DNA from: Pontibacter indicus
Lineage (GTDB): Bacteria; Bacteroidota; Bacteroidia; Cytophagales; Hymenobacteraceae
Direction: 5' to 3'
Assembly: GCF_900156345.1 (NCBI RefSeq)
Contig: NZ_FTPP01000005.1
Coordinates: 1-64,000, forward strand
DNA length: 64,000 bases
Shown one piece after another: positions 1 to 64,000 of the stretch. A program made the translations under genes and the position numbers. Positions within the stretch are counted from its first letter, which is position 1; every line of letters starts with the position of its first letter. The notes beneath the pieces were generated by a model that saw nothing but the letters and a program-made list of their open reading frames with translations, ran no database searches and was not told the DNA's origin.

Positions 1-533
1 CAAGCCCCGGGCAAAAGTTTTTTTCAGCAATCTTTCTCGGTGTGTTCTCTTTCGATCCCTTTCCCGATGGCCGCCCTGCCGGCTGGCCGCTTTCCCCATC
101 CCCTTTAGCGGGTTGGGAGTGCAAAGGTCCACAAAATTTTCGAATGCGCAAGCACCCTGTGTTACCTGTGGCCCGCGATCCAGCCAGGTTCCGCCTAACT
201 GCCTCTACAGCACGGCGAATAGTTTTCAAAAATCTTTAGAGTTTTTAGTTGCTCTTAACAATACAGGCCTTTATTACCTGCATTGTTAAGAGTCTGTTTG
301 TTTTCAAAGCTTTTCTCTGCTTTAAAAATTAGGCTTTGTAATGCTCAACTTTCATAAGGAGACTGCTTTTAAAATCCATGGAGCCCCTCCTATGAAATGC
401 GCTACAGTTTCCCTTGCGCTAGAGTGTAACAGTTTGTTGGCTTCGTATAGTTCCAAGATTTTTTATTTTTTTGCTTTCACTTTTTACTTATAGTTATATG
501 TTATTCCTATTGGTACAACTACACATTTATAAA
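1..533. other. Gene-free stretch with leftward promoter and hairpin
   Basis: I find no convincing gene here. A 65-codon frame at 42-239 has no recognisable family and lies opposite a promoter and its transcribed leader, so I reject it. Positions 252-292 hold a hairpin: an 11-bp perfect arm CTCTTAACAAT/ATTGTTAAGAG, one mismatch, then CAGG/CCTG around a 9-base loop. It may be the terminator of an upstream unit or a structured RNA. Positions 300-530 are AT-rich with nothing recognisable. Confidence 0.6.
122..151 (-). promoter_or_regulatory. Leftward Bacteroidota promoter, rRNA-operon-like
   Basis: On the minus strand, TTG (149-151) is followed after 19 bp by GACCTTTG (122-129), a one-base variant of the TAnnTTTG -7 element, and then by CACTCCC. 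The transcript would run leftward through 1-115, which reads as a GC-rich leader ending in an A-rich stretch. From memory, this arrangement (ACCTTTGCACTCCC followed by a GC-rich leader) is typical of rRNA operon promoters in Cytophagales. The RNA gene itself would lie outside the window, so that part is inference. Confidence 0.5.
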
Positions 534-572
534 AGCAGCAGGGCCCTTTCTTCTGGAAAGGGCCCTGCTGCT
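534..572 (-). terminator. Rho-independent terminator after the DUF2480 gene
   Basis: A perfect 17-bp stem (AGCAGCAGGGCCCTTTC and its complement) closes on a 5-base loop. It starts 20 bp past the stop codon of the leftward DUF2480 gene. On the minus strand it is followed by a short TTTTAT run. Confidence 0.8.
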
Positions 573-592
573 TAAATTCTGTAATTACCAGC

Positions 593-1105
593 TTATGCTA
601 CTTTGGGTCTCTTATATAAAGGGACGGTACTACATGGCTCTCCGTACATCAAGCTACTTACCACTGGCAAAAGCTTTCGCATGATTTCCACATAAGCGTA
701 AGTCGGCACAGGTATACTGCCGCATCCTTTGATGACAACTTTGCCGTCTCGGTATTCTTCCGGATCTATTTTGGCAATTGCCTCTTGCATCAAAGCCTGC
801 TCCAGTGCTTCCAGATCCCCAAACACATAATAGTTCGCGTGCGCCTGCAATTTTGTAGCTAGCAACATATAGGCCCAGGTGGGTACAATAGCATCTACTG
901 AGCAGATGATGGCAACGTTCTTTCCGGCGTACATCGACCAGTCGTGGTCTTTTACAAAGGCTCTGAAATCCTTTTCTCGCAGAATCAGGCCTTGGAACAG
1001 ATTTTCCTTTATATCATATACGACACGCTCACCTGGATGAAGCAACTCCTCTAGGTTCAGGGTCACGAGTGCACTTTGCGCAACTTTGTTTATTATTTCT
1101 GACAT
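593..1105 (-). CDS. DUF2480 family protein
   Basis: This 170-residue protein has no signal peptide or membrane segment and matches my memory of the DUF2480 family, small cytoplasmic proteins found almost only in Bacteroidota. Its function is not known. Recognisable stretches are the central VDAIVPTWAYMLLATKL segment and the Cys/Gly-rich GCGSIPVPTYAYVEI segment near residue 128. It starts 9 bp after tsaB ends, so the two are probably co-transcribed, and it is followed by a strong terminator. The family assignment is from recall of the sequence pattern, not a search. Confidence 0.8.
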   Translation of the reverse strand: MSEIINKVAQSALVTLNLEELLHPGERVVYDIKENLFQGLILREKDFRAFVKDHDWSMYAGKNVAIICSVDAIVPTWAYMLLATKLQAHANYYVFGDLEALEQALMQEAIAKIDPEEYRDGKVVIKGCGSIPVPTYAYVEIMRKLLPVVSSLMYGEPCSTVPLYKRPKVA

Positions 1106-1114
1106 GGCTATCGC

Positions 1115-1813
1115 TTATTTAATATTGTTCTTAGTAGGGCTCGTTATATAAACATCCTTTAGGTAGAAGGGTTCATAATAGGCTACATCTTCAAATGCCT
1201 GCTCCTCATACTTCACTATGGCTAGCTCACCGATTGGTTTGGCTGATGGCTGAATGCTATCGATGAACAGTGCATTCGCATTGCCTTCCATCAATCTCTT
1301 GAACTTGGCGGCGCCGTTGCCAAAGAAAATGATCGGCTGGCGTGCTAACTCTTCCTGAAAACTTTGCTCATCCAAGACCACTGGCATGATAGGCATGCGC
1401 TCTTCTAGTTTTGAATTTACCAGACAGGTATAGACTTCCATGCGGCGGGCATCCAGCATCGGGCAGAACAGGTAGTCCTGGGCATTCGGTATAGCGTCTA
1501 TCGCCTGCTTCGCCAATCCATATAAAGTTGACACTTCCAATAGCGGAATATCAAGCGAATAGCAAAGCCCTTTGGCGGTGGAGCTCCCGATGCGCAAACC
1601 GGTATAAGAGCCCGGCCCCCCTGAAACAGCCACGGCGCTCAGGTCATGCAAGGTACAGCCGCAGTTCTCGACTAGCTGCGCAATCATGACCGTGATGTGG
1701 GACGAATGTGACTTCTCGATCTGCAACTCAGACGCCGCCAACAATTCTGCTCCTTTATATAAGGCAACAGAACAAACGGTAGACGAGGTTTCGAGTGCGA
1801 GCAATAGCGGCAT
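1115..1813 (-). CDS. tsaB: tRNA threonylcarbamoyladenosine biosynthesis protein TsaB
   Basis: TsaB is a non-catalytic partner of TsaD in making threonylcarbamoyladenosine (t6A) at position 37 of ANN-decoding tRNAs in the cytoplasm. The 232-residue product has the ASKHA-fold start LALETSSTVCSVALY (residues 5-19) and the hallmark GGPGSYTGLRIG (65-76), and its length is normal. It is the first gene of a leftward pair with the DUF2480 gene. A terminator at 1871-1902 separates it from the S41 protease gene upstream. TsaD and TsaE are not in this window. Confidence 0.93.
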   Translation of the reverse strand: MPLLLALETSSTVCSVALYKGAELLAASELQIEKSHSSHITVMIAQLVENCGCTLHDLSAVAVSGGPGSYTGLRIGSSTAKGLCYSLDIPLLEVSTLYGLAKQAIDAIPNAQDYLFCPMLDARRMEVYTCLVNSKLEERMPIMPVVLDEQSFQEELARQPIIFFGNGAAKFKRLMEGNANALFIDSIQPSAKPIGELAIVKYEEQAFEDVAYYEPFYLKDVYITSPTKNNIK

Positions 1814-1870
1814 AATTGAACTTGTGTTGAATGATATGACAAAAGTACGTCTGAAAGAGCAGGAAACAAA

Positions 1871-1902
1871 AAAGGGTGATACCTGACTGGCATCACCCCT
1901 TT
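1871..1902 (-). terminator. Terminator after the S41 protease gene
   Basis: An imperfect stem AAAGGGTGAT/ATCACCCCTTT with one bulged base encloses an 11-base loop. On the minus strand it runs straight into a T-rich tract (CCCTTTTTTG). It sits 18 bp past the protease stop codon. Confidence 0.75.
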
Positions 1903-1919
1903 GCTTATACCTTGTCCGT

Positions 1920-3569
1920 TTATTTCACTTTCAGGTATGAGGCATACTGCTGCTGGTCGCTGAGTACGCGCTTGGCCGTCAGGATATCCGGATCGTCGTC
2001 GAAAGAAGATTCAATGTAGCCTTTCTGTAGGTAATAGCGGGAAGCGATTTCTGCCTCCAGCATTTCCTGTATCTCGGTGCGGAAACGCATCAGGTCGTTG
2101 GATTTATTATGCGATACCTTTTTCTTGATGGCATCCAACTCCAGTTTGATGTCGTCGAGGTGCTTGCCGTCCTTGGCTTGCTCGGTCAGTTCTTCCAGTT
2201 CGCGCTCTACCTTGGTGGTATAGTTCACGTCCTTGTTATCCAGGAAAGCGACAAACTTCTGGTAGTCGGCGTCCGTCAGCTTAAACTCTTTGGCCGAAGG
2301 GATGGTCGGGTTTTCGGCTTTATACTTGTTGGCGTACTCAAAGAAGTAGCCTTTCGCTGCGATCGTTCTGGCAATTTCGGAATAAGCCTTGCGGGTCACT
2401 TCTACATCCGGGCTCACGCCACCACCGTCGTACACAATGCGACCACCGGCTGTTTTGTGGGCCACTTTAAGCGAATCCGGAATTTTACCGGCGCTGCCAT
2501 CTTCGTTGCGGTGCTTGTAGTCGATGGCCTGGATGCTGCGGCCACTCGGGATGTAGTATTTAGCCGTTGTTACTTTCAGTTGTGAATTATATGAAAGCGG
2601 ACGGGTCGCCTGCACCAGGCCTTTACCGAAAGTACGCTCCCCTACCAGCACAGCTCTGTCGTAGTCCTGCATCACACCAGCCACAATTTCGGAGGCAGAA
2701 GCACTGCGCGAGCTGGTCAGGATCACCATCGGAATCTGCTTGTCGAGCGGCTCGTCCAGCGCTTTGTAGGTTTTGTTCCACTCCTTCACCTTGCCCTTGG
2801 TGCTCACAATGTCTCTTCCCTTGTCCACGAACAAATTGGAAATGTTCACCGCCTCGTGCAACAAGCCACCCGGATTGTCTCGCAAGTCGAAGATAATCTT
2901 TTTAGCCCCCTGCTCTTTCAGTTTCTGTACGGCAGTTCGCACTTCCTTAGAGGCATCCACCGTAAAGCCTGACAGCTGGAAGTAGCCGATTTCGTTGTCG
3001 ATCATGCCATAGTAAGGCACATTGTCGACCATGATGTTGGCGCGGGTGAGCTCCACTGTTCTTGGCTTCGACTGGCCGTAGCTCTTCACTTCGAGCTTTA
3101 CGGTAGAGTTGGCCTGCCCCTTGAGCAGTTTGCTTACTTCGGAAGTCGTCTTGCTGGAAACGTTTACCCCATCAATTTTAATGATCTCGTCGCCAATCAC
3201 CAGACCTGCCTTGTGAGCCGGAGAGTTTTCATAGGGCATTTGCACCACAATTTTGTTGTCGCGGCTACCGATGAGCGCGCCAATACCACCGTACTGGCCG
3301 GTCGTCATGGTGCGGAAATCTTCAATATCGTCTTCGGGGATGTAGTTGGTATAGGGGTCGAGCGACTTGAGCATCGCGTCTATACCTGTGCGCACCAGTT
3401 TGGAGGGCGGCACCTCGTCTACATAATAGGTGTTTACTTCTTTGAAAAGCGTGGCAAAAACGTCGAGGTTCTTGGCAATTTCGAAATAACGCTCCGACTC
3501 TGTCTTAAAAGAGAAGAGGGTGAGCGCTAAGCTGCCGGCGAGGATGCCAGCTATTAACTTTTTATACAT
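1920..3569 (-). CDS. S41 family C-terminal processing protease (CtpA/Prc type)
   Basis: This is an exported serine protease that trims or degrades periplasmic proteins from their C-termini. The 549 residues comprise an N-terminal signal/anchor (1-22), a PDZ domain (about 90-165) with the QYGGIGALI binding loop, the S41 catalytic core, and a charged C-terminal tail. The Ser/Lys dyad is visible: Ser291 in SASASE and Lys316 in RTFGKGLVQ, 25 residues apart as in E. coli Prc. It follows rnpA by 29 bp with no terminator between them, so it probably belongs to the rpmH-rnpA transcript. It has its own terminator at 1871-1902. Confidence 0.92.
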   Translation of the reverse strand: MYKKLIAGILAGSLALTLFSFKTESERYFEIAKNLDVFATLFKEVNTYYVDEVPPSKLVRTGIDAMLKSLDPYTNYIPEDDIEDFRTMTTGQYGGIGALIGSRDNKIVVQMPYENSPAHKAGLVIGDEIIKIDGVNVSSKTTSEVSKLLKGQANSTVKLEVKSYGQSKPRTVELTRANIMVDNVPYYGMIDNEIGYFQLSGFTVDASKEVRTAVQKLKEQGAKKIIFDLRDNPGGLLHEAVNISNLFVDKGRDIVSTKGKVKEWNKTYKALDEPLDKQIPMVILTSSRSASASEIVAGVMQDYDRAVLVGERTFGKGLVQATRPLSYNSQLKVTTAKYYIPSGRSIQAIDYKHRNEDGSAGKIPDSLKVAHKTAGGRIVYDGGGVSPDVEVTRKAYSEIARTIAAKGYFFEYANKYKAENPTIPSAKEFKLTDADYQKFVAFLDNKDVNYTTKVERELEELTEQAKDGKHLDDIKLELDAIKKKVSHNKSNDLMRFRTEIQEMLEAEIASRYYLQKGYIESSFDDDPDILTAKRVLSDQQQYASYLKVK

Positions 3570-3598
3570 AGAATTTCAGGTTTAGGGGCGGGGTAAGA

Positions 3599-3991
3599 CT
3601 ATCTAGTCAAACAACGTTCCAAACCGGAAATTAGTTTTTTTTGGATTGTATCAAAGGATTTTTTTTCCTTGCCGATATAAATGATGGCCAGTAGGCGGGG
3701 AGCCTTCCCTTGATGTTGGGTAAGAAAATGCTTGTTAAGACGGTAAGCCTCACGTATCTGGCGCTTCAGGCGGTTGCGGTCGACGGCGCGCTTGAAGTGG
3801 CGCTTCGACACAGAAATAACCAACTGCGTGCTGGCGTCAGTAGACTCGTCAGGCGTATGGTATACGAACCTGAGCGGATACAAATTAAAAGAAGAACCCT
3901 TGCTAAACAGCAGCGAGATAAGCCGCTTACTGCACAAGCGTTCTTCTTTCGAAAATGTATGGGAAATCGGTTGTTCTGCTTGTTCGTTCAT
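3599..3991 (-). CDS. rnpA: Ribonuclease P protein component
   Basis: RnpA is the protein subunit of RNase P, which binds the M1 RNA and assists 5' processing of tRNA precursors. The 130-residue basic protein carries the family signature KRAVDRNRLKRQIREAYR (68-84), including the conserved RNR, after the beta-strand VISVSKRHFKR. The gene lies 54 bp downstream of rpmH in the usual bacterial rpmH-rnpA order. The yidD and yidC genes that often follow are absent; an S41 protease gene takes their place. Confidence 0.95.
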   Translation of the reverse strand: MNEQAEQPISHTFSKEERLCSKRLISLLFSKGSSFNLYPLRFVYHTPDESTDASTQLVISVSKRHFKRAVDRNRLKRQIREAYRLNKHFLTQHQGKAPRLLAIIYIGKEKKSFDTIQKKLISGLERCLTR

Positions 3992-4045
3992 CGCTGGATC
4001 CAGTCAATTGAATGGCTCCGCTACGAGCTAAGCGCAACGCACCAA

Positions 4046-4204
4046 TTAAGCTTTGTGTCTTCTTTCGTCAGAAACAGTCAGTTTCTTTCTGCCTTTAGCT
4101 CTTCTGCTAGCAAGCACTCTTCTACCGTTAGCGGTTTCCATTCTAGATCTGAAACCGTGCTTATTTCTTCTTTTTCTCTGCGAAGGCTGGAATGTTCTTT
4201 TCAT
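4046..4204 (-). CDS. rpmH: 50S ribosomal protein L34 (bL34)
   Basis: Reading the minus strand from the ATG at 4204 gives a 52-residue, Arg/Lys-rich protein that begins [19 protein letters not shown] and ends DERRHKA. This is the bL34 signature (MKRTxQPSxRKRxRxHGFRxRM). The protein sits at the peptide exit side of the large subunit. A good promoter lies 29-59 bp upstream, giving a leader of about 20 nt. It heads the rpmH-rnpA-S41 protease unit. The position next to rnpA is typical of regions near the replication origin, although no dnaA is present here. Confidence 0.97.
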
Positions 4205-4232
4205 CGTCTGCCAATGGTTTTATTATGGCCTG

Positions 4233-4263
4233 CAAAATTAGGGAAGCTTTTCTAAATTCGCAA
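4233..4263 (-). promoter_or_regulatory. rpmH promoter (Bacteroidota consensus)
   Basis: On the minus strand TTG (4261-4263) and TAATTTTG (4233-4240) are separated by 20 bp. This fits the TTTG / 19-21 bp / TAnnTTTG consensus of Bacteroidota sigma-ABfr promoters. Transcription would start near 4226, about 22 nt before the rpmH ATG. Confidence 0.75.
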
Positions 4264-4422
4264 TCCATCCTCCGGAATATTTGAAAAAATATGGCAAAAG
4301 CCGCCGAAATAGGCATAGGAGCCGTTAAATCCTGATATTTACTGCTTAAAGCAATACCTCAAGCCGTGCTAAATGCATGGCCATTGCCTAAGCTATACCT
4401 TAAAAACAGTGCACAGCAACTC

Positions 4423-6147
4423 ATGATCAAGCACCATATCTCCTTCAGCAATCCACTCACGCATTTCCTGGACATCACTCTTACGATAGAAGGGAACAGC
4501 CGACAAACGCTATACCTGCAGCTGCCCGCCTGGAGACCGGGCCGCTACGAACTGCAGCACTTTGCCCAGAAGTTGCGCGGTGTTACGGCCTCGGCAAACG
4601 GAGCGGCTATACCTGTATGCAAAGTGACCAAAGACCGCTGGCTGGTAGAAACGGACGGCGCTGAAAAAGTGGAGATCAGGTATAGCTTTTATGCACGGCA
4701 AATGGATGGCGGCGGCTCGTGGCTGGACGAGGAGCAGCTATACCTGAACGGTATCAACTGCCTGATGGCTGTGGAGGGCCACGAGCACAACCCCCAGCAG
4801 CTACAGCTGGCTATACCAGCCGACTGGCAAATTGCCTGCGGCTTGCCGGAAACAGAACGCTATACCTTGCTGGCCGGGAACTACGACCAACTGGTAGATT
4901 CCCCTTTGATTGCCAGCGCCTCTCTCAAAAAGGAAACCTATAGCGTCGCAGGTATACCTTTCCACATCTGGATACAGGGAGACTGCCGTCCGGACTGGGA
5001 GCGGATCAGGAAAGATTTTGAAGCCTTCACCAAAGAGCAGCTGGAGGTGTTTGGCGACTTCCCGGTGGCTGACTACCATTACCTGAACGAGATCCTACCC
5101 TACCGCACCTACCATGGCGTCGAGCACACCAACTCCACCGTGATCACGCTGGGTCCGGGGGAGCTGCTGATGACGCCGGCGCTGTACAAGGAGTTTCTGG
5201 GCGTGAGTTCGCATGAGCTTTTCCATACCTGGAACGTGAAGCAGATACGCCCGAAGGAAATGCTGCCTTACGATTTTAAAGGGGAGAACTACTTCCGGAC
5301 CGGCTATGTGGCGGAAGGCGTGACCACCTACTACGGCGACTACATGCTGGCCCGGTCGGGTGTGTTTACGGCAGCACAGTATTTTGAGGAGCTCAACACC
5401 ACGCTGCAACGCTACTTTGCCGACCACAGCCGCTACCACATGTCCGTTGCCGACTCCTCATTCGACCTCTGGCTCGACGGCTACAAACCCGGCATACCGG
5501 ATCGCAAGGTATCTATTTACGTCAAAGGCGCCCTTACCGCCCTGCTGCTGGACCTGCAACTTCGTCAGGCCACCGACAACCAAACCAGCCTCGACACCGT
5601 GATGCGCCACCTTTGGGAGGACTTTGGCAAGCGTGGCATCGGCTTTACCGAGCAGGATTACGAGTTGCTGGTGCTGCGATTGGGAGGAGAAAAGTTTGGA
5701 GCTTACTTTAAGCAGTACATCAACGGCACAGCACCGATAGAAGAAGCTCTGGACCAGGCGCTGCGCTATGTAGGCTGCACGCTGCAGGCAGAAGAGACCG
5801 CGCTGCTAAGCGAAAAGCTTTTCGGTTTCAAGACTGTCTCCGACAACAATATCACCAAAGTAACCGCCATCGCCCCGGACTCTTCTGCCAACTCAGCATT
5901 GAGCATCGACGACGAGTTGGTTGCCCTGAATGGCCGCAAGCTGGAACAGAACCTGCAGCCTTTGTTAGCTGATACGGATTTGTCGCAAGGTATAGAACTC
6001 ACCCTTTTCCGGAACAAACAGTTACGCCAGGTAATACTAGAGCCAAGCCAGCATACTTACTACACAAGGTATACCGTGGCCAAACGGAAGGACGCCACCG
6101 AGGCGGAGAAGGAAAACTTCAGGCTGTGGCTGAAACAGGAGTTTTGA
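4423..6147 (+). CDS. M61 family glycyl aminopeptidase-like metalloprotease with PDZ domain
   Basis: The product (574 residues from this ATG) is a zinc peptidase of family M61. It has an N-terminal beta-sandwich domain, a thermolysin-like catalytic domain with the zinc motif HELFH near residue 264 followed by TWNVKQIRP (family hallmark), and a C-terminal PDZ-like domain (about 450-545). No signal peptide is evident. I chose the Met at 4423 because MIKHHISFSNPLTHF matches the family N-terminus; an in-frame ATG at 4366 would add 19 unconvincing residues. It converges on the next gene with no spacer. The AGGTATAG-type motif occurs about ten times within the gene. Confidence 0.9.
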   Translation: MIKHHISFSNPLTHFLDITLTIEGNSRQTLYLQLPAWRPGRYELQHFAQKLRGVTASANGAAIPVCKVTKDRWLVETDGAEKVEIRYSFYARQMDGGGSWLDEEQLYLNGINCLMAVEGHEHNPQQLQLAIPADWQIACGLPETERYTLLAGNYDQLVDSPLIASASLKKETYSVAGIPFHIWIQGDCRPDWERIRKDFEAFTKEQLEVFGDFPVADYHYLNEILPYRTYHGVEHTNSTVITLGPGELLMTPALYKEFLGVSSHELFHTWNVKQIRPKEMLPYDFKGENYFRTGYVAEGVTTYYGDYMLARSGVFTAAQYFEELNTTLQRYFADHSRYHMSVADSSFDLWLDGYKPGIPDRKVSIYVKGALTALLLDLQLRQATDNQTSLDTVMRHLWEDFGKRGIGFTEQDYELLVLRLGGEKFGAYFKQYINGTAPIEEALDQALRYVGCTLQAEETALLSEKLFGFKTVSDNNITKVTAIAPDSSANSALSIDDELVALNGRKLEQNLQPLLADTDLSQGIELTLFRNKQLRQVILEPSQHTYYTRYTVAKRKDATEAEKENFRLWLKQEF

Positions 6148-7383
6148 TCAATTGAACAGGAGCTTGAGGTAAAAAGACGGCTGCTTGAGTCGCTCGCGCA
6201 GGTCGAGGTCGGTGAACATGCAGGAGATGGTCTCGGCGAGGGCTTTGTTTTTGGAGGCCTTGCTGGCAACCTGGTTGAAGAGCCAGGGATAATTCAGCAG
6301 GCGCTGCATGTGGCGACTCAGCTTCAGTTCTTTCCAAAGGCGGTTGTACACTGCTTTGTCATAGTCTTGCATAAAACTGGCGGAGAAGTTCTGCTGTTGC
6401 AAACACAGTTCAGCTTGAGTAGCAGCCCAGCGGCCACTGATCATGGCGTTGCTGATGCCTTCGCCGGTGAAGGGGTCGATGAGCGAGGCTGCGTCGCCTA
6501 CCAGCATGTAGTTATCGCCGGAGATGACGCGCTTTTTGGAGCCAAGCGGCAGGCCATAGCCTTTGATGTCGCCCATCAGTTCCGCCCCGGCAAAGCGCTG
6601 CCTGAATTCCGGGTGCGTCTCGATCATGCGCAGCATTTCCTTCTTCAGGTTCACCCGTTTCTGGCTCACCGTTTCGCTCAGCATCCCTACGCCTACGTTG
6701 GCATATCCGCCTGGCAGCGGGAAGATCCAGAAATAGCCCGGAAGGAAATCTTTGAGGAAGTGTAGCTCGATGAAGTTGTCCTGGTCCAGCCCCGCCACAT
6801 TTTTGTAATAAGCCCGAAGGCCGGCACAGTAGTGCTCCGCCTCCTGCTTGATCCCTGCCTCCTGCCGCGCAAAGGCAGAATGCGCCCCGTTGGCAACGAT
6901 CAGTAAACTAGTGGTGAATTGATGCTTGCTGCTTTTGTCTGTCAAGGTATAGCCTTGCCCAGTTTTTTCCACTTTGGCAATGTCTATACCTTCGAGCAAA
7001 GTGATCTCGGGCCGCTGCCTCACCTGCTCGATCAGGAAATTATCGAAATCGACTCGCTTGGAGATATAACCGGATGGGGTGTCCTGTGCAGGGTCGTAAT
7101 TATGCTTGAACGGCACGCTCAGCTTGTGGCCCGCCGGCGAAATGAAATGGATTCCCCAGGAAGGCAACTGGTCTTCTGTTTGGCTCAGCATACCTGGTAG
7201 CTCCGGGTTGATGCGTTTCAGCTCGTTCACCACTTTGCCGCTGAGAGCATCGCCGCATACCTTGTCGCGCGGGAAAACTGCCTTGTCGATCAGCACGCAA
7301 GGGATGCCCTTGTTGGCCAGGTGCAGGGCTGCCGTGGCACCGCCCGGCCCGGCGCCCAGTATACAAATCTTGTGGTGCTGCAT
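6148..7383 (-). CDS. FAD-dependent oxidoreductase, geranylgeranyl reductase family
   Basis: This 411-residue flavoprotein begins with the Rossmann motif ILGAGPGGATAALHLANKG (8-26). It has the family motif FPRDKVCGDALSGK and the second FAD motif MLVGDAASLIDPFTGEGISNAM. Members of this family reduce isoprenoid double bonds or act as related monooxygenases; the substrate here cannot be read from sequence. The Met at 7383 is chosen because the Rossmann strand follows at once; a start at 7458 would add 25 unlikely residues. Its stop codon lies in the same TGATCA as the stop of the convergent M61 gene. Confidence 0.85.
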   Translation of the reverse strand: MQHHKICILGAGPGGATAALHLANKGIPCVLIDKAVFPRDKVCGDALSGKVVNELKRINPELPGMLSQTEDQLPSWGIHFISPAGHKLSVPFKHNYDPAQDTPSGYISKRVDFDNFLIEQVRQRPEITLLEGIDIAKVEKTGQGYTLTDKSSKHQFTTSLLIVANGAHSAFARQEAGIKQEAEHYCAGLRAYYKNVAGLDQDNFIELHFLKDFLPGYFWIFPLPGGYANVGVGMLSETVSQKRVNLKKEMLRMIETHPEFRQRFAGAELMGDIKGYGLPLGSKKRVISGDNYMLVGDAASLIDPFTGEGISNAMISGRWAATQAELCLQQQNFSASFMQDYDKAVYNRLWKELKLSRHMQRLLNYPWLFNQVASKASKNKALAETISCMFTDLDLRERLKQPSFYLKLLFN

Positions 7384-7464
7384 GCGGATATTCAGGTATA
7401 GCGAGCTAAATATAACCAATATCTGGCCTGCCGCTATACCTCCACAAAGTTCAGGCACAAAAAA

Positions 7465-7490
7465 AGAGGAAAGCCCTCAGGCCTTCCTCT
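7465..7490 (-). terminator. Terminator after the small hydrophilic-protein gene
   Basis: A stem AGAGGAA/TTCCTCT extended by GCC/GGC with one mismatch and a 4-base loop is followed on the minus strand by seven T residues. It lies about 90 bp past the stop of the 66-codon gene. Confidence 0.7.
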
Positions 7491-7582
7491 CGTTTTCCAT
7501 AGTCTTATTTTGTATTCCTGGCGCGCTTACTCTGCGTAAGGGGTACTTATACCTTCCGCCAGGTCAGGTTTATCGGTTTGCG

Positions 7583-7783
7583 CTATTTTTTGTCTAACGG
7601 CATGTTGTTGCCGCCCTTTGCCAGGTTGCGGTTCGGGTTCTGCACTTTGGTATCTTTTGCATTCAGTGCGTTCTGGTTCGGCTGAGAATCAACATTACCC
7701 ATTGGCTTGTTCGGATCTTTACCTTCCGGGTTATTCTTCTTCAGCTCGTCCAGCGTCTTTTTATTTTCGTTCTTTAAGCTCAT
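7583..7783 (-). CDS. Small hydrophilic, probably disordered protein
   Basis: A 66-residue frame starts at the ATG at 7783 (MSLKNENKKTLDELKKN) and is very rich in Asn, Lys, Pro and Asp, with no hydrophobic core. I do not recognise a family. A terminator follows it, and it sits alone between the oxidoreductase and the PfkB kinase. Composition suggests an unstructured stress or desiccation-type protein, but that is only a guess. An in-frame start 27 bp further upstream is possible. Confidence 0.6.
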   Translation of the reverse strand: MSLKNENKKTLDELKKNNPEGKDPNKPMGNVDSQPNQNALNAKDTKVQNPNRNLAKGGNNMPLDKK

Positions 7784-7891
7784 TGTTTTCAGTTTTTGGT
7801 AATCGTACAACTTTGTTTTACCCCCATTACCCGCACTTTGTTACAATTCGGTGAAAAATCAGGCTGCTGGCTATACCTGTCGCAAAACAAA

Positions 7892-7915
7892 AAAGGGAAG
7901 CCGAAGCCTCCCTTT
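7892..7915 (-). terminator. Terminator after the PfkB kinase gene
   Basis: A stem AAAGGGA/TCCCTTT with extra G-C pairs above one mismatch is followed on the minus strand by a T-rich tail (TTTTTTGTTTTG). It lies 24 bp past the kinase stop codon. Confidence 0.75.
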
Positions 7916-7938
7916 CCTATACCTTAAAAACACTTGAT

Positions 7939-8862
7939 TTAAGACAGCACTGTGTCAAAAGCCACCAGATTCACAAACTGCTGCACGCGGTTGTCAATCT
8001 CCTCCTGGCTCAGGTTCTTCAGTCTTTCAGTACCAAATTTCTCCACGCAGAAAGAGGCCAGCGCCGAGCCGTGGATGATGGCACGCTTCATACCGTCAAA
8101 GCTGATGTCGCCTGTTTTGGCGATGTAGCCGATGAAGCCACCGGCAAACGTATCACCCGCTCCGGTCGGGTCAAATACTTCCTCTAGCGGAAGAGCCGGC
8201 GCGAAGAACACCTTGCCTTCGTTGAACAGCAGGGCGCCATGCTCACCTTTCTTGATAATCAGGAACTTCGGACCCATCGCCATGATCTTACGAGCAGCCT
8301 TCACCAGTGAGTACTCGCCGCTTAGCTGGCGCGCTTCCTCGTCGTTGATCGACAGCACGTCCACCAGCGCGATTGTCTTCTGCAGCTCGTCCATGGCAAT
8401 GTCCATCCAGAAGTTCATGGTGTCCATCACGATCAGTTTCGGGCGGTTGTTGAGGCGCTCCAGCACTGTGCGCTGCACCTGTGGCGCCAGGTTGCCCAGC
8501 ATCAGGTACTCGCAGTTCTGGTAGCTCTCCGGGATGATCGGGTCGAAATCGCCCAGCACGTTCAGCTCTGTTACGAGTGTTTCGCGGCTGTTCATGTCGT
8601 TGAAGTAGCGGCCAGACCAGAAGAAGGACTTCTCGTTCTCCTTCACCTGCACGCCTTCGGTGCTGATGTTGCGCTGGTGCATCAGGCTGATGTGGTCCTG
8701 ATCGAAATCGCCGCCCACAACCGATACTACGTTCACAGGCTTCACGAAATAAGAAGCCGACAGCGAAATATACGTCGCCGCACCACCTACAATTTTATCT
8801 GTCTTCCCGAAGGGAGTCTCCAGCGCGTCAAACGCCATTGAACCTACTACTACTAAGCTCAT
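7939..8862 (-). CDS. PfkB family sugar/nucleoside kinase
   Basis: This 307-residue cytoplasmic kinase has the ribokinase-like fold. The N-terminal GG signature is in IVGGAATYISLSASYF, and the C-terminal ATP/catalytic signature DPTGAGDTFAGG is at about 231-242, where the second Asp is the catalytic base. The substrate (adenosine, ribose, fructose or another) cannot be assigned. It stands alone with its own terminator. The upstream AT-rich stretch carries a 16-bp direct repeat. Confidence 0.87.
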   Translation of the reverse strand: MSLVVVGSMAFDALETPFGKTDKIVGGAATYISLSASYFVKPVNVVSVVGGDFDQDHISLMHQRNISTEGVQVKENEKSFFWSGRYFNDMNSRETLVTELNVLGDFDPIIPESYQNCEYLMLGNLAPQVQRTVLERLNNRPKLIVMDTMNFWMDIAMDELQKTIALVDVLSINDEEARQLSGEYSLVKAARKIMAMGPKFLIIKKGEHGALLFNEGKVFFAPALPLEEVFDPTGAGDTFAGGFIGYIAKTGDISFDGMKRAIIHGSALASFCVEKFGTERLKNLSQEEIDNRVQQFVNLVAFDTVLS

Positions 8863-8868
8863 ATTTTT

Positions 8869-8903
8869 AATTGTTGATTGTTAACTTAATTGTTGATTGT
8901 TAA
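8869..8903. repeat. 16-bp direct repeat upstream of the PfkB kinase gene
   Basis: AATTGTTGATTGTTAA occurs at 8869-8884 and again at 8888-8903, a 19-bp period, followed by partial copies (AATTGTTTAATTGTTG). It lies 6-40 bp before the kinase start codon, in its 5' leader or promoter. It may be a regulator site or simple slippage in AT-rich DNA. Confidence 0.6.
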
Positions 8904-8986
8904 ATTGTTTAATTGTTGTTTCAATAATGTACTTAGTATCAACAATTTTACTATTCAACCATTTAGCAATGCAATATAAATAAAAA

Positions 8987-9015
8987 AAGCCCCTGAAGGT
9001 TTGCTTCAAGGGCTT
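8987..9015 (-). terminator. Terminator of the tRNA-His transcript
   Basis: A stem AAGCCC(C)TGAAG / CTTCA(A)GGGCTT with one mismatch is followed on the minus strand by seven T residues. It begins exactly at the tRNA 3' end. Confidence 0.8.
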
Positions 9016-9092
9016 GGGGTGGAAGATGGGTCTCGAACCCACGACCCCCAGAATCACAATCTGGTGCTCTAACCAACTGAGCTACAACCACC
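9015..9092 (-). tRNA. tRNA-His(GTG), with encoded CCA and encoded G-1
   Basis: The minus strand folds as a cloverleaf: D arm GCTC..GAGC, anticodon arm CCAGA TTGTGAT TCTGG with anticodon GTG, and T arm GTGGG TTCGAGA CCCAT. G-1 is encoded opposite discriminator C73, the identity pair for histidyl-tRNA synthetase, and CCA is encoded. The acceptor stem (GTGGTTG / CTTCCAC) has two adjacent U-U oppositions at 5:68 and 6:67. A terminator follows directly. Confidence 0.93.
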
Positions 9093-9225
9093 GTGTCTCG
9101 TTTGAGAATGCAAATATACGCGTCGTTTTCTTATTTACAATACGCGAGAAGCATTTTTTTAGACTAAATTCGTATCTCGCTGTGCCTATTATACTTAGAA
9201 TTTTTCCCTCGCAAGGTATAGCCGC

Positions 9226-9594
9226 CTAGTTGCTGATCTTCGTGCCGCACCAGGGGCAGTAGTTGATCACCACCATCGAGGCGCTGCCGTTGTGCAGCGG
9301 TATACCATAGAGGTTTTCATCCCACTTGTTGATTACTACCTCGGGGTCATTGTACCGGATCTCGCCGTCGGCATCGAGGCTCTCGTATACCTTGTCAGCC
9401 ATCATCAGGCAGCAGTAGCTTTGGTAGTCGAAGCCTTTGCTGCTGAACTTGTCCGTTATAGCCCAGTTATAGCAGGCCTCATCTTCATGAATCGCCTCTT
9501 CGTAAGCCTCGTATTCCTCCGATTGAAGCACCTCCTCCGGCAGTTCCTTCCCGAAAAAACGAGCATGTAGCTCCTTGAATTTTTCCAGCTCCAT
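9226..9594 (-). CDS. Hypothetical protein with CPWCG motif (DUF6980-like)
   Basis: This 122-residue acidic cytoplasmic protein starts 3 bp after the dihydroorotase stop codon and is surely co-transcribed with it. The C-terminal part (YQSYCC ... DADGEIRYNDPEVV ... YGIPLHNGSASMVVINYCPWCGTKI) resembles my memory of DUF6980 proteins, which pair an N-terminal CC with a C-terminal CPWCG and may bind a metal. No function is known. The family call is tentative. Confidence 0.7.
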   Translation of the reverse strand: MELEKFKELHARFFGKELPEEVLQSEEYEAYEEAIHEDEACYNWAITDKFSSKGFDYQSYCCLMMADKVYESLDADGEIRYNDPEVVINKWDENLYGIPLHNGSASMVVINYCPWCGTKISN

Positions 9595-9597
9595 ACC

Positions 9598-10932
9598 TTA
9601 TCTGTCAAACAAGAGTCGTTCGCCTTTTTTGCTTTCGTCAAACTCCCCGTTAGCAAAGGCCAGGTGACCGGAAACGAAGGTGTGCGTCATGGTGCTGCTG
9701 AAGGTATGGCCCTCGAAAGGTGACCAGTTGCACTGGTAGTAAGTATTGTCTTTGGTAACGGTATAGGGCTTGTTCAGGTCTACCAGCACGAGGTCGGCCC
9801 AGTAGCCTTCGCGGATGTAGCCTCGCTCACGCACGTTGAAGAGGATGGCCGGCGCATGCGCCATTTTCTCCACCACCTTCTCGATCGTCAGCTTGCCCTG
9901 CTTCACAAATTCGAGCATCATCTGCACCGAGTGCTGCACCAGCGGCACACCACTTGGCGCCTGCTTATACTTACCCTGCTTCTCTTCCCAGGTATGCGGC
10001 GCGTGGTCGGTGGCAATTACATCCAGTTTGTCTTCGAGCAAGCCTTGCAGCAGACCTTCTTTGTGGCGGTGCTCCTTCACAGCTGGGTTACACTTAATCT
10101 GGGTGCCAAACTTGTCATAGTCTTCCTTGTCGAACCAAAGGTGATGCACGCAGACCTCAGCGGTGATGCGCTTCTGCTCCAGCGGAATGTCGTTGCGGAA
10201 CAGCTTGAGTTCTTCTTCGGTGGAAATGTGCAGAATGTGCAGGCGGGTGTTGTGCTTCTCGGCCAGCTTCACGGCCAGGAAAGAAGACTTGAAACAGGCT
10301 GCCTCATTACGAATCTCGGGGTGGCACTTCACCGGTATGTCTTCGCCGTACTTCTCTTCATAGATAGCCATGTTGTCGCGGATCGTCTGCTCGTCTTCGC
10401 AGTGCACGGCAATCGGCAGCCTGGCTTTGGCAAAGATCTGTTCCAGCGTCTGCTCATTGTCTACGAGCATGTTCCCCGTGGAAGAGCCCATGAAGATCTT
10501 GATGCCGCAAACGGTGTTGGGGTTGGTGAGCAGCACCTCGGCCAGGTTGTCGTTGGTGGCGCCCATGTAGAAGGAATAATTGGCCAGCGAAGTCCCGGCA
10601 GCGATCTTATACTTATCCTCGAGCAACTCCTGCGTCACGGTGTTGGGCACCGTGTTGGGCATCTCCATAAACGAGGTGGTGCCGCCCGCCACAGCCGCTC
10701 TCGCCTCTGTTTCAATTCTGGCCTTGTGCGTCAGGCCTGGCTCACGGAAGTGCACCTGGTCGTCGATGGCACCCGGGATCAGGTGTAAGCCGGTGGCGTC
10801 GATAATCTGGTCGGCCTCGGCGGCTATACCTTGTCCGATCTGCGCGATGCGCCCCTCTTTTATGAGTACGTCTGCGGTGGTGGTGCTTCCTTCGTTTACA
10901 AGCTGTGCGTTCTTTATCAGGATAGATTTCAT
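9598..10932 (-). CDS. pyrC: Dihydroorotase
   Basis: Dihydroorotase closes carbamoyl-aspartate to dihydroorotate, the third step of pyrimidine synthesis, using zinc in an amidohydrolase barrel. The 444-residue product starts MKSILIKNAQLVNEG and has IDDQVHFREPGLTHK (56-70), GTTSFMEMPNT, HCEDEQT, LHILHIST and ATDHAPHTWEEK. The usual HxH of the first metal motif reads Q59-V60-H61. From memory this Gln is shared by the Bacteroidota clade of long dihydroorotases, so it is probably a clade trait rather than a defect. An upstream ATG at 10965 would add 11 residues and is less likely. Confidence 0.92.
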   Translation of the reverse strand: MKSILIKNAQLVNEGSTTTADVLIKEGRIAQIGQGIAAEADQIIDATGLHLIPGAIDDQVHFREPGLTHKARIETEARAAVAGGTTSFMEMPNTVPNTVTQELLEDKYKIAAGTSLANYSFYMGATNDNLAEVLLTNPNTVCGIKIFMGSSTGNMLVDNEQTLEQIFAKARLPIAVHCEDEQTIRDNMAIYEEKYGEDIPVKCHPEIRNEAACFKSSFLAVKLAEKHNTRLHILHISTEEELKLFRNDIPLEQKRITAEVCVHHLWFDKEDYDKFGTQIKCNPAVKEHRHKEGLLQGLLEDKLDVIATDHAPHTWEEKQGKYKQAPSGVPLVQHSVQMMLEFVKQGKLTIEKVVEKMAHAPAILFNVRERGYIREGYWADLVLVDLNKPYTVTKDNTYYQCNWSPFEGHTFSSTMTHTFVSGHLAFANGEFDESKKGERLLFDR

Positions 10933-11035
10933 GCTGCTAAGGTATGTGCTCAACAAAGTTAACACACATTAGCGGAGTTTTACGCATAAATGCGCCGGAC
11001 GGCTATACCTGAAAAAGCAAAAGCTATACCTGCCC

Positions 11036-12268
11036 CTATTCGGGCTGCATGAGTTTGCCGATGAAGAGGATGGCGCCCGAGGATTTCTCGCGGATCATGA
11101 ACACAAACGGACGGTCGATGCGGTAAGCCGAGGGCATGGACGTAAGCTCTACACCAACGGAGGTGACGGCAGCGGCCTCTGTGCCTTCCTCGTTCACCTC
11201 CACAAAGGTTTTGTGCTTCACCTTGGAGATAGCCAGGTTACTCTGCCCCTCCAGCATGCGACTGAAGTTTGCACCTCCCGAAAAGGCGATACCCATCCCC
11301 AACTTGCTTAGCATGGCATTCAGTTCCTCCTCATACTCCAGTTTAAATTTAGGCATCTGCAGCTCCTTGGATATTTTGTTGCCTGCTGCAAGCCACTTTG
11401 CCAGGTTGTCAGGGTTGAGTTGCGGCATAATGCTTTGCACCGTGTTCTCTCCGCTTGGCATCACAATCGTCATGCTATACTGCCCGTTTCCGTAAGGCAG
11501 GTCCACCATGTTCACGGTGTTATCACCATATACCAGGTATTCGCCTTTTTTCATCGACATGAAATCGTGGGTCATGCTGCTGCCGTTCTCGAGATAAAAC
11601 AGGCCAGGCTTTGTCAGGTTCTTGTCGAAAGGATAGGTCCAGGTGCCTTTGAAGTAAATGGCGTTGATCAGAAACAGCACTTCGTCCCGGCCTATCTCAT
11701 CCAGTATCTTGTCGATTTTGTCATTGGTACTGTTCTTCACCCAATTATTGATTTGCCCGACAGATGCAGGCGAAGCGAAGTCAAGCCCCTGCACGGTAGC
11801 ATTGAAATACTCTTTGTTCGTCTGGATAAACGGTGCCTGCAGCCGCACAAGGTTGCTGTGCCAGAGGGAATTGGCCGAGGTGAAGATCACTTTCTTGTCT
11901 ATACCTTGCAGCAAGGCAATCAGGTCTTTGTAGGATTTGTTGATATCCTCGTCAGAAGCTGCCTCAAAACCCAGCATCTGCCCGATAGCCTGCTTCGTTT
12001 CGCCGTCGGCACCGTTGTAGGCCATCGCCAGCGCCATACTGATGCTGAGTGGCGAGATGAAAACATTCTCGGCTTCCTCGGCTTTGCTGAGCTCCGCAAA
12101 AGAGCGAAAAGCAAAGTCGTTGGAGCTAGTGACAGTTTTCTGCTCCTGCGCCGTCAGCGGGCGGGTATTTGGTGTATTAGGTCCTTCATCTACCATCTCT
12201 TTCTGGCAAGCGGAAAACAAACTCAATGCCACAAGGGCTATACCTGACAGGAACATATTTCTACGCAT
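11036..12268 (-). CDS. Serpin family protease inhibitor, lipoprotein
   Basis: Serpins trap serine or cysteine proteases by inserting their reactive-centre loop into a beta-sheet. This 410-residue protein has a lipoprotein signal (MRRNMFLSGIALVALSLFSAC), placing it on the inner or outer membrane. It carries the inhibitory hinge NEEGTEAAAVT and the C-terminal RPFVFMIREKSSGAILFIGK block. Counting from the hinge Gly as P15 puts P1 at Thr and P1' at Ser (VGVELT-SMP), which would favour an elastase- or subtilisin-like target. The Met at 12268 is preferred over 12340 because it gives a clean lipobox. It follows the 139-residue gene by 64 bp. Confidence 0.92.
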   Translation of the reverse strand: MRRNMFLSGIALVALSLFSACQKEMVDEGPNTPNTRPLTAQEQKTVTSSNDFAFRSFAELSKAEEAENVFISPLSISMALAMAYNGADGETKQAIGQMLGFEAASDEDINKSYKDLIALLQGIDKKVIFTSANSLWHSNLVRLQAPFIQTNKEYFNATVQGLDFASPASVGQINNWVKNSTNDKIDKILDEIGRDEVLFLINAIYFKGTWTYPFDKNLTKPGLFYLENGSSMTHDFMSMKKGEYLVYGDNTVNMVDLPYGNGQYSMTIVMPSGENTVQSIMPQLNPDNLAKWLAAGNKISKELQMPKFKLEYEEELNAMLSKLGMGIAFSGGANFSRMLEGQSNLAISKVKHKTFVEVNEEGTEAAAVTSVGVELTSMPSAYRIDRPFVFMIREKSSGAILFIGKLMQPE

Positions 12269-12332
12269 GGGGAAAATCGGATTATGGTCTATACCTGAAA
12301 GACCCTGATGGAGGTGGGAAGGTTGCATGGGA

Positions 12333-12752
12333 TCAATCATGATAAAACTTCTTCAACTCAAAAATCCGCTCTATACCTTCTATCTCACCAGAAAATATGC
12401 CCATATGACCAGCTCCATCCTTGTTGAATTTTCCAATTATCATCACATATTTCCGGTTCAAGGCATCTGTGGTAGTCGGGGAACCCTCTGCGTCTTCTAC
12501 ACGCATATTTTTACCCAATTTTACCCAAACAGCATTTTCGGTGCTTAGATAATTAGCATGCTCTTTAGAGAAATATAAGCTGTTATCCTCGTGTTCCAGA
12601 TGCAGAAAACCAGCCACCAAGACCCTTTTACCATGGTATTTATCAGGATTTGCCAACAACTTAATCAATGAAACCCGCTCGGGAAAAACTCCCTGAAAGG
12701 AGCTGAAACTGATAAAAAACACACTGAATAGAGATAGTAAAATCAGCTTCAT
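12333..12752 (-). CDS. Secreted hypothetical protein, possible OB-fold
   Basis: A 139-residue protein has an N-terminal signal peptide (MKLILLSLFSVFFISFSSFQG). Its segment VSLIKLLANPDKYHGKRVLVAGFLHLEHEDNSLYFSKEH is reminiscent of small exported beta-barrel (OB-like) domains in Bacteroidota. I cannot name a family with confidence. It lies directly upstream of the serpin gene on the same strand and may share its transcript. Confidence 0.75.
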   Translation of the reverse strand: MKLILLSLFSVFFISFSSFQGVFPERVSLIKLLANPDKYHGKRVLVAGFLHLEHEDNSLYFSKEHANYLSTENAVWVKLGKNMRVEDAEGSPTTTDALNRKYVMIIGKFNKDGAGHMGIFSGEIEGIERIFELKKFYHD

Positions 12753-12787
12753 AGTATATCACTTAACTTCACTTATTATTAACAACT

Positions 12788-12958
12788 CTACAAACTCTCT
12801 GACTGAAGTCTTGGCTCAGCATCTTGCTTTATGAATTGGATATATTGATTTCGTAGAATCTCAACGGCAGCTAATCGTTCTTTCATCGACTTTGTCTGCC
12901 AATAGGCAAGGTCCGATTGCTGGTCCCGCAGTCCAATTTTATTAACCACTTTCTCCAT
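12788..12958 (-). CDS. Small protein resembling antitoxin-type partners
   Basis: A 56-residue protein starts at the ATG at 12958 (MEKVVNKIGLRDQQSDLAYWQ). The block DLAYWQTKSMKERLAAVEILRNQY recalls short proteins with SDLAYWLSKPPEERLAAVEFLRRQ that precede nucleotidyltransferase genes in suspected toxin-antitoxin pairs. No such partner follows; the next gene is an unrelated secreted protein 35 bp away. It may be an orphan or a remnant. A longer start at 13069 adds an implausible segment. Confidence 0.55.
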   Translation of the reverse strand: MEKVVNKIGLRDQQSDLAYWQTKSMKERLAAVEILRNQYIQFIKQDAEPRLQSESL

Positions 12959-13041
12959 TAGAATTAGCATTTTCAAATACAATATACGCATAATTACCCA
13001 CTCGTCTATACACGCTATATCCCCCTCCCACAAATTTCCCG

Positions 13042-13049
13042 TACCTTTG
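13042..13049 (+). promoter_or_regulatory. Promoter -7 element for the DEAD-box helicase gene
   Basis: TACCTTTG matches TAnnTTTG and lies 29 bp before the helicase ATG. I see no clear -33 TTG at the expected spacing. Confidence 0.55.
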
Positions 13050-13077
13050 TACTTTAAAACCAAGCACAAACACCACC

Positions 13078-14418
13078 ATGGCAGAAGAAGCGGAGAAAGA
13101 GATAAGCACGTTCGAGGATTTTAAGCTGAACCGGCAGCTGCTCAACGCCATTGAAGAGGCCGGCTACGAGAAGCCTACCCCGATCCAGCTCAAGGCTATC
13201 CCTATCATCATGGGCGGCCACGACGTGATGGGCATTGCCCAGACCGGCACAGGCAAGACGGCGGCCTTCCTGCTACCGATCCTGATGAAGGTGAAGTACG
13301 CGCAGGGCACCAACCCGCGTGCCATCATCCTGGCTCCTACCCGCGAACTGGCCATGCAGATCGAAGAGCACATTACCTTGCTCGCCAAGTATACCGACCT
13401 GCGCCATACGGCCATCTACGGTGGGCTGGGACCAAAAACGCAGATCGAAATCATCAACAACGGCATCGACATACTGGTGGCCACGCCCAAGCGCCTGATG
13501 GAGCTATACCTGAAAGGCGAACTGATTTTGAAAGAGGTGAAGACGATGGTGCTCGACGAAGCCGACAAGATGATGGACATGGGCTTTATGCCACAGATCC
13601 GTCAGCTGCTGGAGGTATTGCCGCGCAAGCGCCAGAACCTGCTTTTCTCGGCCACCATGCACCCAAAGGTGGTGGAGTTGTCGGAGGAGTTCCTGGAATT
13701 CCCGACCCGCATCGAGATCACACCGCAGGCCACGCCTGTCGAGACGGTAACCCAGGTGCTGTACCAGGTGCCGAACCTGCGCACCAAGATCGCGATGCTC
13801 GAGCATCTTATTCGCGACAAGGAGGCCTTCAACCGGGTGATCATTTTCACGCGCAGCAAGAAGAACGCCGAGAGCGTGGCCAAGTACCTGGAGCGGAAAG
13901 AGTACGGCGAGGTTCGCTCCATCCACGGCAACAAGGGCCAGAACACCCGCATCAACTCCATGGAGGCCTTTAAAAGTGGCGAAGTGCGTTTCTTAGTGGC
14001 GACGGATGTGGCGGCCAGAGGCATTGATGTGAGCATGGTGAGTCATGTGATCAACTTCGACGTGCCTTTTGTGTACGAGGACTATGTGCACCGCATTGGC
14101 CGCACAGGGCGCGCCGAGAACGAAGGCAATGCCATCACGTTTGCCAACGAATCGGAGATGTACCACATCCGCAAGATCGAAAAGCTGATCCGGATGCAGA
14201 TTCCGGAATTGCCGATGCCGGAGCAGATAGAAATTTTCCCGACCCCGTTTGACGAGCAGCAGGCCATTGCCCGCGACATCGACCACCAGAAGCGCGCCGA
14301 AAATCCCGACTTCAAGGGTGCATTTCACGAGAAGAAAGCCATACCCCAGAAACCCGTTAAGAGCAGGCGCGACCCGAGAACCTCTTTCTGGCAAAAGACT
14401 AAAAAGAAGAAAAGATAA
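13078..14418 (+). CDS. DEAD-box ATP-dependent RNA helicase (RhlE-like)
   Basis: This cytoplasmic RNA helicase (446 residues) unwinds RNA duplexes in ribosome assembly or mRNA decay. All motifs are present: Q motif EKPTPIQ (31-37), Walker A AQTGTGKT (54-61), PTREL, DEAD (160-163), SAT (191-193), IIFTRSK, TDVAARGID and HRIGRTGRAEN. The C-terminal tail is short, basic and without a recognised RNA-binding domain. It has its own promoter element and terminator. Confidence 0.93.
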   Translation: MAEEAEKEISTFEDFKLNRQLLNAIEEAGYEKPTPIQLKAIPIIMGGHDVMGIAQTGTGKTAAFLLPILMKVKYAQGTNPRAIILAPTRELAMQIEEHITLLAKYTDLRHTAIYGGLGPKTQIEIINNGIDILVATPKRLMELYLKGELILKEVKTMVLDEADKMMDMGFMPQIRQLLEVLPRKRQNLLFSATMHPKVVELSEEFLEFPTRIEITPQATPVETVTQVLYQVPNLRTKIAMLEHLIRDKEAFNRVIIFTRSKKNAESVAKYLERKEYGEVRSIHGNKGQNTRINSMEAFKSGEVRFLVATDVAARGIDVSMVSHVINFDVPFVYEDYVHRIGRTGRAENEGNAITFANESEMYHIRKIEKLIRMQIPELPMPEQIEIFPTPFDEQQAIARDIDHQKRAENPDFKGAFHEKKAIPQKPVKSRRDPRTSFWQKTKKKKR

Positions 14419-14424
14419 CACGAG

Positions 14425-14456
14425 CACCCTGTCCGACCGGACGGGGTGTTTTATTT
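14425..14456 (+). terminator. Terminator after the DEAD-box helicase gene
   Basis: A 10-bp stem CACCCTGTCC/GGACGGGGTG (one wobble pair) with a 4-base loop is followed by TTTTATTTT. It lies 7 bp past the stop codon and touches the 3' end of the convergent membrane-protein gene. Confidence 0.85.
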
Positions 14457-14908
14457 TAGAGATACTCCAGAGCCACTTCCCGGAAGCGGTAGACCATAAA
14501 GGTCAGCACGAAGCCCCACAGAATGCTGCTCCAGAGCATGTGCAGTAGGATTTTCCGGCGCGGCACGCCGAAAACGGCAGCCACCATGGTGCCGAACACG
14601 GGCGTCAGGAAAAGCGGTGTAAAAAAAGCCACCCCCACCATACCGAATCTATTCCAGATCTGTATGACGCGGCGACTCCTGCGACTGAACACAGGCCGCT
14701 TGTAGTTTCGGCGCCGCCGGGCATACCACCGGGCAGCCTCTCTCCCGATTACAGAAAAGACCAGTACGCTCGTCATCATGCCGGCTACGGTCAGCAATAC
14801 GGTAACGAGATAGGGCATCTTCAGAGACATACCTGCCAAAGGCCCGCCTATGAACTTGACCATGCTGATCAGGTATACCGACATGTACTTGAGAAACTCC
14901 TCTACCAC
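14456..14908 (-). CDS. Small integral membrane protein, unknown
   Basis: This 150-residue protein has about three hydrophobic segments (around 10-55, 90-115 and 120-140) and a very basic loop (YARRRRNYKRPVFSRRSRR). The segment GVAFFTPLFLTPVFGTMVAAVFG, with a Pro/Gly-rich re-entrant look, recalls small-multidrug-export/DedA-like proteins, but I would not assign it. It converges on the DEAD-box helicase gene. Confidence 0.65.
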   Translation of the reverse strand: MVEEFLKYMSVYLISMVKFIGGPLAGMSLKMPYLVTVLLTVAGMMTSVLVFSVIGREAARWYARRRRNYKRPVFSRRSRRVIQIWNRFGMVGVAFFTPLFLTPVFGTMVAAVFGVPRRKILLHMLWSSILWGFVLTFMVYRFREVALEYL

Positions 14909-14977
14909 CCTACTGCTTTAAAAGTATACGCTTTGGTTATATCTAAATTGTCTAATGAGCTCTGTACACGACAGCTT

Positions 14978-15418
14978 TTAGCGCAACTCCATATGCAGTT
15001 GCCACAGATCAATACCCGGTGCCCAAAAGTCTTTTTCCACCTTCTCCAGCTCGAAGCCCAGCTTCTGGTAAAAAGAATATACCAGCTGGCTCGTCCGCAC
15101 CTGTATAAAACGCACCGAAGACTTTTTCCTTACCTCGTTTAAGCGAAAAACTGTGAGCGACCGCCCTATGCCTTTGCCTTGAAAAGCGGGGTGCACCAGG
15201 TCCCAGGAAATGCGTGCCCAGGTATAGCCATCGAAGTAGTTGAGCCCGCCCGAGGCAACAACCTGACCGGCTTCCTCCACTACAAAATAGTCTTCCCGAC
15301 GCTCCTGCAGGTATAGCACAAAGTCCGCCTCCTCCTCGGGCGCAAAGTAGTCGGGTGTGTTAAGCCGCAGAATCTGCAGCAGCGCCTCCTGGTCAGCTGG
15401 GGTATAGGGTCGGATCAT
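14978..15418 (-). CDS. GNAT family N-acetyltransferase
   Basis: This 146-residue protein of the GNAT fold transfers an acetyl group from acetyl-CoA to an unknown amine. The core VVASGGLNYFDGYTWARISWDLVHPAFQGKGIGRSLT contains the Q/RxxGxG/A CoA-binding motif (QGKGIGR, around residue 91), and YQKLGFELEKV is the C-terminal strand. It starts 9 bp after upp ends and is probably co-transcribed. Confidence 0.85.
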   Translation of the reverse strand: MIRPYTPADQEALLQILRLNTPDYFAPEEEADFVLYLQERREDYFVVEEAGQVVASGGLNYFDGYTWARISWDLVHPAFQGKGIGRSLTVFRLNEVRKKSSVRFIQVRTSQLVYSFYQKLGFELEKVEKDFWAPGIDLWQLHMELR

Positions 15419-15427
15419 CCCGCCCAG

Positions 15428-16084
15428 CTATACCTTTGGCCCAAAGGCCAGGTCGCCTGCATCGCCCAGACCGGGCACGATGTAGAAGTTTTCGTTCAGG
15501 CTTTCATCCATCGCTCCCAGCCAGATGTGTGCTTCCGGCACCTCCTGCTGCACATAGGCTATACCTTCCGGCGAGGCAATGGCAGCGGCAAAATGCACCT
15601 GCACTGGCTTGCCGTGGCGCAGCATTCCTTTGTAGGATTTCACCAGCGAGCGGCCGGTCGCCAGCATCGGGTCGGCCAGGATCAGGATTTTGTCGTGCAG
15701 GTCCGTTGAGGCAAGGTACTCCATGTTTATCTGCAGCTCGGTGTTCTGCTCCTCTACCCGGTAGGCGCCCACAAAGGTGCTGTAGGCCTTGTCGAAGTAG
15801 TTAAGCATGCCATTGTAGAGCGGCAGTCCGGCCCGGAGGATGGTGGCCAGCACAGGTTGGGCCGTGAGCAGCTGCGTTTTTGTAGTAGCCAGCGGCGTCA
15901 CGATCTCGCGTGTCTCGTAGGGCATCGTCTTGGAAATTTCGTAGGCCAGCAGTTCCCCCAGACGCTCGAGGTTGCGGCGGAAGCGCAGGCTGTCGTGCTG
16001 CACCGACACGTCGCGCAACTCGGCTACAAAATGGTTGGCAAGCGATGGTGTGGCAGTGAGAATATGCAGTTTATCGTTTTGCAT
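15428..16084 (-). CDS. upp: Uracil phosphoribosyltransferase
   Basis: Upp salvages uracil with PRPP to give UMP. The 218-residue product has the family features: ETREIVTPLATTKTQ, ATILRAGLPLYNGML, the PRPP loop ILADPMLATGRSLV (around 135-148), and a C-terminal GLGDAGDLAFG uracil-binding segment. It is the first gene of a unit with the GNAT gene and is divergent from the Wzi-like gene. Confidence 0.92.
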   Translation of the reverse strand: MQNDKLHILTATPSLANHFVAELRDVSVQHDSLRFRRNLERLGELLAYEISKTMPYETREIVTPLATTKTQLLTAQPVLATILRAGLPLYNGMLNYFDKAYSTFVGAYRVEEQNTELQINMEYLASTDLHDKILILADPMLATGRSLVKSYKGMLRHGKPVQVHFAAAIASPEGIAYVQQEVPEAHIWLGAMDESLNENFYIVPGLGDAGDLAFGPKV

Positions 16085-16301
16085 GGATATGGCTGATTTT
16101 GCAGGCTAAAGATACGGTCTTTCAGGCGGACGGCAATCTTCGGCTGTCAAAAACGTTAAACCGGGCAGGCCCTATACCTGTATAAGACCGGGCTATACCT
16201 GCTTTCGCCAGGCTCCATCATGCAATTTGATGTGTTTTTGTTAATATTGTGAATTATAAATACCTGACAACCCGCTTTCCCCTGATTAGAACTTTCCTCC
16301 T

Positions 16302-17981
16302 ATGAGAAATATACTTGCCGCTTTGGCACTTGGCCTTTTGGCTATACCTGCTGCGCAGGCGCAGGACGTGTACGTGCCCTACGACCGCGACACCTACCAC
16401 CTGATTGACCGTTACCAGATCAAGCTGGGCACGAAGGTGCCACAACTGCACACCAACGTGCGCCCGATCGGACGTAGAGAAGTAGCCGAGCTAGCCGAGG
16501 CAGCCACGGGCGAGCCACGCTCCAATGCCGACATGTTCAATATCCAGTACCTGCTCAACGACAACTGGAACTACACCACGCAGGCCAACGACAATAGCAG
16601 CGAGCGCCCGATCTTCAACACGTTTTATCGCAACAAGACTGACCTGTTACACTACGAATCAGAGGACTTTACTTTGCGCGTAAACCCGGTGCTGCACCTG
16701 GAGTTGGGCCACGATAATCAGAGCGACGGCATGCGCTACGTCAACACGCGCGGCGTGCAGCTGGAGGGTAGCATCGACAACCGCTTCGGCTTTTATACCT
16801 TCATCGGCGAGAACCAGGCGAAGTTTGCAGACTATGTGGTGGACCGCATCAAACGCGATGGTGTGGTGCCGCACGAGGGACTTTGGAAGGATTTCAAAGG
16901 CGATGGCTACGATTTCCTGACGGCACGCGGTTACATGAACTATTCGCTCTCCAAGCATGTGGAGATACAGCTGGGCCACGACCGTCACTTCATCGGCGAC
17001 GGCTACCGCTCGCTCGTTTATTCCGACTATGCCCCGCCGGCTTTCTTCCTGAAGCTGAACACCCGCGTCTGGAAACTGCACTACATGAACCTGTTTCAGG
17101 AGCTCACCGCTGACTACCGCCGGCGTGGAGGCGGGGACAAAATCCTGCCTAAAAAATACATGGCGTTTCACCGTCTGGGCGTAAACATTACAGACAATTT
17201 CAACCTGGGTTTGTTTGAGCAAGTGATTTTCGGGCGTGAAAAAGGGAAATTCGAACTGCAGTACCTCAACCCCATCATCTTTTACCGCAGCGTGGAACAC
17301 AACCTCGGCAGCGAGGACAATGCCCTGTTAGGTCTTGACTTCCGCTGGAACCTGTTCAACACAGCGCAGCTTTACGGCCAGCTGGTGCTCGACGAGTTTG
17401 TAATTAATGAGGTGAAATCAGGTGAAGGCTGGTGGGGTAACAAACACGCCGGTCAGGTCGGGGCTAAGTATATCGATGCTTTCGGCCTTTCTAACCTCGA
17501 CCTGCAAGGTGAGGTGAATATCATCCGTCCGTATACCTACCAGCACCGCGACGGCAGTTCCAACTACCAGCACAACCGCCAGCCACTGGCTCACCCGATG
17601 GGCGCCAACCTGTACGAGTTTGTAGGTATAGCCCGCTACCAGCCATTGCCACGCCTGCATCTGGTGGGCAAGGCCATTGCCACCCGCTTCGGACAGGATG
17701 AGATCACGCCAGAGGGCGACACCATCAACTGGGGCAACAACGTGAATCTGGATTATAATTTAAGACCTCGGTCTTACGGCCACGAGATTGCACAAGGTAT
17801 ACGCACCAACCAACTGCACCTCGACCTGACGGCTACCTACCAGTTCAAACATAACCTTTTCGTGGATTTGAAGGGCATCATCCGCCGCACGGAAGCTGAT
17901 GCGAGCAACCTGAGCAAAAACAGCGTGTATACCTCCGTGGCCCTGCGCTGGAACATTGCCCAGCGACTGCATGAGTTTTAA
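16302..17981 (+). CDS. Wzi-like capsule assembly outer-membrane protein
   Basis: A 559-residue outer-membrane barrel has a signal peptide ending AIPAAQAQ (about residue 20). The N-terminal segment YDRDTYHLIDRYQIKLGTK and the many alternating beta-strands ending RWNIAQRLHEF match Bacteroidota members of the capsule-assembly Wzi family. Relatives in gliding species include RemB-type proteins. Its likely role is surface polysaccharide attachment or gliding-related surface function. A small membrane-protein gene follows 12 bp downstream. Confidence 0.82.
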   Translation: MRNILAALALGLLAIPAAQAQDVYVPYDRDTYHLIDRYQIKLGTKVPQLHTNVRPIGRREVAELAEAATGEPRSNADMFNIQYLLNDNWNYTTQANDNSSERPIFNTFYRNKTDLLHYESEDFTLRVNPVLHLELGHDNQSDGMRYVNTRGVQLEGSIDNRFGFYTFIGENQAKFADYVVDRIKRDGVVPHEGLWKDFKGDGYDFLTARGYMNYSLSKHVEIQLGHDRHFIGDGYRSLVYSDYAPPAFFLKLNTRVWKLHYMNLFQELTADYRRRGGGDKILPKKYMAFHRLGVNITDNFNLGLFEQVIFGREKGKFELQYLNPIIFYRSVEHNLGSEDNALLGLDFRWNLFNTAQLYGQLVLDEFVINEVKSGEGWWGNKHAGQVGAKYIDAFGLSNLDLQGEVNIIRPYTYQHRDGSSNYQHNRQPLAHPMGANLYEFVGIARYQPLPRLHLVGKAIATRFGQDEITPEGDTINWGNNVNLDYNLRPRSYGHEIAQGIRTNQLHLDLTATYQFKHNLFVDLKGIIRRTEADASNLSKNSVYTSVALRWNIAQRLHEF

Positions 17982-17993
17982 CAGGTCATCGAC

Positions 17994-18305
17994 ATGAAAA
18001 GGACCGTGCTCGCTCACCTGGGAATTAGCCTGTTCTATTTCTGGGTTATCATCCTGTTGTCCTGGAACGTGTCTGGCGGCGACATCCTGGCAATATTCTT
18101 CGTTTCCGTTTGCTTTCTGATTCACTTATCAGGAATAATTTTAAAGCTGGTCTTTCACAAGCAAAAACGAAATTTTTCTCCGTTGTTAGGAGTGTTATGT
18201 GGCCTGGCAATTCATGTACTCTCTTTTTATCTGATCACGGAGTATAGGCTGTATCAGCACGAAATGGCTGGCGGCAACAGAGTGGTTCCAATGGATGTAG
18301 AGTAG
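17994..18305 (+). CDS. Small three-helix membrane protein, unknown
   Basis: This 103-residue protein has three predicted transmembrane helices (about 8-27, 30-55 and 65-82) and no recognised family. It starts 12 bp after the Wzi-like gene, probably shares its transcript, and is closed by a strong terminator. Confidence 0.6.
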   Translation: MKRTVLAHLGISLFYFWVIILLSWNVSGGDILAIFFVSVCFLIHLSGIILKLVFHKQKRNFSPLLGVLCGLAIHVLSFYLITEYRLYQHEMAGGNRVVPMDVE

Positions 18306-18324
18306 TTGCCCTTTCACTGAAAAA

Positions 18325-18361
18325 GCGGGAAGCCCTTTATAACAAGGCTTCCCGCTCTCGT
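18325..18361 (+). terminator. Terminator after the Wzi-like unit
   Basis: A perfect 10-bp stem GCGGGAAGCC/GGCTTCCCGC with an 11-base loop is followed by TCTCGTTTT. Confidence 0.8.
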
Positions 18362-18398
18362 TTTAAAAGCTCGCTATACATACCTGTTCCATTTTAGT

Positions 18399-18406
18399 TA
18401 TCTTTG
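18399..18406 (+). promoter_or_regulatory. Promoter -7 element for the MsbA-type exporter gene
   Basis: TATCTTTG matches TAnnTTTG. It would start a transcript near 18413, leaving an unusually long leader of about 140 nt before the ATG at 18555. That leader has short self-complementary stretches but no riboswitch I recognise. Confidence 0.5.
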
Positions 18407-18554
18407 CAGCGGCCAAACGTGCAAGAGGTATAGCACGGCCTATAATATTGTAATTCATTAATACTTAAAAACTTCCGGCAAGCGACCCGTCTGTTACGGG
18501 AAGCAATCGGGACAGCCGCCTATACTTGCAAGAGGTAGGGTTGGCCTACACAAC

Positions 18555-20393
18555 ATGAAGACTTATCTCCGGATACTGCAGTTTGCGAAGCCTTACAGTC
18601 GCTTTGTACCGCTTTATACTATTTACACTATACTAGGCATTATTTTCGGCCTGCTCAATTTTACGCTCCTTATTCCGCTGCTTAGCGTGCTTTTCGGAAC
18701 GGTAGGTACTGACGACGCGGCCGCTATGGTGACAACCAAGCCTGATTTCACGCTATCACTAGAGTATTTCACAGACTACTTTAATTACCATTTCGGACAG
18801 GTGATCCTGGAGAAAGGCCGCCAAGGCGCTTTGCTCTTTGTCTGTGTGATCATCGTTTGCTCTGTTTTCCTATCCAACCTTTTCAAGTACCTGGCGCTTC
18901 GGGTTGTGGGAGCCTTGCGGGCGCATGTTGTGAAGAAAATTCGCCATGCCACCTACGAGCGTGTGACGCAGCTGCACCTGGGCTATTTCAGCAACGAGCG
19001 CAAAGGCGACCTGATGACCCGCATGACGGTGGACATTCAGGAAGTGGAGAACTCTGTGGTCAACACCATGACGGTCGTGATCCGGGAGCCCATCTCGATC
19101 ATCGCTTTCTTTGTGGTGCTGTTTACTATGTCGGTTAAGCTGACATTATTCACGCTAATCTTGCTGCCGCTCTCCGGCGTACTCATTGCAGGTATTGCTA
19201 AACGCCTGAAGCGAGCAGCGCAGCAGGGGCAGGAATCTCTTAGCTTTATCCTGACGATTATCGACGAGACATTGAGCGGCATCCGGGTGATCAAGGCCTT
19301 CAATGCGGAGCCTCACATCATGGGCAAGTTCAACGAGCAAAACGACCGCTATGCCCAGTTGCAGCGTTCCATTGCCAACAAGCGCGACCTGGCCTCGCCG
19401 TTCTCGGAGTTTATGGGCGTTACGGTGGTGGCGGGTCTGCTTTGGTTTGGCGGTAACCTGGTGCTGAATCAGCAATCCGACCTGAAGGCCGAAGAATTCA
19501 TCACTTACATCGTGCTCTTCTCGCAAGTGCTGGTACCGGCCAAGGCCATGTCGGCGGCTTTCAGCAACATACAGCGCGGACTGGTATCCGGCGACCGCAT
19601 TCTGAAAGTGATTGACACCGAGCCGCAGGTAACGGATAAGCCGAATGCGAAGGTGCTGCCGGAGTTCCACCATGAGATCAAGCTCCAGGATGTGAGCTTC
19701 GGCTATGGGGAGCGCCCGGTGCTGCAGGACATCAACCTCCGCATCCAGAAAGGGAAAACGGTGGCACTTGTAGGCCCATCAGGCGGTGGCAAGTCCACGC
19801 TGGCTGACCTGATTCCGCGCTTCTACGACCCTACGGCAGGCGCTATCCTCATCGATGGCCACGATATCCGCGACTATACCGCGGTGTCGGTGCGCGATAA
19901 AATAGGCGTGGTAACACAGGAGTCCATCCTCTTCAACGACACCATCTTCAACAACATCGCCTTCAACAAAACCGACGCGACCGAGGAGGAAGTGATGGCC
20001 GCAGCCAGAATTGCGAACGCGCACGAGTTTATTGCCCGGATGCCGGAAGGCTATCAGACCATGATCGGGGACCGGGGCAGCCGTCTGTCTGGCGGACAGC
20101 GTCAACGTCTGAGCATTGCCCGGGCCATTCTGCAAAATCCACCCATCCTGATTCTGGACGAAGCGACCTCGGCATTGGACACGGAATCAGAGAAACTGGT
20201 GCAGGAAGCGCTTACCAACCTGATGAAAAATAGAACATCGGTCGTGATTGCGCACCGGTTGAGCACCATTCAGCATGCCGACGAGATTGTAGTTTTACAA
20301 CAGGGCAGCATTGTAGAGCGAGGCTCACACGAAAACCTGTTGCAGCACGGTGGATTGTACGCAAAACTTACACAAATGCAACTGGTGTCGTAA
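18555..20393 (+). CDS. MsbA-type ABC exporter, fused permease and ATPase
   Basis: This 612-residue half-transporter has an N-terminal six-helix ABC membrane domain (about 20-340) and a C-terminal ATPase with Walker A GPSGGGKST (about 406-414), signature LSGGQRQRLS (about 512) and Walker B ILILDEATSALD. It works as a homodimer in the inner membrane. Similarity to MsbA and proximity to gmhA suggest lipid A or lipopolysaccharide export, but other lipids or peptides cannot be excluded. Confidence 0.88.
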   Translation: MKTYLRILQFAKPYSRFVPLYTIYTILGIIFGLLNFTLLIPLLSVLFGTVGTDDAAAMVTTKPDFTLSLEYFTDYFNYHFGQVILEKGRQGALLFVCVIIVCSVFLSNLFKYLALRVVGALRAHVVKKIRHATYERVTQLHLGYFSNERKGDLMTRMTVDIQEVENSVVNTMTVVIREPISIIAFFVVLFTMSVKLTLFTLILLPLSGVLIAGIAKRLKRAAQQGQESLSFILTIIDETLSGIRVIKAFNAEPHIMGKFNEQNDRYAQLQRSIANKRDLASPFSEFMGVTVVAGLLWFGGNLVLNQQSDLKAEEFITYIVLFSQVLVPAKAMSAAFSNIQRGLVSGDRILKVIDTEPQVTDKPNAKVLPEFHHEIKLQDVSFGYGERPVLQDINLRIQKGKTVALVGPSGGGKSTLADLIPRFYDPTAGAILIDGHDIRDYTAVSVRDKIGVVTQESILFNDTIFNNIAFNKTDATEEEVMAAARIANAHEFIARMPEGYQTMIGDRGSRLSGGQRQRLSIARAILQNPPILILDEATSALDTESEKLVQEALTNLMKNRTSVVIAHRLSTIQHADEIVVLQQGSIVERGSHENLLQHGGLYAKLTQMQLVS

Positions 20394-20521
20394 TAGCATT
20401 TGGCGCTTTCGTATTAATGGTTTCTGCTTTTAATTAAATTTCGGCCTTAGCATTTCGGTATATTCACATTTTTTTATAGTTTAGCCCGAAACAGTTTTGC
20501 ACCAAAATCCAACCTGAAAGC

Positions 20522-20863
20522 ATGAAAGAACTTAAGACTCTCTCGGATGTAATCGTTTTTTGCTACGCCTTGTTTATAGCACTTTTGCTAACAAACCTGC
20601 TAGACTACAAAACCATATTCGAGATTACGACCGAAGAGCAGGCGCTCACCCTTTACAAAACACTTGGGGCAGTAGGCGCCGGGTTGATGCTGGTCAAACT
20701 TTTGATCGGAAAACTTTACATTACGTCGCTCAAATACGACAGGCACATGGCTCAGGTAAAAATCAATGAACTGAAAGCCGATTTATATGAGCGCAAGCAA
20801 GCATACAGAAGCAACAGCTACAAAGAATCTGTTCAGATGGAGATGGCTGTCGCAAGCAACTAA
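20522..20863 (+). CDS. Two-helix membrane protein, unknown
   Basis: This 113-residue protein has two hydrophobic helices (about 8-28 and 48-70) followed by a charged, probably helical cytoplasmic tail. I recognise no family. It lies 8 bp upstream of gmhA and is likely co-transcribed with it. Confidence 0.6.
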
Positions 20864-20871
20864 TATTTTAC

Positions 20872-21447
20872 ATGACCCAGACCGTAATCAAGGAGCTGCA
20901 GGAAGCGCAACAGACGCTCAACAACTTTATAGCTGACCCTAACAACATTGCCGCCATTGAGCGCGCGGCCAACGCCATGGCCGATGCCGTGGAAGCCGGT
21001 GGCAAAATACTGTCGTGCGGCAACGGCGGCTCCATGTGCGATGCCATGCACTTTGCTGAGGAGCTGACAGGCCGCTACCGCGACAACCGCCAGGCTATAC
21101 CTGCCATCTCCATCTCCGACGTGAGCCACATGAGCTGCGTGGGCAACGATTACGGTTACGATCATGTATTTTCGCGCTACATCGAAGCGCTGGGCAACAA
21201 AGGCGATGTGCTCCTAGCTATCAGCACCAGCGGCAACTCCGCCAACGTGCTCAAAGCCGCCGCAGCCGCCAAAGCCAAAGGCATGACGGTCGTGGGTCTC
21301 ACCGGCAAAGACGGCGGCAAACTAGCTGCCTTCTGCGACGTGGAAGTGCGCGTGCCACACCACGGCTACGCCGACCGCGTGCAGGAAATCCATATCAAAG
21401 TCATCCACATTCTGATTCTCCTGATCGAGAAGCGGATTTGCGGGTAA
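20872..21447 (+). CDS. gmhA: Phosphoheptose isomerase (D-sedoheptulose 7-phosphate isomerase)
   Basis: GmhA converts sedoheptulose 7-phosphate to D-glycero-D-manno-heptose 7-phosphate, the first step to heptose for lipopolysaccharide core or glycoproteins. The 191-residue protein has the SIS fold with [20 protein letters not shown] (about 48-67), [14 protein letters not shown] and the C-terminal metal/active-site block [18 protein letters not shown]. The length is typical. The MsbA-type exporter lies just upstream, which fits a shared role in the outer leaflet. Confidence 0.93.
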
Positions 21448-22264
21448 GATATACCAGCCAGGTATAGAGTGTATTAATTTGCTTATAGCTGTAGAAAAGC
21501 AAGCGAAGGAATTGAGGGATCTGCTCACACTTTGAGGTCTGCAGGTTGTCTGAATCTTTCTATAGGCCCCCTACCCCAAGGATTTTCAGAATTTAAAGAT
21601 TGACAGGATTCTCTCAGACGATTGACACACCCCTTCCCCTCTCGAGAGGGGAAGCTTTGACATTGAGAATTCGCAAGTATAAGCTTTGTAGCAAAGGTAT
21701 ACCTGTTGAATACTGTCATCCCCCTACCCCCTTCGAAGGGGGACTTTCTGTAACTGCCAATTCACAGGTATAAGTTCTATAGCTTTCTGCACTGTCACAT
21801 ATCACTGGCAGGTATAACAAGACTAACTTGCCCCTTTAGCTATGAAACAATTAGCGGTGCCAGGTGCACCAATTGACACTCCACTGTTCGAGCGGTCAGC
21901 GAGTTTGGAGGGTCTTGACTTTTTTGCTTACTTTTTGTGTCAAGACAAAAAGGAAGGCCTGCCCGGCCAGGGCAAGCTATAAAACAGTTTAGCTTAAGGT
22001 ATAGCAATACTGAAGCTACGCTAGGTATAGGCATAGGCATTCCACTACTGTAGGTACACCTGACACTAAGATAGAGGCCTCACCATAGCAGGCGCAATCG
22101 TATACGCCCACACTCTCACCCCTTCTATAGCAATACTCTCTACCATAACACCAATAATTTTCTTTTCCCTACATTTACTACCATCCAGCTGGAATCAATT
22201 ATCACCAAGCTGTGTTGCGAATCTAACTTATAAAATTGCATCTATAGATCAACATCTAACCCCT
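21448..22264. repeat. Gene-free cluster of palindromic repeats
   Basis: This 817-bp gap holds no convincing gene. It contains two diverged copies of an approximately 88-bp unit (about 21629-21716 and 21717-21800). Each starts with a C-rich perfect palindrome: CTTCCCCTCTCGAG and its complement at 21633-21654, and CCCCCTTCGAAGGGGG at 21727-21742. The palindromes are followed by matching text (GAATTCGCAAGTATAAGC versus CAATTCACAGGTATAAGT). A third partial start, CCCCCTACCCC, lies at 21568. Further on are GGTGC/GCACC (21856-21870) and a two-way hairpin at 21912-21952. Seven or so copies of the AGGTATA motif are also present. Confidence 0.75.
21912..21952. repeat. Alternative hairpins GTCTTGAC/GTCAAGAC and CTTTTTGT/ACAAAAAG
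   Basis: GTCTTGAC (21912-21919) pairs with GTCAAGAC (21939-21946). CTTTTTGT (21931-21938) pairs with ACAAAAAG (21945-21952). The two stems share bases, so they exclude each other. The text TTTTTGCTTACTTTTTGTGT is, from memory, a widespread intergenic repeat in several bacterial phyla. Confidence 0.6.
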
Positions 22265-23803
22265 ATGCTTATCAAGACGTTTGGCAGCGCCGTGCAGGGC
22301 GTGAACGCCTATACCGTAACCGTGGAAGTGAGTGTGAGCGCTGGCGCTAAGTACTTCCTGGTGGGCCTACCCGACAATGCCATTAAGGAAGGCGAGCAGC
22401 GCATCGAATCGGCACTGGCGCAATATGGTTACAAGCTCAAACGCCAGAAAACCATCATCAACATGGCCCCAGCCGATATCCGGAAAGAGGGCGCTGCTTA
22501 CGACCTGACCATCGCGATGGGTATGCTAGCTGCTGGCGGGCAGATGAATCCTGATAAGCTTTCGCAGTACATGATCATGGGCGAGTTATCGCTTGATGGT
22601 TCGCTTCGTCCCATTAAGGGTGTACTCCCTATTGCCATTCAGGCCCGCAAAGAGGGGTTTAAAGGCATTATACTGCCCGCCAGCAATGCCCGCGAAGCAG
22701 CTATCGTGAATAACCTGGATGTGATCGGGGTAGAGAATATCAAGGAGGCCATTGACTTCTTGAATGATGAACTGGACATACCACCCGTTAAAATAGAAAC
22801 CCGCGAGGTTTTCCAGAACACAGCGAACCAGTATGCGGCCGATTTCTCGGATGTGCAGGGGCAGGAGAACATCAAACGGGCTTTGGAAATCGCTGCTGCC
22901 GGTGGTCACAACGTGATCATGATCGGTCCTCCGGGAGCGGGAAAGACTATGCTGGCCAAGCGATTGCCTTCTATCCTGCCTCCGCTCTCGATGCACGAAG
23001 CGCTGGAAACAACCAAAATACATTCGGTGGCTGGCAAATTGGGAGAGGTGTCGTCTTTGCTTTCTACGCGGCCCTACCGGTCGCCACATCATACCATTTC
23101 GGATGTGGCGTTGGTAGGCGGAGGTGGTATACCGCAGCCCGGAGAGATTTCGCTTGCGCATAATGGGGTGTTGTTTTTAGATGAACTGCCAGAGTTTAAG
23201 CGTACCGCCTTGGAGGTGATGCGCCAGCCGCTGGAAGAGCGACGCGTGACCATTTCCAGAGCCAAAACAACCCTGGATTTTCCGGCCAACTTTATGCTCA
23301 TTGCCAGCATGAATCCGTGCCCCTGTGGCTTCTATAATCACCCCGAGAAAGAATGTGTCTGTGCTCCCGGCCTTGTGCAGCGTTACCTCAACAAAGTAAG
23401 CGGCCCTTTGCTCGACCGCATTGATCTGCACGTGGAAGTAACGCCTGTTACCTTCGATGAAATGACAGCCACCCGTAAGTCGGAGGACAGTGGGACCATA
23501 CGCGAGCGGGTAGTAAGAGCGCGCGAGTTACAGCGGGAGCGATTCAGCACCGTAGACTCCATTCATTCCAATGCTATGATGCCTTCCCAAATGGTGAAGG
23601 AGATTTGCCAGATCTCGGATGCCGGGCGCACTTTGCTGAAGACCGCGATGGAGCGGCTCGGACTCTCGGCCCGCGCATACGATCGCATCCTGAAGGTGAG
23701 CCGCACCATCGCTGACCTGGCCGGAAGCGACGAAATTAAAATTGAACATTTAGCAGAAGCTATCCAGTACCGAAGCTTGGACAGAGACGGTTGGGCAGGT
23801 TAA
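22265..23803 (+). CDS. comM: YifB/ComM family Mg-chelatase-like AAA ATPase
   Basis: In transformable bacteria ComM is a hexameric helicase that widens recombination intermediates during integration of taken-up DNA. The 512-residue protein has an N-terminal Lon-like S5 domain (about 15-140), Walker A GPPGAGKTMLAKRLPS (about 221), Walker B GVLFLDELPEFKR, and a Cys cluster PCPCGFYNHPEKECVC before the C-terminal lid domain (LSARAYDRILKVSRTIADL). It stands alone after the repeat cluster. In organisms not known to transform the role is unclear. Confidence 0.92.
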   Translation: MLIKTFGSAVQGVNAYTVTVEVSVSAGAKYFLVGLPDNAIKEGEQRIESALAQYGYKLKRQKTIINMAPADIRKEGAAYDLTIAMGMLAAGGQMNPDKLSQYMIMGELSLDGSLRPIKGVLPIAIQARKEGFKGIILPASNAREAAIVNNLDVIGVENIKEAIDFLNDELDIPPVKIETREVFQNTANQYAADFSDVQGQENIKRALEIAAAGGHNVIMIGPPGAGKTMLAKRLPSILPPLSMHEALETTKIHSVAGKLGEVSSLLSTRPYRSPHHTISDVALVGGGGIPQPGEISLAHNGVLFLDELPEFKRTALEVMRQPLEERRVTISRAKTTLDFPANFMLIASMNPCPCGFYNHPEKECVCAPGLVQRYLNKVSGPLLDRIDLHVEVTPVTFDEMTATRKSEDSGTIRERVVRARELQRERFSTVDSIHSNAMMPSQMVKEICQISDAGRTLLKTAMERLGLSARAYDRILKVSRTIADLAGSDEIKIEHLAEAIQYRSLDRDGWAG

Positions 23804-23843
23804 CGTTCTTGTAATCATAACTATTTATATATCACATAATTAC

Positions 23844-23882
23844 AAAGCTCAATACTTTAAAAAGGTGTTGAGCTTTTCTTTT
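23844..23882 (+). terminator. Terminator after comM
   Basis: A 12-bp stem AAAGCTCAATAC/GTGTTGAGCTTT with one mismatch and a 9-base loop is followed by TTCTTTTT. Confidence 0.8.
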
Positions 23883-23978
23883 TAATACGGTTTTAACCTG
23901 CCATTCTGATTGCACCACATTTAACATGAAAGATCAAACTTTTTTAGACTTTTCTTGGGGGCCTGCGTACTATGGGAC

Positions 23979-24013
23979 GTCAGGAAGCGAGAACAATGTC
24001 GACTCTTCCTGAC
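23979..24013 (+). other. Hairpin in the leader of the first beta-barrel gene
   Basis: A perfect 9-bp inverted repeat GTCAGGAAG/CTTCCTGAC encloses 17 bases and ends 35 bp before the ATG at 24049. It has no T-tract, so it is not a terminator. It could be an mRNA leader structure or a regulator site. Confidence 0.5.
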
Positions 24014-24048
24014 ACTAACACACTTAATCCAATTAACCATTTACTACT

Positions 24049-24633
24049 ATGAAGAAGAGAATCTTAATGTTTGTTTTAGCCATGACGACAGTGGTTGCAG
24101 CACACGCGCAGGGTCCACGTTTAGGTATCAGAGCTGGTGTAAACTATGCTGGTTTTGGCGGCTCCGATGCCGATAACCTCGATCGTATTTGGGGTGGGCA
24201 TGCAGGTTTAACAGCGAACTTCCCGCTGTCGACTGATAACTTTTTCTCGATTCAGCCTGAATTGCTTTACTCGATGAAGGGTGCCGAGACTAGTGCCGAC
24301 GATGTGAAGTGGAAAATCAACTACCTGGATGTGCCTGTGCTGGGCCGTGTAAATGCAGGACCACTGTACTTTGAGGCTGGACCACAGGTGTCGTTTAGAA
24401 TTGGTGGCGAAGTGGATGTGAACAATACAACCATCACCGATGACCTGGACGACTACAAGCGCACCAGCTTAGGTTATGCAGCCGGCGTTGGTTTGCAGGC
24501 TACGCCACTTGGCCTGAGCATCGGTGTTCGCTACAACGGCGATATTTCCAAGCTTTATGACAACACAGACGTAGGTAACTATCGTAATGACGTATTCATG
24601 CTGACCTTGGGCTATTTGTTCGGCAGCAGATAA
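24049..24633 (+). CDS. Outer-membrane beta-barrel protein (porin family)
   Basis: This 194-residue protein has signal peptide MKKRILMFVLAMTTVVAAHAQ followed by alternating strands, starting PRLGIRAGVNYAGF and ending FMLTLGYLFGSR. This is the compact eight-stranded barrel architecture common in Bacteroidota (PorT/OMP_b-brl_2-like). The blocks FSIQPELLYSMKG and GPLYFEAGPQ recur in the two downstream paralogues. The role is structural or unknown. Confidence 0.87.
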   Translation: MKKRILMFVLAMTTVVAAHAQGPRLGIRAGVNYAGFGGSDADNLDRIWGGHAGLTANFPLSTDNFFSIQPELLYSMKGAETSADDVKWKINYLDVPVLGRVNAGPLYFEAGPQVSFRIGGEVDVNNTTITDDLDDYKRTSLGYAAGVGLQATPLGLSIGVRYNGDISKLYDNTDVGNYRNDVFMLTLGYLFGSR

Positions 24634-24670
24634 GCGTCCCCATTAGTACAGAATAAAACTATGATACTGA

Positions 24671-24697
24671 AGCCCCGGTTTGCGCCGGGGCTTTTTA
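24671..24697 (+). terminator. Terminator after the first beta-barrel gene
   Basis: A perfect 8-bp GC-rich stem AGCCCCGG/CCGGGGCT with a 6-base loop is followed by TTTTATAT. Confidence 0.85.
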
Positions 24698-24989
24698 TAT
24701 GCCCGCCATACCTGCCGCGACTAGCCGATCGGCTCCGCTCACTAAGTAGCCGCAACAAAGCAGCCGCTATTTTGTACTAAAGTAGAACACCCCCTAACCT
24801 TGCCGTCTGGGAAACTGAGTAACCCGGCACCAGAACAGCAAAAATAAAGCACAATTCTCGAAAAATTATCAACCTGACAATCAGGCAAATGACACCCCGG
24901 CTATGAAAACACCCTATCTATATACTCAATAAAAATATAGTTCTGCACGTATATTGCTCAGATCACTCCAAAACAACCATTACCCAATT

Positions 24990-25655
24990 ATGAAAAAGCT
25001 AGTATTTATGTTCGTGTTTGCAGTAGCTACTGCATTTGGCGCCCAGGCGCAAAACGCAAGCTTCGGTATAAGAGGCGGTGCGAATATTTCTAACCTTTCC
25101 GGCGATCTGCGCGATGAAGACCGCTTCGAGAACAAAGTCGGCTTTCACGCCGGCATCATGGCGAACTTCGGCATCGTCGACAACTTCTTTTCGATTCAGC
25201 CGGAGTTACTCTATTCGGTGAAGGGTTTCAAGAACGAAGATTCTGAGTTTACCTTATTGGGCCAGAACTGGAGAAGAGAAGGTAAAGTGAATTACAACTA
25301 CATCGACCTGCCGGTGCTTGCCAGAATCAAGGCTGGGCCTCTGTATTTTGAAGCTGGTCCGCAGGCCTCTTACCTCGTGAGCGTAAACAATGAGACCAAG
25401 TCATACCTGAACGGTCAGTTACAGAATACCACACGCGATGAGAACAGCAAGGATGGTTTGAAGGAATTTGAAGTAGGCTACGCAGCCGGCATCGGTTTCA
25501 CATCGGCCAACAACGCCATTAGCTTCGGTGTACGCTACAACGGGGCCATCAGCGATTTCGTGAAAGAGGACGTGAACTTTGGTGGCGACCTGGCTAACGC
25601 CCGTCACTCTACCTTTATGGTAACGGTAGGACTGGCATTGCCAACGAGCCGCTAA
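24990..25655 (+). CDS. Outer-membrane beta-barrel protein (porin family), second paralogue
   Basis: A 221-residue barrel begins with MKKLVFMFVFAVATAFGAQAQ, a clear signal peptide. That is why I take the Met at 24990 rather than an upstream frame start at 24954. It shares FFSIQPELLYSVKG, YIDLPVLARIKAGPLYFEAGPQ and VGYAAGIGF with the gene before it. It has its own leader of about 290 bp and its own terminator, so it is expressed separately despite the tandem arrangement. Confidence 0.88.
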   Translation: MKKLVFMFVFAVATAFGAQAQNASFGIRGGANISNLSGDLRDEDRFENKVGFHAGIMANFGIVDNFFSIQPELLYSVKGFKNEDSEFTLLGQNWRREGKVNYNYIDLPVLARIKAGPLYFEAGPQASYLVSVNNETKSYLNGQLQNTTRDENSKDGLKEFEVGYAAGIGFTSANNAISFGVRYNGAISDFVKEDVNFGGDLANARHSTFMVTVGLALPTSR

Positions 25656-25670
25656 TATTTTCTCTTAATG

Positions 25671-25710
25671 AAGAAGCCGCCGGGTGCTCTGCATCCGGCG
25701 GCTTCTTTGT
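25671..25710 (+). terminator. Terminator after the second beta-barrel gene
   Basis: A long stem AAGAAGCCGCCGG/CCGGCGGCTTCTT, extended by TGC/GCA around a 3-base loop, is followed by TGTTTTC. Confidence 0.85.
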
Positions 25711-25810
25711 TTTCGGCTATACCTGCTATACCTGTGCTTAACTAATTACCGTCGTCAGGAGTAATAAGAAGCAAGGGCATGCGCCCAACTACCATACTAA
25801 ACCCGCGACT

Positions 25811-26470
25811 ATGAAAAAGATTATACCTCTAATGGCCCTGCTGCTAATCACCTCGTTTGCAGCAGACGCCCAGTATTACCGCTACGGCGTGAAAGCAGGC
25901 GGCGGCTTTTCCAAAGCAGTCGGCTCCGATGCACCTTCTGAACAGATCAACCACCTGGCAGGTATACACGGGGCTTTCGTGTTCGCCTACGAATTTGCCT
26001 CCCGCCTGTCGGTACAGCCCGAGCTGCACTACAGCCGCAAGGGTTTTACCTACGACAACTATACCTTAAACAGGCCCGCTGAAACAGCCCTTACCGGCGA
26101 CCTCCGCCTCGACTACATCGAACTTCCGCTCATGATCAAACTGCAGAAAGCCGCCCTGTTTGTGGAGGCGGGTCCGTATATGGGCTATTTGCTCAACGTG
26201 GGCAACGATGTCAACATTGTCAGCTCAGACCCTACCGTAGATCCGCCGCTCGTGCTCGGCCGCGAAGATTTTGACAGGGATGACTTTAACAGCTTCGACG
26301 CCGGCTATGCGGTAGGTGGCGGTTTGATGCTCGAAAGTGGTTTTTTTCTGAACGTGCGCCACACCGGTAGCCTCCGCCCATCCCCGAAACAGGACCTGAC
26401 CCAGCGCAACCTGGTCTGGCAGCTTTCCATCGGCTTCCTGATGCCCACACGCCGACCCGGCAGCTGGTAG
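25811..26470 (+). CDS. Outer-membrane beta-barrel protein (porin family), third paralogue
   Basis: A 219-residue barrel with signal peptide MKKIIPLMALLLITSFAADAQ is more diverged than the other two but keeps LSVQPELHYSRKGF, LDYIELPLMIKL and FVEAGPYMGYLL. It ends LSIGFLMPTRRPGSW. It converges on the dipeptidase gene across a shared terminator. Confidence 0.86.
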   Translation: MKKIIPLMALLLITSFAADAQYYRYGVKAGGGFSKAVGSDAPSEQINHLAGIHGAFVFAYEFASRLSVQPELHYSRKGFTYDNYTLNRPAETALTGDLRLDYIELPLMIKLQKAALFVEAGPYMGYLLNVGNDVNIVSSDPTVDPPLVLGREDFDRDDFNSFDAGYAVGGGLMLESGFFLNVRHTGSLRPSPKQDLTQRNLVWQLSIGFLMPTRRPGSW

Positions 26471-26507
26471 GCCGACGGCTATACCTTGATCGCTATACCT
26501 TAAAAAT

Positions 26508-26546
26508 GCAAAGCCCCGCTACTTACATGAAGCAGCGGGGCTTTGC
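26508..26546. terminator. Bidirectional terminator between convergent genes
   Basis: A perfect 13-bp stem GCAAAGCCCCGCT/AGCGGGGCTTTGC with a 13-base loop is flanked by TAAAAAT on the left. It serves the beta-barrel gene (+) and the dipeptidase gene (-). Confidence 0.8.
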
Positions 26547-26563
26547 TATACCTGAGCTTTGGT

Positions 26564-27925
26564 TTATTTGCTCATCTCGGCATAGTACTTATAGAACTGC
26601 GGGATCGTCTCTATACCTTTCATGAAGTTGAAGACACCGAAGTGTTCGTTAGGCGAGTGGATCGCATCCGTATCCAAACCGAAGCCCATCAGCACCGAAT
26701 CCAAACCGAGCTCTGACTTGAACATGGCCACGATTGGAATAGACCCACCGCTGCGCACTGGCACCGGCTTCACGCCAAAGGTTTCTTCGTAGGCTTTGGC
26801 AGCCGCCTGGTAAGCGATAGAGTTAGTCGGCGTTACCACCGGCTCACCACCGTGGTGCGGCTTCACGACCACTTTCACACTCTTCGGCGCAATGCTCTCA
26901 AAGTGCTTCTTGAACTTTTCCGTAATCTCCTCAGACGTCTGGTTCGGCACCAGACGCATCGATATTTTAGCGAACGCCTGCGAAGGGATCACCGTCTTAG
27001 CTCCTTCACCGGTATAGCCACCCCAGATGCCGTTCACATCCAGCGTCGGGCGGATGGAGTTGCGCTCCATGGTCACGTAGCCTTCCTCACCGTGCACATC
27101 CGGCAGGTCGAGGGCCTGCTTATACTTGTCCAAGCTGAAAGGGGCACGGGCCATCTCGGCGCGCTCCTCCTGGCTCAGCTCCTGCACATTGTCGTAGAAG
27201 CCAGGTATGGTGATGTGGTTGTTTTCGTCGTGCATGGCAGCGATCATCTGGCACAGGATGTTGATCGGGTTCGCCACAGCGCCACCGTACAGACCGGAGT
27301 GCAGATCGCGGTTCGGGCCGGTTACCTCTACCTCCACGTAGCTCATACCGCGCAGGCCGGTGGTGATAGAAGGCGTGTCATTACCCAGCATACCGGTGTC
27401 GGAGATCAGAATCACATCGGCCTTCAGTTTCTCCTTGTTGTTCTTCACGAAAGTGGCCAGGTTGGCAGATCCCACTTCCTCTTCACCCTCGATCATGAAC
27501 TTCACGTTGCAAGTCAAGGCGTTGTTCTGCATCATCACCTCAAAGGCCTTCACGTGCATGTACATCTGGCCTTTGTCGTCGCAGGCACCGCGGGCGTATA
27601 TCTTGCCGTCTTTGATCACGGGCTCGAACGGAGGTGAGTGCCACAGTTCATAAGGGTCGGCAGGCTGCACATCGTAGTGCCCGTATACCAGCACTGTGGG
27701 CAGGCTTGGGTCTACCATCTTCTCGCCATACACGATCGGGTAGCCGCCCGTCTCGCACAACTCCACATTGTCAGCTCCGGCCTCGCGCAGTTTCTGGGCC
27801 ACAAACTCTGCCGTGCGCAGCACATCCTGCTTAAACTTCGGGTCGGCGCTTACAGAAGGTATGCGCAGCATGTCCAGCAGCTCGTTTATAAATCGGTCTT
27901 TGTTGTCAGCAATATATTGGTTCAT
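26564..27925 (-). CDS. M20 family dipeptidase
   Basis: This di-zinc exopeptidase of 453 residues belongs to the M20/CNDP-like dipeptidases. Metal ligands and active-site residues are visible in VYGHYDVQPADP, GACDDKGQMYMHV, IEGEEEVGS, ISDTGML and DAIHSPNEHFG. The dimerisation domain begins near TTGLRGMSYVEVEVTGPNRDLHSG. There is no signal peptide, so it probably acts in the cytoplasm on dipeptides. It is a single-gene unit. Confidence 0.9.
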   Translation of the reverse strand: MNQYIADNKDRFINELLDMLRIPSVSADPKFKQDVLRTAEFVAQKLREAGADNVELCETGGYPIVYGEKMVDPSLPTVLVYGHYDVQPADPYELWHSPPFEPVIKDGKIYARGACDDKGQMYMHVKAFEVMMQNNALTCNVKFMIEGEEEVGSANLATFVKNNKEKLKADVILISDTGMLGNDTPSITTGLRGMSYVEVEVTGPNRDLHSGLYGGAVANPINILCQMIAAMHDENNHITIPGFYDNVQELSQEERAEMARAPFSLDKYKQALDLPDVHGEEGYVTMERNSIRPTLDVNGIWGGYTGEGAKTVIPSQAFAKISMRLVPNQTSEEITEKFKKHFESIAPKSVKVVVKPHHGGEPVVTPTNSIAYQAAAKAYEETFGVKPVPVRSGGSIPIVAMFKSELGLDSVLMGFGLDTDAIHSPNEHFGVFNFMKGIETIPQFYKYYAEMSK

Positions 27926-27959
27926 AGTCTGGATAAATGTCTTGCGCTAAAGGTACGAA

Positions 27960-27989
27960 AAAAGCCACCCTTCGGAAAGAGTGGCTTTT
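27960..27989 (-). terminator. Terminator after plsY
   Basis: A perfect 9-bp stem AAAAGCCAC/GTGGCTTTT with a 12-base loop continues on the minus strand as TTTTTTCG. It lies 30 bp past the plsY stop codon. Confidence 0.8.
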
Positions 27990-28018
27990 AGAATGCTTAT
28001 ACCTGCAGGCGGCTATAC

Positions 28019-28663
28019 CTACTTGCGGAGCCCCAGCTTGATGTTGGCTTTGCTCTCCTCGCCGTTTATGAGGCGGTTGATGTTCTTACGGTGCGTCAAT
28101 ACCACCACGGCAAACACCACAAAACCAAAGATGATCAGGATCGGGTTATCCGGATGGAAGCGCGGAAGCAAGAGCAGGATCGGGAAAGCCAATGCCGCGA
28201 TCATAGAGCCCAGCGACACATACTTGGAGGTAAAGAGCACGATCACGAAAATGACCATACACATCAGGGCCACTTCCAGGTGAATGGCCAGCATCATACC
28301 CAACAAAGTGGCCACGCCTTTTCCGCCTTTGAAGCGCTCGTATACCGGGAAAATATGCCCCACTACAGCCAATGCACCCATGGCCAGTTGATAGAAGATC
28401 AGATCATCAGCAGGTATAGCATTGAAAATCACGAGCAAGGCTGCCAGTGAAGTGGCCACCCAGCCTTTGAAAATATCGATCAGCATCACAATGGTGCCCG
28501 GCTTTTTGCCCAGCACCCGAAATGTGTTGGTAGCTCCGGAGTTGCCACTGCCATGCTGGCGAATGTCAATTCCGTAGTAGGCTTTACCAATCCAAACGGC
28601 GGTGCAGATGGAACCGATCAGGTATGCTACTAAAAATAAAGCGGCAATTAAAAGTATGTTCAT
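28019..28663 (-). CDS. plsY: Glycerol-3-phosphate acyltransferase PlsY
   Basis: PlsY is an inner-membrane enzyme that acylates glycerol 3-phosphate from acyl-phosphate, the first step of phospholipid synthesis. The 214-residue protein has five to six helices. Its conserved motifs are GSGNSGATNTFRVLGKKPG (about 38-56), GHIFPVYERFKGGKGVAT (about 101-118) and RHKEN-like LTHRKNINRLINGEE. A good promoter lies upstream, and the intervening leader contains a hairpin. Confidence 0.93.
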   Translation of the reverse strand: MNILLIAALFLVAYLIGSICTAVWIGKAYYGIDIRQHGSGNSGATNTFRVLGKKPGTIVMLIDIFKGWVATSLAALLVIFNAIPADDLIFYQLAMGALAVVGHIFPVYERFKGGKGVATLLGMMLAIHLEVALMCMVIFVIVLFTSKYVSLGSMIAALAFPILLLLPRFHPDNPILIIFGFVVFAVVVLTHRKNINRLINGEESKANIKLGLRK

Positions 28664-28691
28664 GACGCGTGTGTCAGCTTTTGTTGCATTA

Positions 28692-28718
28692 ACTGCACCT
28701 AACAGAATTAAGTGCAGT
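28692..28718 (-). other. Hairpin in the plsY leader
   Basis: An 11-bp stem ACTGCACCTAA/TTAAGTGCAGT with one mismatch and a 5-base loop lies between the plsY promoter and start codon, so it would form in the 5' leader of plsY mRNA. Confidence 0.5.
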
Positions 28719-28744
28719 CAGCCTTTATATTTTTGAAAAGAACC

Positions 28745-28777
28745 CAAATATAGGGACTAGTTATTTTAATATCCAAA
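28745..28777 (-). promoter_or_regulatory. plsY promoter (Bacteroidota consensus)
   Basis: On the minus strand TTTG (28774-28777) and TATATTTG (28745-28752) are separated by 21 bp, a full match to the sigma-ABfr consensus. The predicted leader to plsY is about 75 nt. Confidence 0.75.
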
Positions 28778-28819
28778 AGTGAAATATCTTTCCCTATACG
28801 GTTGCAGGGCGGTTATCGG

Positions 28820-31800
28820 TTATTGCCAACCTTCCTCCTCTTCTTCATTTCCTTTTTTCTTCTTCTTTTTCTTCTTCGTGTCCTCTACTTCGTCCTCTGC
28901 CACATTGAAGCCACCCTGCTCTGCCACTGGAGGCTGGGTTGCCATTTTAAAGGCGTCCTTGCCATTCAGGTAGTCATGCTTGAACTGGTCCACGAAGCGG
29001 TTCTTGTCGATACTTTCGCCCATGTACATGCCGTACTTACGGGAGCGGCCGCCACTGGCTTTGGAGCGGATGGCTTTGTTCAGGTCAGCGTCAGATGCAA
29101 CGACCACGAGGCCATTTTCCAGGTAGCTCAGGAAAACCCAGGTATACGGATCGGCCTGCAGGTACAGGTTCACCACTGGCTCGCCGTTCAGGTCCTGCTT
29201 GATCTCCATAAAGCCGTCCATGTTCGCGTTGATCTCTTCTTTCATCACGTTGGACAGTCCCAGTTTGCCCACGCTGTACCAGGCATTGGTCTTGTTGGAC
29301 CAGCGCAGGTCCACGTTATCAAACACCATGCTGCGCACCAGTTTGTTCGATAGTTTTGGAAATGCGATGGCTCCGCCCTGGTAGCGCTGCGCATCGCGGT
29401 TGCCGATGATGTTGGCCAGCTTGTACGGCATCGTTTCGTCACCGCCCTGGTCACCGCCACCGCGAATGGCCGTCTCGTTCAGCTTCTTGCCAAGCGCCGC
29501 TATTACCGAAGAGTGCATGTTCATGTCAAAGGCCATCAGCGCATCTATGGCGTAGTAGCCGCTGTCGGTTTTGGCTATACCTGTACCGGCCGACTCTATC
29601 CCGAAATCCTTCAGGGAGTTCACCAGGTTCAGCTTGCCTTCAAAAGAAACCGTTTTGGAGCCCTCATTGTAGCGCAATTCGTTTCCTTCGTAAGAGCCGG
29701 CAGCTGAACGGGCAGCATCCGTGATCTTAAATTCGCTTTTCGCCTTATCGTAAGACAGGTCACCAGTCACGGTGAAGATGTCCAGATCGTCTTCGTACTG
29801 CTTCTTCGAAACGAAAGTGTTGTAGGGCTTAAATGTTCCACGTGACAGATGCAGACCGGTATAGAGTTGGTTTCCGTCCGGTGCCTTCTGCTTCATGATC
29901 GGGATGCGTACGTTGTCAGGATTCAGGGAGTCGCGCTTGAAGGGGAACCAGTCGGAATCCGCTTCATTTCCGGTGAAGTTCAGCTTCAGGTCGCCGTCAA
30001 AATCCATGTGCGGGCGATACGAGTACATGGTCACGTTGCCTCGGTAACGGATGCGTGGGAAGATGTAGAAGTTGTCCGTCTCACGAACCGCCGCCTGGGC
30101 ATAGGTCGTGTGGATGTTTGACTTCTTCTTCAGCTGATGCTCTTTATACAGGAAGTCCGCAAACTGCAGCTTAAACGAGTTGGAAGCGGCATTCTGGTAA
30201 TCGTGCACCGCCGTGCCACTGAAGGCGTTGCGCGACAGCACATTGATGTTGCCTGCGTAAAGCTTGTGGAACTGCTGCAGGGAATCGGCCAAAACGCGGG
30301 CGTTGCGCAGGGTGGTGATGGTAGCGCCGGCTGCCACAGCCACTTTGCCGCTGTCCGGTATAATGTGCGCATCGCCTACAGGTATGTATGGCACACCGCC
30401 TGCCAGAATAGAGTTACTCTTGAGGTCGTACTCCCCGGTGGCGGCGCTGAAGTACAGGCCTTCCTGCTCCGGATGCTGCGAGTAGAAATAGTTCTTACCC
30501 CCGGCACCGTCCGCAGCCAGGCTCACCTTTTGCTGCTTCATGTCCCAGGTAGCTCGGCTCATCGACGTCTTGTACTGCGCCTTCGGGAACTCGATACTCG
30601 CTATACCTTTCTGCTCGCTGCCAAACTCGACAAAGCGCTTATCCAGGTCGTAGCTGATGGCCATATCCGTCGCTTTCATGGCCGGCTTGCCCTCCACATC
30701 CGATTTCACGATCATCTGGGCATGGTTACCCGACAAGTTGCGTCCTTTGAACGAGAGCTTTTGCGACACGATGTTAGCGTCGGCATTATCCAACTCACCG
30801 TCGCCGTACAAACCGCCCGGCGACAGCATGGCTGTGCCCGTAAATTTGAACTCCTCTTTGTAGATCTTCATCGGGTCCTTGGCATCCACCATCAGATACA
30901 TGGTGTCCTGCTTCGGTGTCCAAACCATTTCGTAGTGCCCCAGGCTGGCCATCGGGAAGTTGGCCTCGCCGCCGCCTGCCTCTACTTTCGCACTGGTTCC
31001 TTTTTGAGTCACCACTTTATCGAGGTAGTAAGTATACTCCGGCGCCTGTAGGGTCGAAGTCAGGTACTTAAGCGTGCCCCGGCTCTGTATACCTGCCGAG
31101 GTCATCATAATGGTGTCGTAGGCTATACCTTTGCCGCCGAATGCCGGCAGGCCTTTCGGGCCAGGCTGGTAGTAGAAGCCGAGCGTTTCGTCCGGCATCA
31201 TGGTCAGCTTGGTCTTGATCGGCGGGAAGATGTTGCCGGAATGGAACGTACCACTGAAGCCCAGCATGCTTTTGCCTTTGCTCAAGCTGTCGAGTTTGTA
31301 GGACGGGATATCGAAGTAAACGGTGCTGTCGTAAGCGCCCGCCAGCACGTCCGGTCTGGCAAAAGCCACCTGTCCACCCATCGGCGAGTCAAACTTCGGA
31401 TACTCCGGAAAGTGCTTGCGGCCCGATTTGTTGTTGGGTTTGTTGATGTAGAGCTTCCCGGACATTTTGCCTGAGCGGCTGGTCATCACCTGCTCCAGTT
31501 CTTTCTTTTTGCCCACCGCATGACGCTTCTTCGTTACAAAGGCCACGGTGTCCAGCTTCTGCATATCGATCATGAACTCATTGTAATCGAACTTGAACTG
31601 GGAGCCCCTGAAATTGAGGCGACCGGCGTACAGCCTGCCACCGAACTCCATATTACGGTTGTCGAGCAGGTGCACAATGTTGCTGTCAGGCACGGCGTAT
31701 ACCGCTGCAGAGTCGTTGTTGAAAGCCATCTTCTCCACACCACGCACGGTCAGGCGGTTGCTGCTCAAGTTGAGGGTCGCGTTACGGCCGGACGGCACCA

Positions 31801-33607
31801 CTGATTTAATTACCAGGTGATCGTAGTCGCTCAGGTTTTGTGCGGAGCCTACATAGTGCCAGGCTTTCGGTTTCAAGGAAATAAAATGCGATTGTCCATC
31901 GTAAGTCAGGAAGCCTTCGCGGGCCAGACCGATGGCTGCCTCACGCACCGCTTTCTCGTTTAGCTTCGAGGCCTTGGCCACATCAAAGGCATAAAAGTCG
32001 TTGGTTTTGGCCTTAGCCGCATACGACACAAACACCTGCAGCGGGTGGAAACTGGCCACACCAACCAGCTGCTGAAAACGCATGTTAGAGAAATACTGCG
32101 CCGACTCGAGCTGAACAGGTATAAGGGTTTTGGTATTCAGGATGGAGAAATTGACATGTGGCGTGCCCAGGTTCCAGGCAAGGCGCTCGGCCGTAATCTC
32201 GAACTTGTGGTAGCTGTCGTAGAAAGGCGTCTTGCTGTACACACCTTTGTCGCGGGTAAGCACCAGTTCGCGGGTTGGCTTGGAGTAGCGCAGCTGCATG
32301 GCCGGGTGCGTGAGCGAATCGCGGCGCTGGTTCTGGTAAATGGCCACGTAGGCTCTGTTGGCAGATATAATCGAGTCGTTCAGGTTGTAGTTGTGCGCCA
32401 TCGACCGGAACTTCTTCTTCCCGTCCTCCAGCACGGCCAGTGCAGACGCGCTGCCATCGAGCGGCTTGCTTCCGATCAGGTTACCGGCCAGCGTGAAGCC
32501 ACCAGAGTATACAATGTCCTTGCCCAGACTTTTCACCTTCGCATCGTTGGTATAAGAGGCAAAACGCGGGTAAGTTTTCTCGCCGTTGGTACCGGCTTTG
32601 GTGCTCCTGAACTCAAAAACCCCTTCAATGGGAGCGTCGAGCACCGCGTCGTAGGTGATAGTGGACTCAGGCACTTTGAAGGCGGCTGCTGTGATGTCGA
32701 AATTAAAGGCTTTGAAAGCGGCTGAAACCGGCTTGCCTTCCACTTGCCATGCAAACGATCCGCCCTCGCCCACAAACAGGTTGTTTGCCAGCATCAGGTG
32801 CCCGCTCGTTTTGGTGATGGCGGTGGAGTCGTGGATGGTGGCAAAACTCAGGTTGACGTTCTCCAGTTTCATCACCGGTCCGCTCACCTTGGGCTGCGCA
32901 GGTATAAACATCTTCTTGAAGTCGTCACGGCGCTTCTTCTCGGCTACTTTCGGGTCCACCTTTTTGGGTGCAGCAGGCTTGGGTGTGTCCCAGGCATCAC
33001 CCCAGTCGTCGGCCGTGGCCTCGGTGCTTTCGCCTGCCACCTCATCATCCCACGAAAAGCTGTCCCAGTCGCTCACTTCCGCTGACTTTTCTTTCTCTTT
33101 TGGAGCCGCCTTGCCTTCGTAGGCAAAACTTACGCTGCCCCCCGACGTGCGCAAAGTATACTGCTTGTTCTGGTAAAGTATACCGGTGGTCAGGTAGCTG
33201 CTGCTGGTCTGAAAGAAACGATCGAGCGCTATACCCTCGTCCTGCTGCACGGCCTTGACCACCACTTCCAGCATGCCATCAATCTGAGAGCCGCGCATGT
33301 TGTGGTGGTTCACGGCGCCGACCAGCATCTGGTAAAAGTTCTCGTAATGCGGATTAACGCGCAGTTTCTTGCGGTACATCTGCTGTGAGATGTCGATCAC
33401 CTGCTGCTTCTGCTTGTCGGAAAGGCGCTGATTGCCCCACACGCTCTCCAGGGCAGCACCCAGTGCCTCGGCATTTTTGGCCTTTCCGGTCACCAGCATT
33501 GCTTTGGCATCTGTGATGTACTGTGCCGGGTCGGTTGCCAGTCTGGTTTGGGCTTGTGCGGTGAACACAGCCAGGAAAAATAAAAAGGGTAGAAGTTTAT
33601 ATTTCAT
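28820..33607 (-). CDS. Very large secreted protein of unknown function
   Basis: This 1,595-residue protein has signal peptide MKYKLLPFLFFLAVFTAQAQ. An N-terminal region of about 140 residues is probably helical (repeated YITDAKAML and QQMYRKKL segments). A Pro/Lys/Trp-rich low-complexity linker (about 165-225) and roughly 1,300 residues of repetitive beta-strand follow, with recurring phrases such as ...KFDYNEFMIDMQKLD, FGSEQKGIASIEFP and RYNEGSKTVSFEGKLNLV. It ends in a run of eight lysines, then EEEEE and WQ. The beta repeats recall LptA/OstA-like or AsmA-like scaffolds, but that is only an impression. It lies 18 bp after prmA in one unit. Confidence 0.8.
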   Translation of the reverse strand: MKYKLLPFLFFLAVFTAQAQTRLATDPAQYITDAKAMLVTGKAKNAEALGAALESVWGNQRLSDKQKQQVIDISQQMYRKKLRVNPHYENFYQMLVGAVNHHNMRGSQIDGMLEVVVKAVQQDEGIALDRFFQTSSSYLTTGILYQNKQYTLRTSGGSVSFAYEGKAAPKEKEKSAEVSDWDSFSWDDEVAGESTEATADDWGDAWDTPKPAAPKKVDPKVAEKKRRDDFKKMFIPAQPKVSGPVMKLENVNLSFATIHDSTAITKTSGHLMLANNLFVGEGGSFAWQVEGKPVSAAFKAFNFDITAAAFKVPESTITYDAVLDAPIEGVFEFRSTKAGTNGEKTYPRFASYTNDAKVKSLGKDIVYSGGFTLAGNLIGSKPLDGSASALAVLEDGKKKFRSMAHNYNLNDSIISANRAYVAIYQNQRRDSLTHPAMQLRYSKPTRELVLTRDKGVYSKTPFYDSYHKFEITAERLAWNLGTPHVNFSILNTKTLIPVQLESAQYFSNMRFQQLVGVASFHPLQVFVSYAAKAKTNDFYAFDVAKASKLNEKAVREAAIGLAREGFLTYDGQSHFISLKPKAWHYVGSAQNLSDYDHLVIKSVVPSGRNATLNLSSNRLTVRGVEKMAFNNDSAAVYAVPDSNIVHLLDNRNMEFGGRLYAGRLNFRGSQFKFDYNEFMIDMQKLDTVAFVTKKRHAVGKKKELEQVMTSRSGKMSGKLYINKPNNKSGRKHFPEYPKFDSPMGGQVAFARPDVLAGAYDSTVYFDIPSYKLDSLSKGKSMLGFSGTFHSGNIFPPIKTKLTMMPDETLGFYYQPGPKGLPAFGGKGIAYDTIMMTSAGIQSRGTLKYLTSTLQAPEYTYYLDKVVTQKGTSAKVEAGGGEANFPMASLGHYEMVWTPKQDTMYLMVDAKDPMKIYKEEFKFTGTAMLSPGGLYGDGELDNADANIVSQKLSFKGRNLSGNHAQMIVKSDVEGKPAMKATDMAISYDLDKRFVEFGSEQKGIASIEFPKAQYKTSMSRATWDMKQQKVSLAADGAGGKNYFYSQHPEQEGLYFSAATGEYDLKSNSILAGGVPYIPVGDAHIIPDSGKVAVAAGATITTLRNARVLADSLQQFHKLYAGNINVLSRNAFSGTAVHDYQNAASNSFKLQFADFLYKEHQLKKKSNIHTTYAQAAVRETDNFYIFPRIRYRGNVTMYSYRPHMDFDGDLKLNFTGNEADSDWFPFKRDSLNPDNVRIPIMKQKAPDGNQLYTGLHLSRGTFKPYNTFVSKKQYEDDLDIFTVTGDLSYDKAKSEFKITDAARSAAGSYEGNELRYNEGSKTVSFEGKLNLVNSLKDFGIESAGTGIAKTDSGYYAIDALMAFDMNMHSSVIAALGKKLNETAIRGGGDQGGDETMPYKLANIIGNRDAQRYQGGAIAFPKLSNKLVRSMVFDNVDLRWSNKTNAWYSVGKLGLSNVMKEEINANMDGFMEIKQDLNGEPVVNLYLQADPYTWVFLSYLENGLVVVASDADLNKAIRSKASGGRSRKYGMYMGESIDKNRFVDQFKHDYLNGKDAFKMATQPPVAEQGGFNVAEDEVEDTKKKKKKKKGNEEEEEGWQ

Positions 33608-33625
33608 AGGTCGGAAGGTTTCGCG

Positions 33626-34456
33626 TTAGCTGTTCTTGAAAATGGCAGACACCCAGTTGTTTTTGGTGCGGTGCGACACGTAGGTCAGGCCCAGTTCTTC
33701 GGCACGTTCTTGTAGCGCTGGCAGGTCTTCGGTATAGAAACCGCTCAGCAGCAGCGTACCTTCTGGCTTCAGCACCGCCACATAGGCCGGCATGTCGTCG
33801 AGTAGCACGTTGCGGTTGATGTTGGCCAGGATGATGTCGTAAGGCTGGTCGCCTGCAATGGTTTCGGCACCGCCCAAGCGCACGTCTATACCTGCATAGC
33901 CGTTCAGCTCGGCATTCTCTCGGGCATTTTCCACGGTCCAGTCTTCTATTTCAACGGCCACAATTTCAGAGGCTCCCAACTCGCCGGCCATAATGGCCAG
34001 TATACCTGTGCCGCAGCCCATGTCCAGCACGCGCTTGCCCTGGTGGTCGAGTGTCAGCTGGTTTTCGATCATCAGGGTGGTGGTTTCGTGGTGACCCGTG
34101 CCGAAGGACATTTTGGGGTTGATCACAATGTCGTACTTTGCCTCAGAGGGTTTCTCGTGGAACGATGCCCGCACAGACACCTGCCCGCCGATGAAGAGCG
34201 GCTCGAAATTGCGCTCCCACTCCTCGTTCCAGTTCTGGCGCTCGATCTTCTGCACCTGGTACTCCACGGTCGTATACCCGGCGTAGCGGGCGATCATGTT
34301 GGTGAGCTCGTTCTGGTCGAACTTGTCTTCGTCGATGTAAGCGTTAAAGCCCTCTTCCGTCTCTACAAAGGCGTCGAATCCCAACTCGCCCATTTCGGCA
34401 GTGAAAATGTCGGCAAAATCGGGGCTTACTTTCAGGGCTACTTCTATAAAATCCAT
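33626..34456 (-). CDS. prmA: Ribosomal protein L11 methyltransferase
   Basis: PrmA trimethylates lysines and the N-terminus of ribosomal protein L11 using S-adenosylmethionine. The 276-residue product has the N-terminal substrate-recognition domain, MSFGTGHHETTTLMIE, the SAM motif VLDMGCGTGILAIMAGELGA (about 142-161) and the catalytic-region NINRNVLL (NPPY-like). It lies between the DUF6150-like gene (9 bp upstream) and the giant secreted protein gene (18 bp downstream). Confidence 0.93.
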   Translation of the reverse strand: MDFIEVALKVSPDFADIFTAEMGELGFDAFVETEEGFNAYIDEDKFDQNELTNMIARYAGYTTVEYQVQKIERQNWNEEWERNFEPLFIGGQVSVRASFHEKPSEAKYDIVINPKMSFGTGHHETTTLMIENQLTLDHQGKRVLDMGCGTGILAIMAGELGASEIVAVEIEDWTVENARENAELNGYAGIDVRLGGAETIAGDQPYDIILANINRNVLLDDMPAYVAVLKPEGTLLLSGFYTEDLPALQERAEELGLTYVSHRTKNNWVSAIFKNS

Positions 34457-34465
34457 GTGAGTATG

Positions 34466-34837
34466 TTAAGGGCGGCACGCTGCGTAGGAGCGCACATTGG
34501 TAAAGTGTACAGTAAAATCAGCAAAATTCCGGTTATCAGTCACGTACAGCACGTGGTCGGCGAAGGCTTTCTTGTTGGTGATGTGCCAGACAGCTGTTGC
34601 GTCGGCAAAAAGTTTGTTGCTCTCGCGGTAGACTACCATGCTGGCAAAAGCTTCTTCTTCGCCCAGGTATACCGTGTAGGCAGCGGTGTTCTTGTACTTG
34701 GGGTCGCGCTCCAGGTATACCGAACCGTAGATGCGGCAAATGTCTTTGCTGGCTACCGTTACAGGTATGGGGGCCGTCGGCTGCGGCGCTGCCAGGTACG
34801 GAAGCAGCGACAACCAAAAGGATATTATCAGAATCAT
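34466..34837 (-). CDS. Secreted repeat protein, DUF6150-like
   Basis: A 123-residue protein starts at the ATG at 34837, giving signal peptide MILIISFWLSLLPYLAAPQ. The mature part has three loosely repeated units of about 18 residues built on FA(D/S)xxVxY: AFASMVVYRESNKLFAD, AFADHVLYVTDNRNFAD and FADFTVHFTNVRSYA. This recalls DUF6150 proteins. A TTG start 18 bp upstream is rejected because it lies inside the promoter element TATATTTG. It heads the unit with prmA and the 1,595-residue protein. Confidence 0.75.
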   Translation of the reverse strand: MILIISFWLSLLPYLAAPQPTAPIPVTVASKDICRIYGSVYLERDPKYKNTAAYTVYLGEEEAFASMVVYRESNKLFADATAVWHITNKKAFADHVLYVTDNRNFADFTVHFTNVRSYAACRP

Positions 34838-34852
34838 AGGAGAAAATTTAGC

Positions 34853-34860
34853 CAAATATA
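34853..34860 (-). promoter_or_regulatory. Promoter -7 element for the DUF6150-like/prmA unit
   Basis: TATATTTG on the minus strand matches TAnnTTTG and ends 15 bp before the ATG at 34837. That leaves a very short leader of about 9 nt. No TTG lies at the ideal -33 spacing. Confidence 0.55.
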
Positions 34861-34875
34861 ACTATATCTACAAGA

Positions 34876-34913
34876 AAAAAGGCTGCCAACTTTAGATAGT
34901 TGGCAGCCTTTTT
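34876..34913. terminator. Terminator after tpiA
   Basis: A perfect 16-bp stem AAAAAGGCTGCCAACT/AGTTGGCAGCCTTTTT with a 6-base loop has T-tracts on both strands. It lies 17 bp past the tpiA stop codon and separates tpiA from the DUF6150-like/prmA unit. Confidence 0.9.
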
Positions 34914-34930
34914 CCTGTGTTACCTGATTC

Positions 34931-35692
34931 TTAGAACGATTTGATAATGTCGGTAAAGTCACGCGATTTGAGCGAGGCCCCTCCGATCAGGCCACCGTCC
35001 ACGTCCGGCTGGGAGAACAGCTCTTTGGCGTTACCCGGGTTGCAGCTGCCACCGTACAGGATCGAACAGTTGAAAGCCGCCTCGGCATCGAACATGCGCG
35101 AAAGCTGCTCACGTATGTAGGCGTGCATTTCCTGGGCCTGCTGGCTGCTGGCTGTGCGGCCTGTGCCGATGGCCCAGATCGGCTCGTAAGCTACCACCAC
35201 CTGGTCAAATTCCTCGTTGCTCAGGTAAGAAAGGCTGTCGTGCAGCTGCTTGCCTACGTAGTCGAAGTGACGGTCCGCGTCGCGCTCATCCAGCGGCTCG
35301 CCGCAGCAGAAGATCGGCTTTATACCTTGCGCGATGGCCGCTTTGAGTTTCTTGTACAGCGTCTGCGCATCTTCGTGGTGGTACATGCGGCGCTCGCTGT
35401 GGCCGATGATCACGTACTGTACGCCTACCGACTTGAGCATGCTGGCCGACACCTCACCGGTATAGGCGCCGCTCTCGTGCTCGCTCAGGTTCTGGGCCGC
35501 CAGGTACATGCGGTCGTTGCCCTGCGTCAGTTTGCCCACGCTCTGCAGGAACGGGAAAGGCGGTGCCACGATCACGGTCACATCGCCGTTCACTTCGTCT
35601 TTCACCATGTTGTCGATCTCCGACACCAGCGAAAGCGCCTCCTCGTAGGTTTTGTTCATTTTCCAGTTGCCGGCAACAATTCGTTTTCTCAT
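34931..35692 (-). CDS. tpiA: Triose-phosphate isomerase
   Basis: TpiA interconverts dihydroxyacetone phosphate and glyceraldehyde 3-phosphate in glycolysis. The 253-residue barrel has GNWKMN with catalytic Lys (about 12), IIGHSERR with catalytic His (about 98), the active-site Glu in VAYEPIWAIGTG (about 170) and the phosphate loop LYGGSCNPGNA. It is a single-gene unit. Confidence 0.96.
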   Translation of the reverse strand: MRKRIVAGNWKMNKTYEEALSLVSEIDNMVKDEVNGDVTVIVAPPFPFLQSVGKLTQGNDRMYLAAQNLSEHESGAYTGEVSASMLKSVGVQYVIIGHSERRMYHHEDAQTLYKKLKAAIAQGIKPIFCCGEPLDERDADRHFDYVGKQLHDSLSYLSNEEFDQVVVAYEPIWAIGTGRTASSQQAQEMHAYIREQLSRMFDAEAAFNCSILYGGSCNPGNAKELFSQPDVDGGLIGGASLKSRDFTDIIKSF

Positions 35693-35786
35693 GTTTTATA
35701 GTAGCTATTGATTTATATTGGATTTATCCCCGTACGGCAAGTTAACAAATTAAGGTATACCTGCCTTGCTATACCTGAAAAACAAA

Positions 35787-35814
35787 CGCCGCGGCAAAAC
35801 CAATTGCCGCGGCG
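35787..35814 (-). terminator. Terminator after uvrA
   Basis: A perfect 11-bp stem CGCCGCGGCAA/TTGCCGCGGCG with a 6-base loop is followed on the minus strand by TTTGTTTTTC. It lies 16 bp past the uvrA stop codon. Confidence 0.85.
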
Positions 35815-35829
35815 CCTATAACTTATACC

Positions 35830-38637
35830 TTACAGTCTCTCCTTCAGGAACCTGGCGGTATGGTTATCCTCCAGCTTGGCCATGTCCTCCGGCGTGCCTT
35901 CAAACAGCAGGTGCCCACCGTTGGTACCGCCTTCCGGACCGAGGTCGATGATCCAGTCAGCGGATTTGATGATGTCCATGTTGTGCTCGATGATGACTAC
36001 TGTGTTGCCGTTCTCGATCAGCGCATTGATGGACTGCAGCAGTTTGTTGATGTCGTGGAAGTGCAGACCGGTGCTTGGTTCGTCGAAGATGAACAGGATA
36101 TCTTCCTGATGCGACTGCACGCCTTTGGTCAGGAACGACGCCAGCTTCACGCGCTGCGCCTCCCCACCCGACAAGGTGTTGCTCGACTGCCCCAACCGGA
36201 TATAGCCCAAACCCACATCGTTCAGCGGCTTCAGCTTCTCCACGATCTTCGACTGGTCGGCAAAGAAGTCGATGCTGTCGGCAATCGTCATGTCCAACAC
36301 TTCGGAAATGTTCTTCTCCTTATACTTGATATCGAGCACGTCCTGCTTGAAGCGCTGTCCGTGGCAGCTCTCGCAAGTGAGGTAGATGTCGGCCATGAAC
36401 TGCATTTCGATCTTCACCTGGCCCTCGCCCTGGCATACCTCGCAGCGGCCACCCTCGATATTGAACGAGAAGTGCGACGCCTTAAATCCGCGCGACTTGG
36501 CCAGCGGCTGATCGGCGTACAGCGTACGGATGGCATCATAGGCTTTCACATAAGTCACGGGGTTGGAGCGCGACGACTTGCCGATCGGGTTCTGGTCCAC
36601 AAACTCCACGTGGCGGATCTTGTTGTAGTCGCCCGCCAGTTTGTCGAATTTACCAGTCGCCTCGGCCGTGTTGCCGTGCAGCTTCATCATGGCCGGCGCC
36701 AGTATCTTCTTGATCAGGGTCGACTTGCCGGAGCCACTCACACCGGTTACCACGGTCATCACGCCCAACGGCACTTTCACGCTCAGGTTTTTGAGGTTGT
36801 TCTCACGTGCGCCTTGAATCTCAATGGCATTGCGCCATTTGCGTCGGCGCGCCGGCACCGACACCTCCATCTTCCCGCTCAGGTATTTGGCAGTATAGGT
36901 ATCGGCCGTTTGGGTCATCTCTTCCAGCGTGCCCTGGAACATCAGGTTGCCACCACCCGAGCCCGCCTCCGGCCCAATGTCGATCAATTGGTCAGCGGCA
37001 CGCATCATTTCTTCTTCGTGCTCCACCACAATCACGGTGTTGCCCAGCTTTTGCAAAGAGCGTAGCACGCCAATCAGTTGCTCGGAGTCTTTCGGGTGCA
37101 GACCGATGCTTGGTTCGTCCAGGATGTACATGGAACCTACCAAGGCGCTACCCAGCGAAGTAGCCAGGTTGATGCGCTGGCTTTCACCGCCGGAAAGAGT
37201 ATTGGAAAGACGGTTAAGTGTTAAGTAGCCCAGGCCCACCCGCACCAGGTAACCCAGGCGGTTGGTCACTTCCGTTACCAGTCGTTCGGCCACGTTGCGC
37301 TCGTGCTCGGTCAGCTGTAGCTGCTCAAAAAACGGCAGCGCCTGTGTGATCGGCATCAGCACCAGATCAGTGATGCTCTTGCCATTAATCTTCACATAGC
37401 TGGCATCTTTGCGCAGGCGCGAGCCTTTGCAGTCGGGGCAGGTGGTGCGGCCACGGTAGCGCGACAGCATCACGCGGTACTGTATTTTGTGCGTCTGCGA
37501 TTGCAGGTGCTTGAAGAAGTCGTTGAGTCCTTCGAAGTATTTGTTGCCGGTCCAGAGCAATTCCTGCTCTTTCTCGGAGAGTTCGTTGTAAGGACGGTGG
37601 ATCGGGAAGTCGAAGCGGATGCCGTTCTTCACGAGCGGCTGCAGCCACTCATTCATTTTTTCGGAACGCCAGGGCGCAACGGCTCCTTCATATACCGTCA
37701 GGCTTTTGTCAGGTATAACCAGGTCCGGATCTATACCTAGCACGCTGCCGAAACCCTCGCAGGTCTGGCAGGCGCCGTATGGGTTGTTGAAGCTGAAGAA
37801 GTTGACCGAAGGTTCCTCAAACACCATCCCATCGAGCTCAAAGCGGTCGGAGAACACACGCTCCTCACCGTCGCCATATTTCACGCGGCACTCGCCATGG
37901 CCTTCAAAAAAAGCCGTCTGCACTGAGTCAGCAATACGGAAAGACAGGTCCTCGTCTGATTTGTAGATGACAGCACGGTCTACCAGGATATAGATTTCCT
38001 TACCCAGCTTCGGCTTCTTCTCTTCGAGCAGTTCCTCTATAAAGTATACCTGCCCGTCGGCGTAGATTCTTGAGTAACCCTTCTGCAGTAGTAGGTCCAG
38101 TTCTTTGGCTAGCGTGCGGTCTTTGTGCAGCTGAAGCGGCGCTAGGATCATCACACGGGCCTCATCCTCCAGCGAGAAGATAAAGTCCACCACATCGGCT
38201 ACCGAGTCTTTCTGCACCACCTCACCCGAAACAGGCGAATATGTCTTGCCGATGCGGGCGTAGAGCAGCTTCAGGTAGTCGTAAATCTCGGTGCTGGTGC
38301 CCACGGTGGAGCGGTTGTTCTTAATGCTCACCTTCTGCTCGATGGCGATGGCCGGACTGATGCCTTTGATGTAGTCCACGTCCGGCTTGTCCATGCGACC
38401 CAGAAACTGGCGGGCGTATGAGCTCAGACTTTCCACGTACATGCGCTGCCCCTCGGCATACAGCGTGTCGAAGGCCAGGGAGGACTTGCCGGAGCCGGAA
38501 AGACCGGTTACGACGATGAACTTGTTGCGCGGCAGGGCCACACTGAGGTTTTTAAGATTGTGCACGCGGGCGCCTTTGATGATGATGTGCTGGCGCGGAT
38601 CGAGTGTGTCGAGGTTATTTTCGGATGTGTTTGCCAT
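35830..38637 (-). CDS. uvrA: Excinuclease ABC subunit A
   Basis: UvrA recognises bulky DNA lesions and loads UvrB in nucleotide excision repair. The 935-residue protein has two ABC ATPase modules: Walker A GLSGSGKSSLAFD near residue 38 and GVSGSGKSTLIKK near 640, and signatures LSGGESQRI and LSGGEAQRVKLA. Zinc-finger cysteines occur in CQTCEGFG, CPDCKGSR and CEVCQGEGQ...CESCHGQRF. I take the Met at 38637 (MANTSENNLDTL) rather than 38655. It is a single-gene unit; uvrB and uvrC are not here. Confidence 0.96.
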   Translation of the reverse strand: MANTSENNLDTLDPRQHIIIKGARVHNLKNLSVALPRNKFIVVTGLSGSGKSSLAFDTLYAEGQRMYVESLSSYARQFLGRMDKPDVDYIKGISPAIAIEQKVSIKNNRSTVGTSTEIYDYLKLLYARIGKTYSPVSGEVVQKDSVADVVDFIFSLEDEARVMILAPLQLHKDRTLAKELDLLLQKGYSRIYADGQVYFIEELLEEKKPKLGKEIYILVDRAVIYKSDEDLSFRIADSVQTAFFEGHGECRVKYGDGEERVFSDRFELDGMVFEEPSVNFFSFNNPYGACQTCEGFGSVLGIDPDLVIPDKSLTVYEGAVAPWRSEKMNEWLQPLVKNGIRFDFPIHRPYNELSEKEQELLWTGNKYFEGLNDFFKHLQSQTHKIQYRVMLSRYRGRTTCPDCKGSRLRKDASYVKINGKSITDLVLMPITQALPFFEQLQLTEHERNVAERLVTEVTNRLGYLVRVGLGYLTLNRLSNTLSGGESQRINLATSLGSALVGSMYILDEPSIGLHPKDSEQLIGVLRSLQKLGNTVIVVEHEEEMMRAADQLIDIGPEAGSGGGNLMFQGTLEEMTQTADTYTAKYLSGKMEVSVPARRRKWRNAIEIQGARENNLKNLSVKVPLGVMTVVTGVSGSGKSTLIKKILAPAMMKLHGNTAEATGKFDKLAGDYNKIRHVEFVDQNPIGKSSRSNPVTYVKAYDAIRTLYADQPLAKSRGFKASHFSFNIEGGRCEVCQGEGQVKIEMQFMADIYLTCESCHGQRFKQDVLDIKYKEKNISEVLDMTIADSIDFFADQSKIVEKLKPLNDVGLGYIRLGQSSNTLSGGEAQRVKLASFLTKGVQSHQEDILFIFDEPSTGLHFHDINKLLQSINALIENGNTVVIIEHNMDIIKSADWIIDLGPEGGTNGGHLLFEGTPEDMAKLEDNHTARFLKERL

Positions 38638-38978
38638 AAGGTATAGCGCCGGCAAGAAAGCCCACGCATGACGAACTGATTTTTATAGGATTCAAAGATA
38701 CAAATACCCTGTCGCATTCTGAAGGCATTTCCCCCATTCGTGCTATACCTGGCTTGCGGCCGAAGCATGCAACATGGCATCCTTTTGAAACACCCTCAGC
38801 TCTAAAAAGGTTTAGCTTCCTGGCACTATTTGCAGGTATAACAGCTGCCTGTTCTGCCGGAGGTAACTTGACCAGGTATAGCGCCCCAGGCCACTCGTAA
38901 AATAGTAGAATGTTTAAACTGCAGCTGCCCGCATGCGTATGTATGGGATGCTATCTACAACCATTAAAACCAAAAACC

Positions 38979-39101
38979 ATGGGAAAAGGAGATAAAAAAT
39001 CGAAGAGAGGTAAGATTGTGAAAGGTACTTACGGCAACAGCCGCCCAAGACAGGCGACCATCCGGAAAGCCGCCGAGAAAAAAGAGGCTGCTTCCAAGTA
39101 G
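38979..39101 (+). CDS. 30S ribosomal protein THX (bTHX)
   Basis: A 40-residue basic protein, MGKGDKKSKRGKIVKGTYG..., matches the Thermus Thx pattern (GKGDxxxxRGKIxxGTYGxxRPR). Thx sits in a cavity at the top of the 30S head and stabilises the RNA there. It also occurs in Bacteroidota. The Met at 38979 is chosen because the family starts there; an upstream in-frame ATG at 38910 adds 23 unrelated residues. A strong terminator follows. Confidence 0.93.
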   Translation: MGKGDKKSKRGKIVKGTYGNSRPRQATIRKAAEKKEAASK

Positions 39102-39128
39102 TATACTGCCTCACCCTGCCACATCAGT

Positions 39129-39168
39129 CATCCCATGCCTCGCTACGCGGAGCATGGGATGTTTTTTT
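39129..39168 (+). terminator. Terminator after the THX gene
   Basis: A perfect 10-bp stem CATCCCATGC/GCATGGGATG with a 13-base loop is followed by seven T residues. It reaches the 3' end of the convergent MFS gene. Confidence 0.88.
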
Positions 39169-40435
39169 AGACAGGCTCCAACTCGGGCGTCAAGTCCAGC
39201 TTGCGCAGCTTGTCGGCCTTCAGGGCCGTTACGCCCACCACCAACAGCGTGATCGCGCCACCCAGTACCACAGAGGGCACCGCGCCCATCACCTTGGCCA
39301 TTGCCCCTGCCCGAAATGCCCCGATCTCGTTAGAAGAACCGATGAAAATGCTGTTGACTGAGGAGACGCGGCCCTTCATGTACTCTGGTGTCAGGGTATG
39401 GAGGAGTGTGGAGCGGATGATGACGCTGATGCTATCGAAGGCGCCGCTCAGCACCAGCAGCACCAGCGAGAGCCAGAAACTAGTGGATAGCCCGAAAAAG
39501 ATCAGACTCAAGCCAAAACCCGCCACGCACCAGAGCATGATCTTCCCGGCTTTCAGGGTAATCGGATGGTAAGCCATCCAGATGGCCATGGCCACTGAAC
39601 CCACAGCAGGCGCCGCCCGCAGGAAGCCAAGCCCTTGCGGACCTACCAGCAGAATGTCCGACGCGAACACAGGCAGCAGTGCCACTGCGCCCCCAAACAG
39701 CACGGCGAACATGTCCAGAGAAATGGCATTGAGGATAACCTGGTTACCAAACACGAAACGCAAACCCGACCGGAGGCTGTCAACCATGTTCTGCGGATTG
39801 ACATTTTCCGGAAGCGCTTTCCCACCGATCAGCGCGAAAGCCATAAGTGACAACAACACCAGCAAGACATCTACCGCGTAGGCCGCCGTGATGCCGTAGA
39901 AGCCATACACCAGCCCGCCCAGTGCAGGGCCCACGAGCGAGGCAGCCTGCCAGGTAGTGCTGCTCCAGGTGATGGCATTGGCGTAAAGTTGCTTGTCGGC
40001 CACCAGTTGGGGCATGAAAGAGAACACAGCCGGCCCCATGAAGCCGCGCGCAATGCCGCTGATGAAGATGACCACGTAGATCGGCAGCACACCGTACAAG
40101 GGCAGCACACGGCTTATGTCCATCGTAAAGTACAGGAGCGCCAGCGAACAGAACATCAGCACCGCCACCACTGTCACGATAATGCGCTTGCGGGGCACCG
40201 TATCGGCCACGTAGCCAGCGTACAGCGACACAAAAATGGAAGGTATAGCCTCCGCCAGCCCTATCAGGCCCAGGGAGAAAACATCGTTTGTGATCGCGTA
40301 GATCTGCCAGCCCACCACCACGGCCTGGATTTGCATGGCCAGCGTGATGCACAGTCGCGCCGATATGTACAGCCTGAACTCCGGTAGCCGAAGCACGGCA
40401 TAGGGGTCATGCCTGCGTGTTGGTTTATCGTTCAT
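39167..40435 (-). CDS. MFS transporter, EntS/DHA3-like
   Basis: This 422-residue inner-membrane carrier has about twelve helices, with the loop motif AGYVADTVPRKRIIV after helix 2. The layout resembles the EntS/DHA3 group of the major facilitator superfamily, whose members export siderophores or drugs. The substrate is unknown. It converges on the THX gene. Confidence 0.87.
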   Translation of the reverse strand: MNDKPTRRHDPYAVLRLPEFRLYISARLCITLAMQIQAVVVGWQIYAITNDVFSLGLIGLAEAIPSIFVSLYAGYVADTVPRKRIIVTVVAVLMFCSLALLYFTMDISRVLPLYGVLPIYVVIFISGIARGFMGPAVFSFMPQLVADKQLYANAITWSSTTWQAASLVGPALGGLVYGFYGITAAYAVDVLLVLLSLMAFALIGGKALPENVNPQNMVDSLRSGLRFVFGNQVILNAISLDMFAVLFGGAVALLPVFASDILLVGPQGLGFLRAAPAVGSVAMAIWMAYHPITLKAGKIMLWCVAGFGLSLIFFGLSTSFWLSLVLLVLSGAFDSISVIIRSTLLHTLTPEYMKGRVSSVNSIFIGSSNEIGAFRAGAMAKVMGAVPSVVLGGAITLLVVGVTALKADKLRKLDLTPELEPV

Positions 40436-40995
40436 TCTCTCTTCTCCTACACAAACAGATTTTCATACCTGCAAAGCTACGCGATAGTGCCTATACCTGT
40501 AGGAGTCAGTGTCGAATAAATATGGGATCGGACTGCCCGGCCGGTCAATATTCCGGGGGCACTATTTTTCCTTTTTGCACGTTTCTATTTCCGAGCCTGT
40601 CCGTCTGAGGTCTAGGGCAACCTAACGGGTAGAAAAACTTCCTTCTTACCGCTTAACTTACCCGGGAAGCCAAATTGTTAGACGGGCGTTGGAACATTAA
40701 AAGGCTGAGTGCTTAGGCCATATAAAATTATTTAGAATTTCAGGTCTCAAACTGTAACACTCCGTCAGGTATAGAAGTATAATTTTTTAAGGAGCGGCCA
40801 CCCCCTCAGCAAGCAGCCGTCTCCCGCATGCCAGCTATCTCCAACTATGCCTACGCATGCTCCCGGTGCCTACAGCGCCATATTATTATTTAATTAACAA
40901 TCCTTTTATGGGTTAACGCAGCTAACTCAGGACCGTATCCTGAGCGAAGGAACTGCCGACTTTACTGATTATTAATATTTAAAAATACCGACATC
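40436..40995. other. Gene-free stretch, leader of the 111-residue-protein gene
   Basis: I find no gene or RNA family in these 560 bp. Two copies of the TATACCTG/AGGTATAG motif lie at about 40492 and 40767. A perfect 7-bp hairpin CTCAGGA/TCCTGAG with a 5-base loop lies at 40926-40944, 52 bp before the next ATG. Confidence 0.6.
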
Positions 40996-41331
40996 ATGGA
41001 ACAACTGGACATCCGCAATTTATTGGAGAACATCGAGAAGAAGGTGTACCAGCAGGAAATCACTTCTAGCTCTGACGTAACGCAACTGATCAACACCGAG
41101 ATCGCCAAAGCCATCAACCTCAACAGCAGAGTGGCTGGCGGCGAGGGGCTGCAGTATCAGAACATTTCCTGCACCACCATTGAGTGCTACCTGGAGCACC
41201 TGAAAGCAGTGGAAGCCAAGCTGCAACGCCCGGCCGACATCACTGCACAGTGCAAGCCTGTGGAAGAGCGCGAGATCAACCGGCGCCTGCTTCTGATCCT
41301 TAACCGCCTGAAGCGCTACAACCGCGAGTAG
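40996..41331 (+). CDS. Hypothetical protein, mostly helical
   Basis: This 111-residue soluble protein begins MEQLDIRNLLENIEKKVYQQE and is rich in Glu, Leu, Asn and Arg with amphipathic helical spacing. The C-terminus REINRRLLLILNRLKRYNRE looks like a charged helix. I do not recognise a family. It has its own leader and terminator, which supports a real gene. Confidence 0.7.
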   Translation: MEQLDIRNLLENIEKKVYQQEITSSSDVTQLINTEIAKAINLNSRVAGGEGLQYQNISCTTIECYLEHLKAVEAKLQRPADITAQCKPVEEREINRRLLLILNRLKRYNRE

Positions 41332-41356
41332 TCAGCATTATAATTTAAGTACACAC

Positions 41357-41397
41357 ATCCTTCGTACAGACGTCCCGCTCTTGCGAAGGATTTTTTT
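41357..41397 (+). terminator. Terminator after the 111-residue-protein gene
   Basis: A perfect 8-bp stem ATCCTTCG/CGAAGGAT with a 19-base loop is followed by TTTTTT. Confidence 0.78.
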
Positions 41398-41416
41398 ATG
41401 CCCTTTCAATACCTTT

Positions 41417-41432
41417 AATGACCAATGTCATT
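41417..41432 (+). promoter_or_regulatory. FNR/CRP-type palindrome upstream of the truncated haemoglobin gene
   Basis: AATGAC-CAAT-GTCATT is a perfect 6+4+6 palindrome with the spacing of FNR/DNR-family sites (TTGAT-N4-ATCAA). Its centre (41424.5) lies about 40-41 bp upstream of the start predicted from the -7 element at 41454-41461, the usual place for class II activation. No CRP/FNR gene is in the window. Confidence 0.55.
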
Positions 41433-41453
41433 TTTCCCGCGCGCCGGTGCTGG

Positions 41454-41461
41454 TAAATTTG
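41454..41461 (+). promoter_or_regulatory. Promoter -7 element for the truncated haemoglobin gene
   Basis: TAAATTTG matches TAnnTTTG, 29 bp before the ATG at 41490. No good -33 TTG is present, which fits an activator-dependent promoter. A small AAACC/GGTTT hairpin (41463-41476) lies at the predicted transcript start. Confidence 0.6.
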
Positions 41462-41489
41462 TAAACCTGAAGGTTTCAATTTGCAGCAA

Positions 41490-41879
41490 ATGAAGGAAGA
41501 TATAAAAGACGAACAGGATATAAAACTGCTGGTAGACTCGTTTTACGCCAAAGTAAACGAGGACGACCTCTTGGGGCCTATTTTCAATGGCTTTGCGAAA
41601 GTGGATTGGGAACACCACCTCCCCATTATGTATAATTTCTGGAGCTCCGTGCTGCTCGGCACCATGGCCTACAAGGGTCAGCCATTTCCCAAGCACATGC
41701 GCCTGCCGATAGACCGGCAGCACTTCGCCCGCTGGGTGACGCTGTTTTGCGAGACGGCAGATGAATTGTTTGCGGGCGAGAAAACAGCAGAGCTGAAACA
41801 AAAAGCCACCAGCATTGCCCAGGTGTTTCAGATGAAAATGGGCCTGCTGGACATCATCGGAAAAGAAATCACCACCTAA
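41490..41879 (+). CDS. Group III truncated haemoglobin
   Basis: A 129-residue haem protein has a two-over-two globin fold. Visible features are DSFYAKVNEDDLLGPIF (B helix with the Phe-Tyr pair), NFWSSVLLGTMAYKGQPFPKHMRLPI (E region) and the proximal His in RQHFARWVTLF. Group III members are linked to nitric oxide or oxygen chemistry under low oxygen, though in vivo roles are poorly known. The ATG at 41490 is preferred to a TTG nine bases earlier. The upstream FNR/CRP-like palindrome fits such a role. Confidence 0.9.
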   Translation: MKEDIKDEQDIKLLVDSFYAKVNEDDLLGPIFNGFAKVDWEHHLPIMYNFWSSVLLGTMAYKGQPFPKHMRLPIDRQHFARWVTLFCETADELFAGEKTAELKQKATSIAQVFQMKMGLLDIIGKEITT

Positions 41880-41902
41880 GGCAGCTTACTGCCTCAAAAG
41901 AG

Positions 41903-41950
41903 CGGCAGCCTTCCCGGTATAGAGCATGGGGAGGCTGCCGTTTTGCTTTT
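41903..41950 (+). terminator. Terminator after the truncated haemoglobin gene
   Basis: A 13-bp stem CGGCAGCCTTCCC/GGGGAGGCTGCCG with one wobble is followed by TTTTGCTTTTT. The loop contains GGTATAGAG, a copy of the interspersed motif. Confidence 0.85.
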
Positions 41951-42148
41951 TGCGTATACCTGCACCAGCCTGTCAGCCGCATACTAACCTCCTCCCTATC
42001 AGCACTATATACCACAATACTATATGTTGAAAAATAAATTTAACTAAAAGCATATACGTTTACATTTTCCTGCCGTATATTAGGGAATAGAAATTCTTAG
42101 CTGATGCATAGCATCTTTAATATTTTTTGTTAAAGACACCCGGCTATG

Positions 42149-42180
42149 TTTGTGCGGTCAAATCGCATTCCCTATATTTG
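42149..42180 (+). promoter_or_regulatory. ECF sigma gene promoter (Bacteroidota consensus)
   Basis: TTTG (42149-42152), 20 bp, then TATATTTG (42173-42180): a full match to the housekeeping consensus. The leader to the ATG at 42267 is about 80 nt. The remaining 41951-42148 stretch is AT-rich with nothing else recognisable. Confidence 0.75.
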
Positions 42181-42266
42181 ATTTACATTTCTCAAAAATA
42201 TTTGTTCTTATAGCCTAACGCAACAATATGATATAAAGCTCTACGTTAAACTAATGTAGCTTTACG

Positions 42267-42869
42267 ATGAATACAACTACCCAGCTGAGCGACTCCGCGT
42301 TGGTAACGCTCTACATCGCAGGTAACGAAAATGCGTTTGAACAGCTAGTAAACAGACACAAGAACAAAGTATTCACTACGATCTTACTGATTGTTAAAGA
42401 CACGTATACCGCTGAGGACCTCATGCAGGATGCCTTTATCAAGGCCATCCATACCATGAAAGGCGGCAGGTATAACGAAGAAGGCAAGTTCTCTTCCTGG
42501 ATATGCCGCATTGCCCACAACCTGGCAATCGACTTTTTCCGTAAAGAGAAAAGAAGCCCGATGATCACGCTGGAGGACGGTAGTAATGTGTTCAATGCCT
42601 TATCCTTTGCCGAAGACTCTGTGGAGTCGCAGCAGATTAAGGAGGACACCCACGCCCGACTACGCGAGCTGATCCAGACGCTGCCACAGGCGCAGCGGGA
42701 AGTGCTCATGATGCGCCATTACGCCGACATGAGCTTCCAGGAGATAGCAGAAGCAACCGGTGTGAGCATCAACACAGCTTTAGGTCGTATGCGCTACGCA
42801 TTAATCAACCTAAGAAAAAAGATGCTTAACGGCACGATTGCTTATGATAAAAACCTCTACTCAGAATGA
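42267..42869 (+). CDS. ECF-type RNA polymerase sigma factor
   Basis: This 200-residue sigma-70 family protein has region 2 (AEDLMQDAFIKAIHTM and SWICRIAHNLAIDFFRKEKR, about 50-95) and region 4 with a helix-turn-helix (QREVLMMRHYADMSFQEIAEATGVSINTALGRMRYALINLRKKM, about 150-190). It lacks regions 1 and 3, as ECF factors do. Its promoter looks housekeeping rather than self-recognising. A small gene overlaps its 3' end and may be its partner. Confidence 0.92.
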   Translation: MNTTTQLSDSALVTLYIAGNENAFEQLVNRHKNKVFTTILLIVKDTYTAEDLMQDAFIKAIHTMKGGRYNEEGKFSSWICRIAHNLAIDFFRKEKRSPMITLEDGSNVFNALSFAEDSVESQQIKEDTHARLRELIQTLPQAQREVLMMRHYADMSFQEIAEATGVSINTALGRMRYALINLRKKMLNGTIAYDKNLYSE

Positions 42870-43074
42870 GCTGATCCAGTACGTATACAATGAGTTGGCA
42901 GACCCTGCCCTCGAGCAACTGGAAACAGCATTGATGCACGACAACGAGCTGGCCGAGAGCTGCTCAGAACTCCTGCTACTCCAGCGACTGCTCGACGGCG
43001 CGGCCAAAAGCCCCAGCCAGCGGTCTATCGACAACATTTTAAATTACTCAAAAAGCTTAAGTTTGCAGTCTTAA
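42844..43074 (+). CDS. Small partner of the ECF sigma factor, possible anti-sigma-like protein
   Basis: A 76-residue protein starts MIKTSTQNELIQYVYNELAD at an ATG inside the last 26 bp of the sigma gene, so translation is likely coupled. The N-terminal helix (ELIQYVYNELADPALEQLETAL) resembles the start of zinc-type anti-sigma domains, but the His and Cys pair needed for zinc is missing and there is no membrane segment. The overlap suggests regulation of the sigma factor; this is inference. Confidence 0.72.
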   Translation: MIKTSTQNELIQYVYNELADPALEQLETALMHDNELAESCSELLLLQRLLDGAAKSPSQRSIDNILNYSKSLSLQS

Positions 43075-43093
43075 CCGACTGCAAACTTTTTTT
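43059..43093 (+). terminator. Terminator overlapping the small gene's stop and abutting nth
   Basis: A perfect 12-bp stem AAGTTTGCAGTC/GACTGCAAACTT with a 6-base loop is followed by T7. The first arm covers the last codons of the sigma-partner gene, its stop codon lies in the loop, and the nth ATG follows the T-tract directly. Confidence 0.85.
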
Positions 43094-43780
43094 ATGCGCA
43101 AACGAGAACGCTATAAGCTGCTGATCGAGCACTTTACCCAGAACTTTCCGGACCCCGAGACCGAACTTGCCTATTCCAATCCCTATGAGCTGATCCTCGC
43201 TGTGGTGCTCAGTGCCCAGTGCACCGACAAACGCGTGAACATGGTAACGCCTGCCTTGTTCGAGGCATTTCCTACGCCAGAACACCTGGCCGCAGCCACG
43301 CCAGAAGAGATCTTCCCGATCATCCGAAGCATCTCATACCCCAACAACAAAGCAAAGCACCTGGCGGGATTGGGCAGAATGCTGGTGGAACAGTTTAACG
43401 CCGAGGTGCCCAGCACCGTGGAAGAACTGGTGAAGCTGCCGGGCGTGGGCCGCAAAACGGCCAACGTGATCGTTTCGGTGATCTGGAACCAGCCGGCCAT
43501 GGCCGTGGACACGCACGTATTTCGGGTGAGCAAGCGCCTGGGCCTCGTTTCTAAAACAGCCAAGACACCGCTGGAGGTAGAGAAGGAACTCGTGGCTAAT
43601 TTGCCGCAGGAGCTGATCGCCAAGGCACACCATTGGCTCATATTGCACGGCCGCTACATCTGCCTGGCTCGTCGGCCTAAGTGTGAAGAGTGTCCGCTCA
43701 CGCATTTCTGCGCTTTCTTTCAAAAATACTACCCCAACATACCGGACGACCCGGAGAACAAGGTGGGAGGTATAGCCTGA
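43094..43780 (+). CDS. nth: Endonuclease III
   Basis: Nth removes oxidised pyrimidines and nicks abasic sites in base excision repair. The 228-residue protein has the helix-hairpin-helix LPGVGRKTANV with catalytic Lys (about 121), the catalytic Asp in AVDTHVFRVSKRLGL, and a 4Fe-4S loop C-x6-C-x2-C-x5-C in CLARRPKCEECPLTHFC. Its ATG directly follows the terminator of the previous gene, so expression depends on read-through or a promoter inside that gene. Confidence 0.95.
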   Translation: MRKRERYKLLIEHFTQNFPDPETELAYSNPYELILAVVLSAQCTDKRVNMVTPALFEAFPTPEHLAAATPEEIFPIIRSISYPNNKAKHLAGLGRMLVEQFNAEVPSTVEELVKLPGVGRKTANVIVSVIWNQPAMAVDTHVFRVSKRLGLVSKTAKTPLEVEKELVANLPQELIAKAHHWLILHGRYICLARRPKCEECPLTHFCAFFQKYYPNIPDDPENKVGGIA

Positions 43781-43785
43781 TAAAA

Positions 43786-43823
43786 AAAGCGGGGGCAGAC
43801 ACTGGATGTGCTGCCCCCGCTTT
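43786..43823. terminator. Bidirectional terminator between nth and the Spy-like gene
   Basis: A perfect 13-bp stem AAAGCGGGGGCAG/CTGCCCCCGCTTT with a 12-base loop has an A7 run on the left, which gives T7 for the leftward transcript. Confidence 0.88.
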
Positions 43824-43846
43824 CACTATGGGAATCTTAATAGGGT

Positions 43847-44371
43847 TTATTTTCCCTGCTCCTGCTTTTTGTATTCGCCTCTTTTTTTGTGCATGCCTGA
43901 CTTTTTGTGCTCACCTGATTTCATTCCTTTGCGGGCTTCGCTACGCTTCTCTTTCATTTGAGCTTGATCGGCTTCATACTTGGCATACTGCTCTGCTGAC
44001 AAAATGCTCTTCAGTTCGGCTTGCCATTTCTCGTGATGCGCTTTTCGGGCCTCCTGCATCTGGGCTCGCTGCTCAGCTGATTTCTCGGCAGTTGCTTTGT
44101 GGCTCTCGTGCATGGCTTTCATCTCTTCCGCGTGGCGCTTGTTCAGTTCCTGCAATTGGTTCTTCTGTGCTGCGCTCAGCTCTAATTTTTGCGCCATTCT
44201 ATCGGTTTTCATTTGGGCCATTTCCTCAGGGCTTTTCTTAGCTCTGTCTTTCATGGCTCCCCGCATTTCGCTGCGTGGCTTCTGGTCCTGAGGTTTGGTA
44301 GTGGTCTGGGCAAAGGCGCTTCCGCCTGCCACCAACATACCTAATGAGAGGGCTGCTATGATCTTCTTCAT
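43847..44371 (-). CDS. Periplasmic Spy/CpxP-like protein (DUF4890-like)
   Basis: This 174-residue protein has signal peptide MKKIIAALSLGMLVAGGSAFAQ followed by an almost wholly helical, Met/Lys/Glu/Gln-rich chain with LTXXQ-like phrases (LELSAAQKNQLQELNKRH, LKSILSAEQYAKY). That pattern fits Spy/CpxP-type periplasmic chaperones, named DUF4890 in Bacteroidota. The tail is strongly basic (HKKSGMHKKRGEYKKQEQGK). The gap 44372-44669 upstream contains three copies of the TATACCT motif and no gene. Confidence 0.82.
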   Translation of the reverse strand: MKKIIAALSLGMLVAGGSAFAQTTTKPQDQKPRSEMRGAMKDRAKKSPEEMAQMKTDRMAQKLELSAAQKNQLQELNKRHAEEMKAMHESHKATAEKSAEQRAQMQEARKAHHEKWQAELKSILSAEQYAKYEADQAQMKEKRSEARKGMKSGEHKKSGMHKKRGEYKKQEQGK

Positions 44372-44669
44372 GTTTCTTTATTCTGAATTTTTGGTTATTC
44401 TGGTTTCTGCAAAGCTTAAGCCTTGAGGTTCGTTCTGCTATACCTGCTTAATCAAAGGCTATGCCAAACAGTATTATGCAATTCTAAATCACTGTTAACA
44501 AACTGAATTACAGCAATATACAATCAGTCATCGACACAGGTATCTTTTGAATTTTGCTATACCTAAACTACTGCTATACCTTGCGTGCTGCCTCTGAGCC
44601 AGTAAATTAATTGCATCAATCTAAAGTCGGATTCCTATATTTAGCCATTCATCACTATACCTCAAGCTT

Positions 44670-45203
44670 ATGCGAATTTCTACCACTAGTAAACTATTCT
44701 TATCCATCCTGCTTCTGCTAGCCAGTTTTTCAGCTGCACAGGCCCAAACACAATTCACTGAACGCAAGGGCGGGCACTCCTACTCTATGGAGATCCCCAG
44801 CTACATGGTGAAAACCTATGAACTGAACGATGTCGCCAGCCTGCAGTATTTTAACAAAAACAAAGAGGCGTACGCCATTGTGATAGAGGACTCTAAAGAT
44901 GAGCTGGAGACGAAGGGACTGCTGTTTGAAAATGCAACAGAGTTTCTGGACAACTTTGCTACAGACTACAAGAAGGACGAGAAAAGACGCAAGTTGAGCA
45001 AAACAAAAGCGTTCGAATCGAACGGAAATCAGGTGGCGCAGAATGAGGTGAAGTGGACGGATGAAGACGGAGACTTCTTTATGCTCTTAACAGTCGTAGA
45101 GACCAAGACGCACTTCTATAAAGTGATCTGCTGGACAATTGCCGCAAACGCGCCGCAGCTAAAAGAGGACTTCAAGCATCTTTCAGCCAGCATCAAAGAC
45201 TAG
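44670..45203 (+). CDS. Secreted hypothetical protein
   Basis: This 177-residue protein has signal peptide MRISTTSKLFLSILLLLASFSAAQAQ and a single mixed alpha/beta domain: FTERKGGHSYSMEIPSYMVKTYELND, ASLQYFNKNKEAYAIVIEDSK, then VETKTHFYKVICWT. The shape resembles small PsbP/DUF1795-like exported proteins, but I would not assign a family. It converges on a glycosyltransferase gene 3 bp away with no terminator between. Confidence 0.75.
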   Translation: MRISTTSKLFLSILLLLASFSAAQAQTQFTERKGGHSYSMEIPSYMVKTYELNDVASLQYFNKNKEAYAIVIEDSKDELETKGLLFENATEFLDNFATDYKKDEKRRKLSKTKAFESNGNQVAQNEVKWTDEDGDFFMLLTVVETKTHFYKVICWTIAANAPQLKEDFKHLSASIKD

Positions 45204-45206
45204 AGG

Positions 45207-46409
45207 CTATACCTTGCCTGCCACCTTCAGCAGGATCTGCTCTACCTGAGCAGCCAGTTGCTGGCGGTCGAACAGCTGCCGGGCAATGGACTGCCCGTTC
45301 TGCCCGGCCTGTCGCCGCCTATCGTGATCCGATAGAATCTCACTAATCTTCTGGGCCAGCAGCACGTGCTGACCTGCCGGACAGTACCAACCGCAGTCGT
45401 ATTGCTCCACAAAAGTCTTGGTCCAGCCCGGGTTGGTCACCAGCACAGGCACGCCACACGCGAGGCTATCGTAGAGTTTGGCCGGCGAGTTAGATGCCAG
45501 CACAGGCAAATCATTGAACGTGATAAGCGACAGGTCTGCTAGCTTGAAAAGCGTGAACACGTCAGGTCGTGGCTGTGGCGGCAGCAGCCTTAGGTTAGGC
45601 AGTCGCTGCGATAGCTTCCGTAGCTCTTCATCATAGTAGCCTCCTCCGGCCAACACGAACACGATGTCCTGCCGATCGGCCATAGCCTCGGCAGCCTGCA
45701 TGATGGTGGGTATATCGTTAGCACGGCCAAAAGTGCCGGCATACAAAACGACCTGCTTGCCTTGAAGTTGATATTGCCTGCGCAGCGCTTCTACTTTGTC
45801 AGGCGTCGCGGCGTCGGCCATTTCTAGGTCCGTACCGTTCAAGATGGTGGTAACTTTTTCGCGTGCTATACCCAGGCTCACCACATATTCTTCCATATCC
45901 GGAGAGAGCGTGATGATGTGACTGGCACTTTGGTAAAGGCTCTTTTCCAGCCTGAATAGCCGGCGTTTCAACCACTCGCGCTTCACAGCGCCCATTTCAA
46001 TCGGAAAACTAGGCCAGAGGTCCTGCACTTCGAACACCCAGGGAATACCGCGCATCTTGGCCACACGGGCCGCCATCCAAGGCGTTGTCAGCGGCGTAGA
46101 CACCCCCCAAACCACATCCGGCTTTGGTATAGACAAGCCTTTTGCCAGACTGTAGGCAGCAAAACCGCCGTAGGAGACGAGTCGCCTGCGCACGCCCATT
46201 TTGTTGCTGTAAGGCACTTCCTGCTCGTACAACTCCACTCCCTCCGGCACCCACTTATACCTGTCCGTAATGCGCAGCTGCTTCCAGGCACTACTCGAAA
46301 TCAGGCTCACCTTGTGCCGGCTGGCCAGGTGCTCCAGAAAAGTATAGTGCCGGCAAGTTGAAGGGCAGTCCGGGTTGTGGTGGTGCTGATTGAAAATAGC
46401 TATGTGCAT
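45207..46409 (-). CDS. Glycosyltransferase family 4 (GT-B), WbuB-like
   Basis: This 400-residue cytoplasmic or membrane-associated sugar transferase begins MHIAIFNQHHHNPDCPSTCRHYTFLEHLA. It has the GT-B C-terminal donor domain with VLYAGTFGRANDIPTIMQAAEA and the family-4 EX7E-like region SPAKLYDSLACGVPVLVTNPG. It resembles WbuB-type enzymes of surface polysaccharide synthesis. Donor and acceptor are unknown. It starts 29 bp after gldB ends on the same strand. Confidence 0.87.
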   Translation of the reverse strand: MHIAIFNQHHHNPDCPSTCRHYTFLEHLASRHKVSLISSSAWKQLRITDRYKWVPEGVELYEQEVPYSNKMGVRRRLVSYGGFAAYSLAKGLSIPKPDVVWGVSTPLTTPWMAARVAKMRGIPWVFEVQDLWPSFPIEMGAVKREWLKRRLFRLEKSLYQSASHIITLSPDMEEYVVSLGIAREKVTTILNGTDLEMADAATPDKVEALRRQYQLQGKQVVLYAGTFGRANDIPTIMQAAEAMADRQDIVFVLAGGGYYDEELRKLSQRLPNLRLLPPQPRPDVFTLFKLADLSLITFNDLPVLASNSPAKLYDSLACGVPVLVTNPGWTKTFVEQYDCGWYCPAGQHVLLAQKISEILSDHDRRRQAGQNGQSIARQLFDRQQLAAQVEQILLKVAGKV

Positions 46410-46438
46410 GCGCGCAGGTATAGAGGCGGTGTATGGTA

Positions 46439-47434
46439 CTACCGCTTCTCAGGCTTGTATTTCGATTCGTTGAAAATTTTCTGGTGATCGTCCTCGGCCA
46501 TCAGCTCCTGCAGCGTCACTTTGGGGTTGCGCTCCATATACCTGCGCACAATCTGCCAGCCCACCCAGGTACCGAGGCGGCCCGGAGAAGTGGGATCGAT
46601 TTCAGGCGTATTAGGGCGCTCGCCGATATACTTATTCACCACAAAGGGGCTCTTTTCGTAAAGCAGTTTCTTCTCCACAAAGTGAGCCCAGATACGACCT
46701 TCGTTATGATGCACATCGGCCAGTTGCTGTCCGCTATACCCAATGATGGTGGAGTCGGGCGCACAAGGCATGATGGATTTTACAAAATAGTAGGCTTTGC
46801 CTGTGTTCACCATCTCGGCCAGCAGACTGCGCTCCAGAAAATTGGTTTTGTTGAAGCGGTTAGACAGTAGCAGCATGGCGGCCGGCACCATGTTCGGGCG
46901 CTCGTAGCGTTTCAGAATATAGTCGTAGGTATCGGGGCGGTAGCTGGCATCTTTGCCGACAAAGAAGTCGATGCCGAACACCAGCAGGCTGTCTGACACC
47001 AGCAGGTCCTGGTTCAGGCCGGACACAAAGGTTTTCACCTGCGGCTCTTTGAACTCGGGATAGTAATATTTAATGTGCTTGAAAGCTGTTTCGAGCTGCT
47101 CCTTCTCTGCCGCCATGTCACCGAACGTTTCGTCTGCCTCCTGCTCCAGCTTCTGCAGCTCAGGGTTGGTGGCCAGACTGTAAAGCGCATTGATCACAGC
47201 GGAGTCAGATGGATAATTTTTACGCTGAATGAAACGTTCAGCAAATACCGGGTTGCCATCCAGAAAAGCGGCCACGTCCTGCTTCGAGTCCGCCGCAAAA
47301 AAGGGTTTTTCGAGTCGCTCTATCTCTACCGATACAAGTATGCGTTCAATTTCATCAGGTATGTCGCAGCCAGCTTTCTTCTTGCAGCTAAAAAGCAATA
47401 GGATGGTTGCTAGTAATAATAATCTGTGATACAT
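46439..47434 (-). CDS. gldB: Gliding motility lipoprotein GldB
   Basis: GldB is a membrane lipoprotein needed for gliding in Flavobacterium. The 331-residue product has lipobox LLLFSCKKK with Cys near residue 17, then IERLEKPFFAADSKQDVAAFL, YYYPEFKEPQVKTFVSGLN, SLLVFGIDFFVGKDASYRP and LGTWVGWQIVRRYMERNP, all typical of the family. It is unlinked to gldD/gldE here (7 kb away) and precedes the glycosyltransferase gene. Cytophagales often carry it whether or not they glide. Confidence 0.92.
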   Translation of the reverse strand: MYHRLLLLATILLLFSCKKKAGCDIPDEIERILVSVEIERLEKPFFAADSKQDVAAFLDGNPVFAERFIQRKNYPSDSAVINALYSLATNPELQKLEQEADETFGDMAAEKEQLETAFKHIKYYYPEFKEPQVKTFVSGLNQDLLVSDSLLVFGIDFFVGKDASYRPDTYDYILKRYERPNMVPAAMLLLSNRFNKTNFLERSLLAEMVNTGKAYYFVKSIMPCAPDSTIIGYSGQQLADVHHNEGRIWAHFVEKKLLYEKSPFVVNKYIGERPNTPEIDPTSPGRLGTWVGWQIVRRYMERNPKVTLQELMAEDDHQKIFNESKYKPEKR

Positions 47435-47501
47435 TGCCGAATATTTAATACAAAAATAGAGGGTTATCCCGTATTAGAATAAATTAACGCAACAATTTAA
47501 C

Positions 47502-48179
47502 ATGCAATTCAAAAAACTAGCCTTTCTGCTGCTCTTTCTGGGCTTTTCGTCCACTGCCATGGCTCAAATGGAGATCGGTATCCAGTTCTCCCCCACTATT
47601 GCCGGCAACCGTTTCATAGCTGAGGACAGACACGGCTTCGAAAAAAACAGCAACGCATTGCGTGTGGGCGTGGGTGTTATCGGGGATTATTTTTTCTCCA
47701 ACAACTATGCGTTCAGCTCTGGTTTGATGTACCGCAGCAAAGGCTCTAAGGTCAGCTATACCTATATGGTTGAAAGTGGAGACGGAATCGTAACGCCTAC
47801 CAAAGAGACGGATGAACTTACTGTACAGTATCTGGAAATTCCGCTTACGCTGAAGCTTTTCACAAACGAGATTGCTCCGGATGTAGTGCTGTATTTTCAG
47901 GTAGGTGGCGCGCTTGGCACAAAAGTTTCTGGCCAGGTTGACCAAAAGAAGGTGATCAACAGCGAAAAGACGGCCAAGCGTTTCAATGTTTTTGAGACCA
48001 GCGCCGTACTGGGCACCGGTGCCGAGATGCAACTGGGCCAAAGCACAAAACTGTTTGGCGGCGTTACGTATCTGCGCGGCTTGAGCAACATCGACAATTA
48101 TTACAAAAAGCAGCTAAACGATAAAAACCTGGCGATCAAGAACAATGGCGTATCCATTGATGTGGGCGTTAAGTTCTAA
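47502..48179 (+). CDS. Outer-membrane beta-barrel protein (PorT/porin family)
   Basis: This 225-residue barrel has signal peptide MQFKKLAFLLLFLGFSSTAMAQ and strands starting MEIGIQFSPTIAGNRF and ending GVSIDVGVKF. The central LTVQYLEIPLTLKLFTNE matches PorT-like barrels. It is divergent from gldB (67 bp between starts), so the two may share a control region. A strong terminator follows. Confidence 0.86.
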   Translation: MQFKKLAFLLLFLGFSSTAMAQMEIGIQFSPTIAGNRFIAEDRHGFEKNSNALRVGVGVIGDYFFSNNYAFSSGLMYRSKGSKVSYTYMVESGDGIVTPTKETDELTVQYLEIPLTLKLFTNEIAPDVVLYFQVGGALGTKVSGQVDQKKVINSEKTAKRFNVFETSAVLGTGAEMQLGQSTKLFGGVTYLRGLSNIDNYYKKQLNDKNLAIKNNGVSIDVGVKF

Positions 48180-48206
48180 GGTATAGGACAGGTATAGCAC
48201 CTAAGC

Positions 48207-48242
48207 AAAAAAGCCGCTCTGAATAAACAGAGCGGCTTTTTT
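48207..48242. terminator. Bidirectional terminator between the barrel and RNase G genes
   Basis: A perfect 15-bp stem AAAAAAGCCGCTCTG/CAGAGCGGCTTTTTT with a 6-base loop has T-tracts on both strands. Confidence 0.92.
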
Positions 48243-48270
48243 GTTGCCAGCTAATCCAATTAAAATTTTC

Positions 48271-49857
48271 TTATTCCTGCACCCCGTTCACCTCCGTCAG
48301 GGCGGTGCGCAGCTCTATTTCTTCGCCTTTGTCGTCCATCACCTTAAAGTCAGTAATGCCGAGCGAAGTGTCTTTTACAAATTTCACCCACTTAAAGTAG
48401 TGGAAGAACCATTTAAGCTGTTTTGAGAACAATCCCTTCGTGTAATAGGAATACAGGAAAGGATGAACATACAGTGTCAGGCTCCTATGGTTGTGTCGTG
48501 TGAGCAGGTCGTCTACCGCTACGTCAATTTCATCAGTAATCAGAATGCTGGCAGATATTTTACCGGTACCGTTGCATGTGGGGCATACCTCACCGGTCAC
48601 GATATTCTGCTCTGGCCTGACACGCTGGCGCGTGATTTGCATCAGGCCGAATTTTGAGATAGGCAGAACTGTTGACTTGGAGCGGTCCCGCTTCAGTTCC
48701 TCTTTGACTACCTCGTATACTTTCTGGCGGTTTTCGGGCGACTTCATGTCGATGAAGTCTACTACAATGATACCACCTATATCCCGGAGTCGCAGCTGAC
48801 GGGCCACTTCTTTGGCAGCCATCATGTTCACATTCAGCGCGGTAGCCTCCTGATCGGTTTCGGTATTGGATTTGTTCCCACTGTTCACATCGACTACGTG
48901 CAGGGCCTCGGTATGTTCTATTACCAGATATCCGCCGCCTGGTATGGTCACTGTTTTACCGAAAGCAGCCTTTAGTTGCCGCTCAATGTTAAAGTGTTCG
49001 AAGGTTTTTGTCTTACCGGTGTAGTGCTTCAGAATCTTTACTTTGTCTGGCGCAATGCTACCGATGTATGCTTTGATCTCGTCATAGAGTGACTCGTCGT
49101 CCACTACTATGTTGTCAAAGCTCTCGTTCATTAAGTCTCTCAGTATGGACGAAGAACGTCCCAATTCCCCGATGATCTTGTCATTGGGTTTGGCTATCTT
49201 CAGCGATTTGAAGCCTTCTTCCCAGCTTTCTACCATGTTGCGCAGATCTCTGTCGAGTTCCGCTACCTCACGGCCTTCCGCCACAGTCCGGATGATCACA
49301 CCAAAGTTCTCTGGCTTGATCGAGGTGATCAGGCGTTTGAGCCGTGTGCGTTCCTCTTTGCTGACGATCTTTTTGGATACACTTACCGTGTTGGAAAACG
49401 GCACGAGCACCAGGTATCGCCCGGCGAGCGAAAGCTCGCAGGAAAGACGCGGTCCTTTGGTGGATATCGGCTCTTTGACAATCTGCACCAAGAGTTGCTG
49501 TCCTTTTTTCAGAACATCAGCGATCTTGCCGAGCTTGTCAATTTCTGGCTCGAATTTAAGCTGGTTGAGCTTTGCAGAAGCGTTCTTCTGTGTCTGTGCC
49601 GCTTTCACATACTTGTTCAGCGTTTTGATATTGGCGCCCAGGTCATGGTAATGCAAAAATGCATCCTTATGGTAGCCAATGTCAATAAAAGCGGCGTTTA
49701 GGCCTGGCATTACTTTTTTTACAGTACCCAGAAAGATGTCGCCTACAATGTAGTTGGTATCCTTCTTTTCGTGGTGAAACTCTACAAGTCTCTTGTCCTG
49801 TAATAGGGCGATGCGCTCTCCATCCTGAGTAGAATTGATTATAAGCTCGTTACTCAA
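48271..49857 (-). CDS. rng: Ribonuclease E/G family endoribonuclease
   Basis: This 528-residue endoribonuclease for rRNA maturation and mRNA decay has an N-terminal S1 domain (IVGDIFLGTVKKVMPGLNAAFIDIGYHKDAFLHYHDL, about 38-75). Catalytic Mg-binding aspartates lie in VVDVNSGNKS (about 318) and IIVVDFIDM (about 361), followed by the zinc-link CPTCNGTGK. Its length and lack of a long C-terminal scaffold point to RNase G rather than RNase E. It ends a leftward series HU, TPR protein, 29-residue protein, RNase G. Confidence 0.93.
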   Translation of the reverse strand: MSNELIINSTQDGERIALLQDKRLVEFHHEKKDTNYIVGDIFLGTVKKVMPGLNAAFIDIGYHKDAFLHYHDLGANIKTLNKYVKAAQTQKNASAKLNQLKFEPEIDKLGKIADVLKKGQQLLVQIVKEPISTKGPRLSCELSLAGRYLVLVPFSNTVSVSKKIVSKEERTRLKRLITSIKPENFGVIIRTVAEGREVAELDRDLRNMVESWEEGFKSLKIAKPNDKIIGELGRSSSILRDLMNESFDNIVVDDESLYDEIKAYIGSIAPDKVKILKHYTGKTKTFEHFNIERQLKAAFGKTVTIPGGGYLVIEHTEALHVVDVNSGNKSNTETDQEATALNVNMMAAKEVARQLRLRDIGGIIVVDFIDMKSPENRQKVYEVVKEELKRDRSKSTVLPISKFGLMQITRQRVRPEQNIVTGEVCPTCNGTGKISASILITDEIDVAVDDLLTRHNHRSLTLYVHPFLYSYYTKGLFSKQLKWFFHYFKWVKFVKDTSLGITDFKVMDDKGEEIELRTALTEVNGVQE

Positions 49858-49891
49858 TTTCTCTCAAAGATTAGTTGGATGTATAGACCAA

Positions 49892-49919
49892 AGCCCACAA
49901 TTGCAGAAGCAATGTGGGC
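49892..49919 (-). other. Hairpin between the 29-residue gene and RNase G
   Basis: GCCCACAATTGC/GCAATGTGGGC pairs over about 10 bp with one bulged base. Without a clear T-tract it is more likely an RNA processing or attenuation structure than a full terminator. Confidence 0.4.
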
Positions 49920-49939
49920 CTCAATAAACGCAGAAGAAA

Positions 49940-50029
49940 TTACTTCTTCTTATGTCTGTTTTTTCTTAGACGCTTCTTTCTCTTGTGAGTAGCAATCTTA
50001 TGTCTTTTTCTTTTCTTTCCGCAAGGCAT
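49940..50029 (-). CDS. 29-residue AURKAIP1/COX24-type basic protein
   Basis: The minus strand from the ATG at 50029 encodes MPCGKKRKRHKIATHKRKKR and nine more residues ending HKKK, before a TAA. About two thirds of it is Lys, Arg or His. This matches my memory of the tiny AURKAIP1/COX24-domain proteins of Bacteroidota, related in pattern to mitochondrial ribosomal protein mS38, so a ribosome-bound role is likely. It lies 36 bp after the TPR gene and 82 bp before the RNase G gene. Confidence 0.85.
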   Translation of the reverse strand: MPCGKKRKRHKIATHKRKKRLRKNRHKKK

Positions 50030-50065
50030 AGTCTCGAAATTTTTATTAAATGATTAGTTCTTTTA

Positions 50066-50932
50066 TTACATTTTTGCCAGGTACTCGTCAACAGAGGCGG
50101 TTAGGGCAGGGTCGCTGCTCATGGTCTTCACTTTGTTGAAAGTCCTGATGGCTTCTTCTTTCTTGCCGGTTTCTGCCAGCGATACTGCCAGGTAGAAGGT
50201 GCCTTCCACGTGCTCCGGATTCACATTTACCAGTTCCTGGAAACGCTCCACAGCTTTGTCCCACTGTCCGGACTGTACTGACAGGATGCCCAGGTTAAAC
50301 AGTGCCTTCTGGTTTTTCGGATCGGCCGAAATCACCTCACGCAGCAGCGTTATACCTTGCATTGGGTTTTCGCTGGCGATGTAGGTCATGGCTACGTTGG
50401 TTTTCGCATCCAGGTCCGAAGGGTTGTTTTTCAGCACCTGCTCGTACATTTTCCGGGCCTTGCCGCCTAGTTCGCTGGCACGCTGCTGTGTTGACGCATA
50501 CGTAAAGGCTTCGAAGTACTGATCACCCGCTTTGCGGAAGTTCTTCTCGCCCGGACGGGCTTCAGCTGCCAACTCGTAGTAGTAGCCTGCACTGTCGAAC
50601 TTGCTGGCTGCAGCATAAGCGGCTCCGAGCTCGTTGGCCAGCAGACCACGCGCTTTATCGTCCGTTGCCTTGTTGTAGCGGGCACGCACGGTGGCGAGTT
50701 CCATCAGTTGCTCTGGTGTGGCCATGGCGTGCACCCCATCAGCCGAAGCGGCCGGTGCGGCACCGTGGTCATGTCCATCGTCCTCAGAGTGTCCTTCCGG
50801 CAGGGTGGTTGTCTCACCGGTGCTGGTAGCCGTTGTGCTGTCATCTTTTGTTACAACCACTTTCGGCAGAAAAAACATAGCTGCTGCCAGGGCAATAGCT
50901 GCGACAAGTATCAGTATTTGAGCTCGTGACAT
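50066..50932 (-). CDS. Membrane-anchored TPR protein
   Basis: This 288-residue protein has one N-terminal transmembrane helix (ILILVAAIALAAAMFFLPKVVV, about 5-27), an acidic His/Asp-rich linker (TTLPEGHSEDDGHDHG), then about five tetratricopeptide repeats (for example NPMQGITLLREVISADPKNQKALFNLGILSVQSGQWDKAVERFQELV). It is a scaffold for protein contacts at the inner-membrane surface. It lies 72 bp after the HU gene on the same strand. Confidence 0.87.
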   Translation of the reverse strand: MSRAQILILVAAIALAAAMFFLPKVVVTKDDSTTATSTGETTTLPEGHSEDDGHDHGAAPAASADGVHAMATPEQLMELATVRARYNKATDDKARGLLANELGAAYAAASKFDSAGYYYELAAEARPGEKNFRKAGDQYFEAFTYASTQQRASELGGKARKMYEQVLKNNPSDLDAKTNVAMTYIASENPMQGITLLREVISADPKNQKALFNLGILSVQSGQWDKAVERFQELVNVNPEHVEGTFYLAVSLAETGKKEEAIRTFNKVKTMSSDPALTASVDEYLAKM

Positions 50933-51004
50933 GTATTTCTGTTTTTGTAAGTGACTGTAATTTAAATGATAACCTAAAAGGCAACCGGCAAATATACGAA
51001 AGAA

Positions 51005-51310
51005 TTAAGAATGGGCCAGTTCTTTGATCTTTTTGCTGTTCTTAATCTTGGCAATAAAGGTTTTAGATGGCTTGAAGCTTGGAATAAAGTGCTCATCAAT
51101 AATGATGGAAGTGTTCTTCGAAATGTTACGAGCCACTTTCTTTGCGCGCTTCTTGTTTACAAAGCTTCCAAAACCTCTCACGTAGATGTTGTTGCCGTCG
51201 GCCATAGAGTCTTTCACCACTTTGAAAAACGCCTCGATGGTAGATTGCACATCAGCCTTATCAATCCCTGTTTTATCAGCAATTTCTGATATTACTTCTG
51301 CTTTAGTCAC
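51005..51310 (-). CDS. HU-family DNA-binding protein
   Basis: This nucleoid protein of 101 residues begins MTKAEVISEIADKTGIDKADVQSTIEAFF and has the HU/IHF core IYVRGFGSFVNKKRAKKVARNISKNTSIII. The arm (about 53-72) lacks the usual RNPxT, reading RNISKNTSI, and the C-terminus has an extra KIKNSKKIKELAHS tail. It binds and bends DNA. It heads the leftward unit and is divergent from mutY. Confidence 0.92.
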   Translation of the reverse strand: MTKAEVISEIADKTGIDKADVQSTIEAFFKVVKDSMADGNNIYVRGFGSFVNKKRAKKVARNISKNTSIIIDEHFIPSFKPSKTFIAKIKNSKKIKELAHS

Positions 51311-51398
51311 TTTCTTAGATTTTTATAAATTAGAAATAAGTTAACTTTCTATTTTTCAGGAGGAACCACAGCGCTGCCGTTCTCCATTTTTCGGGGCA

Positions 51399-51406
51399 CA
51401 AAGGTA
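51399..51406 (-). promoter_or_regulatory. Promoter -7 element for the HU gene
   Basis: TACCTTTG on the minus strand matches TAnnTTTG and lies about 90 bp before the HU ATG. The nearest TTG upstream is only 14 bp away, short of the usual spacing. Confidence 0.5.
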
Positions 51407-51618
51407 TGCCTACTTTTCGACAAGTAAAAGCTTTAGCACTAAATTATTACAGATTATGCCCTGCTGAAACTTGCCGGGCCAAAGCCCTTTTTTCCGGACA
51501 CACCGCTACAATACCCGTGCCAGCTTGCCAACCCCCTAACGCGGGTTATGTGCTTATATTTTAGACACATACCTTTATCTTACAAATTCCTCCTCTCTCC
51601 TTTCCAGAACAAAGCTTT

Positions 51619-51626
51619 ACCTTTGT
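51619..51626 (+). promoter_or_regulatory. Promoter -7 element for mutY
   Basis: TACCTTTG matches TAnnTTTG, 38 bp before the mutY ATG at 51665. A -33 TTG is not evident. Confidence 0.5.
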
Positions 51627-51664
51627 CTGTTTCCACTCCCCACATCAATTGCCTTACATCAGCT

Positions 51665-52756
51665 ATGGAAAATAAGCCCAGCCCCTTGTTTGCCCAGACA
51701 ATTATTGACTGGTACCAGCGCCACAAAAGGGCGCTGCCCTGGCGCGATACCACCGATCCATACCTGATCTGGCTGTCGGAAGTGATCCTGCAACAGACGC
51801 GTGTAGCACAGGGACTGCCCTACTTCCGGCGCTTTGCCGAGGCCTATCCTACGGTACAGCAACTGGCTGCCGCTCCGCAGGACGAGGTGCTTCGCCTCTG
51901 GCAGGGACTTGGCTACTACTCCAGGGCCCGCAACATGCACCATACCGCCCAGCAAATTGTGCAGGAGTATGGCAGCGTGTTCCCGAGCAGGTATGAGGAG
52001 CTGCTGAAACTGCGTGGCGTAGGCGGCTATACTGCCGCTGCCATTGCCTCTTTTGCCTTCCGGGAAAAAGTGGCGGTGCTGGATGGGAACGTGTTCAGGG
52101 TGCTGGCCCGGGTGTTTGGTCTGTCAGACGACATTGCGGCTCCGGCTTCGCGCAAGGTATTTCAGCAATTGGCCAACGAACTTATACCTGCCAATGCGCC
52201 GGATACCTTTAACCAGGCCATTATGGAGTTTGGCGCCATCCAGTGCACGCCCGTCATGCCCGATTGCCTGTTCTGCCCGTTTCAGCAGTCCTGTTTTGCC
52301 TTTAACCATGGCTTGGTACAGGAGCTGCCTGTAAAATCGAAGGCCAAGGCGGCCCGCGCGCGTTTTTTCCACTACATGGTGTTTGTGCACGACGGCGAGT
52401 ACTACATGCGCAAGCGCCTGAGTGGCGACATCTGGGAAGGGCTGTATGACTTTTACCTGCACGAAAGCGACTCCAAAACGCTTGACACAGCCCGGCTACT
52501 GAAAGAGTTAAACGATGCAGGTATAGCCGTAGAGGAATCGCATCTGCTGGCACCCCGAAAAGAATACAAGCACGTGCTCAGCCACCAGAAAATCACGGCC
52601 CGGTTTTACCTTATTCAGCTCGATTTTCGTTTAAAGGAAGAAGTTTTGCAGGAGGCGCGGCTGGCACCTTATTCATCTGAAAAAATAGAGGCACTGCCGA
52701 AGCCAATTCTTATCGACAGCTATTTGAAAGATGAGAAGATTTTACTAAATTTATAA
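51665..52756 (+). CDS. mutY: A/G-specific adenine glycosylase
   Basis: MutY removes adenine mispaired with 8-oxoguanine. The 363-residue protein has the Glu/Arg-containing SEVILQQTRVAQGLPYF, the helix-hairpin-helix LRGVGGYTAAAIASFAF with catalytic Asp in VLDGNVFRVLARVF, a 4Fe-4S loop C-x6-C-x2-C-x5-C (CTPVMPDCLFCPFQQSC), and a C-terminal NUDIX-like domain for 8-oxoG recognition. I take the Met at 51665 (MENKPSPLFAQTIIDWYQ); the upstream frame from 51548 crosses the promoter. Confidence 0.94.
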   Translation: MENKPSPLFAQTIIDWYQRHKRALPWRDTTDPYLIWLSEVILQQTRVAQGLPYFRRFAEAYPTVQQLAAAPQDEVLRLWQGLGYYSRARNMHHTAQQIVQEYGSVFPSRYEELLKLRGVGGYTAAAIASFAFREKVAVLDGNVFRVLARVFGLSDDIAAPASRKVFQQLANELIPANAPDTFNQAIMEFGAIQCTPVMPDCLFCPFQQSCFAFNHGLVQELPVKSKAKAARARFFHYMVFVHDGEYYMRKRLSGDIWEGLYDFYLHESDSKTLDTARLLKELNDAGIAVEESHLLAPRKEYKHVLSHQKITARFYLIQLDFRLKEEVLQEARLAPYSSEKIEALPKPILIDSYLKDEKILLNL

Positions 52757-52866
52757 ACTGAAACTTTTCTGTTTGCAAATGCATTCTAGAGGTTCAGTAG
52801 CCATAATTGCCTCCGGCTTGGTTGTCGGAGTAGCCCAAATCAATTTAATATTAAACAAAAAAAGAC

Positions 52867-53349
52867 ATGGCAAGTGTAAACAAAGTTATCCTTATCGGAA
52901 ACCTTGGTAAGGACCCAGAAGTTCGCCACCTCGAAGGCGGCGTAGCTGTAGCGCGTTTCCCGATCGCTACTTCCGAAACATTCAAAGACAAAAACGGCGA
53001 GCGCCAGGAGCGCACCGAGTGGCACAACATCGTGCTGTGGCGCGGTCTGGCCGAGGTAGCCGAAAAGTACCTGCGCAAAGGACAGTCTGTCTTCATTGAA
53101 GGCAAGATCCGCACCAACAGTTACCAGGACAAAGAGGGCGTGCAGCGTTACAGCACCGAGATCGTAGCTGATAACATGACCATGCTCAGCGCACGCGAAG
53201 GCGGCAATGGCGGCTCAGGAAGCTTCCAGGGCAGCGCACCTTCACAGTCCTCAGGACAAGCCTCATCAGGTCAGGGTAGTGCCGCCGCATCCGGCAAGGG
53301 CAATGCTTCTGCCTTCCAGAACGACGAGCCAGACGACCTCCCGTTCTAA
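52867..53349 (+). CDS. ssb: Single-stranded DNA-binding protein
   Basis: Ssb coats single-stranded DNA in replication and repair. The 160-residue protein has the OB-fold start MASVNKVILIGNLGKDPEVRHLEGG and WHNIVLWRGLAEVAEKYLRKGQSVFIEGKIRTNSYQDKEG, a Gly/Ser/Gln-rich linker (about 112-145) and the partner-binding tip DDLPF. It lies 110 bp after mutY and 26 bp before gldE, a common Bacteroidota order. Confidence 0.95.
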   Translation: MASVNKVILIGNLGKDPEVRHLEGGVAVARFPIATSETFKDKNGERQERTEWHNIVLWRGLAEVAEKYLRKGQSVFIEGKIRTNSYQDKEGVQRYSTEIVADNMTMLSAREGGNGGSGSFQGSAPSQSSGQASSGQGSAAASGKGNASAFQNDEPDDLPF

Positions 53350-53375
53350 CCCATGTTTAACCTAACTATCTGATT

Positions 53376-54746
53376 TTGGACAGTTTAGATTCCGGAGACC
53401 CCCTAAGTTATAGCTTACTGCAACTTTTACAAAGCGCAACAGCTTTACTTAGAATTGAATATATCGCAGCCATCTCGGCCTGCTTTATCTTATTGCTGCT
53501 CTCTGCCCTCACCTCGGGGGCGGAAGCAGCTTTTTTCTCGCTCTCACCCCAGGAGATCGAGAAAGCCAGGACAAGCAAAGACGATAAGCTTCAACTGGTG
53601 CACCGCCTGCTACAGACCCCGCGCCAGCTACTGGCGTCACTTCTGATCATCAACAACGCCATCAATGTCAGCATCATTACCCTCTGCGCCTATATTGCGT
53701 GGCAGGTAACCAATTCTGTCGCCATTTCGGCCGCCACACTGATTGTAAGTGTGCTGGTTATTACTTTCCTCATTGTGTTCTTTGGCGAAGTGCTGCCCAA
53801 GGTATACGCCCGCCAGCACGGTCCTGCCATTGCACAGCGCATGGCCCCGGTGCTTTCGGCGCTATCCCCGGTACTAAAGCCGATTACCTGGTTGTTGACG
53901 GGCATCAGTTATTATATTGACAAGCGTTACCGGGTGCGATCTTATAGCCAGACGCTGGAAGAACTGCATAATAGCCTAGACGTAGCCATGTCCAATGAAG
54001 GTACATCGCCAGAAGAACGCAAGATTTTGCGTGGCATCGTAAACTTCGGCTCAATTACGGTGAAGCAGATCATGCGACCGCGAATGGACATTGTGGCTTT
54101 CCCGCAAAGCGCCACATTGCCAGAACTGCTTCCGCAAATCATACAATGGGGCTACTCGCGTGTGCCGGTCTATACCCAAAGCACCGACAGCATCGACGGC
54201 ATTTTGTATGTAAAGGACTTGCTGCCACACCTCGACAAGGGCGCAGACTTTAAATGGCAGAGTTTGATCAGGGCACCTTTTTTTGTACCGGAGACCAAGC
54301 ACATCGCTAACCTGCTGCAGGACTTCCGGGAGAAGCATGTGCACATGGCCATTGTCGTGAACGAATATGGCACAACGGCAGGCCTCTTGACGATGGAAGA
54401 TGTGATTGAGGAGATCGTGGGTGAGATCAACGATGAGTTTGACGACGAGGACGAGATCATTTACTCACAACTCGACGAAAATACCTTTATATTTGACGGT
54501 AAAACATCGCTGCACGACTTTTGCAAAATCACGGAGGTTCCGTTTGATGCCTTTAAAGAGGTAAAAAGTGAGCACGAAACAGTGGCAGGCTTGATGCTGG
54601 CGCTCTTTGGCCGCATTCCCTTTGTGGGCGAGGAAGTGTCGTACGGCCGCTATTATTTTACGGTGGAGTCGGCGGACAATAAGCGTGTAAAACGAGTTAA
54701 GATTAATGTCGCAAGCAAAAAAGAGCACTATCATAAAGTCAGCTAA
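53376..54746 (+). CDS. gldE: Gliding motility-associated protein GldE (CNNM/CBS domains)
   Basis: This 456-residue membrane protein has a DUF21/CNNM transmembrane domain with about four helices (30-190), a CBS pair (about 215-345, including [12 protein letters not shown] and [25 protein letters not shown]) and a CorC/HlyC C-terminal domain. It is related to magnesium/cobalt efflux proteins, and in Flavobacterium it supports gliding with GldD. The start is probably the TTG at 53376, since no in-frame ATG fits. Its last 41 bp overlap gldD. Confidence 0.9.
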
Positions 54747-55326
54747 ACTGCAACTGGCTTTGTGGGCAGGTATGGCCCTGGCCATGGCGAGCTGCAACGC
54801 CGAGTACACTCCAAAACCGAAAGGCTACAACCGCATCGATCTGCCAGAGGCCGCTTACCAGCCCCTGCAGGACGAGCATCCGTTTACCTTTGAGTATTCG
54901 AAGCACGCCAAGATCCGCCCGGATTCTTCGCTGATCGCACAGCCGCACTGGATCAACATCATTTATCCGAGTTTGGGGGCCAACGTGCAGCTGACCTACA
55001 AGGCCATCAACAACAACCCGAAGATGCTCAACGACCTGATCGAGGACGCCCGCAAACTGACTGGCAAACACCAGATAAAGGCGTATTCGATTGAGGAATC
55101 GGAAATCCGGACACCGCAGGGCGATGTCGCCTCTGTGTTTGAATTGGAAGGCGAGATTCCGAGCCAGTTTCAGTTCTATGTAACTGATACGACCACGCAC
55201 TTTTTCCGTGGGGCGCTCTACTTCAGAACCGCTACGCAGAACGACTCTCTCGCTCCGGTGATCGAGTATGTGAAGAAAGATATTGTGCACCTGCTGAACA
55301 CACTCGAGTTTAAGGACAAGAAGTAG
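54706..55326 (+). CDS. gldD: Gliding motility lipoprotein GldD
   Basis: GldD is an essential gliding lipoprotein of Bacteroidota. The 206-residue product has a lipobox ending ALAMASC (Cys about 30), then [61 protein letters not shown] and [13 protein letters not shown], all characteristic. It overlaps the end of gldE by 41 bp, so the two are translationally coupled. A terminator follows. Confidence 0.93.
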
Positions 55327-55360
55327 GGTTTCTTTGACGAAAGAATTTGTGACAATAGAC

Positions 55361-55396
55361 AAAGGACCGTGGGTATACCTGCGGTCCTTTTTTTGT
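55361..55396 (+). terminator. Terminator after gldD
   Basis: A perfect 9-bp stem AAAGGACCG/CGGTCCTTT is followed by TTTTTG. Its 12-base loop is TGGGTATACCTG, a copy of the interspersed motif. Confidence 0.85.
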
Positions 55397-55517
55397 TTCA
55401 GGCAGCCATTCACGGTTTTAAATAGACCTGTAGGTATAGCGCAAAAAAAGACAGCACGCCCTAAGTATATTTATAATAATATAAGGTATATTTAATATAA
55501 AATTCAGCTCTATCATC

Positions 55518-55754
55518 ATAAAGCAAAGCCCCAAACTGATCCTATTTCTCTTGTCTCTGGTGCTTGTGGTGTGAAAGAATGACGAAATAAAGCTGCTACC
55601 CGATGCCACTCAAACCGGCGCTGGCACGATGGGTGCGATCGTCAACGGCAAAGCTTGGGTGGCTAGTGGCGGCACAGACTTTAATCCTTCTGATCTTGTG
55701 GAAGGTGGGTATTACAGCGCTCACCGCATGAAACACAACAGTTGCTACCTATGA
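55518..55754 (+). pseudogene. Decayed lipoprotein gene with a stop at the lipobox cysteine
   Basis: In one frame the text reads (ATA)KQSPKLILFLLSLVLVV, a TGA at 55572-55574, then KNDEIKLLPDATQTGAGTMG and about 40 more residues to a stop at 55752. This is a Bacteroidota lipoprotein N-terminus (signal, LPDATQTGxxTMGxxVNGKAW) in which the start codon is ATA and the lipidated Cys codon is TGA. The rest of the family domain is missing. Its final TGA overlaps the ATG of the intact related lipoprotein gene. The reading is by hand translation. Confidence 0.75.
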
Positions 55755-56224
55755 AAAACAAGCTATACCTCCTGTTGCTTCTTGTTGGCCTGCTTGCCTG
55801 TTCCAAAGACAGTTTCTGTGACGAATCATTTTGCGTCAGAATAAACGGTAAGCGGTGGTGGCCGAGCAGTGGATTTAAAACGAACTCTCTTTCATTTACG
55901 CTGATGGATAATGGAAATAGATTCTGGTTTAGCGCTCAAAACGGCTCTACTTCCCTCTTGGTAAGTGTAAGAGATACAACAAGAGGGATCCAGGTGAGGG
56001 AGTATGAACTTGGGGAGCATTTCAATGCAGGGTATTATACCGAAGATACGAACAAGGATTTCCGTACGGATCATACACATACAGGCTCATTATCCATTAC
56101 ATCGATCGATAGGTATAAAAGAACAATAGCTGGTACGTTCCGCTTTAAAGCCCATAACGCCACGACAGGCGAAGTTGCAGAAATCTCCAAAGGTAGTTTT
56201 AATGCAACGTACTACGAATTTTGA
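55751..56224 (+). CDS. Small lipoprotein, DUF6252-like
   Basis: A 157-residue lipoprotein has signal MKNKLYLLLLLVGLLAC, then SFCVRINGKRWWPSS and, near the end, RTIAGTFRFKAHNATTGEVAEISKGSFNATYYEF. The VNGKxW start and GTFxFxAxN...ISxGxF end are the pattern of small Bacteroidota lipoproteins I associate with DUF6252. Function unknown. It follows a decayed relative, so the pair looks like a former duplication. Confidence 0.75.
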   Translation: MKNKLYLLLLLVGLLACSKDSFCDESFCVRINGKRWWPSSGFKTNSLSFTLMDNGNRFWFSAQNGSTSLLVSVRDTTRGIQVREYELGEHFNAGYYTEDTNKDFRTDHTHTGSLSITSIDRYKRTIAGTFRFKAHNATTGEVAEISKGSFNATYYEF

Positions 56225-56284
56225 TGCCAGCAATAAACTTGATCGGAAGGACTTTTATACATATCACTACCACTTATAAAGCAT

Positions 56285-56321
56285 AAAGCCCTGCCAGCAC
56301 TTACACCTGTCGGGGCTTTTG
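56285..56321 (+). terminator. Terminator after the DUF6252-like lipoprotein gene
   Basis: An imperfect stem AAAGCCCTGCCAG/CTGTCGGGGCTTT is followed by TGCTTATTTTT. Confidence 0.65.
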
Positions 56322-56378
56322 CTTATTTTTGTCAGGTATACCTGCTATACCTTATTTACCTAACCTGAGCCTACACCC

Positions 56379-58475
56379 TTGAACAACTTCTTCCATACCA
56401 AAATCGAATTTTTGAGAGGCGTGGGGCCGCAGCGGGCTGAGCTGCTGCAGAAGGAGCTCAACATCTATACCTACGGCGACCTCATCCAGCACTACCCCTT
56501 CCGCTACCTCGACCGCACCCAGTTCTACAAAATAGCTGAACTGGACGAGAGCATGCCCTATGTGCAGGTGCGCGGACGTGTGCGGGGCAAGGATGTGCTG
56601 GGCGAAGGCCGAAAGCAACGACTGGCCGCTACACTCGTGGATGAAGACGGCAACGAGATGGAGCTGGTTTGGTTCAAGGGCGTGAAGTGGATGCAAAAGT
56701 CACTGAAGAACCACACCGACTACATCGTGTTCGGCAAGCCTACTTCCTTCAACAGCAAGTGGAGCATGGCGCACCCCGAGCTGGAGGAACTGGGCGAGGA
56801 AAAACAGACAGCCTCTTTTCTGCAACCGGTCTACAATACGACTGAGAAACTAAAGGCATTTCGGGTTGAAAGCAAGACCATCGCCCGCATGATGGAAATG
56901 CTGCTGAAAGTAGCCGAACCGAACATACACGAAACACTTTCGCCGGAGCTGATCGACCAGTACCGCCTGATGAGCAAGCGGGATGCGCTGATCAACATCC
57001 ACTTTCCGCAGTCGGTCGAGAAGTACAACGCCGCCAAGTTCCGACTCAAGTTCGAAGAGCTCTTTTATATTCAGCTGCGTCTGCTGCGTCAGAAAACGGT
57101 TCGCCGCGCCGACCTGGCTGGGCAAGTGTTCAAGCAGGTGCCAACGGTGACGGAGTTCTACAAAAACCACATGACCTTCGACCTCACCAATGCGCAGAAG
57201 CGGGTGATCAAGGAAATACACAAAGACCTGACAGCCGGCAAGCAGATGAACCGTCTGCTGCAAGGCGATGTGGGCTCCGGCAAAACTATTGTGGCCTTTA
57301 TCACCATGCTCATCGCCGCCGATAACGGGGCACAGTCGGTGTTGATGGCGCCTACCGAAATTCTGGCGGATCAGCACTACACTGGCCTCAAGGCGTTTGC
57401 TGACCGACTAGGTATAAACATCGGCAAACTCACCGGCTCTAGCAAGACCAAAGACCGCAAAGTACTGCACGAACAGCTGCGCTCAGGCGAAATGAAGATG
57501 ATCGTGGGTACGCATGCCCTGTTGGAGGATGTGGTGCAGTTCCACAACCTGGGCTTGTGCATTGTGGACGAGCAGCACCGCTTTGGCGTGGAGCAGCGCT
57601 CGAAGCTGTGGCGCAAGAACCCGCGCATCATCCCGCACGTGCTCGTGATGACGGCCACACCTATACCTCGTACCCTGGCCATGACGCTCTACGGCGACCT
57701 GGATGTGTCGGTGATTGACGAGATGCCGGCCGGTCGTAAAGAAATAGTGACGGTGCACCGCTTCGACTCCCACCGCCTGAAGGTGTTTCAGTTTGTGCGC
57801 GACCAGATCAAGCTGGGACGCCAGGTATACATCGTGTACCCGCTCATCGAGGAGTCGGAAGGTATGGACTATAAGGACCTGATGGATGGCTATGAGAGCG
57901 TGCGCCGGGCTTTTCCGGAATACCAGGTGAGCATGGTGCACGGCAAACTAAAGGCGCAGGACAAAGATTACGAAATGCAGCGCTTCGTCAAAAACGAGAC
58001 CCAGATTATGGTGGCGACGACTGTAATCGAAGTAGGCGTGAACGTACCTAATGCCTCGGTGATGATCATCGAGAGTGCCGAGCGCTTTGGGCTGTCGCAG
58101 TTGCACCAGTTGCGCGGCCGCGTGGGCCGTGGTGCGGAGCAGAGCTATTGTATTCTGATGACGGGCTATAAACTGAGCAAAGACAGCAAGACCCGACTGG
58201 AAACAATGGTGCGCACCAACAACGGCTTCGAGATTGCCGACATAGACCTGAAGCTACGCGGTCCTGGCGACCTGATGGGTACGCAACAAAGCGGGGTGCT
58301 CGATCTGCTCATCGCCGACCTGGCCAAGGATGCTCCCATCTTGCAGGAGGCACGTGCGGCAGCGCAACGCCTGCTGAACGAGGATCCTCAATTGGAGCAA
58401 GCCCAGAACCAAAACATCGTGCGGCACATCAAATCGCTTAGCGTAAATACCGTTAACTGGAGCCGGATCAGCTAA
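56379..58475 (+). CDS. recG: ATP-dependent DNA helicase RecG
   Basis: RecG remodels stalled forks and branched DNA. The 698-residue protein has the N-terminal wedge OB domain (IEFLRGVGPQRAELLQKEL; about 10-180), Walker A GDVGSGKT (about 298), MAPTEILADQHY, DEQHRFGVEQR, MTATPIPRTLAMTLYGDLDVS, TTVIEVGVNVPNASVM and QLHQLRGRVGRG. The likely start is the TTG at 56379 (MNNFFHTKIEFLRG), which matches the family N-terminus; no ATG fits nearby. Confidence 0.94.
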   Translation: MNNFFHTKIEFLRGVGPQRAELLQKELNIYTYGDLIQHYPFRYLDRTQFYKIAELDESMPYVQVRGRVRGKDVLGEGRKQRLAATLVDEDGNEMELVWFKGVKWMQKSLKNHTDYIVFGKPTSFNSKWSMAHPELEELGEEKQTASFLQPVYNTTEKLKAFRVESKTIARMMEMLLKVAEPNIHETLSPELIDQYRLMSKRDALINIHFPQSVEKYNAAKFRLKFEELFYIQLRLLRQKTVRRADLAGQVFKQVPTVTEFYKNHMTFDLTNAQKRVIKEIHKDLTAGKQMNRLLQGDVGSGKTIVAFITMLIAADNGAQSVLMAPTEILADQHYTGLKAFADRLGINIGKLTGSSKTKDRKVLHEQLRSGEMKMIVGTHALLEDVVQFHNLGLCIVDEQHRFGVEQRSKLWRKNPRIIPHVLVMTATPIPRTLAMTLYGDLDVSVIDEMPAGRKEIVTVHRFDSHRLKVFQFVRDQIKLGRQVYIVYPLIEESEGMDYKDLMDGYESVRRAFPEYQVSMVHGKLKAQDKDYEMQRFVKNETQIMVATTVIEVGVNVPNASVMIIESAERFGLSQLHQLRGRVGRGAEQSYCILMTGYKLSKDSKTRLETMVRTNNGFEIADIDLKLRGPGDLMGTQQSGVLDLLIADLAKDAPILQEARAAAQRLLNEDPQLEQAQNQNIVRHIKSLSVNTVNWSRIS

Positions 58476-58482
58476 AAATCTC

Positions 58483-58490
58483 TATCTTTA
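58483..58490 (+). promoter_or_regulatory. Possible promoter for the cobalamin riboswitch transcript
   Basis: TATCTTTA, one base off TAnnTTTG, lies 8 bp after the recG stop codon and would start transcription at about 58497, the 5' edge of the riboswitch. Confidence 0.45.
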
Positions 58491-58497
58491 CAGCGTT

Positions 58498-58690
58498 GGA
58501 GGTACCTCAGTCAGGAATAGGCTGGGGTTTAAAAAGGAACCGTGTGCAAATCGCGGGCTGACGCGCAACTGTAAGTAACGATCAATTGCTGCCAAACAGA
58601 TGTCCATTGTCTGGAAAACGGATGAGAAGGACGGCTGCAATGTTATAAGCCAGGAGACTTGCCCTAACTGTATCCACGCATGCTTTCGCG
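58498..58690 (+). promoter_or_regulatory. Cobalamin riboswitch
   Basis: Conserved aptamer blocks appear in the right order: AAAAAGGAACCGTGTGCAAA (58531-58550), GGGCTGACGCGCAACTGTAA (58555-58574) and the B12 box AAGCCAGGAGACTTGCC (58647-58663). Optional stems lie between, such as CCAAACAGATGTCCATTGTCTGG. P1 and kissing-loop strands likely extend on both sides. A GC-rich tail (GCATGCTTTCGCGTTTGAGG) follows. The next gene is an acyl-CoA thioesterase; no B12 gene is nearby. Confidence 0.9.
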
Positions 58691-58888
58691 TTTGAGGCCT
58701 GTGGTAGCATAGTAGCCCTCTGCGACTTACGCACGCGCGTCTACTCCCTCTCCACATGTACCTACGCCGGCATGCCTAAATTACCTGTGTATGCCGCTCA
58801 TCGATCACATGCTTCTCCTGTATATAACAACAGCATCAGCTATGCGAGGCGGTATACCTGTATCTCAGCAAAATCAACCTCATACATC

Positions 58889-59290
58889 ATGAATTTACAG
58901 AAACGTATTGCCGATTCAGAAACGCGCATTTTCAAAGCTGTTTTCCCAAACACTACTAACCACTACGACACGCTTTTTGGCGGCACGGCCATGCAGTTAA
59001 TGGATGAAGTAGCTTTTATCACCGCCACCCGCTTCTGCCGCAAAAGGGTTGTCACCGTATCGTCCGACAAAATTGATTTCACCCAACCTATACCTGCAGG
59101 CACTATTATAGAGTTGATCGGACAAGTAAAACGGGTAGGCAATACCAGCCTGAAAGTGGAAGTAGAAATTTTTATCGAAGAAATGTATTCGGATGTGCGC
59201 TTGAAGGCTATCCATGGCAGCTTTACATTTGTAGCCATCGATGACAAGAAACAACCTGTCTCCGTGTTGGAAACAGAACAGCTACATTAA
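58889..59290 (+). CDS. Acyl-CoA thioesterase (hotdog fold, YciA/BFIT type)
   Basis: This 133-residue cytoplasmic thioesterase hydrolyses acyl-CoA to free acid and CoA. Family features are IFKAVFPNTTNHYDTLFGGTAMQLMDEVAFITATRFCRKRVVTVSSDKIDF (N/D-x3-T-LFGG and the helix), then PAGTIIELIGQVKRVGNTSLKVEVEI and GSFTFVAID. I take the Met at 58889; an in-frame ATG at 58772 would add 39 unconvincing residues. The cobalamin riboswitch lies 200 bp upstream on the same strand with no terminator I can recognise between. Confidence 0.9.
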   Translation: MNLQKRIADSETRIFKAVFPNTTNHYDTLFGGTAMQLMDEVAFITATRFCRKRVVTVSSDKIDFTQPIPAGTIIELIGQVKRVGNTSLKVEVEIFIEEMYSDVRLKAIHGSFTFVAIDDKKQPVSVLETEQLH

Positions 59291-59432
59291 TACAAGGCGA
59301 TACCTGCTTCCCGACAATTTGCGTTTAAGGTTTTGTTTGCGCCAGTTCCACGAGAAACAATTTTATCCTATATTCGGCTTGTCTATACCTGACACACTTC
59401 ATTCGACTCAATAAAAATCTAATACCTATACC

Positions 59433-60890
59433 TTGAAAACACGTTCATTTTTGCCGCTTCTATTGTTGCTGGTGCTTTTGTCTGCCACAACTGCCGCCGC
59501 CCAAGGCCGAAAAGCCGCTATACCTTTCACTTATCTCCCTGACAACAACGAAGACCAGTACAACCAAAGCATCACGAGCAAGACGCTGCCCTTGGGAGCC
59601 GATGGGTTTGTGATCCTCAGCCGAAACAAACCTGGCGAGTATGCCATAGAGCGCTACAATGCCGCTCTCAAGAAAGCCTGGTCAACAGCTATACCACTGG
59701 CTGCAGAAGAAACGCTGGAGGCTTTTACCCGGAATGAGGAGGCGGCGCTGGTGGTTACGCATCGCCACGATGAAAAGGGCAACCAGGTGCTCTATGCACA
59801 CCGGGTTAATTTGCAGAACGGCCAGAAAGACAAGCCGGTGCTGTTGCTCGAAGCCCCCGCTGATATTCGCAAAGCAGGTGTAGCCTTATCGCCGGACGGT
59901 ACCAAACTCCTGGCCTACCGCTTCCACGTTGGAGGCAGCCAGGTGGTGCAAGGTATAAGCGGCAGCCTGTATGATGGCAAACTGCAGAAACTAAAGGACA
60001 CCAAGTACAACCTGAGCGACCTGCGCGGCATTGTGTCGGCCGAAGTGATTGTGAACGATGCCGGCGACCAGTTCATCAGCCTGATTTCCGAAAACATGGA
60101 GCGCCTGACCGTGCGCCAGTATACGCTCAAGTCGCCGGAGGCCAAGGGAATGTCGGTGCTGGTAGGCGGCATGTTCGACGGCAAGAAGGTATATATCATG
60201 GACAGCAAATACGCCCTGCAGCCCAATGGCAACCTGTATGGCGTAGTGCTCACCGCCGATGAGAAAACGGGCGATTACTACAGTCTGAAAGCCGTGAAGT
60301 TCGACTTCGAAAACGAGGACATGGTATTTGCCGAGGAATTCCGGTTCACGCCCGAGTACCTGGCCAGTGTCAACAAACTGGACAAGAGCGGTGCAAAAGC
60401 CAGTCGCCTGGAAGACATTTACCTGACCGACCTGATCCTGACACCGGAAGAAAAGCTGATCGTACTGGCTGAGAAAAAATATATGGAGGGTGGTGAGAAC
60501 TCGCCTTACTATGCCAAGGAGATGCACCTGTTTGCCTACGATCAGTTTATGGGCACAGCTTGGAGCTCTGTGCTGATGAAGAGTCAGAAAGCACCTGCTG
60601 ACGAAGCTTTTACAGGTATATCCTACCGCTATCACCTGTCGGGCAACACGCTAAACCTGCTTACGCTCGAAGAACTGGACGGCAAACACGATCTATACCT
60701 GCGCCGCATCGACACCAACACAGGCAAGGCTGAGGCTCCAAAGGCAGCCGGCCTGAATGTGGCTGACGATAAGGATATCTCCTATGTGAAGGATTTCACG
60801 GCCTGGCTCACAGACCGCGACCTGGTAACGGTGGTGCGCCCATCCAAAAAAGCAAACAGCCTGCAGCTGCGCCGCTTGCAGATCAAGTAA
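59433..60890 (+). CDS. Secreted protein of unknown function
   Basis: This 485-residue protein has signal peptide LKTRSFLPLLLLLVLLSATTAAAQ. The likely start is the TTG at 59433, because a complete signal peptide follows at once. The mature chain is made of beta-rich units (GFVILSRNKPGEYAIERYNAAL, VALSPDGTKLLAYRF, EEKLIVLAEKKYMEGGENSPYY), suggestive of a propeller. I recognise no named family. It converges on the GT2 gene with no spacer. Confidence 0.8.
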   Translation: MKTRSFLPLLLLLVLLSATTAAAQGRKAAIPFTYLPDNNEDQYNQSITSKTLPLGADGFVILSRNKPGEYAIERYNAALKKAWSTAIPLAAEETLEAFTRNEEAALVVTHRHDEKGNQVLYAHRVNLQNGQKDKPVLLLEAPADIRKAGVALSPDGTKLLAYRFHVGGSQVVQGISGSLYDGKLQKLKDTKYNLSDLRGIVSAEVIVNDAGDQFISLISENMERLTVRQYTLKSPEAKGMSVLVGGMFDGKKVYIMDSKYALQPNGNLYGVVLTADEKTGDYYSLKAVKFDFENEDMVFAEEFRFTPEYLASVNKLDKSGAKASRLEDIYLTDLILTPEEKLIVLAEKKYMEGGENSPYYAKEMHLFAYDQFMGTAWSSVLMKSQKAPADEAFTGISYRYHLSGNTLNLLTLEELDGKHDLYLRRIDTNTGKAEAPKAAGLNVADDKDISYVKDFTAWLTDRDLVTVVRPSKKANSLQLRRLQIK

Positions 60891-61622
60891 TCAGGACATC
60901 CGTATACCTGACAGAAAGCGCGACCACTCGTTGGTTGCGCTTTTTTGCTTTTTGAGCTTTCGGGTAAAGGAGCTCAGCTGCACCAGCATGTGCACAAAGC
61001 CCACATAGTCCACAATCTCGACATACATTTTGAACTCCCGTCGGGATCCCTCGAGCACCCCGAGCTTGTCGACCTTGTAGGTGTTCATGGCGGACCAGGG
61101 CATCCAGCGTACCCGCTTATGTCGCTTGATCATGTAGCGGTTAATGGCCACCTCCAACTGGTAGCGTGCTACAGGCTGAGAGAGCACTTCCTCCAAGTCG
61201 CTTCGCCGCAGGAGCCGCTCGCCGGATAGTAGAATATCACTGCGGTACCAGCGCACAAACCAGGGAGAGCGGATGCGCCTCAGTATGAGCATGTCGACTT
61301 TTGCAGTGTGCTGAAACGCGGAAATGGCCTTTTCGAGTTCTGCTCCATCGATCTCCTGCAGGTCGGCGTCCATAAGCAGAATTAACTCGTGCTCCACAAA
61401 CTGCAGACCGTACTGGATGGCAGCGGCTTTCCCACGGTTCTGACTCAGGCGGATGACCTGCACAGAGGGCCATTGCCGGCTAACCATGGTAGCCGTATTG
61501 TCTGATGACCCGTCGTCGATGCAAATGACCTGCTGTATACCTTCTACTGTGGTTACCACATCCAGCACTGCTGCAATCCGATCCTGTTCGTTATAGCATG
61601 GAATCAGGCATGTTACACCCAT
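60891..61622 (-). CDS. Glycosyltransferase family 2
   Basis: This 243-residue GT-A enzyme begins MGVTCLIPCYNEQDRIAAVLD and has ICIDDGSSDNTATMV, NRGKAAAIQYGL and the metal-binding DxD as LLMDADLQEID. It transfers a sugar from a nucleotide donor to an unknown acceptor, perhaps a lipid carrier. An ATG at 61664 would add 14 residues (MRKHIRQSIIKPER) and cannot be excluded. Confidence 0.88.
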   Translation of the reverse strand: MGVTCLIPCYNEQDRIAAVLDVVTTVEGIQQVICIDDGSSDNTATMVSRQWPSVQVIRLSQNRGKAAAIQYGLQFVEHELILLMDADLQEIDGAELEKAISAFQHTAKVDMLILRRIRSPWFVRWYRSDILLSGERLLRRSDLEEVLSQPVARYQLEVAINRYMIKRHKRVRWMPWSAMNTYKVDKLGVLEGSRREFKMYVEIVDYVGFVHMLVQLSSFTRKLKKQKSATNEWSRFLSGIRMS

Positions 61623-61705
61623 ACGCTCTGGTTTAATTATACTTTGTCTGATATGTTTACGCACGTTTAATCAATAAGTCGCCTGGTGGTAACCCAATAA
61701 AACAA

Positions 61706-61733
61706 AAAGGCCGCCCCCTACGGAAGCAGCCTT
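61706..61733 (-). terminator. Terminator after the acyl-CoA dehydrogenase gene
   Basis: A stem AAAGGC(C)GC/GC(A)GCCTTT with one mismatch is followed on the minus strand by TTTTGTTTTATT. It lies 25 bp past the dehydrogenase stop codon. Confidence 0.72.
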
Positions 61734-61758
61734 TCCTAAACTATAGATCTGTCAGAAT

Positions 61759-63555
61759 CTAGTACACGAATTCGTTTGCCTCGATCATCGCGGCGGCTAT
61801 GCGGCGGCGTGCCTCTTTGGTGTTGTAGAGGTCTTTTTTGGTGAAGCGCTTCAGGCCCATGAACAACAGGCGCTGCTCGTCGCCTTCCACCATCGAGGCA
61901 ATGGCATCTTTGCCCGCCATGTAAGCCGTATCCACGGCATCGTTCACCGTTACCTGCATGATGTCGATCTGGTTGGCCACAGCCTCCTCGCCTTTCATGC
62001 CCACCAGTTTCTCCACACGAAGCAGCGTCGATTCCGCCACGTAGGTTTTGATGGCCATGTCGGCGATGTTCATCAGGATCTCCTGCTCTTTAGCCAGCGA
62101 GTTCATGTATTTCTGCACCGCCGTACCCGCTACCATTAGGATCGCCTTCTTGAGGTTGCGGATGGCCTTGTGCTCTGCAGCGAACAAACCTTCCTCTTCC
62201 GCACCGAAATCAGGTATAGCCATCAGCTCGCTTTGCACGGCTTGGGCAGGGCCCATCAGGTCGAGTTCGCCGTTCATGGCTTTCTTGAGGATCATGTCCA
62301 CAGTGAGCATACGGTTGATCTCGTTCGTGCCCTCAAAAATGCGGTTGATGCGGGAGTCGCGGTAGGCGCGGTCCATTGGGTAGTCGGCTGAGAAGCCGTA
62401 ACCACCGTAAATCTGCACGCCTTCGTCTACCACGTAGTCGAGCACTTCGGAGCCTTCTACTTTCAGCATGGCGCACTCCACAGCAAACTCGCGGGCAGCA
62501 CCCAGCATGGCCTCATTCTCGCCCTTACCAGCTGCCAGCAACTCCTGCTCCTTGCGGTAGATATCCATACCGCAACGGTATAGCGCCGACTCTACAGCAT
62601 AAATGCGGATGGCTTGCTCGGCCAGTTTGTGGCGGATGGCACCGAATTTAGAGATCGGCAGTTTGAACTGCTGACGCTCGTTGGCATACTTCACCGACAG
62701 GTCGACTACTTTTTTAGAGGCACCCAACGTAGCTGCGCAAAGCTTGATACGGCCAATGTTGAGGATATTGAAGGCGATCAGGTGTCCTTTGCCGATCTCG
62801 CCCAGCACGTTTTCCTTTGGCACTTCGCAGTCGGAGAGGAATACCTGGCGTGTTGAAGAACCTTTGATACCCATTTTGTGCTCCTCGTTGCCTAGGCTCA
62901 AACCTGGGTAGCCTTTTTCTACAATGAAGCCCGTGAACTTGTCGCCATCCACCTGCGCGAACACGATGAACACATCGGCAAAGCCGGCGTTCGTGATCCA
63001 CATTTTCTGGCCGTTGAGGATGTAGTGCGTGCCCGCACCATTCAATACGGCTTTGGTCTTGGCTGCCAGGGCATCGGAACCGGAGCCCGGCTCTGTGAGG
63101 CAGTAGGCAGCCGCCCACTCACCTGAAGTCAGTTTCGGCAGGTACTTCTGTTTCTGCTCCTCCGTACCAAAGTACAGGATCGGCAGCATGCCTATACCTG
63201 TGTGGGCAGCAAAGGCCACCGGAAATGAGTGTCCTCCACCCACTGACTCTGTCACGAGCAGTGAAGTGTTAAAGTCCATGTTCAGGCCACCGTACTGCTC
63301 CGGCATTGATACCGCAAACAGACCAAGTTCACCTGCCTTTTTCATCAGGCCTTCCATCAGCCCTTCTTCGTGGTTGTCGAGGCGGTCGAGCAGCGGGTTC
63401 ACTTCTTCGCGCACAAAGTCCAGACAGGTCTGCGCCATCATGCGCTGCTCCTCACTGAACTCAGCAGGTATAAACACCTCCTGCGGATCGGTTTCTTTGA
63501 TCAGGAATTCACCACCGCGGAGGGTAGCTTTATTTTTATCTGTTACATTTTCCAT
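61759..63555 (-). CDS. Acyl-CoA dehydrogenase
   Basis: This FAD enzyme makes the first double bond of fatty-acid beta-oxidation. The 598-residue protein has AAYCLTEPGSGSDALAAKTKA and KMWITNAGFADVFIVFAQV (FAD/substrate loop), ERQQFKLPISKFGAI, and VQIYGGYGFSADYPMDRAYRDSRINRIFEGTNEINR with the catalytic-region Glu. It has about 200 extra C-terminal residues, typical of the long Bacteroidota/ACAD9-VLCAD type. It lies 38 bp after the thiolase gene in one beta-oxidation unit. Confidence 0.93.
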   Translation of the reverse strand: MENVTDKNKATLRGGEFLIKETDPQEVFIPAEFSEEQRMMAQTCLDFVREEVNPLLDRLDNHEEGLMEGLMKKAGELGLFAVSMPEQYGGLNMDFNTSLLVTESVGGGHSFPVAFAAHTGIGMLPILYFGTEEQKQKYLPKLTSGEWAAAYCLTEPGSGSDALAAKTKAVLNGAGTHYILNGQKMWITNAGFADVFIVFAQVDGDKFTGFIVEKGYPGLSLGNEEHKMGIKGSSTRQVFLSDCEVPKENVLGEIGKGHLIAFNILNIGRIKLCAATLGASKKVVDLSVKYANERQQFKLPISKFGAIRHKLAEQAIRIYAVESALYRCGMDIYRKEQELLAAGKGENEAMLGAAREFAVECAMLKVEGSEVLDYVVDEGVQIYGGYGFSADYPMDRAYRDSRINRIFEGTNEINRMLTVDMILKKAMNGELDLMGPAQAVQSELMAIPDFGAEEEGLFAAEHKAIRNLKKAILMVAGTAVQKYMNSLAKEQEILMNIADMAIKTYVAESTLLRVEKLVGMKGEEAVANQIDIMQVTVNDAVDTAYMAGKDAIASMVEGDEQRLLFMGLKRFTKKDLYNTKEARRRIAAAMIEANEFVY

Positions 63556-63593
63556 GGCAGATTATGATTAGTGTTTTAGGTACAGATTAATTA

Positions 63594-64000
63594 CTACTTC
63601 AGAAGTTCGAATATGCCGGCTACGCCTTGACCGCCGCCCACGCATGCCGTTACGATGCCGTGCTTGCCACCGGTGCGGCGCAGGTCGCTGAAGAGCTGCA
63701 CGCTCAGTTTGGCACCAGAGCATCCCAGCGGGTGACCTAGCGCAATGGCACCTCCGTTGATGTTCAGTTTCGCCGGGTCAAACTCCAGGTGACGCATCAC
63801 GGCAATAGACTGAGCCGCGAAGGCCTCGTTCATCTCGATCAGGTCGATGTCGTTGAGAGTCATACCGGCTTGTTTCAGGGCTTTCGGCACAGCGGCTATT
63901 GGGCCCATCCCCATGATGCGTGGGTCCACACCGCCAGTGCCGTAGCTTACCAGGCGGGCAATCGGCTCCAGGTTCAGCTCTTTTACCATGCGCTCGCTCA
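63594..64000 (-). CDS. Acetyl-CoA acyltransferase (thiolase), C-terminal part
   Basis: The last 135 residues or so of a thiolase; the 5' part lies beyond the window edge. It contains [17 protein letters not shown], the active-site His in [17 protein letters not shown] and the catalytic Cys in [18 protein letters not shown]. It cleaves 3-ketoacyl-CoA (or condenses acetyl-CoA) and is co-directional with the acyl-CoA dehydrogenase, consistent with fatty-acid degradation. Confidence 0.93.

Follow-up and report, generated by a model that had tools for sequence, protein, structure and literature searches.

Why does one short word recur throughout the 64,000-nucleotide stretch of Pontibacter indicus DNA analysed here (the window), and what kind of process might keep it there? 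The original prediction described an iterated motif across the region, which could in principle be a product of local composition, a dispersed repeat, a protein-binding site or a word by which cells recognize their own DNA. We compared the motif across the window, the whole genome and 50 genomes of the genus, and found that it is real, strong and genome-wide.

Abundance and setting of the word

The 4.57 Mb genome holds 5,128 copies of AGGTATAG, divided almost equally between the strands (2562 + 2566; ~1.1 copies per kb), against 65 copies of the reversed word used as a control (38 + 27), which confirms the iteration across the region. In the window we counted 81 copies (25 forward, 56 reverse) where an order-3 Markov model expects 6.0. 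For shorter and longer forms, with both strands combined, the counts were 185 against 79.9 expected for GGTATA, 135 against 25.1 for AGGTATA, 54 against 2.1 for AGGTATAGC and 27 against 0.8 for CAGGTATAGC, and all of these expectations are inflated by the motif because the model was trained on the window itself. The predicted enrichment of GGTATA therefore stands, although its estimate of ~150 copies was an undercount, and its ~30 expected copies match base composition alone (~29 by hand calculation) rather than the order-3 model. A maximal-order model reproduces the observed counts (73.7 expected for AGGTATAG in the window), an agreement that is circular since such a model contains the sub-words. 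The reversed-word control and an order-4 model are both non-circular. The latter, applied to 49 genome pieces totalling 1.005 Mb with the window included, expects 216 copies of AGGTATAG where 1072 are present. The enrichment thus persists outside the window, where its loss would have spoken against the original prediction. The word field, example clusters and reference genes are listed in Table 1.

Table 1. Positions in the window of the word field, example clusters and genes used in the analysis
Feature	Coordinates	Strand	Details
Dialect-1 field, AGGTATAG/CTATACCT	1..64000	both	81 copies; fullest form CAGGTATAGC
Example cluster, six copies over 475 bp	4393..4867	both	Reverse at 4393, 4510, 4607, 4738, 4860; forward at 4678
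Dihydroorotase gene	9598..10965	-	Used to place the genome in Pontibacter and to locate orthologous regions in the genus; outside the system itself
comM (YifB-family Mg-chelatase-like AAA ATPase), intact	22265..23803	+	Pfam; TIGR00368 across 50 genomes
Example cluster, four copies	26479..26618	-	At 26479, 26493, 26546, 26611
Example cluster, four copies	44438..44662	-	At 44438, 44557, 44574, 44655

The word is widely spread over the sampled chromosome. It had been described as occurring in genes and gaps alike, which holds for its presence but not for its density: using a gene caller written for this analysis, we found 0.82 copies per kb in genes and 1.98 per kb outside, a 2.4-fold difference. 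Within genes the copies are evenly distributed along the length, show a strong frame preference and lie more often on the opposite strand (391) than on the same strand (258). The word overrides codon choice: the dipeptide Gly-Ile is spelled GGT-ATA in 453 of 1,395 pairs, whereas ATA accounts for 2,355 of 15,569 Ile codons. Apart from the single base adjoining the word at either end, the flanks carry at most ~0.03 bits within 40 bases in the own-genome sample, so the unit is a sharp 8-bp word, and a longer repeat element is unsupported. The frame preference, together with short period-6 tandem arrays (14 in the 1.0 Mb sample), is what would be expected if a dispersed repeat or a codon-usage effect produced the counts; the nearly signal-free flanks, the higher density outside genes and the equal strands are not.

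Motifs of the KOPS, chi and AIMS type are polar, with a strong orientation bias relative to replication. The Pontibacter word differs in this respect, as its strands are balanced genome-wide and its local strand bias follows GC skew only weakly (48 pieces, leaving out piece L007, where no genes were called; rho 0.35, P 0.014). A replication-oriented motif is thus unsupported, and we set it aside. Copies are few in some regions: 1 in a conjugative element (contig C2, first 20 kb), 3 in a 20-kb polysaccharide locus, but also 0 in the rpoC-fusA-ribosomal protein region. Piece L042 was considered as a foreign island for its low GC, a reading dropped when Pfam showed rpoC, EF-G and SecY. The lack of the word in the ribosomal-protein region is a point that we count against an uptake function.

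Dialects and respelled sites in the genus

Three related words divide most of the 50 Pontibacter genomes. Dialect D1, AGGTATAG, is found in 12, D2, mainly AAGTATAA, in 22 and D3, mainly AACTATAG, in five, so that one of them is the main word in 39 genomes and none is in the other 11. Density across the dialect-bearing genomes is ~0.5-1.8 copies per kb, and three of the 50 genomes are mixed. All three dialects fit the skeleton A-N-N-TAT-R-R, a common core of the kind that DNA uptake sequences (DUS and USS) share. The dialects follow the genus tree, D1 and D3 each being confined to one clade, and D2 looks ancestral. A single mutation bias would not account for all of these changes, since starting from D2 a G-to-C transversion is needed to reach D3 and two A-to-G changes to reach D1. 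Genome G215 probably carries another word, ATATATRR; GGGTATGR was rejected as a possible dialect of G036 because, in contrast to the dialects above, it is nearly confined to coding DNA (21 of 22 copies). Among 154 genomes from other genera of the family, comparable enrichment of D1 or D2 was absent.

Alignment of the window's first 22 kb, counting alignable sites only, shows that individual sites are conserved. In 11 D1 relatives the D1 sites were retained in 135 of 198 comparisons within coding DNA (background 24%) and in 86 of 140 noncoding ones (background 33%). Some of the same positions carry the relative's own dialect: across 20 D2 species, 30 of 287 ungapped comparisons have the D2 word at the D1 site, against 2 of 118 across 11 dialect-less species (Fisher P 0.002), and the D3 word is found there in 9 of 63 comparisons with five D3 species but in none of the 287 involving D2 species (P 1e-7), both P values being optimistic because the comparisons share ancestry. 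Against D2 species, coding sites were ungapped in 262 of 287 aligned cases (8.7% gapped, background 3.8%; 93 more unaligned), whereas noncoding sites were gapped in 39 of 64 (background 18%; 256 more unaligned). For coding DNA only, this supports an origin by substitution rather than by inserted copies. The noncoding gaps count in favor of a repeat element; taken with the flanks, the alignments largely refute the repeat or codon-usage explanation, and we give it very little credence.

Dialect switching and site conservation of a similar appearance could also arise if a methyltransferase with linked, biased mismatch repair created and protected the word, the dialect shifting with methyltransferase specificity. 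Cyanobacterial HIP1 is the precedent, being likewise a highly repeated 8-bp word that is substituted in some genomes by alternate HIPs with a matching methyltransferase, as described in PMC4390886. HIPs, which are associated with methyltransferases, are GC-rich palindromes, however, and AGGTATAG, AAGTATAA and AACTATAG each differ from their own reverse complements, which weakens this reading. Nor does it predict the link between word density and broken comM presented below. We consider a HIP1-like origin unlikely.

Competence genes and candidate machinery

All 50 genomes have matches to ComM (TIGR00368; 44 intact, 6 broken), ComEC (broken in G009 and G021) and HHH_3 (the short HHH protein is broken in G021). 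The genus thus has competence genes both for moving DNA across the inner membrane and for recombining it, as expected of DUS and USS systems. In the D2 group, comM is disrupted in five of the six lowest-density genomes. The densities of these five, computed from rounded genome sizes, lie below those of the 15 pure-D2 genomes with intact comM (P 1.3e-4; 22 D2 genomes with the mixtures G026 and G032 dropped, and P = 7.6e-5 with both), and the difference holds when two sister pairs are merged (P 0.0025). G211, a D3 genome with 2,125 D2 copies, falls outside this test. Exceptions occur on both sides: G034 and G035 have low D2 density despite intact comM, and the D1 genome G009 has frameshifts in comM and comEC, yet its D1 density is high (~1,100 per Mb), which would require a recent loss. 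Intact comM and comEC matches also occur in the 11 genomes that have none of the three dialects as main word, and thus these genes do not predict the word. Since ComM acts in recombination generally, the density link is no proof of uptake specificity.

If the word decays once comM is lost, one-off words should accumulate. They number 3.0-3.3 per perfect word in G019, G001 and G021, against 1.0-2.3 in 15 intact genomes. Per kb, however, they are not raised (1.8-2.2 against 1.7-3.1 in intact genomes), so the high ratio largely reflects the scarcity of perfect words; in G011 (1.7) and G031 (1.9) it is normal. The argument for decay is therefore weak. We found no exact direct repeats of >= 12 bases flanking the comM insertions; with looser criteria, three of five junctions showed imperfect ones, 14-19 bases long.

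An abundant chromosomal protein acting in nucleoid structure or segregation might also bind such a word, which direct selection would maintain and whose dialects would track changes in the protein. A widespread word that is denser between genes and conserved at its sites agrees with this. The strong replication orientation of KOPS or chi is missing, it is hard to imagine thousands of sites each being respelled by direct selection, and the comM link and the wordless species of the genus are left unexplained. We regard such a protein as distinctly improbable.

What might read the word? The pilin receptor of the Neisseria DUS is ComP. A search of the 50 genomes with PF00437 gave no convincing type IV pilus ATPase: the matches were short and covered only some of the model's 370 positions, and three genomes barely pass the cut-off, which 13 of 14 control genomes pass. 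We therefore rejected the type IV pilus as the machinery. Lacking a convincing PilB/PilT-type ATPase, Pontibacter is unlikely to have a Neisseria-like ComP/type IV pilus system, and ComP is not expected there. Two forms of a DUF5689 protein occur, together in 22 of the 50 genomes. The shorter one, with open frames of 413-450 aa, is found in 12 genomes, all dialect-bearing, and in G000 it adjoins SusC and SusD genes. We rejected it as a general receptor because of these neighbours and because most dialect-bearing genomes lack it. The Riemerella factor RS04920 also contains a DUF5689 domain. Around comEC and the HHH gene of the own genome there was no obvious receptor, the neighbours being amidohydrolases, Omp85, transporters and other enzymes.

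A putative uptake system and its meaning

We think it probable that AGGTATAG is a self-recognition word resembling DNA uptake sequences. Such sequences are short, non-palindromic and strongly over-represented on both strands genome-wide, and so is this word. Of the four options that the original prediction had left side by side, the uptake sequence has the best, though indirect, support, because the dialects share a skeleton and follow the tree, sites are conserved and respelled, and low D2 density accompanies broken comM; the HIP1 option lost ground on the lack of palindromes.

The literature cited here names uptake sequences in Neisseriaceae and Pasteurellaceae. In the Neisseriaceae the DUS is a short word repeated thousands of times, with dialects consistent with phylogeny and a conserved core (PMC3630211), all of which resemble our findings. 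The Pontibacter word itself is unrelated, its host belongs to the Bacteroidota with no convincing type IV pilus ATPase, and uptake through it is proposed, whereas uptake has been shown for the DUS. Accounts of the Pasteurellaceae USS describe clade-specific consensus words, an origin by mutation rather than copying and competence-gene defects in some species (PMC1626085), as well as one orientation that is commoner in reading frames and a bias to gene termini (PMC2346458). Clade-specific words, competence-gene defects in some species and an orientation preference in genes are shared with Pontibacter; the terminus bias and the AT-rich flanking repeats are not, as Pontibacter copies are even along genes and no such repeats were seen within 40 bases. 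Riemerella also belongs to the Bacteroidota, and its transformation involves ComEC, DprA, ComF, RecA and proteins unlike known machinery, with an HHH protein and an ATPase of the YifB/ComM type also participating (PMC8459023). Pontibacter has ComEC, the ATPase and the HHH protein too. R. columbina prefers its own DNA; the same study tabulates A/T-rich k-mers, ordered by raw count, as candidate words and leaves their function open (PMC7965970).

We propose that Pontibacter cells preferentially take up word-bearing DNA through a putative receptor that does not rely on type IV pili. ComEC and a ComEA-like HHH protein, whose roles we infer from Riemerella, would move the DNA inward, and ComM may aid its recombination. 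Word-bearing fragments would then replace wordless alleles, so the word would accumulate by substitution and be protected from loss, a molecular drive possibly joined by selection, as the conservation and respelling suggest. A change in receptor specificity would cause the genome to be rewritten in a new dialect, consistent with the three dialects and three mixed genomes observed. In its full form, which we favor by a little, the proposal is that the receptor reads the 8-bp pattern A-N-N-TAT-R-R, that its specificity changed at least twice (D2 to D1, D2 to D3 and perhaps to ATATATRR), dragging genomes to new dialects with the mixed genomes in transition, and that integrating elements with defence cargo break comM, after which the word decays.

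We know of no earlier DNA-uptake-sequence system in the Bacteroidota. If the proposal is true, transforming bacteria evolved self-recognition a further time, through a different receptor, giving Bacteroidota dialects without type IV pili. The genus lends itself to direct tests of the receptor, the drive and dialect switching, since it includes three clear dialects, three mixtures and genomes in which low density goes with broken comM, and the word would provide a practical rule for transforming these bacteria.

Abundance, form and placement of the word

The original prediction held that a motif built on GGTATA recurs across the whole region, and counting bore this out. Against an order-3 Markov model, whose expectations are themselves inflated by the motif, both strands of the window together hold 185 copies of GGTATA (79.9 expected), 135 of AGGTATA (25.1), 81 of AGGTATAG (6.0) and 54 of AGGTATAGC (2.1). 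The enrichment is kept outside the window: AGGTATAG, the word of dialect 1 (D1), occurs 1072 times in a sample of 49 pieces (1.005 Mb) against 216 under an order-4 model, and 2562 + 2566 times (5,128) genome-wide (4,566,239 bases, 8 contigs), where the control, the same letters read backwards, gave 38 + 27 copies.

The D1 word is sharp. In the 1.0-Mb sample, every single-substitution variant at positions 2-5 (GGTA) is found at most 61 times against the 1072 perfect copies, and tolerance is seen at position 7 for G (206 copies) and at position 8 for C (401) and A (280). C is favoured as the neighbour base on either side (48% and 54%), and positions farther out carry no more than about 0.03 bits. 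Like-oriented copies are clustered over short distances, some of them in tandem arrays with a period of 6 (28 pairs 6 bp apart and 14 arrays in the 1.0-Mb sample). Further dispersed words in the own-genome sample, GGGCCCCTACCC (15 copies), CCCTTCGAAGGG (16, a palindrome counted on both strands) and CACTCATTCACT (9), are perhaps intergenic repeats.

Dividing the 1.0-Mb sample with our own simple gene caller gave D1 densities of 0.82/kb inside coding sequence and 1.98/kb outside it; for intergenic stretches of at least 20 bp, density is 4.13/kb between convergent, 1.98/kb between tandem and 1.49/kb between divergent genes. The core had been said to recur in both orientations. Within genes both strands do carry the word, but unequally, the opposite strand (391 copies) being commoner than the gene's strand (258), and copies lie about evenly along gene length. 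On the gene's strand, 217 of the 258 are read A-GGT-ATA-G, and GGT-ATA serves 453 of 1,395 Gly-Ile pairs when ATA makes up 15% of Ile codons; the word therefore overrides codon preference. With respect to replication, the strands are balanced genome-wide, local strand bias correlates weakly with GC skew (rho 0.35, P 0.014, 48 pieces), and the window's 25:56 forward:reverse imbalance is local. The word is absent from 13 of the sample's 200 5-kb windows. Copies are scarcest in a conjugative element (1 in 20 kb), a polysaccharide locus (3 in 20 kb), the rpoC-fusA-ribosomal protein region (none in 20 kb) and contig C1 (none in 5.4 kb).

Dialects and respelling of sites

The dihydroorotase encoded in the window places the genome in Pontibacter: among the 80 best matches listed, it matches P. 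amylolyticus at 96%, with at least four other records of the genus reaching 90%. Comparison with sister species showed that related genomes carry spellings of their own. Twelve of 50 genus genomes use D1, with more than 1,300 AGGTATAG and 130-228 AAGTATAA per strand. AAGTATAA (D2) is the main word in 22 (1,116-3,584 per strand) and AACTATAG (D3) in five (3,115-4,160). D2 and D3 occur together in G026 and G032; one D3 genome (G211) has 1,080 + 1,045 D2 copies, and one D2 genome (G217) has 455 + 452 D3 copies. None of the three is the main word in 11 genomes (G002, G007, G023, G024, G025, G027, G033, G036, G210, G214 and G215), several of which retain an excess of D2 over its reversed word (614 + 587 against 138 + 114 in G007, 250 + 259 against 69 + 69 in G023), as expected of a word formerly in use. 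In G215 (GC about 53%), ATATATRR reaches 15.8 per 10 kb (80 kb; L178, L186, L187, L227), whereas 19 other genomes range from 0 to 2.3; its density in G215 is 0.62/kb within coding sequence and 3.93/kb elsewhere. We regard a further dialect as likely rather than shown, because its basis is 80 kb and an A/T-only core. The skeleton A-N-N-TAT-R-R fits all four words. Among 154 genomes of five other family genera, D1 and D2 had no comparable enrichment (D2 reached at most 349 copies per strand, where the control gave 188; the highest D1 ratio noted, about 3.4-fold, came from a genome that is 83% complete); D3 counts cover the genus only.

In a seven-protein tree rooted on G027, for which not every genome had all the proteins, D1 forms a single clade of 12 (support 1.0) with D2 as sister. 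D3 lies within one clade of seven (support 1.0) alongside both D2+D3 mixtures. D2 spans most of the remaining tree and is therefore probably ancestral, as read from the tree without formal reconstruction. Separately, a DUF5689 protein sits beside SusC/SusD-type genes in the own genome (L221, Pfam-checked) and in G030 (L223); its short form occurs in 12 of the 50 genomes, all with a dialect and including all five D3 genomes.

The window's first 22 kb contain 35 D1 sites, which were compared between species. Against the 11 D1 relatives, a site stayed perfect in 135 of 198 comparisons in coding DNA (24% for other 8-mers) and in 86 of 140 in noncoding DNA (33%). In 20 D2 species these sites most often read AAGTATAA (30 of 287 ungapped comparisons, with the D1 word in 12), and in five D3 species most often AACTATAG (9 of 63, with the D1 word in 5). 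Across 11 species without a dialect, AAGTATAA was found in 2 of 118, each time in G007, and the D1 word in 6. Fisher P is 0.002 for AAGTATAA in D2 species against those without a dialect and 1e-7 for AACTATAG in D3 against D2 species, uncorrected for shared ancestry. Most sites have thus turned over and a minority were respelled. Against D2 species, 262 of 287 aligned coding comparisons were ungapped (gapped 8.7%, background 3.8%; 93 unaligned), and 39 of 64 noncoding ones were gapped (background 18%; 256 unaligned), suggesting that substitution dominates in genes and that indels matter between them.

Competence genes and word density

ComEC, HHH_3 family and ComM matches are present in all 50 genus genomes, with comM intact in 44. 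Insertions interrupt comM at two places, the Walker A and MNPCPCG coding sites (table).

Loci and lesions referred to in the text
Genome	Locus	Position	Observation
G000 (own)	L042	C7:800001-820000	rpoC-fusA-ribosomal protein region; GC 43%, genome about 52%
G019	L241	comM, near residues 216-223 (Walker A)	split by an element with Lamassu genes, a type IIG restriction enzyme and, near one edge, a tyrosine integrase
G011	L247	comM, near residues 216-223 (Walker A)	split; tyrosine integrase near one edge; CBASS set (cyclase, E1-E2, JAB, NucC)
G001	L248-L249	comM, ~350-355	split; tyrosine integrase near one edge
G031	L250-L252	comM, near residues 216-223 (Walker A) and again at ~350-355	split; no integrase seen in examined parts
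G021	L242-L244		stop in comM; comEC and short HHH protein also broken
G009			frameshifts in comM and comEC; no frameshift or stop in nine other genes of the 20-kb region

Five of the six lowest-density genomes among the 22 D2 genomes have a broken comM. D2 density is lower in these five than in 15 intact pure-D2 genomes (P 1.3e-4; P 0.0025 with two sister pairs merged). G021, a single-contig genome whose D2 density is among the two lowest, has likely lost competence. One-off words per perfect D2 word number 3.0-3.3 in G019, G001 and G021, 1.7 in G011 and 1.9 in G031, against 1.0-2.3 in the 15 intact genomes (20-60 kb per genome); their frequency per kb is no higher when comM is broken, so this ratio adds little beyond density. 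Against the link, however, G009 retains a high D1 density, G034 and G035 have low density with comM intact, and com matches are intact in the 11 genomes lacking a D1-D3 main word. In Acinetobacter baumannii, comM is a known insertion target of defence-bearing elements, CBASS among them (PMC11472951).

Comparison with known uptake systems

No report of such a system for Pontibacter or Bacteroidetes appeared among the papers listed by our searches of a library that excludes most subscription papers and all bioRxiv preprints. In Riemerella, which likewise belongs to the Bacteroidota, transformation requires ComEC, DprA, ComF, RecA and four proteins unlike known machinery, and it drops more than a hundred-fold in three insertion mutants of the YifB/ComM type (PMC8459023). 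R. columbina favours its own DNA, and the paper on it tabulates A/T-rich k-mers, leaving open their role as uptake sequences (PMC7965970).

We class the Pontibacter word as probably working like the DNA uptake sequences (DUS) of Neisseriaceae and the uptake signal sequences of Pasteurellaceae. On the tests made here, it falls outside the pilus-based DUS systems, from which it differs in that the pilus/secretion ATPase family PF00437 gave only short, partial matches in the 50 genus genomes. The data show the word and its dialects, the conservation and respelling of sites, the presence of the competence genes and a correlation between density and comM state; we infer an uptake preference, a receptor and a causal role of comM loss. 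A DUS-like drive is the best account of the word: DNA bearing it would be taken up in preference, would enter via ComEC and would recombine with the assistance of ComM.
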